A stretch of 40,331 nt of DNA from NCBI GenBank assembly GCA_024220525.1, contig JAMYWO010000070.1, forward strand, positions 12,305 to 52,635, written 5' to 3'. Position 1 is the first letter of the stretch, and each line of letters opens with the position of its first letter. Under the pieces are notes generated by a model that saw nothing but the letters and a program-made list of their open reading frames with translations, searched no databases and had not been told where the DNA came from. Position numbers and translations under genes: made by a program. Source of the stretch: Cochliopodium minus. Lineage: Eukaryota > Discosea > Himatismenida > Cochliopodiidae. Shown here piece by piece: positions 1-40,331 of this stretch.

Positions 1-2574
1 CGTCAAACAACACTCTTGATCCAAAATTGTGGGTAGCTTGTAACCAAAAATCGTGACCCTCTAAGAAAATAAAAAAATTGAAACAAAAAAAAATTAATAA
101 AAATTAATAAAAATTGAAATAAAAATAATTTATTTTTAAAAAAAAAAAATTTTTTAATTTTTAATTTTTAAAATTAAAAATTTTTACCTTTTATTAAGTT
201 CACATAAAGAATAATTCGTTTTCGTTCCCAAAAGTGTTTTTGTGGTGATAACCGTGAACTTGTCTCAATTTGTTGGAACCAACATGTAGTTTGCGCTGAA
301 TAAATTGACCTAAAAGGGTAATAAAAAAAAATTTTAAAAATAATGAAAATGTATCTGTAAATAAATTGTTGAAAACGAATAAAAATAAAAAATAAAATTA
401 TTAAAAATAATAATAAAAATACCAAAAAAAAAATTTAAAATGAAAAAAATAGAAATAAAAATAATAAAAAAGTAATACAATAATTAAAAATAAAATAAAA
501 TAAAAAAAAACAAAATAATTTAATGTTGAAAATAAAATCAAATTGAATTAAATATATTAAAAATACCAAGAAAATTGTTGAAAATAAAAATAAAGAAAAG
601 TAAAAAATAAAAATAAAAATTAAAAAATAAAAATAAAAATAATAAAAAAATAAAAAAATACCAAGAACCGACATGAAAAAAGCAACAGAAGCAAAAGATT
701 GATACTCAAAATTTCTGTCTTGGGATCATCGGAATAATAGTTGAGGATCATGGGGAGTAACGATCTCCTTGCCAGAATTGATGAGAATTTGAACGGTTTG
801 GTTGTTGGTGAGGATGTCGGAAGCATCAATGTAAAAGTAATGATCTGCGTTGAGTGTGAGTGCTTTTTGCATGAAAAAGTCTTTTGCTTTTATTGTGTCG
901 TCCATTTCTTGATGTTCAAAGTTGAGATATTCTTGTTTTTTTTTTTTTGTTTTTTTTTTTGGTATTGTTAAAAAATTTAAAAAGTTCAGTTTTAAAATAT
1001 TTTTTTTTAAAAAATAATTTGTTTAAAAAATTAAACAAAAAAATTCAAAATATTTTTAAAATATCAAATTTTTTTTTTTACCTGCGGAGAATTCTGAGAT
1101 CCACTCTGTAACTTCACCATACATGATGGAGGCAGAAATTTTAGAAGCGGTGTAAGCGAAATAAAGAGAGATGTACTCTATTTTTTCATTCAAAAAATTA
1201 TAAAAATTAAAATCAAATAAAATAAGAAATAACAACCAGGGATAAATAAATTTTTATATTTTTAATTTGTTAGTGGAAAAGCTTTCCGAAAAAATTTTTA
1301 ATTTGTTATATAAATATTAACATAATCACATAAACAAAAAAAAAAATTTTGGATTTATTTTTAAATTTGAAATATTTGTTATGTCCCTGAATAACAAAGT
1401 TTGGAAATTATAAGAAAAAAAAAAGAAAGGGGTTTACCTTTTGGGTAGTCCAAATTAGAAATGGAACGGAGAAAATCCTGGACGAAAGTACCTTTATGGA
1501 GAAAGAAACAAAGAAAAACATGAGGGTAATGGTCCTCAGAGACAAGAGTCTTCGCAACAGAGTACCTAGAAAAATCAGGCTCGATTCTCATGACCTCAGA
1601 CCTGTCGGAAAAAAATCTCAAGTCAGGTTGAAACCCAGGTTCGGAGATCAAAATGGAAGGGTAGGTGTTCCTTCTTCTGTTGAAGACGACGTTCTTGAGA
1701 AGCTCTAATTCGTCACTGGATTGGTAGAGGGAAAGGAAGATGTCGCAGTTGAAGTCGATGTCGACGCGAAGTTGGGCGGGAGAAGTTTCAAAGTGTTTTT
1801 TGAAGGCGCTGATGAAGAAGTTTTCAGATTGGGTGTCTTCCAAGTTTTCGTTCTCTTCTTCTTCTGCGGGGACGTCCTCCTCGGCCAAAAGCTTCTCGAG
1901 ACCCTTTCCCGTTGCCAAAAAGAGATCGGTTCTCAGGATCTTGAAGGGGCTGCTCGTGAGGAGCGAGGAACGAAGCTCTCCTGCCAAAGGTTTTCTCGCG
2001 GAGAATAAAATGTCCGTGCCGTACCTCAAAAACTTCTCTATGATCTTTTCTGCGTTGGTGAATAATGCTGCGCTGTCTTTGGTTGAAACCAGGAATATTG
2101 TTCTTTCAAATTTGTTTCCCAGCTTTTTTCTAATGTCTGGCAAGTTTTCTCTCAACAAGGACACTATCTTTCCATTGCCAGGAGGCTCATTAAAACCAAA
2201 TATATTGTAAGGAATGCCATAATAATCGTCTGATCTTGTCAATCTCAAAAGATCTAATAAAAACGAAATTTTAGTATTTTATTAAAATTAAAAGTTTTAA
2301 AAGAAATTTTAAATTAATGCAAAATTTTAAAGGAATAAAATTTAATAGATTTTTTTTTTTTATTACCGTCTGTCATTTTGTCGGATATTATTATGTGATA
2401 AAAATACAATTTAGATTTTGCTGTGTAGATTTCGAGTTGTGTGTTGTGTATGATGTCACTCATTTCGGCGCTGAATTCTATGGCCTTTTCGTTTTTTGTT
2501 AGCAAAAAGTTGTCTTCCCAAGATACTTTAAATACAGCAGCTTCTTTCTCTGCCCATGAAACATCACTTCTCAT
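1..2574 (-). CDS. PLOD-like collagen lysyl hydroxylase/glycosyltransferase, 3' end beyond window
   Basis: Resembles the N-terminal two-thirds of animal procollagen-lysine hydroxylases (PLOD/LH), which carry glycosyltransferase-fold domains before a C-terminal 2OG-Fe(II) dioxygenase. Exons I can join in phase: 2367-2574, 1438-2253, 1082-1177 and an exon starting at 931. Family landmarks are GNGKIVSLLREN, then a hydrophobic strand with one acidic residue where LH proteins have an Asp-x-x-Asp metal site, then DFNCDIFLSLYQSSDELEL, SNLDYPKG, and LNADHYFYIDASDILTNN in the accessory glycosyltransferase domain. Exons at about 184-305 and 1-67 join in phase (LIKG to GHDFW), but their link to the 931 exon is unresolved: that exon meets an in-frame stop near 730. 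The dioxygenase part would lie left of the window. No signal peptide is visible at the chosen Met, so an upstream exon is possible. Exon 1 is AT-rich and exon 2 much GC-richer. The family call is fairly firm; substrate and activity are inference. Confidence 0.72.
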
Positions 2575-2826
2575 GCTACAAAATAAATGATAAAATTTTA
2601 CTTGAATATTATTGAGTAATCTACTTTATTGAAACTCCCATAAATGATTATTAATTTTGTATTACATTTAATTTTAAAATTTATTTATTTATTTATATAG
2701 TGGATATTTTAAATTAAAATCAATATATTCGTTGTGAATTTAATTTTATATAAAATAAATGAAAGAGAATTTAAATCCGGGTGAGAGTATTATGATTTAT
2801 AAAATTGAAATGAAAGGGAGATTTCT

Positions 2827-3527
2827 TTACTTGGATTTCCACAACATGAAATCTTCGAATACCATGAGATTCTCCTTGAATGAATTGGCGAGCGTATCAG
2901 CGATAGCACTTGAAATGAAATACGCTTTGATTCCATGCTGCAAATACTCGATGCCATCCTCGATCACTTGATTGGATAAGAATACCACATTATCTGTTCT
3001 TGAAAATTCACTCAATCTCCTTTTAAATTGCTTTGTATTCAACAATACAGAATCTTCAATCACCAATACCCTCTTTTTCTCTAATTTTGATATTTTCTTC
3101 CATGCACTATAATGTGTCAGGGATCTAACCAATTCATTGTTGGTGATTCCCTTCCTGTTTGCATTCTCCCTTATATAATTCTTCCTCAGGAAGAAATCTC
3201 TGTTGCTCATCCATTCATTGTCTATCTGCGTCTTCATGAAGGGTATCTGATAGATCTTTTCAATCCCCACTGATCTCAGATTTGCCTTCATATCTTCTAT
3301 TGTATCATTCGAATTTATGATTATATATGCCACTATCCCTTCCTCTCCTTTTATATTTGTGTTTGAATACACTGTTGATCACATCCAATATGAAAAATAA
3401 ATAAAATTTTTTTTTTTTAAATTTTAATATCACTCAAATTGTAAATAAGGGGATTTAATCTTATACCATTAATTATGAAAATGCATATGATGATTGTATA
3501 TTGAATTATTTGGAATGATTTTATCAT
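2827..3527 (-). CDS. small GT25-family glycosyltransferase with N-terminal membrane anchor
   Basis: Two exons, 3467-3527 and 2827-3371, joined in phase give 201 residues ending in TAA. The first exon supplies a hydrophobic N-terminus (QYTIIICIFIIN) that reads as a signal peptide or anchor and points to the secretory pathway. Exon 2 has the GT25 pattern: an opening strand VAYIIINSND (family: xxINLxxRxdR), then a serine-histidine helix SLTHYSAWKKI, and a metal-site strand VLVIEDSVLL where family members have VLEDD. The second acidic residue of that motif is replaced by Ser, so catalysis is uncertain. GT25 includes bacterial LPS glycosyltransferases and eukaryotic collagen galactosyltransferases. 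It sits directly upstream of the PLOD-like gene on the same strand, and both families act on collagen-like hydroxylysine in other organisms. It is shorter than animal COLGALT enzymes (about 600 residues), nearer bacterial or viral single-domain forms. Confidence 0.72.
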
Positions 3528-4049
3528 CAATAATTTTTTTTTTATTATTTTTTTCCATTCACTATCTTTTGTTCAAATAGAGGTTACTTATGTTGTTTCA
3601 ACAATCAAGATTTTTCATATATTGGTGACAATTTTTGAATTTGTAAAATTTTAAAATCCCCAAAGAAATAATGCAAATGTTGTGTAGATTTAATCTTGAA
3701 TCACAACTGATTTTAAAGATATGCATTTGATTGTGACTCAAAAATTTGAGTGTTTTTAAATATTACAGCAAATTCAATACATTTTGATTCAATGAATCAA
3801 TTTTATTATTTAGCTGAAAAAATAAAAAAATAAAAATAAAAAATAAATAACAAATATTGATTCAAGAAGAAATGAATATAAAGATGGGATGTATTGGAGA
3901 GTTGAAAGAACAAAAGGATTTTAAAAGTTCATTTAATAAAATTCTTTTATTCTCAACTATACAAAAAAATAAATTATAAAAAAATCCCTCCTATGATCAA
4001 ACACAAGATGATAAAGATAATCTAAGAATTGAATCCCCTAAAAAAAGAC
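3528..4049. other. intergenic spacer, no gene seen
   Basis: AT-rich spacer between the start of the GT25 gene and the stop of the RING-LON gene (both minus strand). It must hold the GT25 promoter and the RING-LON 3' end. No open frame with splice signals, RNA gene or repeat stood out. Confidence 0.5.
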
Positions 4050-5177
4050 TCAAAAATTGACAATGTGTTTCAGTGCAGTGATTCGTTCCTGATAAGTAGA
4101 CAACTCCAAAAAAGATTGCTTTACGGAAAGGGATACAGGCAAGAAATCAAGGAGCCAATAAATGAAGTTGATGTTAGTTGGTGTCTTTCCATACTTGCTT
4201 TCTATGCTTGGCAAGTTACCCTTGAACAATTGAAAAAACTTATCATTCAGATTTCTAACTTCTTCTGTGTCTTGTTGGTTGAAGGATCCCTCTTTGAGCA
4301 ACTTGATGTTGGCGATGGAATAGCCATCTTTAGATTCCCAATGATTTTTAATTTTGAATCTTTGGAAGCCCACTGTGTTGATCAAGAACCTTCCATCTGC
4401 CAATTCGATGGTTTGTTGAACTTTGGAGAGTGTTCCATAAGATGAGATTTTCTAGAGTTTTTTTTAATATATATAATTTTAAATTTTGGAATTGGATATA
4501 ATAATAGGGTTGAAATCTCAATTTATAATTTTCATAATAAATTAAAAATTGAAAAATATTAAATTTTACACCATTTATGCTTGATACAACACCAAAGACC
4601 CCATTTTTCTCGTTACAATGTTTGAGCAACATTTTATATTTCATTTCGAAAATGTGCAATGGTAGGTTTCTGGATGGAAATAATACTGTCTTTAAAATGA
4701 ATATTGGTATTTGCAACTCTTTCTTGTTTTTGTTAACTTCAATTTCTCTACAAATTAATAAAAATTAAATAAAAAAAAAAAAAGTTTTTAAATAAAAGTT
4801 TGTGCGAAATGATTATTCGAATTAATTTCGAAAATTTTAGTCAAATTTATTTTTACCTTTCTTTTATTTCTTTGTTGAAATTCATATTTATCAATTGTTC
4901 CAATAATATAGAAACCCCCGTGATATTTATTTCTTCATTGCATTTTGGGCATTTAGTTATATCCTTTGTAATACATTTTTGGCAAAATCTATATTTTGGG
5001 TTGGGGTAAAATAATTAATCCTATTATATGAAATATTATTGGAGGATTTAAAAAATGTTACGTGTGACCACATTTTGATACCACAGGTTTATAGAGAATT
5101 TTATCACAAATTTTGCACATAAAATCACTTTTATTCATCTTTATTTCAGTTTTATTTTCTTCTGTATCGTTATTCAT
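4050..5177 (-). CDS. RING finger-LON domain protein, LONRF-like E3 candidate
   Basis: Four exons, 5062-5177, 4857-4988, 4570-4747 and 4050-4451, join in phase to 275 residues ending in TGA. Residues about 20-60 form a C3HC4 RING finger: CKIC, then CGH with the following Thr codon split by intron 1, then FCQKC and finally CPKC. Residues about 88 onward are an N-terminal-Lon substrate-binding domain, opening LQIPIFILKTVLFPSRNLPL and continuing to SYGTLSK and ADGRFLINTVG. This RING-LON order is that of vertebrate LONRF1-3, which are much longer and carry TPR repeats; here only the two domains are present. No AAA or protease domain follows, so it is not a Lon protease. The likely role is ubiquitin ligase with the LON fold as substrate or partner binder; that role is inferred from the family. 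It is divergent from the Roco gene across about 0.8 kb. Confidence 0.88.
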
Positions 5178-5969
5178 TTATATTTTTTTTGTTTAGAATT
5201 GGATATTGATTAAATCTTTTTGATATTCTCTTTCAATATATATTTATATTGTATGAAAATAATAGAGGATCTTTTTTTTTTTTTCTTTTTTTCATTATTT
5301 TATTTTTTTTTATTTTATTTATTTAAAAAATATAAAAAAAAACGAATAGTATGCGAATAAGAAATTCGAATGTTGGATGAAAAAAATTATTTCACATCAT
5401 TCTTTAAAGAGGATAATAAAATTCAGTAAAAGAGATTGAAAACCACATTCTAGTTTTCAATTGATTATTAAAATAAATTTAGTCTTTATTTGACGTCAAA
5501 TCAAGTTAATTATTTGAATTCAAAGAGGAATTATTCATTTAAAAGAGGAAAACTCTTTGTTGAAATTAAGATTTAAAAGTTTATATATTTCAGAAAAAAA
5601 AAATTTTAATGAATTTTGTTTGGTTATGTTGAAAAATGTTTTGAAAGTTTGGATCTATTAAACAAGGATTTGGAATTGGGGAATAATAAAATTTGTGGTT
5701 GAGCAATGATTTTGTTTGTGTTAACTTTCAAGTGAATAAAAAATTGAAGAATAGGAATTAAGAATATATAAAAGAAAAGTTTGCCTATTCTTCACTTCGG
5801 TAGTATCAAAGTAATTTGAAAGAATTTGATAAAGTATTTGATGAAATTTTCTCTCTTTGATTATTTTGATTATTGCTTTCTACATTCTATAAAAAAGTGA
5901 AATTTAATTTTCAGTAAAAAAAATAAAAAAAATTGTGATAGAAAAAGGTTTGGAAATAATTTGAGGAGA
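5178..5969. promoter_or_regulatory. divergent promoter region with a CRE-type palindrome
   Basis: About 790 bases between the divergent starts of the RING-LON gene (minus) and the Roco gene (plus); both promoters must lie here. Positions 5488-5501 are a perfect 14-base palindrome, ATTTGACGTCAAAT, whose core TGACGTCA is the full cAMP-response element bound by CREB/ATF-type bZIP proteins. The rest is AT-rich with T-runs near 5270-5340. Use by a bZIP factor in this organism is inference. Confidence 0.4.
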
Positions 5970-8900
5970 ATGGATTCAATGATATTTGGAGGAGATAATG
6001 GAAAATCACCAGATAGAAATAACAAAGATAATAATAATAACAATAATAACGATAAAGGTGGTTATGATCTCTTCTCTTTTTTCTATTCCAAAAAATCGAT
6101 CAAAAGATCAATTGAAATGATGGAGAAAACAATGGATCCAAAGACCAGTCAGATAAAAGACTTGATCTTAAATAAGAATCCAAAGATGACTAAGAACACC
6201 TTAGCAGATTTTTGGGAATTATTGAATATGGAATCGAGATTGTGTCTTGTGAAGGAGCAGGTCAAATCTTCATCCAAATTTAAGAATATTGTCGCAAATA
6301 TGTTCACTGATGAAATGGAGCATATTGATCTCAACAATGCAAGGCTCAAATGGGAACATTCAATAGTATTATATCAGGTTATAAAAATCAAATTTCAACA
6401 AGAAAATATTTAAAAATTTTATATTTGACTTATCAAATAGCTCATAAATTCATATCTTTAATATCATCCTATATGATTCAATATTGACTCACAAAAATAC
6501 GAGTTTATCCAAACTATAAATCTTCAAAGTTAATATTTATTGTCAGATACAAGATATATTAATTAATTTATCAAGATTTTGTGAGTAATTTAGTGAGATA
6601 TATCTAAAATTTTTTTTTTGCAGTGGATATTATCAACTAAAAGATTGAAGACACTCAATTTGGCTGATAATGAATTAGCAACATATGGATTAGCTTTCAT
6701 AGTGCATGCTTTGGAAGTAAATACTACATTGACGGACTTAAATATCACGTAAAAAAAAAAAATTATCAAATTTTCCAAAAACATATTGTATTCACCCACC
6801 TATCCATCTTGAATATGATAGTAATAATAGATTGACGAAAGATATGAAGATAATTGATAATTTTTTAGATATTTTGGAAACGAGATTCACATTCAAAATA
6901 GCTTTGGGAGAACCATCGATAGAGATATTTGATTCAATAGATATCATCCCAAAACATAAAATGAAGCAATTCGATATGATAAATCAACAAAACGAAGATA
7001 TTAAACAAGTAAAAAAAATTTTTTAAAATCACTTTACATTTGAAATAGAAAATTCTATTTTAAAAAATTGAAAGAATTGATCTCTTTGATATTTTGAATT
7101 AAATGATAACAGATCCAATTTAGTTTTTTGTGAAATAATCTTTTAAAAATTTTTAAGATTGGAACTAAAACAAAAATTTACAAAAAATTTTTATTACAGA
7201 CTTATTATCAAATTGTACTGATTTATAAACCATTTTTAAAAATAAATATATTGATTAAAATCATTTAATATATTTAATAAAATTTTAAACTTCAATTTTT
7301 TCAATTTTATTATTTTTTTAGATGATTTCCACAAAAAGAAAATCGCTTATTATCTTAGAAAGATTCAGAAAAAAATTTCCGACAGAACTTTGCAACTACG
7401 AATGGATTACACAGCTAGATATTTCAAAGGGAGAATTGACATGCCTTCCGGACACTATCACTAAACTCGTCAACTTGGAAAATTTTAGGATGTCTGACCA
7501 CAAGTTGGTACATATAACACCTTTGATAGGAGAGCTTTCTAAACTGAAAGTACTTGACTTTTCCCTTAACAACATTAAGCTTCTTCCTATATCTTTTTTC
7601 AGCCTGACTAGGCTCGAGACTTTGAATCTTTATAAAAACGAATTACAGACTTTCTTTATTGCTCAAATGACAAATTTGGTACAAATCGACTTTTCTGCTA
7701 ACAAATTTCAAGAAGGTCCTGTTGGTAAAATTTTATTATTTATTTTTAATTAATTTTTTTAATTTTTTTAATTTTATTTTTTCATTTAAAAGGGTTACAG
7801 TTTCTCAAAAAAATAAAAATTTTGAACATGAACAACAATCCTCTCACACTTCTTCCCACCGACTGTTTGGAATACAGCAAAGACATCAACTGTGCAGTTC
7901 CATTGGGAAAATATTATACCAAATTGCAAGAAGAGGGAGTTTACTTTAACAGAGTAAAATGCATCTTATTGGGGTAAACAAAAATATTCACATTTCTTTA
8001 AAAAAATTTAAATACAAAAAATTTAATTTCAACAGAAAGGAAGCTGCTGGAAAAACAACAATTATTAAAAAACTCTTGAATAAAAAATTGACAGAGAACA
8101 TTTCTACTGATGGCATTGAAATTAGTGATATTCCTGTTAAATCCCAAGATAAAGAAAATCAAAATTCTATGGTTTTTAGGTTCTGTGATTTTGGAGGACA
8201 AGCAGTATTTTGTAAAAAAAAAAAAAATTACTATTCGCTTTTTTAATTGTTTATTATTAAATTTGTTGTTAATTTCAAAGATCCTACACATCAATTTTTT
8301 TTGAGTGATAGATGCATTTATGTAATTGTATTTGATGCGAGCGACGATGAGTTCATTCCAAGAATAGTTTATTGGCTCAACACAATCACCAATACCGTCA
8401 AATCAGCATTATCACCTTCGTGTATCATCGTCGGAACACACAAGGACCAGTGTAGCGAAGAAAGAGTACAACATGTGATGGAGAGTGTAAAAAAGTTGGA
8501 ATCTCAATTCCGCTGCATCAGATCTTTTCTTTTGATGAATTTGAAAGAGGAAACGATGGAGAAGTTTACAGAGACGTTGATTGAAATTTCTAAAAAGGCT
8601 ACTTTGGGCACGAAGAAGGTTCCTCTCATCAACACCAATTTGGAGAAGATTCTTCTTTATCATCAAAAGATATTGAACTATTACAGTAATCCTTTTGTTG
8701 AAGAAAAAGAAAAAGACAAAGACAAAGAAAAGGAAAAGGAAAAAGAGAAAGAAAAAGACAAGGAAAAAGAAAAGATAGAAACGAGTTTGAATGAACTCAA
8801 ATTAAAGTCAAACGATGAACAGTTCAAGGAGGTTTTGTCTGTTCATAATGTCAAATTGCTTGCTTCATACGCCACCATCCTCCCTTTCGACGTTGAGAAA

Positions 8901-10180
8901 ACCCTCACCTTTTTGCACGACATGGGAAGTTTGTTATACTACGAGGAAGAGGCATTAAAAGACATAGTTATTTTGGATCTAGAGTGGCTGGCTTCCAGAA
9001 TGAGCGATTTGATCAGTTTCAAGAACAACTGGAAAAACGGAGTGATCCCTTTCAACATTTTGAAAGAAGTCTGGTCAAATTTCCCCAAGCATCAATCCGC
9101 CGCTCTCATCTTACTGTTCGAAAAGTTTGAGATTTTGTATCGTGTCACCAAGCAAGGCGAACAAAAAATCATCGTTCCTTCCATGATCAATCCCAAGGCT
9201 CCCAACCCTGACTTCCTCCTCGAAATCCCTTTCACCGAATTGTTCAAGCAAAGCACAGTGATAAACAACAACAGGATGTATTTCCGAAATTACAACTTTC
9301 CTTTCTTGCCTCTTGGTTTCTTTGCTAGATTCATTGCCAAGACCATTTACTTCCCCAACATCACCTTTCTGGACCTTTGGAGAACTGGTGTGCATTTGGT
9401 CAATGATTTGGGTGAGTACGCTGTCATCACCAGTTCCGAGGGTATTTCCAAGGATTTCAGCGGCTTTGAGTACGTTTTCAAAATCTCTGTTTTGTCCAAG
9501 AAAGAGATTCAGAGGGGAAAGAGACTTCTCATCCAGCAATTAGTGGACATTATTGAATCTCTTGTTTCTTGCCACTATTCAGAAAAAAATAGAAATTGTA
9601 CAGTTTTTTCTTTTTAAATGATTAATTTTTTTTCATTCCATTATATCCCTATTTTTTTAAATTTATTTTCCACTTTTTGTTTATTTTTGGATTAATTTTG
9701 TTTTCATTATTTAAAAGTTAATTTATTATATATTTCATTCATTTTTTCATTTTTAAAAAAGTTTAGTTTAGTTTCCATTTCATTTAATTTGATTATTTTT
9801 ATTTTTGTTTTATTTGTTTTTGTTTATTTTTCTTTTTGTAGTGGTTCAAGTTACAGTTCCATGTACACATTGTTTGATCCTATCTTACATCGACAAAACG
9901 AGAAAAGAGAAAGAAAAGGAGTATTCTTCAAGTAGATCGACTGACAAAAACGTGTTCAGGAGAATCTCGGGGTTTAATTGGGTCACCGAAGAAGAGGAAG
10001 AAAAAAACTCGAAAATTGTCATTAAAAATTGGAAATTCAAAGATCTCATTAAAAACTTCTTGATGGGGGAGATGTCTGTCCATTGTGATCTCCTTAAAAT
10101 CCCTTTGGAGGAAGTTGCTCCTGATATTACTTTTTTTGATATTCCTGTCATTGAAAAAGTTTGTGTAGATAAAAAAATAG
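5970..10180 (+). CDS. Roco protein (LRR-Roc-COR), truncated before any kinase domain
   Basis: Eight exons join in phase: 5970-6377, 6624-6748, 6822-7008, 7322-7724, 7793-7973, 8036-8211, 8281-9597, 9842-10180, about 1045 codons. It starts MDSMIFGGD with an Asn-rich tract. Next come ribonuclease-inhibitor-like repeats (LKTLNLADNELATYG, TDLNIT-NNRL), then typical LRRs (LTCLPDTITKLVNLENF and following). A Roc GTPase domain follows: P-loop GKEAAGKT, switch DFGGQ, YPTHQFFLSDR and guanine motif THKD. A COR domain contains a Lys/Glu/Asp-rich insert (8700-8780) and ends near VPCTHCL and EEVAPDITFFDIPV. The last exon ends with donor GTAAAAA in phase 1, and then a T/A simple-sequence tract begins. In most amoebal Roco proteins a TKL kinase follows at this point; none is reachable here. 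Exons 1-3 are AT-rich, exons 4-8 GC-richer, joined by a 313-base intron that is longer than its neighbours. Exon 4 begins with ATG, so a separate 5' gene is a less likely alternative. Confidence 0.88.
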
Positions 10181-10385
10181 GTAAAAACCTTTTAAATTTT
10201 AATTTTCTATTTATTTTATTATTGGCTATTTGTTTTTTTATTTTTTATTTGTTTATTTTTAATTTATTTGTAATAATTTTTTATTTTTATTTTTTATTTT
10301 TCATTTTTTATTTTTCATTTTTTATTTTTATTTTTTATTTTTTATTTTTTATTTTTTATTTTTTATTTTATTTTTGATATTTTAC
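10181..10385. repeat. T/A simple-sequence tract truncating two convergent genes
   Basis: Almost pure (A)T4-6 repeats: the line 10321-10380 has a single G and no C. On the plus strand it begins with the splice donor after the Roco COR exon; on the minus strand it begins (at 10385) with the donor after TBC1D20-like exon 6. Neither gene finds its next exon, so this is a junction between two interrupted introns of opposite genes. Confidence 0.85.
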
Positions 10386-11461
10386 CTCGCACAAATGATG
10401 TATTTGAAAAGAGAAATGTTTTCTAAATAGAGCAAAGAATAGATGAGATACAAATCGTTTATTGTTGTATCCAATGTGCTGTTCATGAATGGTCTCAAAT
10501 GATAGTTACTTATTCTTTTCAAATAATTATAAAAATGAATTAAAAATAAAAAATTAAGTAAAATTAAAAATAATAAAATAAAAAATAAAGTAAATTAAAA
10601 ATAAAAGTAAAAATAAATTAATTAAATCATTTACCTTTCCATCATATAATATGTTCTTTTTTTATTTGATTCAACGAATAAAATAATGCTGCAAATATCT
10701 TTATTTCAAAAATTAATCAAAAAAATAAATTAATTACAATTTAATTTTTTTTTTACCATGATAACCTTGGTAATATGACAGTTCGGGATGTTTTGACAAG
10801 ATTCCTTTTTTTTAAAAAAAAAAGATAGTTGATGTTGATTGAATTGAATAATAGTTTAAATTGAATTTATTTTTACCATTCAAAATGTTTGATAAAATTT
10901 TTCTTTTTTGCATTTTGACCGAAAAATCGAATGTGCACCAATCACTATAGAATGATCTTTTTATTTTTTTTTGATTGGAATATAAAAATATAATTAATAA
11001 ATTGTAAAAGAAATTGAAAAATATAACTTGCCTTTCTACATCTTTTTGTATTTGATCTTTGTGTACATTTTCTGTATTTTTTTCTTTTTTACATTGAAAT
11101 ATTTTTGGTTAAAGAATTTTTATAATCAAAATTATTTGAATAAAGTGAAATATGCACTCCTATTTATTTAATGATATTCATTAATCACTCATATGGAATA
11201 TATCTATCCTTTTTAATAATTTATCAATTCTATCCATCAAAAGAGATAAAAATATTATTTCACACATGGGAAATTATTTTTACCAAAAGGATTTTCCTCT
11301 TCCGATATGGTTGGCAATTGCAATAAAATGGGCCATACCAATGATCTCAATTTGTTATTTTTCAGACCATATTTGAGGGAATATTTTCTTAAGGATTTCA
11401 TATCTATTTGTTTGTTTGATATCAATTTCAAAACATACTCTTCCCCTGAATTATTCTCCAT
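10386..11461 (-). CDS. TBC1D20-like Rab GAP, 5' half (exons 1-6)
   Basis: Six exons in phase: 11284-11461, 11032-11071, 10877-10956, 10757-10804, 10635-10698 and 10386-10514. They encode about 179 residues beginning MENNSGEEYVLKL. The TBC GTPase-activating fold is clear: LRSLVWPILLQLP, the arginine-finger motif IQKDVER (consensus IxxDxxR), and the glutamine-finger motif YYQGYHD (consensus YxQ), then NYHLRPFMNSTLD matching the TBC1D20 subfamily. Human TBC1D20 is an ER-anchored GAP for Rab1/Rab2. Intron 2 is GC-AG, with donor AG|GCAAGT. Exon 6 ends with two bases (AG) of an Arg codon and a GT donor, but no continuation follows. The exact in-phase continuation lies at 34245-33450 on the same strand, upstream rather than downstream. 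Confidence 0.88.
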
Positions 11462-11787
11462 CACAAAATTCAAATAAAATTTTCAATTTTTTATAATTAT
11501 AATTTTTTTAAATAAATCATTTTGAAAACAAAAAAAATTTGACCTCATTTAACAACATCTTTCTAAATGAAGGTCAAATTTTTAACAAGTTTTTAAAGAT
11601 TTATCTCTCAATAGAATCTCCCTTTCATTATTCAACCAATCAATTTTTCAAAAAAAAAATTCTAAAATATGGGACTTAGAAAGTTTATGACAAAGTTTAA
11701 TGGTAATGTTGTTTATAATAATAAATTAAACTCTGATAAATCAATTTTTTAAAAGATTTTTTTGATGTATTTAAAATATAAAAAAAA
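11462..11787. promoter_or_regulatory. divergent promoter region with an imperfect hairpin
   Basis: Spacer between the divergent starts of the TBC1D20-like (minus) and Nse3 (plus) genes. It contains inverted arms at 11533-11551 and 11564-11583 (arm AAAAATTTGACCTCATTTA, one bulged base in the other arm) around a 12-base loop. It could be a regulatory site, a short mobile-element relic or chance in AT-rich DNA. Confidence 0.35.
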
Positions 11788-13730
11788 ATGTCAAAGAAAA
11801 GAAAAGTAGTTGAGGAAGAAAATGAAGAATCAAGAGAGGATAATTATGAATCTGAAGATGATTCGAGAGTGGTTGAGGATGAAGATGATTCTGATGATCC
11901 AAAGAAGAGGAAAAGAAAAACTCCAGCCAAAAAAGGAAGGAAATCAACATCAACCAAAAAACAAAAAACAACCAAAGATGTACATCTTGATGAACAAGTA
12001 AAAAAATAATATTCAACATAAAATATATAACGAATATATTTTGTACAATAATATATAAAAGAAACATCATTATCGTGCACAATTCCAAAATTATCAATTA
12101 CAATCAAAATATGATAAAAATTTAAATTGGAAAATAAATGATCCAAATAAGATTTATTGAAGTGAAATAAATGCTTAAAGTTTCCAACAAATTATATTGC
12201 AAAAGAGGAACCAATATAAACAAAAGTTTAGAAGAATAAATAAATCAACATCATCAAGAAAGATATAATTTTTGGAAGATTAAAAATTTTAAAGATAAAT
12301 CTGATTGGATCAAATCCAACATCAATGTTGACATGAAATTTGATCCAAAAATAAAATTAAAAATTTAAAAAAAGAAATAACATTGATTCAAAAAAAATAG
12401 ATGAAGAAAAAGCTTTTGGCGGACATTATAAGGTTTTTTTTATCACAAGAGATAGAAAAGAAGCCCTTCTCAAAAACAGATTTCAACAAATATTTGAAAA
12501 CCAACACCATTCTCACCAACCCCTCTGCCAAACAATCCAACACCCTCTTTGATGAGGCGAAAAAAAAAATGGAGATGATCTTTGGGTACGATGTCGTTGA
12601 AGTTGTTCCCAGTGCTCCTGAACTTCAGTTAGCCAAAAATGCTAAAAACAATGAAACGATCGAAAACAATAATAACAACAAAATCATTATCGAAGAAAGA
12701 CAAGATCGTATTTATTTTCAATTTAATTTTAATTTTTTAATTTCAATTTAATGTTTAAAAAGTAATTTCCTATTATATTTTTTATTTCTTATTTTTTTGT
12801 TTGAAATTTCTTGTTTTAATTTATTTTGTTATTCTAATGATATTTTTATTTTTTATTTTTATTTAATTATTATTTTGTTTTATTCAATTTTTTAATAAGT
12901 ATATATTTTATTTTTTTATTACTTCTTTTTTATTTTTCATTTATCCAATTGTTAAATTTAATTTTTGTAAAAAAGAAACACCAAGAAGAAAAACAACAAG
13001 AAAATCAACAGCAAAAGAAAAGGCAACACCTAAAGGAGGCGAAAAAGGAAAAAAGAAATCAGAGAAACAGAGTGCGAAAGGAGCGAAATATTATTTTCTC
13101 AGAAACAAGCTCGACAAAGAAATCATAAATCAAATTATGCCCTCGTCTTCTTTTACCCCTTCCCAGTCTTTTGTTTACCTCATATTCGGAATTCTCCTCA
13201 CCAATAACAACAATTTTCAAATTGAAGAGGGTAAAGAAAAAACAAAAGAAAAAAATACTTACATAAATTAAAAAATCGATAAATTAAAAATTGATAAATA
13301 AAAAAATTGAAAATAAAAAATAAATTTTTTCTGATATTATTATTCCAACATCTTATCTTTTCTTTATTTATCAATTTTAATAGATTCTCTTTTCAAATTG
13401 CTTGGGAAAATGGGATTTAAAGTAGGGACGGAACATGAAGTGTTCGGGAAATGGGAAGATCTCATCTCCAAGACGTTCGTAAAACAAAGATATCTCATAC
13501 GTGAAAAAACGGATCGCTTGGGAAATGACGAGAGGGCTGTTTTTCAATACAGGTTGGGTCCCAGAGCATTTGTGGAGACTTCCAAAGAAAGCATTTTGAA
13601 TTTTGTTAGTCAAATTTGCAATGTTGAAGTCGACCCTATTTTGGCTAATGAACTCAAAAATGATATGAAGGAGTCTGTTTCTGAGCATGATGACGATGAT
13701 TCTCAGGGTGCTCCAGAAGAAGAAAATTAA
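11788..13730 (+). CDS. NSE3: Nse3 / MAGE-domain subunit of the SMC5/6 complex
   Basis: Four exons, 11788-11997, 12401-12707, 12976-13230 and 13384-13730, join in phase to 372 residues. The N-terminal exon is highly charged and basic (KKRKRKTPAKKGRKS), likely nuclear. The MAGE homology domain then follows: LADIIRFFLSQEIEKKPFSK and FGYDVVEV in exon 2; a Lys-rich insert, then YYFLRNKLDKEII and LIFGILLTNNNNFQIEE in exon 3; LGKMGFKVGTEHEVFGKWED, FVKQRYLIRE and YRLGPRAFVETSKESIL in exon 4. The last motif is the MAGE signature (family: WGPRAxxETSKxxVLxF). The tail is acidic. In yeast and animals Nse3 pairs with Nse1 and the kleisin Nse4 in the SMC5/6 DNA-repair complex. Exon 1 belongs by phase, but intron 1 is 403 bases long and crosses a composition change, so exon 1 could instead be a separate short gene. 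Confidence 0.85.
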
Positions 13731-13820
13731 AAAAAAAATGAAAAAAAAAAAAATAAAAAAAGATATAGGTTCACCAACTAGTTAACTTTATAAATTATCT
13801 TTTGAAAATTGATTGATCAA

Positions 13821-14084
13821 ATGGATAAAGATAAACATATTTTCTTGATTGAATTGGTATGGAATGAATTCCTTTTTTTTATAAATTTTATAACCCTCCA
13901 ATAGATAAAGCTGGATAATAAATGGAGATCTTTATTGATTGGATTTCATTATGTTTTGAATGAGGTAGCTGAAGAATTCAAAGAAAAGCATAATCACAAC
14001 TATAAATCAGTTGATCTTTACAGATCGAAAAAAATGGCAACATTTGTTCGAGAATGGAAAGAAAAAATAAATGAAATTAAATGA
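13821..14084 (+). CDS. unrecognised 71-residue protein
   Basis: Two exons, 13821-13856 and 13905-14084, join in phase with a 48-base intron and end in TGA. The product is short, helical-looking and charged, opening MDKDKHIFLIEL and ending MATFVREWKEKINEIK. The FxxEW-type ending loosely recalls small mitochondrial assembly factors such as SDHAF3/ACN9, but the match is too weak to name it. Its stop lies about 65 bases from the Dr1 stop on the opposite strand, so the two genes are tail to tail. Confidence 0.5.
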
Positions 14085-14148
14085 AATGAAAATCAATTAA
14101 AACCCACTATTGTTTTTCTGTACACAAAAATTCTTTATTTTTTCAATT

Positions 14149-14764
14149 TTATTTGGAATTTTCATCATTGAGTGGAAAAACAAGAGATTGCTTTGATGTT
14201 TTCAATTGTTTTTTTGCTTCTGCAAATAGTTTTTGTTGTTCCTTTGCTAATTGTTCTTCATTCATGTTTATTGTATTGTTAGCTTTTGTTTTTCTCTTTT
14301 ATAAATAAATGATGTCAATATAAAATATTTAGATGTTTCAAAATAAAGCTCAATTATCTGATTATATTCCCAAAAAATTAATCATCTTTATAAATAACTT
14401 TAAATTTTCTTTTCTTACAGATCTCCTTTCTTTATGTTCTTGTATCAATGGTTGCAAATTTTGTATATATGAATTAAATTCCAATTCTTTTAATGCCTTT
14501 ATTACATGTTCACCTGATATTGTTGATTTTTGTTCTTGAGTACATATTTCGTTACTTTCGAATGATATCAAGTTGATAAATTCTTTATTTATTGAATTTT
14601 TGTGAATATTGAAAAAATTTTTAGTAATATATCAAAAGAAGGAAACCTATGCAACACTTCATTATTAATTCCCTTGTTTCTGGAGTACATTTTACATTTG
14701 GTGGCAATAATTCTTTGATTAATTTTTGTATAGTGGCTTTGGGTAAATTATAAGTATCATCCAT
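14149..14764 (-). CDS. DR1: Dr1 / NC2-beta transcription repressor subunit
   Basis: Three exons, 14647-14764, 14419-14582 and 14149-14295, join in phase to 142 residues. The histone fold is complete: LPKATIQKLIKELLPPNVKC, then CCIEFINLISFESNEIC, then STISGEHVIKALKELEFNSY. These match Dr1 landmarks (LPRAAxxKxIKExLP, CCTEFIHLISSEANEIC, TISPEHVxxALxxLGF). A Gln/Lys-rich C-terminal helix (EEQLAKEQQKLFAEAKKQLK) matches the basic tail of NC2-beta. In yeast and animals Dr1 pairs with DRAP1/NC2-alpha on TATA-bound TBP and blocks TFIIB entry. Length is close to yeast and shorter than human (176). The gene is AT-rich in all exons, unlike the mosaic long genes. Confidence 0.94.
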
Positions 14765-15376
14765 TTTTTTTTTTTTTCTCATTAAAAATTCTTAGATTTT
14801 TGATGGATTCGTGGTTGAATCTGTAAAAAAAGGAAAAACATAGAGATTAAGAACAAGCTAAAACAACTGGGAAGAAAATAATTAAAAATATTAAAAGGAA
14901 AAATATCTCAAAATTAATTAATAATATAATAAATCTCAAAACGCTCAATCAGAAAGAAAAAAACTAGTGAATGTTCTCAATATATTATTCTCCACCAATC
15001 AAATCATAACCAAAAGTAGTAAGGATTTGAGTGTTTAGTATCATTGTGAGTTTATCTGTGATGATTAAACAGAGAAAAACTACCATCAGACCGACACCAT
15101 ATTGAAGAAACTCGAGAAAAGGTAAGGAAAAGTAAAACCCCACTATATTACTAATTCTTTTTGGGGAGATAAATGTTTTTAAAAATTACTAGATAAATTT
15201 AAAAAAAAATGAGTAAAATTTAAAAAGTTAAAAAATACAGTATGTAAATAGCCAAGTGGTAATTAATGAAATTTAATAAAATTTAATAAATTTAGATGAA
15301 AAATGAATTATAAAATTTCATTAATTTCAATAGATTTTATTATTTAAGTTTAAGTCTTCTCCAAATTGCCCTTGAA
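14765..15376. other. intergenic spacer, no gene seen
   Basis: Spacer between the Dr1 start and the Myb/SANT gene stop. It contains one copy of a short dispersed repeat (about 14825-14880, see the repeat at 18281-18350). No convincing exon or RNA gene was seen. Confidence 0.45.
14825..14880 (+). repeat. short dispersed repeat, copy 1
   Basis: An A-rich start, then TTAAGAACA, four variable bases, AAAACAACT and GGGAAGA occurs here and again at 18281-18350 in the same orientation, with about three mismatches over the 22-base core. The two copies bracket the Myb/SANT gene and the transposase remnant. Confidence 0.35.
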
Positions 15377-16365
15377 CTATTTGAAGTTAAATGTTTTTAA
15401 GACATGTGATGGCAATTCACTCAATATTCCAATGTAGCGGAATTTTTTTTCACTTTTGGAGAGCATCAATTTATTTTTACTATTTATCATTTCTATCTGT
15501 TCACGATTGATTTGTATTTGTGAATCTTGGTTTCCAAAAGTTAAAATTTTGCAAGTTAATGGATTTATACCAAATCTTTCTTTTAAATTACATTTCATCT
15601 TGATGAAAGATTGAATAGGATCAAAAAATTTTTTGTTGAGCTCATGTTCTATTTGGTTAACTTTGGGATTTTCTAAAGCTGCAATTAATGTCATGGTTCC
15701 TTCAGAATCAACCTGTCAACAAACAAATTTGTTATTCATTAAAATTTTGTATTTTTTTTTTACTTGGATTTTGAAAAGTTCCTTCATCCCAATATGATTG
15801 ACATCAAAGAAAATGAGAACTTCATTAGCACCCGATAAAATATAATAGGGAATCCCTGGCTTAACATTTGGATCAGTAATATCTAAGATAAAATCATTTT
15901 GTAAATCTTGATTTTTTGTAGATTTCTCATATAATGAATCACTACTTTCATATTCAGGTTCTTCGATTTTATGTTCTTCTTTTTTCTTTTCAAATTCTAA
16001 TTCGGCAATATTGCTGGTTACAACATTTCCAGAATTTACAAAATTTTTTTTCAACTCGTTGGTGTTTGGTGGATTTACTTTTGTTCTTTAAAAAAAAAAT
16101 TTTGTTTTCAATTTTAAAATTTTTTACTCAATATCTTTTCATTGTCCAACTTATCATTATGTATTTTTCTCCATTTATTTTTACAGGCTCCTTCTTTTCT
16201 TTGCAATGACATTGCTATCTTTGTGAAATCCCCTTTCCTTTTACTATAAAATTTTTCTAAAGCTTCTACATCTTTTTTCGTCCAACATTGTTTGTCTCTT
16301 GCAAGATTACTACATTCACTGGGATTTGTTTCAGCTTCTCCTGCTTCTTTTCTTTTTTTGCTCAT
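15377..16365 (-). CDS. Myb/SANT-domain protein
   Basis: Three exons, 16128-16365, 15764-16077 and 15377-15712, join in phase to 295 residues ending in TAA. The N-terminus is MSKKRKEAGEAE, a basic nuclear-type start. Residues about 27-70 form one SANT/Myb-like helix-turn-helix: CWTKKDVEALEKFYSKRKGD, then FTKIAMSLQRKEGACKNKWRKI, with Trp residues near each end as in the fold. The remaining 220 residues are not recognised; they include an acidic linker and a segment IPYYILSGANEVLIFF. A DNA-binding role is inferred. It starts 675 bases from, and divergently to, the remnant of an IS5/Harbinger-type transposase. Harbinger transposons encode exactly such a pair, so this could be an element-derived gene; it could equally be an ordinary host transcription factor. 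Confidence 0.72.
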
Positions 16366-17039
16366 TCTTTTTCTTTTTTTTTAATTCTTTATTGTTTTGA
16401 TGTATTCTCTTTATATTTTAATTATTTAGTTTAAATTTCATATTTATTTTTTAAATTAAAATCAAACCAATTTCAATATGGATATATTGATATAGTAATG
16501 TGAAAGGATTTATTCATCTTTATCAAAATAAAAGGATTCAGATAAATTGGTTTATAATTGTTTTAGTTTATATGAAATTTAATTGAATACAACAGAAATT
16601 CACCAAAATAAGAAATTTAATTTCATTTAAATTTCAAATTTAATGAAGATAGATGGAAAGAGTTTGAAAATGAAAGAAAAAAGATAATTTTGTTGAAAAA
16701 TTTTTTGATTTGTTGAGAATATCTTCTACAAATTTCTTTTAAAAGCAGTTAATCTTTCAAAACTAGACATGGAGTTCCAATACAAATTGTAGAAAGGGAA
16801 TTCTTGGAAATAGATAATGTAAAAATTAGTTGTTTAACTTTGAACTATTGAAAACATTATCCACCAATGGAATTTGCTCATCAAAATTCTTTCATTTCAC
16901 ATCATAAGAAATATAGAAATAATACTTAAGATAGGTAAAATAATATTTATTTTGAAAACAGAAATGATTAAGGTCATTTGATGGGAGATCTTGAAAATTT
17001 ATTTTTAATAATTGATACCTTCTGAGGATTGTAGATTTC
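16366..17039. other. intergenic AT-rich region, possible decayed transposon part
   Basis: Upstream of the Myb/SANT gene. No open frame survives on either strand. It may hold the eroded 5' part of the transposase whose recognisable remnant begins near 17040, but I could not find the first two catalytic Asp motifs. Confidence 0.4.
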
Positions 17040-17310
17040 AAGAATCTGTTCAGGCAAGTAAGGATATCTTTGCCTAAGTCCAAAAAAAACCTCCAAATGG
17101 AAGAATCATGAGTTGGGAAGATATGAAAACTGAAAATAGAGTATTATCAAGACTCAGTATTATTGTGGAACATGTGATTGGAAGAAATTTTATGTCTTAT
17201 CTTCAACATGGAGAGGAAATTATGATTTAAAATCAAAAATCGTTGCAATATCCAATATCTATAATATTTGGTTTGATCCTTTTTTAAAAACAATAAACAT
17301 AAGGGGAATT
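17040..17310 (+). pseudogene. remnant of an IS5/Harbinger-superfamily DDE transposase
   Basis: Pieces of the transposase C-terminal region lie in shifting plus-strand frames. First LPKSKK at about 17070; after a frame change PPNGRIMSWEDMKTENRVLS, then SIIVEHVIGR; after another change KKFYVLSSTWRGNYDLKSK and IVAISNIYN, ending around 17310. The order lysine/proline-rich linker, N-R-x-L-S, VEHVIG (the catalytic Glu motif) and then an LxxxYN-type helix is that of the DDE_Tnp_4/IS5 group. At least two frameshifts break it, and the first two Asp motifs and terminal inverted repeats were not found. It is dead, with only about 90 codons recognisable. The neighbouring Myb/SANT gene may share its origin. 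Confidence 0.62.
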
Positions 17311-18347
17311 TTTTTTCTTTAATATGTGTCTGGAACTCAAGACACATATTTTTAACACGATAAAAAAAATCATTCATCTCTATATTGGAGATAAGTTAGT
17401 TTTATCAAAATTTATTAAATTTTATTTATAAAATTTGCAATATTTTAAAAATGAAAATATTTTTGTGCCATACAATTTATTAATCAATTTTATATCTCAT
17501 CATAAAAACTTTGTAATTGTTCAATGAGATCCAAATTTCATAAATCCGAAAATAGTGTAATTTTTTTTGAAGAAGTCTTTTCTGATGTGAGTTTAATTTT
17601 CTTTCTTACTTACTAATTCCTTCTCATTTGGATCTAAAACTTTTGAGGAGTACTCTCCTTTTTAGCTTGCACTAAAGTTAGAGTTCACAAGGGTTAGAAA
17701 GAACCAAATAAGTTTGTGTCAGCTTTACTTGAAGCCCTTTATTGGAATCATAAACTTTCAATAAACCCAAATCAAATTTTCATCCAATTTTCTTTCAAAC
17801 CCATTTGTTATTCAGAATGTGAATATCATCTATTTTCAACCATCATTAAGATGACCCGAGTGTGTTATCTGAAATCTAGTTTCTGTTAATGGAAACTATA
17901 AAGGTTTTGATCTTGCCATTCCTTTTTTTGTAAAAATAGAACTATTTCGTAAACTATATAAGATTTCAAAATTATGAAAATAGATTTATTGACCATGAAA
18001 AACTCTCCTCCATTGAAAACGAAATAGAGAATTCCAAAAAGCAACATGAAAAAACAGGTTTATCAAAAGGTTCAAAAATTTCCCAAACAATTATCAAATT
18101 CTTTTTTAATAATAAAAATTTACTTTTATATCACTTTGAAATAGTTTTGAATTCACTCAAATTCTAAATCCCCAAAATTTATAAAGTTCCTTGTAAAATT
18201 AATATCCATGAAGGTTGATGGATTTCTTTTCGAAAAAAAATTTCAAAAGATTTTATTAATTTCAAATCAAGGTAAAGTGCAAAAAAAAAAAGGAACAAAC
18301 TCAAGGTTAAGAACAGGACAAAACAACTCTAGGGAAGAGAAAAAAGA
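17311..18347. other. long AT-rich spacer, no gene seen
   Basis: Between the transposase remnant and the UPF2 stop. Frames are closed on both strands and no splice-joined exons could be built. It is somewhat more complex in sequence than the T/A tracts and may be further decayed element DNA. The last 70 bases hold copy 2 of the short dispersed repeat. Confidence 0.45.
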
Positions 18348-18350
18348 TTA
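18281..18350 (+). repeat. short dispersed repeat, copy 2
   Basis: Second copy of the repeat at 14825-14880 (A-run, GGAACAAAC, TTAAGAACA, AAAACAACT, GGGAAGA). It ends at the UPF2 stop codon, so it may instead be 3'-UTR material shared with the other site. Confidence 0.35.
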
Positions 18351-21300
18351 ATTATCGTTAGAAGTAAAGTCATTGGGATCGTAATCTTCATAAAAGTTCC
18401 CCCTCCTTTGAGGCTTGGATGGATTGACATAAGAATAATCAAGATCTTGATCATCCTGACCAATTCTGTTAGCACTGGCCATAACCAACTTTGCCAACTC
18501 GTTCTTTTCGTTGATTTGAACCTGTTTCTGCAAGTTGTGTTTGACAACCAAGTCGGAATCATTAGGAATGAAAAGAGGTTTTGCTTGTGCTTTTTGATTA
18601 CCACGGGTGGGTCTTACCAACAAGCGGAACTTTTGTGCTTTGATGGGTGTTTCCATTGTTTTTGCAGGAACTTTTTTTTCAGAAGGCTTTGTTTTCTTTT
18701 TAGGGGAGGTTTTGGTGGCATTTTCGTCTTCGTTGCTTTCTTCACTTGAATTGCTTGTATTTTCTTCGTTGTCATCGTCTATATCTTCTTCACTGCCTAT
18801 TTCGTTCAATTCCTCCTCACCTTCCTGTCTGTCTTTCTCACTTTGGAGAGGAGATTTTTTAGTTGTGCCTGAATTTTTCTTAAGGACCGATTTCGGTTTA
18901 AAAGATGGAAAATCGAAAAGATCAACTTCTTTTGTTGAGCTTAAAGGTGAATCTATTTAAATTAGATTTAAAAAAAAAAAAAATTTCAATTAAATTAAAA
19001 TTAAATACAACCAAAAAAATGCTTCAAAAAAAAGATTTTTACCTTTATCAGAAGGACTTGAACCCAACTTTTCTTCTTCTAAATCTTTCAACAAAGACAA
19101 AGGAATCATGAGAGATCTCTCTTTTGGTCCACTCTTTAAATCTTGCTTCTTTCTTTCTTCAAGAGAGTTACTAACGAGCATCTTTAACTCATTTTCGAAT
19201 AATTCTTTTTGCATTCTTTAAATAAAAAAATTTTTGATAAATAAAAAAAAACAAAAAATAAAATAAAACAAAAATAAAATAAAAAATAAAATAAAATGAA
19301 ATGAAACAAAAAATAGTTTACTTTTCGTATTCTTCTTTTTTCTTTTTTTCTTCCACTTTTTGGACTTTCTTAAGCCTTATCTCCTCTTCCTTCTTCTCTA
19401 TTTCTAACTTTTGAAGTTCCTCTTCAGAAAGTTCTTTGGGTTGCTCATTAGAAACTGGAATATCTTCTTTAGAGAAAAAAACAATAAAAAATTTAAAGAG
19501 AAAATTCAAATTAATAAAAATCAATATTATTAAAAAACAAAAAAAATTTAAAAAAGAAAAATTTTAAAATAAAATTAATTAAAAATTATTAATTAAAAAA
19601 TAAAAAAAAAAAATTACGTTTTTCAGAACTATTTTGGGTTGGAAGAGGATTGCCATTTTTGACAGGAATGGGTAGTATAGAAGAAATTTGAGATTGGAGG
19701 TATTGAGAGAGGAGAGTGAGAGAAGTGAAAGGTCTGAAAGTCAAAAGTCTAAACTTTTCCAAAAGAGAAAAAAGATCATTCACCTGGAATTGAAGATCCA
19801 AAGAAACGTAATTAAGAGATAAAACATATCCTGTTAAAAATAATAATAAAATAAAAAATAAAAATAAAAAATGATAAATAATAAATATAATAAAAGAATA
19901 AACGATAATTAATAAATAAAAATAATGAATAAAAATAATAAATAATAAAGAATAAACAAAAATAATGAACAAAAATAATAAACAAAAATAATAAACAAAA
20001 ATGAAAATATAAAATAATAAAAAGATAAACAATAAATAAAAAATAATAAAAAAAAAAATAATAATAATAAAATAAAAGAATATAAAAAGAATATGATTCA
20101 AAAAAGATGAAAAAAAAAAAGTATTTTTACTTTGGAAATAAAGAAGGTAAAGATTCAAAATCTTTTTGAGAGAATTGGTATTGAGAGAGGAAGCAATGAT
20201 CTCCAACAAAACACAGACCATCCTCACCCTAAAACTGTCTTGGGTGGCATAAGCGTTGCTGACACCAAATTCTATGATGGCGTACAAAATGGAGAACAAA
20301 AGCTGAGAATCGAAAAAATTGGAGAGGTAAAGATGGGCGATGAGCTTGATATTCATCAATTGGGATTGTTGGTTGTTTTGTTTGCTGCTGTTTTCGAGGA
20401 AAAGTTGGAGATTCTCCAACAAATTGTCGAGGAAAAGGAGGCAATGTAAGGGATGGTAGGGGCTGAGATGGGAGATGATTTGGGAAACAAACTGGATTTG
20501 ATTGAATTTAAGTTTTCCGACTTTGTAAAGAGATTTGATGATGTAGTGGCCGTGTTCTTTCCAGTTTACTTTTCTCAGTTGAGTTACTATGTGGGGGATG
20601 TTGTTGGACTGGATTTTCTTGTAGAGAAGGTGTCTGATGTAAAGTTGCATGGGAGGTCTTTGTTTGGTTCTGATGGCAGAGATGGTGGGAGGGTTACATT
20701 GATAATAAGCATTGTCAATCATGAGTTCAAGGTTACCCCTTATGTTGTGCACTTTTTTGAGGCGAAGCAAAGTTTCCAAGTTGAGTTTGGTCCTGACGTG
20801 AGTGTCGTTAGACTTGAACAAATATCTCCCGCAATTCTCGAGAAAGATGCAAACCATTTCGATGTTGGGGAGACTGTAGTTTTCGAAACAAAGTTGGAAA
20901 AAATAAAAAGTTTTGTCGCTAGGGCAAACTTTAAATTTTGTCAATTCGCTCAAAAACTTGATGTTCTTGTTTTTCCTTTCTGCGGTCAAGTTGGAAGTGT
21001 TCACATCTGTCATCTTTGCCAAATGGTAAAACTCATTGATGAGTCTCTCAAGCAATCTTTCCGCCAACTTTGGGAAATACTGGTTTAAAGTGGCCACCAT
21101 TCTGGAGTAGTAAGGAATCAACTCTAGTTTGTTTTTGGGAACTCTGTAAAGCTCCTCGACTAAGCTTTTCCTGCTTTTTTTGGTGTTCACGTAACAAAAA
21201 TCTATGGTTGCTTTGTCGACCATTTCTCTGCTGTTACAGTTTTGTAAATTGTTCAATAAACTCACAAAACTCACAGAATTTTCACCCATAGAAGATTTCA

Positions 21301-22738
21301 CTTCTTCCACCTCCTCTTTTTTCTCTCCATCTTCCAACTCGCCCAAAGTAATGGGATCCATTTTGATTTCTTCAGTGATTTTACTCGTTGGTGTAGGAGG
21401 ATTCTCTCCAAGAGGAGGTTTCACTTCTGTTTTTGGAGTTTCTTGTTTTGACTTGGATTTAGGAGTAGAAGTGGGAGTAGAGTTTTTTTGACTTTTATCC
21501 AACCTAAGAAGAACCAAAGGAATGACAGTTGTCAAATCAGGTAAATTCTCGTAGAAATCCTGAGTCTCTTTGTCATCCCAGATACCCAATTCTTCATTAT
21601 TCTGGTTAGTGTTTAAAACTATTGTGCTTTTTGGATCCTCAGGTGGTTTTTCTTCAACCATTTTCGGGATTTCAAGTTGGAGAGGCTCTGCAAGGCTGTT
21701 TACTGCATTCAATAGTTTTTCAAACTTTTGTTGTCTCTCATTGTATCCTTCTTGAACCTTTGAATGAATTACTCCCTTTGATTCCAACTGTTCTTTTAGA
21801 TCTTTTTCTTTATTTTTAAGTGACTTTCAAAAAGAGATAATGATAACTTAAATCAATTAAAAGTTGTTTTTTTTTTATTTTTGTACCTTATATTCTTTGA
21901 CAAGAAAAGAAGAGATAAATTCAAAATATTTCCCTATAAATGTTTTCATCTTCTTTTGATTTGCAGGTTGAATTAATTGATCTTCTGAATTAACCAACTG
22001 TTCTCCATTTTTATATACTCCCAATATTTCTTCACTTCCTAATTTCGATAAATGTGCAATCAACATAAGACTATGTAATGATCCATCATTTTTGATATTA
22101 TCATTTTTGATCTATGATAAATGAATATTAATTGTTAAAGTGTTTATAAAAATTTCTTACAATATTCTTAATACAATCATAAATAATGTTCCAATCATCA
22201 AATATGCCAACTATAAAAAATTCGATCAACAAATGAAAATTCCTTCTTTGATGTGAAAAGATGGAATCTTTTTTCTCGAGTGATAATGTTTTAGTTGCAG
22301 TCAAAAGAATCTCTGCCAATTTTGGTGCTATCAATTCAGAAAATTCAATGTATCTTTGGTGCAATAAAGAACAAATATCAATCAATAATGGAATATCATT
22401 ATCCTCTATTTTATTTGATTCAGATGTTAAATATTGGATAGTTTCTTCAATATATCTTGTCAAGTTTAATTGTGTCGAATCTCTTAGCAATTGTTCATAG
22501 TTTTTTTCATTGATGTTAACAAATTTTTTTGGATATGCAGCGCATTGTTTCAAATTTGAAATCAATTTTGATAATTCTTTTGATGCTAATGTATTTGGAA
22601 TATATAAAAAAATATTGAAATGCTGAATGGTTTTTAATTATTACATGGTCGCTTCAAATTTTTGGTATTTTCATTTCTTAATTTTGATCTCCTTTGTTTT
22701 AATTTTTCAATATATTCTTTTTCAAGTTCATTGCTCAT
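18348..22738 (-). CDS. UPF2: UPF2, nonsense-mediated decay scaffold, complete
   Basis: Eight exons join in phase to 1190 residues: 22645-22738, 22161-22585, 21887-22111, 20131-21823, 19618-19830, 19322-19466, 19043-19215 and 18348-18952. MIF4G domain 1 is visible at LNLTRYIEETI and LIDICSLLHQRYIEFSELIA. The inter-domain ESKGVIHSK and IWDDKETQDFYENLPDL motif follows. MIF4G 2 has NTKKSRKSLVEELYRVPK and FLSELTKFKVCPSDK; MIF4G 3 has CLLFLDNLLENLQ and RVRMVCVLLEI. The C-terminal part matches the UPF1-binding region (MQKELFENELKMLVSNSLEE, KFRLLVRPTRGNQK). In yeast and animals UPF2 bridges UPF3 and UPF1 on stalled mRNAs. Length is close to human (1272). Exons 1-3 are AT-rich and exons 4-8 GC-richer with introns of nearly pure A/T repeats. 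Intron 4 (about 300 bases) reads as long hydrophobic Phe/Ile frames, which are artefacts. Confidence 0.95.
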
Positions 22739-23236
22739 CTATTCTTTTTAAATATAAGCCAGATTTTTTTTTTATTTAATTAATCAAGGAATTAGAGATG
22801 GGACATAATTCGGCTGTGATATTAGAATAAGAGATTGAAAGCAAGAATATCCATAAATATATTTTCTTTTTCTTTAATTTATGCAAAAGTGATTATTAAA
22901 TTGAATTTTGATCAATTCAAAGATAGATTTGAATCAATGATTGAAAAGAAAAATTATTTTTTATTATTTTAATTGAGATGCATTGTATTAAATAGTATGA
23001 AGTTTTTTTTTTTATTTAATTTTAAAACATATGTATTTATAATATAATATAAAATAAAAAAGGAGTATCACGTAAAAACTATTTTTCATAAATATAATAT
23101 TTCAAAATATAAATATCCCTAACAAAGAAAAATTATACCCTAATATCTCATTTAAACTCCAATTTTTAATTATTATTAAATCTCTACAATGATAATTTCT
23201 TTGTTTTAATTTCTTTTTCTATTAGCCGCCTAAATC
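22739..23236. promoter_or_regulatory. divergent promoter region UPF2 / eL32
   Basis: About 500 bases of AT-rich DNA between the UPF2 start (minus) and the eL32 start (plus), presumably holding both promoters. No conserved element is evident by eye. Confidence 0.4.
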
Positions 23237-23793
23237 ATGCCAAAGCCACTTTTAAAGAGTAAAAAAGTTCTTAAACATCCAAAAAGATTTCATAGACATC
23301 ACTCATGGTTGTATATGAGATTAAAAGGGTAAAATAAACTAAAATTTTATCAATCATTCTTTTTCCAAAAATAAATCAACAAATTTACAATTAAAATCAT
23401 ATAATTTTGTTTTTTGAAATGAAATAATAAAATGAGAATAAATTATTGAGAAAATCTTAAAAATAATTTTTCAACAAAAATAGTAATTGGAGAAGACCAC
23501 ACGGTATCGATAATGCAGCAAGAAGAAGATTTAAAGGACAAATCCCAATGCCAAATATCGGTTATGGAACTGAAAGAAAATTAAGACATGTACTCCCAAG
23601 TGGATTTAAAAAATTTAGAGTATTTAATGCTGGTGAACTCGATGTTCTCTTAATGCAAAACAGAAAATATGGAGCAGAAATTGCAGGAGCTGTATCTGTT
23701 AAAAAACGTATTCAAATTATCGAAAGAGCAAGACAATTAGATATCAAAATTCTCAACCCAAGAGGAAAGACCAGAAAAGTTGAAACTGAATAA
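23237..23793 (+). CDS. RPL32: ribosomal protein eL32
   Basis: Two exons, 23237-23328 and 23484-23793, join in phase to 133 residues, the normal length for this large-subunit protein. The join gives [54 protein letters not shown] and [20 protein letters not shown] then match eL32 along its length. The intron is 155 bases. This is the most certain call in the window and shows that the locus is an ordinary nuclear one using the standard code. Confidence 0.97.
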
Positions 23794-23958
23794 AATGCCT
23801 CATGTTGATTTTTGGTTGATATATTTAATTAAAACCTATATAAAAAAAATTAATTTATAACACCGATCTTCCTCTCACAATTTTCACTTGAAGTATATAT
23901 ATATTCCTTTTTCATTTGAAAAATAAAAAAAAATTGATATCTCTTTAATAAAAAAACA

Positions 23959-25279
23959 ATGAATGAGACATTATCCTATTTAAATGGTTTTAAAATTTGT
24001 ATTATTACAAATGCAGATTATGAAATAAATGAATCAGCCAAAAAATGGAATTGGGGTAAAGATATTGGAGAATAATTTTTTTTTTTTTCTCAACATACTC
24101 AAAAAAAAAAGACATAATTAATGCAAGACTTGATTATCCTCCAAAATTGAATAATGAAATTGTGAATTTGAAAGAATATGATGTGATTTTTTTTTTATTT
24201 GAAATAGTGTATAATTTTTCAATTCCTCAACAATATTTTCAAATAGTTAATTTTATTAGATGGGGGTAACTGTTTATCAGATCAATCGAGAGATGGATAT
24301 GGAAACATGTTGGAAGAATATTTAATAAATGGTGGGAATATCATAATGTTAGGTGAAAAAAAAAATAAAAAAAAAAAAAATTTTAAATTTTAAAATATTT
24401 TAAAATTAAAGGTTGGTCTTCACATAAATCAGGCCATTATGGTTATGGAGGCAAATTGTGTGGTAAGAAAATTTTGTTTATTGATTAAATAACGTTTTTA
24501 TTCTTTTCTTTCTAAAATTTTGAATAAAAAGATTGTTTTCCATTAACTTTGAATGAATGTTTAAATGGAGATTTATGGAACAATAAATTTAAAGAAAAAG
24601 AACGTGAAGAAATTTTTTTGCATCCATTTTTTAGCGGCGTGACTGTAAAAGATTGGGGTGCAAGGGATTCCAAAATTATTACTCTTTCTGAAGACTCAAT
24701 CATTATTATTGGAAGTAAAGATGTACCTTTAGTTATTGAAGTAATTTTTTTTTCTTTTTTTTTTTTTCATTTTTTTTTTTTCAATTTAATTTATTTAGAG
24801 AAAAATTGGAATGGGGCATATTATTACTTTGAATGGCAGGAGTGATGAGATTCCTTTCAATTTTGTACATAATGTAGCATATTATATTTTAACATTAAGA
24901 GGGGAATGGTAAAAAAAAATAATTTAATTATCTCCACCATTTAAAAAATATTAAAATTAGTTTGTTTAAAAATTATTTAATATAATTAATTTTTTTTTAT
25001 TTTATTTAAAGGGAATTGGAAAAACAAAAGTGTTATCCCCAAGTTTTCAATCTCCAAGTCTTTCAATTTTTATTATCAGTTCACTATTTAAAGAAGAATA
25101 CTCTGTTGAAACTACCTCGATTCGTTTCTTATGAAATTATAAAGTTTATCTATTTTAATTTCAAACTCTCTCCTATTTATGGTCCCGTTGTACAAAACCC
25201 TTTTTCTAAAGTTATCTCTTTGTTTAAAGATGAAAAAAAGGAAAGGAAGGAAGAAAAAAAATCTTGTTTGTTGAATTAA
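23959..25279 (+). CDS. class I amidotransferase-fold-like protein with helical C-terminal extension
   Basis: Seven exons join in phase to 303 residues: 23959-24055, 24112-24182, 24247-24352, 24412-24462, 24532-24740, 24799-24908 and 25012-25279. After MNETLSYLNGFKICIITNAD comes YDLILLDGGNCLSDQSRDGY, then MLEEYLINGGNIIMLGWSS, then HPFFSGVTVKDW and IGMGHIITLNGRSDEIPFNF. The succession of a flexible Asp-Gly-Gly loop, a helix ending in NGGNIIML, HP-xx-GV and a Gly-rich closing strand resembles proteins of ThuA/GATase-like fold that are often fused to repeats. No catalytic Cys-His pair is evident. The last exon (about 90 residues) contains LPRFVSYEIIKFIYFNFK, which has the look of an F-box or SOCS-box helix. 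The fold call is tentative; the function is unknown. Confidence 0.45.
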
Positions 25280-25728
25280 ATTGTTTAAATGGAAACTTTT
25301 TAAAAGCTTTGTGAAATAAATCATATAAATAATTATGTGAGGAAAGGAAAAAAAAAAACATAATATTTCAAATTCTGAATGAAAACTAAAGTGATTTATA
25401 AGTTGTTAGAGGATTAATTTTATTTTATTTTTATTTTTTATTATTTAATTTCAATTTCTGGATTATTTCTCATTAATTAAATTTAAAATCAAAATTCACT
25501 CTAAAAGATTGATTCAGACTTTTTAGGAATTTAAATTCTTTTTTTTGTGTTCATCAAGATAAAATAATATTATAATAAAAAATAAAAAAAAAGAGATTTT
25601 TATTATGATTGATATTGTTTCCAATTTTGTTGATAAAAATGAATTATCTTTGGTATAGAAATATTCAAAAACTGTAACTCAAAAAATTCTAAATTAAACT
25701 TTTAAAAATGACAAAATAGGACAATGAC
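25280..25728. other. intergenic spacer, no gene seen
   Basis: AT-rich spacer between two plus-strand genes. It should carry the promoter of the HEAT-repeat gene. No exon, RNA or repeat was recognised. Confidence 0.45.
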
Positions 25729-26576
25729 ATGAAAGAATATCTTTCTTTAATGTTAAATTCTGAAATAGATGAAACTTCCATAAGTCATTTTCTCATAAAT
25801 TCAACAGAAATTAACGAAGAAAAGGCATTAAATATTTCAAAGCTCTTATTGAGCGAAATAAAAAATAAGGACAACAAAGAATCCTCTATATCCAAATTAT
25901 CTTCTCCAATTCAAATAGAAGAAGGCGAATCAACTTCTCTCAAAGGAGAATTCGATGATATGTTCTATGATAATGACGATAAGTACGAAATGGATTACTA
26001 TGTTATCGAAAATGATCAACAAATGTGTTCTATTGATCAATTTGTAGATGATACAAGAGATCCAGATCCAATAAAAAGATCAAAAGGTAAAGAAAATTCA
26101 TTATATGAGAAATTTCCAAATTTAAAAATCAATATAAATCGTTTTTTTTTAGCCCTTAGAAACATTTGCATTTGTAAAGTACAAAAGAATGTTGAAAAAT
26201 TTTGGGACAGAATCTTTGAAATGCATACAGATCCTTCTCCGGAAGTAAGATACTCTGTTTTGCACAACATCTTAGGTAAGTTCATTACATACAACTCCAA
26301 AAATATTCCTTTTTTTTTTCTGATTTTTTTACTTTAATATGGTTTTTATTTAAAAAGATGGTTCTCCAGAATATCTCGAGCTCAAAGTTATTGAAATTGT
26401 CAATACTCTTCAACATGATGAAGATAAACGTATTAGAAGAGTTTGTAACAAAGTTTTGACAATTTATAGGTATTCTTTTTATTTTAATTTAGAACCTTTC
26501 AAAATGTTTTTTCATTTGAAATATTTAATGGTTTCCCTTTTTATTTAGAAAAACTGGAAAGTGGAATATTCTTTAA
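25729..26576 (+). CDS. small HEAT-repeat protein
   Basis: Four exons, 25729-26086, 26153-26275, 26358-26469 and 26549-26576, join in phase to 206 residues ending in TAA. The N-terminal 100 residues are acidic and unstructured-looking. Then DPDPIKRSKALRNICICK, DPSPEVRYSVLHNILGDGSP and DEDKRIRRVCNKVLTIYRK form paired helices of HEAT type, each opening with an Asp-Pro/Asp-Glu turn and a conserved Arg. The ending RKTGKWNIL and the DGSP turn recur, as I remember, in a protist/bacterial HEAT family of unknown function. Likely a protein-binding scaffold; the partner is unknown. Confidence 0.72.
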
Positions 26577-26900
26577 ACTTGAGCATATTACTTACTTTCT
26601 TGCTTTTGCATCCTTATTGCTTTATTTCTATTTTCTTCTATTACACTGTTTCAACCTTAACTTCTTTTATTCTTTGATTAGATATTACGTTGTTTGTCAC
26701 AACAGTAATATTCTTCAATTATCAATAAAGATTTTAATTTGAAAATTTTTTCTTTTAAATTGAAAATTATTCATAAATTTGATCAAATTCATGAAGGTAT
26801 ATCTTCAATCAGTGCTAAAATAAAACTCAGATAGAGGTGTTTGTTTTTTCAAGGAAATCTTGACAAAAAATATAATTAAATAAAATAAAATAAAAAAAAG
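26577..26900. other. intergenic spacer, no gene seen
   Basis: AT-rich DNA between the HEAT-repeat gene stop and the start of the next plus-strand gene. No feature was recognised apart from the presumed promoter. Confidence 0.4.
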
Positions 26901-27188
26901 ATGAGTTTACCAAATATAACAGATGAAAAATGGGATTTTACTGGTTATTTTCTTGAAATGAAGCAAAAATTGAAATCGGGTATTTCTTAATTTTACCTTT
27001 TCATTTTATTAAATTTCTCAAATAATTATCAATGATTCCAAAGATTCAACAAATTGCCTCGATTATTTGAAAGTATTCAATTCTTATTTTGAAAACAATG
27101 CTCTTTTTTCGGAAGATTTCCAAATAAATACATCACATAAGAATTATGTGTTAAATGAGGCTCTTCCTGATTTATGTAATGCAATGAT
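26901..27188 (+). CDS. 5' fragment of a gene, probably joined to the WD40 tail
   Basis: Two exons, 26901-26979 and 27044 to at least 27188, join in phase. They encode MSLPNITDEKWDFTGYFLEM, then DSTNCLDYLKVFNSYFENN and NEALPDLCNAM. No domain is recognised. The frame ends one codon past an undetermined base (N at 27189) in TAG. Just right of that base a WD40 coding segment begins in another frame, so the two are probably parts of one gene with sequence missing or misread at the N, or two genes joined by the assembler. Confidence 0.5.
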
Positions 27189-27189
27189 N

Positions 27190-27493
27190 TTGCAATAGAT
27201 TTTTGCTTTTTAGTGCATCATATGAAAATATGATTCAAGTGTGGGACCTTAGGAGATCAGAATGTGTAAGAGAACTTTCAGATCATATAGGCGCTGTTTA
27301 CACGGTTTGCTTAGAGGATCAATATTTTTTTAGTGGGAGCTACGACAACACTGTAAAAATCTGGAACTTGGACAACTTGGACAGACCAATCCAAACTTTG
27401 ACTGGACATACTAGTAAAGTTGAAGCAGTTTGCGTTTCTGGTGGTGTCATTTATTCTGCCAGTTCTGATAATTCTATTCGTATTTGGAAATGA
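27190..27493 (+). CDS. WD40-repeat protein, C-terminal fragment
   Basis: About 97 residues of consecutive WD40 blades: LLFSASYENMIQVWDLRR, then VRELSDHIGAVYTVCL, FFSGSYDNTVKIWNLD, TLTGHTSKVEAVCVSG and YSASSDNSIRIWK followed by TGA. It is the end of a beta-propeller; at least four more blades should precede it. The exons are GC-richer than the fragment to its left. The break coincides with the single N in the window. Confidence 0.85.
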
Positions 27494-27572
27494 AATTCTT
27501 TCCCCCACCCTTCTTTTTTTTTTTTTATGTTTCATTAAAAGAATTTTGTAAATTAATTCTTTTATTTTTTTG

Positions 27573-27588
27573 TTTGTTGATCAACAAA
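27573..27588. repeat. 16-base palindrome TTTGTTGATCAACAAA
   Basis: Perfect dyad. Its inner 14 bases are shared with the palindrome at 27859-27880, 286 bases away. Both lie downstream of the WD40 stop. Confidence 0.6.
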
Positions 27589-27858
27589 TTTTTATTGAAA
27601 GAAAAGTTTGATCAAATACTTTATATCAAAAGTTTTAATTTGTCCAGTAATCAATGAATCTTTCCAAGTGAAGAGTAAATTATTCATAACATTTAAACAT
27701 TTAAAAATAAAAAAAAAAAATGAAAGAACAAATGCTAGATGAACATTGGGTAAAATTATTTCAATTTTCTTGAATAAATTTCTTTAATTTATTGAAATTA
27801 AGTGATGAGCAATAATAAAGATGGGATATTGGAACCAAAAATCTTTATTCTTTTCAAT

Positions 27859-27880
27859 ATAGTTGTTGATCAACAACTAT
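27859..27880. repeat. 22-base perfect palindrome, core GTTGTTGATCAACAAC
   Basis: Perfect inverted symmetry over 22 bases (the core given, plus ATA at the left end and TAT at the right). It could be a dimeric-protein binding site or a small cruciform. It shares its centre with 27573-27588. Confidence 0.6.
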
Positions 27881-28594
27881 CCCATTAAGTGGAAAATTCA
27901 AAGCCAATCAAAGAAATTTTCAAATTTATTTGTTATTTGGAAGAAAATATTGTTCAGTTTCCACTTCTCGATAAGAAGAATATGGAGATGCATTGGAATA
28001 GTTGGAGACTATGAAAGTATCATTAAATATTTTCAATACAATAAAATTGCATGCAATGAATTGATGAATAAAGATGTGGGTGTATATCATCTGATAATTG
28101 CTATTTTGTGGTTCATTGGGATAAATCACTTGAATGAAAATAAAATATCCTCCTTGGCGACAATAATGAAAATATATAGCGGATTGTGCACAGATATCAA
28201 AATATTAACACATGGAATACCAAGCAAAATGGAAAAATATTATCATTGTTACTGGTTATTCTGGCTTTGGTATTTGTACAGAGAATGAAAATAAGCAAAT
28301 GAAACAAAATACAAACTGGAAAATGTACATAGATTTAAACATTGAAGAAATGAGAAATAGATTGGCGGAAATATGTCAAAATATATAATAAATATAGACT
28401 CTATTCAAGAAAATGATGATCAAATTGATCTTTTTTTGGAATTAATTCTTGACAAAGATAATTATAACAAGTATTTGAAATACAAAGAAGATATAAACAA
28501 AAGAGATTATATTCCCTATGAAGAACTGATGAAAAATAGTTTTCATTATTATCTTGTGAATATTTCGGGTTGAATTTTTAATTGGAGAAGTCTC

Positions 28595-28755
28595 CTATTT
28601 TGGTTTTTTCTTGATTGATGTTTTCTTTGGCTGATCTTCATCATTCATTTCCTCACTTTCCTCATTCTCATTTATTTGTTTGAGTTTTTTGGGGATTATC
28701 TTCTTTATAGGAGTTTTCTTAATTGGTGTCTTCTTGTGCTCAATTTCTTCATCAT
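28595..28755 (-). CDS. out-of-frame continuation of the Lys/Glu repeat tail
   Basis: Below the TGA at 28756-28758, and overlapping it in a shifted frame, a second open stretch carries the same repeat style: SEEEMNDEEIEHKKTPIKK, TPIKKIIPKKLKQINENEES and DQPKKTSIKKKPK, then TAG at 28595. Because the repeat unit (acidic ESEES, MNDE, then KKTxIKK) continues across the stop, a one-base indel near 28790 is likely. The true protein may therefore be about 55 residues longer than annotated, or the gene may have decayed here. Confidence 0.4.
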
Positions 28756-31700
28756 TCATTTCTTCTTCACTTTCCTCACTTTTCTTTTATTTGTTTTCTT
28801 GGGAGAAATCTTCTTGGGAGGTAAATTTTTGTTTAGTGTTTTCTTGTGTTCATTTTTTTCATAAATCATTATCTCCTCACTCTCTTCACTTTCCCCTTTC
28901 TTTTTATGTACTTTCTTGATAGATGTTTTCTTGTTCTTTTTGATGACACTCTGAGAATCTTCTTCTTTCTCACTTGTTTCCCCCTCTATTTCATTGGGCT
29001 ATAAAAAAATAATCATCATTAATCATTTATTTTATTTTTAAAAAAATTTTTTTTTTGCCCTTTTTCTTTTTTTTTCAATTTGGACAAAACAAAGTTCCCA
29101 ATTTTTCTCAATTATTTTCTGAACTCGAAATATTTTTGTGATGATCTCTTTATGTTTTAAACACATTCTACTTGTAGATTCTCCTTTCTTGTTGTTTATA
29201 ATCTCAATCATTTCAGCTTTGTCCTGTTTGTCATTCATCTCACTTTCAGTATGAGATATTTCTTGTTTTTTCTTTTTGTTCTCAACATCTTTTTCTGAAA
29301 TCTTAGATTTGCATCCAGCAACAAGACAACCAACAATAGCAGTGTTTGCATAATGTGAGGTAAAATGAGTAATCAAACAGATAGATTCTTGATTGTTTTT
29401 GTTCATCAACAGATTTTCTTCTTTCTCATTGTTTGTTATTTTAAACTTTGGTTTGTACCAATCAATAAACTTTTTCACATTCTCATCTTTGAGCAACTCT
29501 TGGATTTTCTGTTCCTTCTTTTGAGCTTTTTTGAGAATTTTGGCCTGCTTAGCAATCTCGTCTAATTGAGGAATGGTCAAACTTGCCAATCCACTAAGAG
29601 TGAAGAAAATAACTGGGGGAAGAGAGGCATTATTTCTTTTATATTTTTTGTTGTTCAATTTTTGTTCATATTTCTTTTTGGAATACTCTTCATCAGTAAA
29701 GAAAGAAGTCAAAGTCTCTCCAAAAGATTCTTTCAAGCTTTTGAGAAAAATGACACCAGAAGGAAGATCATTATCCTCTGTGTATCTGATTTGGTTTTTC
29801 TTGGTTTTTTTTTGGTGAAAAACATCTTTACCAATGAAAGAAACTTTTGCACGTCCAACCCACAACATGATGGAGATTTCTTCTTTTTTGGAGATCTTTT
29901 TTCCAAGAAAATCTTCAACATGATTTTTTTTTCCAATCACTGTTTCAACAAGTAACTCTTTGGAAGGAGATGATTTGTCCTCGATAAAAATAGAAAGAAC
30001 AAACTCCTTTTCGCCTATTCTCACCAAAACTTTCATAAGTGAATCGAATCCACAATTTTTTGCCGCAAAACTACAAATACTACCATTTGCTATTTTACCT
30101 TTAACATTTTCGTATTGTGAAAGTTTTTTTTCAAAAGTTTGTTTTTGAGGATCTAGAAGAATAAATGTTTGGCTAGGATCAAGAAGACTAAGAAAAGAGT
30201 TCCTGTAATGAGTGGTATTGGGATTAAATCTGAGAGAATGTTCAAACAACTCTGACAAACTCACTTCTTTTAATCCTCTTGCTTGAAGACCAAGAAGTTT
30301 CATGTAAATTACATTAAGCACGAAAATTTCAAAAGCTTCTCCATCAAAAGGTCTCGGGGCCGTAATTATATCAATGCTTTTTGCAAATTCCCTTGTTGTT
30401 TTGTTTTTTGATTTTTGACCTTTCTCTGCGAACAAGCTGAAATAAAATCTTTCATCAAAAAAGAATTCTTTTAAAAATTAAAAAATAACATTTAAAATGA
30501 AAAATAAATAATTAAAATAATGAGAAAAATAAATTTAAAAATGAAAAAATTTAAAAAAAAAATCAATAAAAAATATTCAATTATTACTTTGTTGAGACAG
30601 GTAAAAAATGGATGACCACTTGACTTATTTTGTTATCTGTGTTTCCTTCATTAGAAATGGAAAAATTTTCCAGATCTTCAGAAGAATTAATGTAGAGCCC
30701 ATGAGAGACGAGATCAATAATGAATCTGATATGACTTCCTTGAGTAAAGTAAAATGTTTCGATGGAGGAAACTTTTCTTCCCAAAGTAGCTTCAATAAAA
30801 TCAAATTCAATCAAATTGGGAATAACAAAAAATTTCTCCAAATCATCCATTAAATCACACATCATTTTGTTGTAGTATTGTAGCTCTTGCGCACCACCTT
30901 CACCACTATCGTAAATGCAAGTATTAGTCACCTTAAGAGACTCTTCTTTATTATTCACAAAGAGCATATAAAGATATTCAGTGGATCTCTTGTGTTTAAA
31001 CACGTTGAGGATCAATTTTCTATTTGCATCTCTTTTCTCCCAGTATTCTGACATCAAGTTTTGTGCTTCTTCTATTGAAAAGGGGATAATGAAACAGTCT
31101 TTTACAACCAAATTGCTGACTTCAAAAATTTGGCCAGGAATGAAAGTAGTGTAACAAAATCTTATTGAAAACTTTTTTGATTTCAAGATTTTTTCTGAAT
31201 AATCATTAACAGCGTCCACCGATCCTTTTACTAGTTTCAATAAAGTTTCTTGATTTTCAGCTCTGGTTGACTCATCTAACATAAAAACAATCTGTATTTG
31301 TTGATCATCACTTATCTTTTTTGTTTTTCTGATGTGAGTATTGGCGAATAAGAGAACATTTGTAATATTAAACTCTTGCTTCCCAATTTTGGCTTCAAAG
31401 AAAGGATAGTCTTCTGAAAAAAACCTTTTTTTGAAAAAATTTTAATTGAGTAAATGATCAATTAGGATTAATCAAATAAGGATCAAAGAAAATAAAATAA
31501 AATTTATTAACAATTACAACTGAAATAGTATTCTCTTTGAAATTAGATTGTGAACTTTTATTTCGTCTATCTCGGTTTTGTTTTTGTCTTTAATATAATT
31601 ACTCCAGTAGTTCAAAGTAATAACAATAGGAAATAAAATATCTTTTATTTCATTGTATCCCTTTTCAAGATCTTTGAGATTGAAATCTTTGTTTATTTCT

Positions 31701-32667
31701 CTCTTGTAATTTTTAGCAGAAATTTCATCCAAATTTTGTTGAACCAAACATTTAGAGATTGTATCCAATAAGAAAGACTAAAAATTTTATTGGTTTGAAT
31801 CAATATAGTTTAAAATAATCAATATTGATTTGTTTTTTGGATTATTTTTTGAAAAAAAAAAGATTTACTTTTCCACTGCCAGATCCCCCCAAAATACGAA
31901 TAGGTACACCAAATTGATTTTTGATCAAATAATAGAGGAACTTTCTCAGAACATAAGTTGAGCCTTCGAAATCCCACTTTGGTTTATTCTCTGAAACTTC
32001 TTTTTGGAGTGTTGGATCTTCTTTGTAAATGAAACTGAAATTATTTTTAGTAATTCCCTTCATTATCTCAATGACTTTGCCATATTCATTATCTCCAGTG
32101 TCAATTAACAATGCAAGTTGATCAATTTCTTTTGGTGTTTGTTCTTGAAAATTATTTTTTGTAAAAGGCAAATTACTTTTCTTATGAATGGATTCGAAAA
32201 AATTATTATGATTGTCATTTAATGCAAAGTAATTTATGAGAAAATGATTTTATCACCTCCATATGCTGAATCTGTGGATTTGGGATCATCAAATTATTAT
32301 TGTGAGAAAAATATAGAAAATAGAAATGAATATGATTGTTTTATTTTAATACAGGATGAGATAATAATTATATGGTGAGAATATTGGAAAATACTATGGA
32401 ATTAATAATTGACATTAGAATTACCATATCAATGAATATTTTTAAATTGTCCAGTTTGTATAATTCTCCCCATTCCCTTTCATTTATAATGACGAAACCT
32501 ATTCCCTCTTCTTTATACTTTATGCTATATGCACCAGATTTCAATTTGTGTATTTTCTCTATCTCTTTCTTCAGATCTTCTAATTTATCATTTTTGATAT
32601 ATATTGCATCAAAAGTATTGCAATCATCATTATCTATATCTTTTGAAACATAAAACTTTTTTTCCAT
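28756..32667 (-). CDS. Crinkler-like protein: header, P-loop NTPase, putative PD-(D/E)xK nuclease
   Basis: Exons 32425-32667, 31869-32180, 31518-31777, 30588-31424, 29059-30436 and 28756-28998 join in phase to about 1090 residues. The first exon is an 81-residue header with LEDLKKEIEKIHKLKSG, which could be the ubiquitin-like header of Crinkler proteins. A Walker A motif GGSGSGKS follows (split by an intron after Lys), then IQIVFMLDES as Walker B, with AAA/STAND-like spacing. The next exon opens APRPFDGEAFEIFVLN and has GFDSLMKVLV, then FVLSIFIEDKSS: a D...ExK layout like the restriction-endonuclease-fold nuclease of Crinkler (CR) proteins. The tail is Lys-rich and likely nuclear. The last intron would be GC-AG (donor AGG|GCAAAA), phase-consistent; without it the protein ends at 29038. 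The splice between exons 1 and 2 is uncertain (a micro-exon near 32260 is possible). The family call is inferred from layout. Confidence 0.6.
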
Positions 32668-33131
32668 ATTTTTTTTATTTTGGAATATCAAGATGAATAT
32701 AATATTTATTTAATAATTAATTTTTTTAATTATTTTTTTTAATCGAACAAATCTTAGGAGATCAACAGAAGGGCTTTTTTGAAAGATACCATTTTTATTT
32801 TAAGATGAAGAGCTACTATAAGTAGATCTTTCAAAAGGTTTTCTGTAACTGTGAACATCAAAGAAATCTCCATGGCAAATAGGCCAAGAAAAGGATATTT
32901 TGATAATTTTTCAAAAGGTGAATTGGGAGCGATATCCTTCCCTTAACAATTCTCAATTCAAATCTTTTGATTAACATTATTTTTCCACATGTTCAATTTT
33001 TTATTAATAGAATTCTCATCCTAATTTTATATTTATTTATTTAAAAGAGTCAATAAAAAAATTTTTCAAATAAATAAAAAAGATAAATAATATAATATGA
33101 GCAAAAAGATTGAATTCCTTCAAGACAGAAT
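32668..33131. other. intergenic spacer, no gene seen
   Basis: AT-rich region upstream of the Crinkler-like gene. A 24-codon frame starts at 32871 (MANRPRKGYFDNF), too short to support, and another short frame starts at 33097. Nothing else is recognised. Confidence 0.4.
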
Positions 33132-33377
33132 GTGTTTTCCATGCACCGAACATATCTCTTTATCCAAAATTTATGGCACATGTTAAATTCTCACAAAAAT
33201 ATTTTTAAATTTGAATTATTCTCCATTTCATTTTATGCTAAGATAAAAGGGATTTCTAATCATCAAAAACTCTCCCTAATTGCCAACGGAAGACATTTTA
33301 AATTTACCCAAGATTTGTTGAAAAATATGAAAAAATTTCCAGCATCATTTCGGTGGTCTCTTGATCCATCTAAATAA
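33132..33377 (+). CDS. unrecognised small open frame
   Basis: 81 codons open from ATG to TAA, ending FTQDLLKNMKKFPASFRW and SLDPSK. The C-terminal half has normal protein composition, but no family is recognised. An alternative start at 33097 (MSKKIEFLQD) lies in a different frame, so an intron or indel may separate the true 5' end. It could be the last exon of a gene whose 5' part is unclear. Confidence 0.3.
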   Translation: MFSMHRTYLFIQNLWHMLNSHKNIFKFELFSISFYAKIKGISNHQKLSLIANGRHFKFTQDLLKNMKKFPASFRWSLDPSK

Positions 33378-33449
33378 TAACTTTTTAAAAAATTTTAAAA
33401 AATAAGTTTTTGAATAAATAAACAATTTTATTGAAAAAAAGATTTTTTT

Positions 33450-34245
33450 TTAAATGACAATGTAATAAAAAGAATCTCCAAACAAACAAAAATAGATATA
33501 AAACAAAAATAAAAAGAGAAAAGGCAGGAGCGCAGAGAAATAGTAGTTGTTTTTGTTTCCATTATTTTTAGAAGAAATCTTTTTCAATTTGTTCTCTGAA
33601 ATAATCGTGTTTTGTTGAGAAACAGTAACATTTTTGTCAAAAGTATCTGTTTGCCAATCGTAAGGATACACTGTTAGAAAAGAGTTTTCTATGATTTCAT
33701 AAGATTCTTCCGTTATTTTGAAGTGTTGGAATTGAAGAAGAAATTTGGAATAAGGATTCAAATTTACTATTTTTTTCATCAAAAATTTTGGAGAATATTT
33801 CTTTGAATAAAAAAATGATAATGAAAAAATTAAAAAAACAAAAAAATAAAAAACAAAAAATAATTAAATAATAAATAAAAAATAAAAAAATAAAAAATAT
33901 TAAAAAATAAAAATTAAAAATTAAAAATGAAAAATATTAAAAAAATAAAAAATGAAAACCTTCATTAAGAGGATAGCATTTTGGATCAAGAGATTAGCAT
34001 CATGATCATTTTGAATGAATTTATTGGGTAAGGCGGAAATGAAATGATGAATGGAGGAAGTTTCATTGAGAGTTTTCCCCATAATTTCTTTGAAATTTAA
34101 AAGAAGCAAAGAGGCAGAGAGGTAAATCGTTATATGAGGCGTTGTGCTAAAAACAGCGTCGAATATTCTGCATATCGCTTCAAATGAAGCCAATTCATGA
34201 CTGAACCAAGTTATCATCCAACTCACCGCAAAAAATGGTTCTACC
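33450..34245 (-). CDS. TBC1D20-like Rab GAP, 3' half (last two exons)
   Basis: Exons 33960-34245 and 33450-33800 join in phase (212 residues plus the stop) and continue the TBC domain: VEPFFAVSWMITWFSHEL, FDAVFSTTPHITIYLSAS and SSIHHFISALPNKF. These align with TBC1D20 after its LRDFM region. The C-terminus is a hydrophobic segment YYFSALLPFLFLFLFYIYF, matching the C-terminal ER membrane anchor of TBC1D20. The first base completes an Arg codon whose first two bases (AG) end the 5' half at 10386, and together the halves make 391 residues (human 403). The required upstream exons are not on the correct side here: the exon is preceded on its strand by a T/A tract and then another gene. Confidence 0.88.
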
Positions 34246-34432
34246 CTAATTTAAAAAAAAATTTTTTTTGAATTTTTTTATTTTATCTCATTTTTTCTTT
34301 TTTTTGATATTTTTATTTTTTATTTTTTTATTTTTTATTTTTTTATTTTTTATTTTTTATTTTTTTATTTTTTATTTTTTATTTTTTTATTTTTTATTTT
34401 TTATTTTTTTATTTTTTTATTTATTTTAATAG
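34246..34432. repeat. T/A simple-sequence tract between two headless genes
   Basis: Almost pure (A)T5-7 repeats between the acceptor of the TBC1D20-like 3' half (minus) and the acceptor of the alcohol dehydrogenase last exon (plus). Both genes lack their 5' parts, so the tract joins two interrupted introns running in opposite directions. Confidence 0.85.
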
Positions 34433-34576
34433 GAATTAGGATTTGGTGAAAGTGACATAGATGGACTTGTTGAAGCTACTCTACCTCAAAAACGTGTCAC
34501 TGTTCTTTCTCCTAGAAAGGCAGAAGCTCCTGAACTCAAATCCATTTTGGTTAAATCTTTGAAAGGATATTATTGA
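34433..34576 (+). CDS. last exon of an iron-type alcohol dehydrogenase, 5' part missing
   Basis: A single exon after acceptor TTTTAATAG encodes 47 residues: ELGFGESDIDGLVEATLPQ, RVTVLSPRKAEAPELKSILV and KGYY, then TGA. The GYGESDI-x2-LVxGTLPQxRVxxLSPR pattern is the C-terminus of group III (iron-containing) alcohol dehydrogenases, the ADHFE1/hydroxyacid-oxoacid transhydrogenase type among eukaryotes. The NAD- and iron-binding parts are absent from the window. Substrate cannot be told from this piece. Confidence 0.65.
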   Translation, partial: ELGFGESDIDGLVEATLPQKRVTVLSPRKAEAPELKSILVKSLKGYY

Positions 34577-34960
34577 AGCTTTAGTTAATTAAAAGTTATA
34601 TTTTTGATTTTAATTTTTATTTATTATTTATTTATTTTATTTCATTTTTTATTTTATTTTTCATATTTAAATACTTAAAAGGCCAAGGAGTTGTCTATGG
34701 AATATTTTAATATCGGAATCGATTTCATCAAAAAATGATTAAAATTATAAAATTTCACTATTGGAACCTGGTGAGATATATTATCCAAAGAGTAATCAAT
34801 TTGTCTCATATAGAAATACAATCAAAAAAATTTCAAGGAAATCAAGTAATCTTTGATGGGAACTTTTTAATTATTTTGAACATTTAATATTTTGATGATT
34901 GATCAATATAAATAAAATTCAGTTCATAAAAATTATTTTATTCCAAATAAAAAAGATAAA
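34577..34960. other. spacer between two plus-strand genes
   Basis: Begins as T/A-rich 3' flank and becomes more complex AT-rich DNA before the kinase start. A 32-codon frame near 34770 (LLEPGEIYYPKSNQ) has no start or splice context. No gene is supported. Confidence 0.4.
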
Positions 34961-37900
34961 ATGTCAGAAGAGGAATTGAAATATTACAAGGAAAAATGTG
35001 AAAGAGATGAGAAACAGATCAATTATCTGCAAAATGAAATAATTAGATTGACGGAGACGATAAATGATCTGAAATTGCAATTACAATTGCACATCGAAAA
35101 GTAAGAATAACGAATATATACCTATATTATAGAACTATTATAGAACATGTTCCCTATCTCTAACAATTAATTAATTTTGATGAAAATTATTATTATTCAA
35201 ACAAAAGAAATTACTCCTAATTTCAAATCTATGATGTTGAATGATATTGGAATAAACTGACAAAACAATAAATTCTCAAAAAATTATATTTTTGTCAAAA
35301 ATTAAACTGAATAAAATTATATTTTTTAAATTGTCATTATTAAAAGAAGGAATACAAACTTCAATTCTACAAATCTATCCGAATAGAAAATTATAATTTG
35401 ATAGTGAGATAAAACAGATATTTATTTACACCATTAACAAGATGGGAGTATCTTGATGTTGATACTCAAATTCTATACTTATAATCAAGAATTAAGAAGA
35501 TATAATTGACAAACAACATTGTGTATAAAATAAAGTGATACATAATAAACTAATTCATCTTTCATCATTGAATATCAAAAAAAAAAAGAACATGATTAGC
35601 TTAAAACATCGAAATGACTTAATTTAATTATATTATACAAAGAAGATAATCAAATTAGTGGTTTATAATTATGATTGACATGAAAATGAATAAAAGCAAA
35701 TTGAATGAAAACAAAAGTTTTTTAGAAAAATGATCGATAATTGGATCAATATTAATCTCGATACATAATTATGCATAATTATAATAACTATGATCCTCAT
35801 TGATCAATAAAATAGCATCTGACGTTAACAATTTTGATACAAAAAATTAATCGAAATTATATGGCGAAGATTTAATTCAAAGAAAAATTTTTTATGAAAA
35901 AATATCACCAAAACAATGTGTTTTTCAAAAAAAAAAAAAAATCAAAAAAAAATTAATACAAACTTTAATTTTTAAAAAGAACAAAAAACGAATACAAGAA
36001 AAACTCGGTGGAAATCCCCAAGAAAAATGTGGAAAACAACAGCATAAAAAGCAACGGAAACAACACAACAGAGGAGGAATTCTCCGACATCAACCTCAAA
36101 ATAACACAACTAAGAAGCCTCATCGAAAATCTTCCGACAACAAAAAAAACTACGGGAGGTGGAAAGAACCCTCTCTTTAGAATCCGCGGAGGCAATGAGA
36201 CTTCTTCGAAGGACGACTTCAAGAACATGTTGACTTCGGTGGGCACGGTGTTCGGCGAGGACTCTTCCAACTTGTTGGCTAATAAGGAGCAGGTCTTGCA
36301 GAAGTGGGAGCTTAACTTTGAGGACCTCGAGTTTGGTGATGAGAAGGGTACTGGTGCTTTCTCTACTGGTAACCATTTTTTTATATTTATATTTTATAAT
36401 TTTTTATTTTATTTTTATTTTTATATTTTACATTATTTATATTTTATATTTTAATTTTTATTGTTAATTTGTTTATTCACTTCTTAAAATTTTATGATGT
36501 AATTAATTTTTTCTATCTCACTTTTAAATCACTTATAAATTATTCATTTATTTACTTTTATTTACTTTTTTTTATTTACTTTTATTTACTTTTATTTCTA
36601 ATTTAAATAATTTTTTTTTCAATAAAAAATGTTTCTTATTTTTCATTTTTCATTTTTTTTTTAGTTTATGACGGATATTATAAAACATTGTATGTTGCCA
36701 TCAAAAAGCTCCGCTTTGAGTCTTTGCCTAACTACGAAGAATATTTGACCACTTTCGAAAAAGAAGTCGCTCTTATCTCAACCTTTGACCATATCAACGT
36801 TTGTAAGGTAACGGAAAATAAATAAAAATAAAATGATAAATTAACTAAAAATAAATAATGATAATTAAATTTAAAAATAAAAAATGATAAATAAATTTAA
36901 ATTTTTTAAAATAAAAGTAAATAAAAAATAAAAAATAAAAAATGATAAATTTGAAATAAATAAATTAAATTTAAATTAATAAAGAAAATTCATAAAAAAT
37001 ATTAAATAAAAATAAAAAACAAATTCACAAACTAAAAATAAAAAATAATGATAAATAAATAAAATTAATAAAAAAATAAAAATAAAAATAAAAATAAAAT
37101 AATAAAAATAAATAAAATTGAAAATATTAAAGTATTTTTTTTTTTATTTTATTCTTAGTTTGTTGGTGTTGTGACATTTCCCAGTTATTATATGGTCTCT
37201 GAGTTCATGGAGAACGGTTCGTTGGACGATCTCTTGCACGACAAAAACAAAGTTGTAACATGGCAACAAAAAATAAATTTTCTAAAAGACATTGCCAAAG
37301 GGTTGATTTATCTCCATGGAGTAACAATACCATCAAATTTAACACTTTTAATTTGTTTTTTTATTTTTTAAATATTTTTTATTTTTTTTTATAGATAAAG
37401 ATCAATATTATTTTTTTATTTTTGTTTTTTTGTTGATAATTGTCATTGATTCTTTTTTTTATTTTTAATCTTTTTTTTTATTTTTAATTTTTTTTTTTCA
37501 AAAAAAAGTTAAACCCAAGAATTATTCATAGAGATTTAAAGTGCGGAAATGGTAAATTTTTTCAATATTTTTTATTAATTTCATTTTTTAATTATTTTTT
37601 TTATTTTTTATTTTATTTCATTTTATTTTATTTTTTGTATATTAGTTTTGGTCGACAAAAAAATGGTTGGAAAACTTACAGATTTTGGATTGTCTATCCC
37701 CAAGAGTGATAGAGTAAGCCCCAATGAACTTCAACTAAAATGGGGGATCTCTCCTGACAAAAATCAGCCTTCTTACATTCCCCCTGTCAAAACCCCTGTC
37801 GGAACTTTTCCATTCATTGTAAAAAATTCATTTCTATTTTTTTCGTGCATTATTTTTTATTTTTATTTTTTCATTATAATTTATTTTTATTTATTTTTTA

Positions 37901-38422
37901 TTTTATTGTTTTTTCATGATTATTTTTATTTTTATTTTTATTTTATTTTTTAGTTATTTTTATTTTTTATTTTTAGTTATTTTTTATTTTTTCTTAACAT
38001 TTTTTATTTTTATTTTTTTTTTTTTAGGCACCAGAAATCATTGATAGCAAACCTTACAACGAGTTGGTGGATGTATATAGTTATTCTTTGTGTATTTTTC
38101 ATATCATCACAAGAACTCCTCCATGTAAAAATAATTCAATCATCAAAAAATATAAAATAAAAAAAATAAAAAACAAAAAATAAAATAACAATTATTTTTA
38201 TCAGGGAACGGAAAAACTGATTCAATTTGGGAAAGATTGGAGAAAGATGCGTTGGACAAAAAACTATCAGTTTTCAAACCAGATCTTCCCAAATATTTTT
38301 CACCAAAAGTTAGGGATCTTATTGTGGGGTGTTGGGACAATGATCCTACTTTGCGTCCTTCTTTGCCAAATATTCTCAAAATTTTGGATGAAATTGAAAA
38401 GGAGCCTGAATGCAAAAACTGA
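34961..38422 (+). CDS. TKL-type protein kinase with N-terminal coiled coil
   Basis: Eight exons join in phase to 454 residues: 34961-35100, 35980-36368, 36665-36807, 37159-37320, 37509-37551, 37646-37818, 38028-38124 and 38205-38422. Exon 1 is a heptad-rich coiled coil (CERDEKQINYLQNEIIRLTE). After a low-complexity linker with GGGKNPLFRIRGGN the kinase domain opens WELNFEDLEFGDEKGTGAF with the Gly loop GTGAFSTVY. It then has VAIKKL (ATP-site Lys), EVALIS (helix C Glu), IIHRDLKCGNVLV (catalytic loop), DFGLS and APEII, and ends with DNDPTLRPSLPNILKILDEI. All catalytic residues are present, so it is probably active. The style (YMVSEFMENGSLDDLL) is tyrosine-kinase-like, as in amoebal TKL kinases. 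Intron 1 is 879 bases, far longer than the others (63-351), and crosses a composition change. Confidence 0.92.
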
Positions 38423-38584
38423 ATTTATTTTATTTAAGAAACCTATAAAAAAATTTTTAATTTGAGAAAAATAAAAAAAAAAATAACTGCTTTATTATTT
38501 GTTTTGACAAAAAGTTTTCATTTTTTTATTTTTTATTTTATCCACTTTATTATTTATTTTTTTGAAAACTTATTTGCTTCCTTG

Positions 38585-39522
38585 TTAGAAAAAGTTTTTA
38601 TTTTTTTTTCTTGAGAAATAAAAAAGACCCAAACCAAACAATAAAGAAGAAGCCACAACAAGAGAAGGTTTGGTCCAAAAAGACTGAGAAGGTTTCGAAG
38701 TAGCATCAGAAGTACTGACTTGATCATTACTTTGTTTAGGAGGTGTGTTAGAAGAAAAAGACTTTTGCGTATTAGTTGAAATATTTTCGGAATTATCTTT
38801 TTTATTGTTGTCATCATTATGCTCATTATTACTGTTATTTTCAATGACATTATCTTTATTTTCTTTATTTTCATTGTTATTTTCAATGCTTAAAATGTCA
38901 TCGTTTTGTTCGAAAACTTTGCAGATTTTCATCTTCTTTTTGGAAACGGTTGCGTTTTCTCTTTTTTGGTCTATGAATTGTTTATAAGGTGGGTTAATTG
39001 GAGATTGGATTGGATCTTGATTAAAAAAAAAGAATGCAATAAATTAAAAAATAAAAATAAAAAAACAATATTAAAATGATAAAAAATGAATAAATAATAA
39101 AATAAAAAATTTTAAAAAACAATAAAAAAATAAAATAATATTTTACCAATGGTTACATAATTTTCATCTTCGTTTAAATGGTAAGAAGTATCTGCATCAA
39201 AACCAGACAAATCTCCACAAGCAACAAAAGGGACCAAAATCTTATTGATACCCAAAGGAGGGTTTTCTAAATTAAATAACAAAAAAAAAATAAATCAAAA
39301 AAATCAAAAATAAAAAAATACACAAAAAATGAACAAAAAATATTTAATAAAAAAATATTTAATTAAAAAAAAGAATTAAAATATTACCATTAGAATAAGA
39401 ATGGTCGAAGAAAGGATCTATGATGGACTTTACGAAACCTTCAGGAGGACTGTAATTTCTGCACAAAACAAAGCTTTCCAAACTCGAATTTCTGCTACTT
39501 TTTGGCTTACAAACAATCACCT
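38585..39522 (-). CDS. Trm7/FTSJ1 tRNA 2'-O-methyltransferase, C-terminal part, with membrane tail
   Basis: Exons 39388-39522, 39147-39266 and 38585-39015 join in phase. VIVCKPKSSRNSSLESFVLC and YSPPEGFVKS are the end of the RrmJ-type methyltransferase domain as in FTSJ1. ILVPFVACGDLSGFDADTSY and SPINPPYKQF are the conserved Trm7 C-terminal motifs. Trm7 methylates positions 32 and 34 of the tRNA anticodon loop with partner proteins. The Rossmann core and catalytic Lys-Asp-Lys-Glu residues up to VIVCK are missing upstream. Unusual: the same open exon continues through an Asn/Asp/Ser-rich stretch into FWTKPSLVVASSLLFGLGLF and YFSRKKNKNFF, a transmembrane-like segment with basic flank, then stop. 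FTSJ1 is normally soluble. Confidence 0.83.
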
Positions 39523-39954
39523 CTTTAAAAAATAAATGAAAAAAAAAATAAAAATAATAAAAATAATAAAAATAAAAGTAAATTAATTCTTTTTTTTAAA
39601 AATAAAATAAAATAAAAAATAAAAAAATGAAAAATGTAAAATATAAAAAATAAAAAAATAAAAAAATATAACGTAAAATATAAAATATAAATGAAAACAA
39701 AAATAAAAATAAAAATAAAAATAAAAATAAAAATAAAAATAAAAATAAAAATAAAAATAAAAATAAATTCTTAAGATGAATTAAAAAATAAAAAAAATAT
39801 CTTATAAAATTATTAAAAAATGAAAAAAAATATCTAATAAAATTAAATATAAATCATATTTAAAAAATAAAAAAAAAAAAATATTTAAAATATTTAAAAT
39901 AAAATAAAATACTTAAAACGAAATTAAAAATTACTAATTTAAAATAAAAAATAC
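39523..39954. repeat. A/T simple-sequence tract with (AAAAAT)n between two incomplete genes
   Basis: About 430 bases almost free of G and C, including an uninterrupted (AAAAAT)n array at roughly 39700-39766. On the minus strand a zinc-binding gene fragment enters it through a splice donor (at 39954) and the Trm7 fragment leaves it through an acceptor, but the two are different genes. This makes it a third suspect junction. Confidence 0.8.
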
Positions 39955-40331
39955 ATAAATCAAGAGCATTGGTGGAGTACGAACAACGATCACATTTGAC
40001 AGACAAATTGAGCAAAAGAGAGTCACGAAACTCTTTCTTTTTGGTTTTCTCCTCTTCAGAATCGTTCATGTCATTCACCAGCACTTTCTCGTCGTAGAAA
40101 GAAAGAATTCCCTCTCCTTGGTGTTGGTTGCTTTGTTTGCAATGAGTGTTCGGACACAAATATCCGTCAACATACTTATCTTCATTTTAAAAAAAAATAA
40201 AAATTCTGATTTTATTTATTGAAGTATTCTATTTTTATTTTATTATTTATTATTTTTAATTTTAATTTTAATAAAAAGTTGATGTTACATTATCAAAGAA
40301 ATCATTTTCAAAATTTTGAAGGACTTCCAAT
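39955..40331 (-). CDS. SMYD-like zinc-binding protein fragment
   Basis: Two exons, 40289 to beyond 40331 and 39955-40179. The first gives LEVLQNFENDFFDN; the second gives DKYVDGYLCPNTHCKQSN, an acidic insert (NDSEEEKTKKK) and LNLSVKCDRCSYSTNALDL. The CPxxxC ... CxxC spacing after DGYLCP resembles the post-SET zinc region of SMYD-type lysine methyltransferases, but the SET and MYND parts would lie right of the window and the following exon is not found. Low certainty; another treble-clef protein is possible. Confidence 0.38.

What the first reader, a model, noticed from the sequence alone, without database searches (positions are those of the whole stretch)
10386..34245. One TBC1D20-like gene split into two phase-perfect halves in permuted order 22 kb apart
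Seen: six exons at 11461-10386 and two at 34245-33450, both minus strand. They meet at a split Arg codon (AG + G), give one 391-residue protein with both GAP fingers and the C-terminal membrane anchor, and do not overlap or duplicate each other. On the minus strand the 3' half lies before the 5' half, so ordinary cis-splicing cannot join them. Joining 34246 to 10385 head to tail would restore the gene, which is also what a 24-kb circle or tandem copy of the interval would look like. Explanations: misassembly at T/A repeats (most likely), a real circular or tandem segment, or a trans-spliced permuted gene.
Basis: partly seen in the sequence, partly recalled or inferred. Interest (0 to 1): 0.75.

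Follow-up and report, generated by a model that had tools for sequence, protein, structure and literature searches.

The report
Gene split by scrambled genome assembly
A normal protist gene looks cut in two and swapped round, but the evidence points to short assembled pieces having been put in the wrong order, so it is most likely an assembly error and not a new kind of gene.

Summary
The halves at window 11461-10386 and 34245-33450 are one TBC1D20-like RabGAP gene: joined, they match TBC1D20 (PDB 4hl4) at E=1.6e-32 without a gap at the joint. But the '24-kb circle' is not one piece: a single N lies inside it at 27189. Both T/A tracts join broken introns of different genes: 10181-10385 joins a Roco gene to TBC; 34246-34432 joins TBC to a hydroxyacid-oxoacid transhydrogenase-like last exon. 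The Roco gene itself lies in three pieces on this scaffold, one strand, reversed order. All five adjacencies that I could reconstruct (two Roco, TBC, a WD40 gene on two scaffolds) are reversed with orientation kept. Four of 23 contig ends tested share exactly 77 bases with another place, as de Bruijn contigs of k=77 would. On scaffold C167 the last 77 bases equal C167:55992-56068, right after an N, and joining them restores a permuted WD40 gene. Best reading: reversed-order mis-scaffolding plus false merges at T/A repeats. Interest low.

The parts
10386..11461 (-).
33450..34245 (-). TBC1D20-like gene, 3' half (two exons, hydrophobic C-terminal tail)
10181..10385 (.). T/A-rich tract: Roco intron 5' end fused, without N, to TBC intron 5' end; judged a false join
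   Evidence: shares a 53-bp exact T/A string with the start of the Roco kinase piece at C70:9660
34246..34432 (.). T/A-rich tract: TBC intron 3' end fused, without N, to the intron before a HOT-like last exon; judged a false join
27189..27189 (.). single N = contig joint inside the supposed 24-kb circle; the 77 bases to its right equal a stretch of C167 exactly and then diverge
7322..10180 (+). Roco gene, 5' part: the tested stretch with LRR, Roc, COR-A, COR-B (further LRR exons probably start left of it). Its kinase exons lie left of the window, at C70:9774-11098 and C70:1-~600, i.e. in reversed order
34433..34573 (+). last exon of a hydroxyacid-oxoacid transhydrogenase (HOT)-like gene; no other exon of it found
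27190..27490 (+). 3' exon of a WD40 gene whose 5' exons lie at C70:58466-59048, right of the window (inferred from the C167 paralogue)

Best explanation
This is an assembly artefact. The genome was first assembled as short-read de Bruijn contigs (k=77, inferred), which end at T/A simple repeats and at shared 77-mers. A scaffolding step then strung contigs together in reversed order while keeping their orientation; this is what a long-insert library with its pair orientation mis-set would give (inferred). Many joints carry N (one N, or more than 1 kb). Where both contig ends were T/A repeats they were merged without N (inferred), which fuses introns of unrelated genes. In the cell the TBC1D20-like gene is ordinary and contiguous: the right end of the piece 27190-34432 runs into the left end of the piece 10385-27188. 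Shown: halves of one gene, foreign introns on the outer side of both tracts, N inside the interval, reversed order of other genes, exact 77-bp ends. Inferred: the cause of the reversal, and that the gene is intact in the cell.
For: (1) Left of tract 10181-10385 is a Roco gene (LRR, Roc, COR-A, COR-B) broken in an intron: its COR exon ends at 10180 and joins in phase to an exon at C70:9774...VCVDKKIGQGGFGVVYKG.... Paralogues on C13 and C26 carry this passage in one exon and align through the joint. (2) The rest of that kinase (RDLRSPN, then DFGLSQQAGTK...) is at C70:10700-11098 and C70:1-~600, so the gene runs in three pieces in reversed order; C70:1-75 equals C70:11024-11098. The closest paralogue, C268, has COR, GGFG, NYLHS, DFG in normal order within about 2.1 kb. 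(3) Right of tract 34246-34432 is a HOT-like last exon: in tblastn of plasmids 9 of 12 records carry the name HOT (7), iron alcohol dehydrogenase (1) or maleylacetate reductase (1), best E=2e-3. (4) Single N at 27189. Of 23 contig ends tested against the DNA I held, 4 (three pairs) share exactly 77 bases with another place. (5) C167: its last 77 bases = C167:55992-56068, just after an N; joining them restores a WD40 gene whose 5' exons (56800-56370,-) and 3' exons (91506-90032,-) are permuted. (6) The same scaffold carries a chimera: C70:~7609-9658 is 68% GC bacterial-type DNA, fused in frame to a protist exon without N on the left and to a T/A tract by one N on the right. [quoted passage not shown]
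Against: No reads, AGP file or RNA were available. The two T/A tracts themselves hold no N, so their falseness is inferred from the broken genes on both sides. HOT's 5' exons were not found, and its match rests on one 47-residue exon with weak scores; Pfam gave none for it. Of 23 contig ends, 19 do not show a 77-bp match: 9 gave 16-75 bases (mostly T/A or other simple repeat) and 10 gave none, though only against fetched DNA. The piece 34433-40331 does not fit a simple full reversal: the WD40 gene links C70:59048 closely to C70:39494 with no room for it. The fault is not general: all 19 loci with two or more TBC-profile matches on one strand are in normal order (counted by eye; 10 further matches stand alone and say nothing; the window's own gene is not among the 52 listed). 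C70 and C167 share 85-98% identical stretches, so some real duplication exists here.
Confidence: 0.96

Rival explanations
1. A real 24-kb circle (or tandem copy) of the interval, inserted into the chromosome by recombination between T/A tracts, so that TBC is opened at its intron.
For: The two ends of the interval are complementary halves of one gene and both ends are T/A repeats.
Against: An inserted circle leaves the two halves of one target on its flanks; here the flanks are a Roco intron and the intron before a HOT-like exon, and the Roco kinase exons are elsewhere. An N joint with a 77-bp shared contig end lies inside the interval. Neighbouring pieces show the same permutation.
Confidence: 0.015
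2. A real three-way or serial rearrangement of the chromosome at T/A-rich introns, which broke Roco, TBC and HOT and left perfect exons behind.
For: The Roco, TBC and HOT breaks lie in introns at T/A repeats; C70 and C167 share 85-98% identical stretches with different neighbours, so rearranged duplicates do occur.
Against: The joined Roco and TBC halves keep intact frames and splice sites; the order is reversed in 5 of 5 reconstructed adjacencies, and on C167 the separated pieces overlap by exactly 77 identical bases beside an N, which a chromosome rearrangement does not explain.
Confidence: 0.02
3. A permuted gene whose two precursor RNAs are joined by trans-splicing.
For: Canonical donor and acceptor remain at the broken ends.
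Against: The same would have to hold for Roco (three pieces, reversed) and for WD40 on two scaffolds, one of which closes by an exact 77-bp overlap. All 19 multi-match TBC loci and the Roco paralogue on C268 are in ordinary order.
Confidence: 0.005

Closest known systems
Scaffold-order misassembly in short-read draft genomes
   Same: Single-N and kilobase N joints, N-free joins at repeats, a bacterial-type chimera, some contig ends with exact 77-bp overlaps
   Different: In the five adjacencies that could be reconstructed the order is always reversed with orientation kept, which points to one systematic cause rather than random misjoins
TBC1D20 (RabGAP)
   Same: Whole TBC domain, YYQGYHD and DVxR passages aligned, hydrophobic C-terminus (by eye)
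   Different: Nothing seen beyond the assembly break
Roco kinases (LRR-Roc-COR-kinase)
   Same: LRR, Roc, COR-A, COR-B by Pfam and kinase exons
   Different: Exons lie in three pieces in reversed order on the scaffold

Membership tests
TBC1D20-type RabGAP | complete TBC domain | tested here: met
   PF00566 102.1 bits, profile 2-215 of 216, joined protein
TBC1D20-type RabGAP | closest to TBC1D20 among solved structures | tested here: met
   4hl4/4hlq E=1.6e-32 and 1.9e-32; the other three hits have E of 6.4e-4 or more
TBC1D20-type RabGAP | R finger and Q finger residues | tested here: met
   kDVeRs aligned to lDVrRs, and YYQGYHDI identical, in the alignment; the role of these residues is recalled
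TBC1D20-type RabGAP | C-terminal membrane anchor | tested here: inconclusive
   hydrophobic tail FSALLPFLFLFLFYIYFCLFG seen by eye; no predictor run
Assembly artefact (reversed scaffold order) | contig joint inside the interval | tested here: met
   N at 27189, with a 77-bp exact shared contig end
Assembly artefact (reversed scaffold order) | other genes broken at the same joins | tested here: met
   Roco; HOT-like exon without the rest of its gene
Assembly artefact (reversed scaffold order) | exact overlaps place the separated pieces side by side | tested here: met
   met for C167 WD40 (77 bp) and Roco C70:1-75 / 11024-11098 (75 bp, partly T/A repeat); not testable for TBC itself because its ends are T/A repeats
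Assembly artefact (reversed scaffold order) | reads show the wrong pair orientation | not testable with these tools
   no reads available
Integrated circle / tandem copy | flanks are two halves of one target locus | tested here: not met
   left flank Roco intron, right flank HOT-like intron
Trans-spliced permuted gene | RNA joining the halves with no contiguous genomic copy | not testable with these tools
   no RNA data; other genes permuted on the scaffold argue against

The most novel reading that the evidence does not exclude
The protist really shuffles its chromosomes at T/A-rich introns, so that neighbouring genes are stored as permuted segments and restored by excision or by trans-splicing; the 77-bp overlaps would then be recombination homologies.
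Probability: 0.015. Interest if true: 0.85.

Novelty: not a real feature. Interest (0 to 1): 0.08.

Why it matters
It removes a false lead and gives a cheap test for others like it: in this assembly, gene halves in swapped order on one strand, N joints, and 77-bp identical contig ends mark wrongly ordered pieces. Gene order, synteny, gene-loss and horizontal-transfer claims from this genome (for example about the bacterial-type stretch at C70:~7609-9658) should not be trusted before re-scaffolding.

Tried and rejected
I first took the exon 34433-34573 for the missing Roco kinase start (the phase fits if the acceptor is moved to AATTAG). Rejected: the fit to a Roco paralogue stops at the joint (36.2 bits, against 51.6 bits with the true exon), and the exon matches HOT proteins. 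Pfam gave no family for this 47-residue exon at E up to 1, and the only PDB hit had E=1.8 and an unrelated name.

I thought the single Fe-ADH locus C354 might be the missing HOT part. Rejected: it has its own, different C-terminus. ADH_Fe_C gave no match in this genome (0 candidates). Two bacterial HOT proteins found only the window's own exon.

I thought the WD40 exons at C70:59048 and C70:39494 joined directly (query). The C167 copy shows a further short exon between them, so in C70 a small piece is missing there.

A first blastn script gave empty output, probably because it named files that do not exist under those names; it was redone.

Paper searches: three, of which I saw listings with the start of abstracts (10 of 18, 10 of 12 and 1 of 1 papers), plus passages of PMC4076250 and PMC6550390. 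I did not identify the organism, and so could not look for a paper on this assembly by name.
Full report
What was checked. The window is G000:C70:12305-52635, a stretch bounded on both sides by N gaps (C70:11099-12304 and 52636-53966) in a 44.65-Mb, 598-contig AT-rich eukaryotic assembly. The two TBC halves exist as described. Joined, they give a protein that aligns without a gap at the joint to TBC1D20 (E=1.6e-32); each half alone covers its own, non-overlapping part of the TBC profile; the splice signals and phase are right.

What lies beside the two tracts. On the plus strand, left of the tract at 10181, is a Roco gene: leucine-rich repeats, Roc, COR-A and COR-B are found by Pfam in ORFs between 7322 and 9614. 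Its last exon before the tract ends at 10180 with a split codon. A search with kinase exons of the closest paralogue (scaffold C268) found the matching further kinase exons of this gene not to the right but to the left, at C70:10408-10881; the first exon of that piece, C70:9774, continues the COR exon in phase as VCVDKKIGQGGFGVVYKG. Paralogues on C13 and C26 carry that whole passage in one exon and align through the joint. The C-lobe (VNAKVGDFGLSQQAGTKIDQFLGTWQWVANEILAG) is further left still, at the very start of C70. So this gene lies in three pieces in exactly reversed order, all on the plus strand. The C268 paralogue has the same elements in normal order within about 2.1 kb.

Right of the tract at 34432 is an exon whose 47 residues match the C-termini of hydroxyacid-oxoacid transhydrogenases and related iron alcohol dehydrogenases (9 of 12 records in tblastn of plasmids carry such a name: 7 HOT, 1 iron alcohol dehydrogenase, 1 maleylacetate reductase; best E=2e-3). 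Its 5' exons were not found. Thus each T/A tract fuses introns of two different genes, and removing the interval as a circle would not give one restored flank.

The interval is not one contig. There is one N at 27189. I compared 23 contig ends beside Ns or scaffold ends with the DNA that I had fetched (not the whole genome). Four ends, forming three pairs, share exactly 77 identical bases with another place: the bases right of the N at 27189 (equal to C167), the bases left of the N at C70:59049 (equal to C167), and the end of C167 with C167:55992, which is right of an N. Nine ends gave other lengths from 16 to 75, mostly in simple repeats, among them C70:11024-11098, equal to C70:1-75; ten gave none. 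Exact matches of 77 at contig ends are what a de Bruijn assembly with k=77 leaves (recalled knowledge; the assembler is not known to me).

The key control is scaffold C167. It holds a paralogue of a WD40 gene that is also split on C70. On C167 the 5' exons are at 56800-56370 and the 3' exons at 91506-90032, both minus, so again in permuted order, 35 kb apart. But the last 77 bases of C167 equal C167:55992-56068, right beside a single N; joining them gives KVWDIKNFTHLRTISTTSGKSIYCLWVKG, an intron of a few hundred bases, then NRFLLFSASYENMIQVWDL. Here the true neighbours are shown by sequence, and the scaffold put them in the wrong order.

Direction of the error. Five adjacencies could be reconstructed: Roco COR to N-lobe, Roco N-lobe to C-lobe, TBC, WD40 on C70 (by its C167 paralogue), WD40 on C167. 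In 5 of 5 the scaffold has the pieces in reversed order with orientation kept. The partners of the other ends (HOT, C70:12305, 39492, 52635, 53967, 59050) remain unknown. If pairs of a long-insert library that face outward are read as facing inward, a scaffolder places contig B before contig A without turning either; that gives this pattern (inference). [quoted passage not shown] T/A repeats at contig ends could supply such overlaps and explain the N-free joins. The tract at 10181 shares an exact T/A string of 53 bases with the start of the Roco kinase piece, and the two tracts share one of 27 bases; such strings are weak evidence, being simple repeats. A review names insert-size errors as a source of ordering errors (PMC6550390, passage read); the passages shown there say nothing on mis-set orientation.

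Further sign of a faulty scaffold. C70:~7609-9658 is 68% GC and holds long bacterial-type reading frames that I read, from memory of such proteins and without a search, as a polysaccharide deacetylase-like protein and a gamma-glutamyltransferase. It is fused in frame, without N, to a protist exon (calponin-homology-like by eye) and by one N to the T/A start of the Roco kinase piece. The N at C70:59049 cuts a WD40 exon and is followed by an A/T repeat.

Against the reading. The order fault is local: all 19 loci with two or more TBC-profile matches on one strand are in normal order (counted by eye; 10 of the 52 matches stand alone; the window's own gene is not among the 52, so this screen can miss such cases). 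Nineteen of 23 contig ends gave no 77-bp match. The piece 34433-40331 does not fit a pure reversal. No reads were available, so the cause is inferred and the two tracts are judged by their flanks.

Verdict. One ordinary TBC1D20-like gene, broken on paper by wrong contig order and by false merges at two simple repeats. A circle, a tandem copy or a trans-spliced gene is very unlikely. Confidence in artefact 0.96; in mis-set pair orientation as the cause, about 0.7.

Noticed in passing
G000:C70:~7609-9658 (L026, left of the window): 68% GC bacterial-type DNA fused in frame, without N, to a protist exon and by a single N to a T/A tract: a chimera or contaminant inside the same scaffold.
   Followed up: partly
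window 33207-33630 and G000:C167:84996-85420: 428-column, 96% identical copy of the TBC 3' end plus the 3' end of a convergent gene; on C167 that neighbour gene's frame continues further while TBC is replaced by another reading frame, in the window the neighbour's similarity stops (by eye). Real divergence, so a true duplication or rearranged haplotype is likely.
   Followed up: partly
G000:C70:39491-40870 and G000:C167:91506-90032: Homologous stretch of 85-98% identity in inverted orientation; C70 and C167 may be diverged haplotypes or recent duplicates.
   Followed up: partly
window 34433-34573: Orphan last exon of a HOT-like gene; no other exon of it found in the assembly by four searches.
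   Followed up: yes
G000:C70:59049 and G000:C167:57378: Single Ns next to short simple repeats, likely further false contig joints.
   Followed up: no
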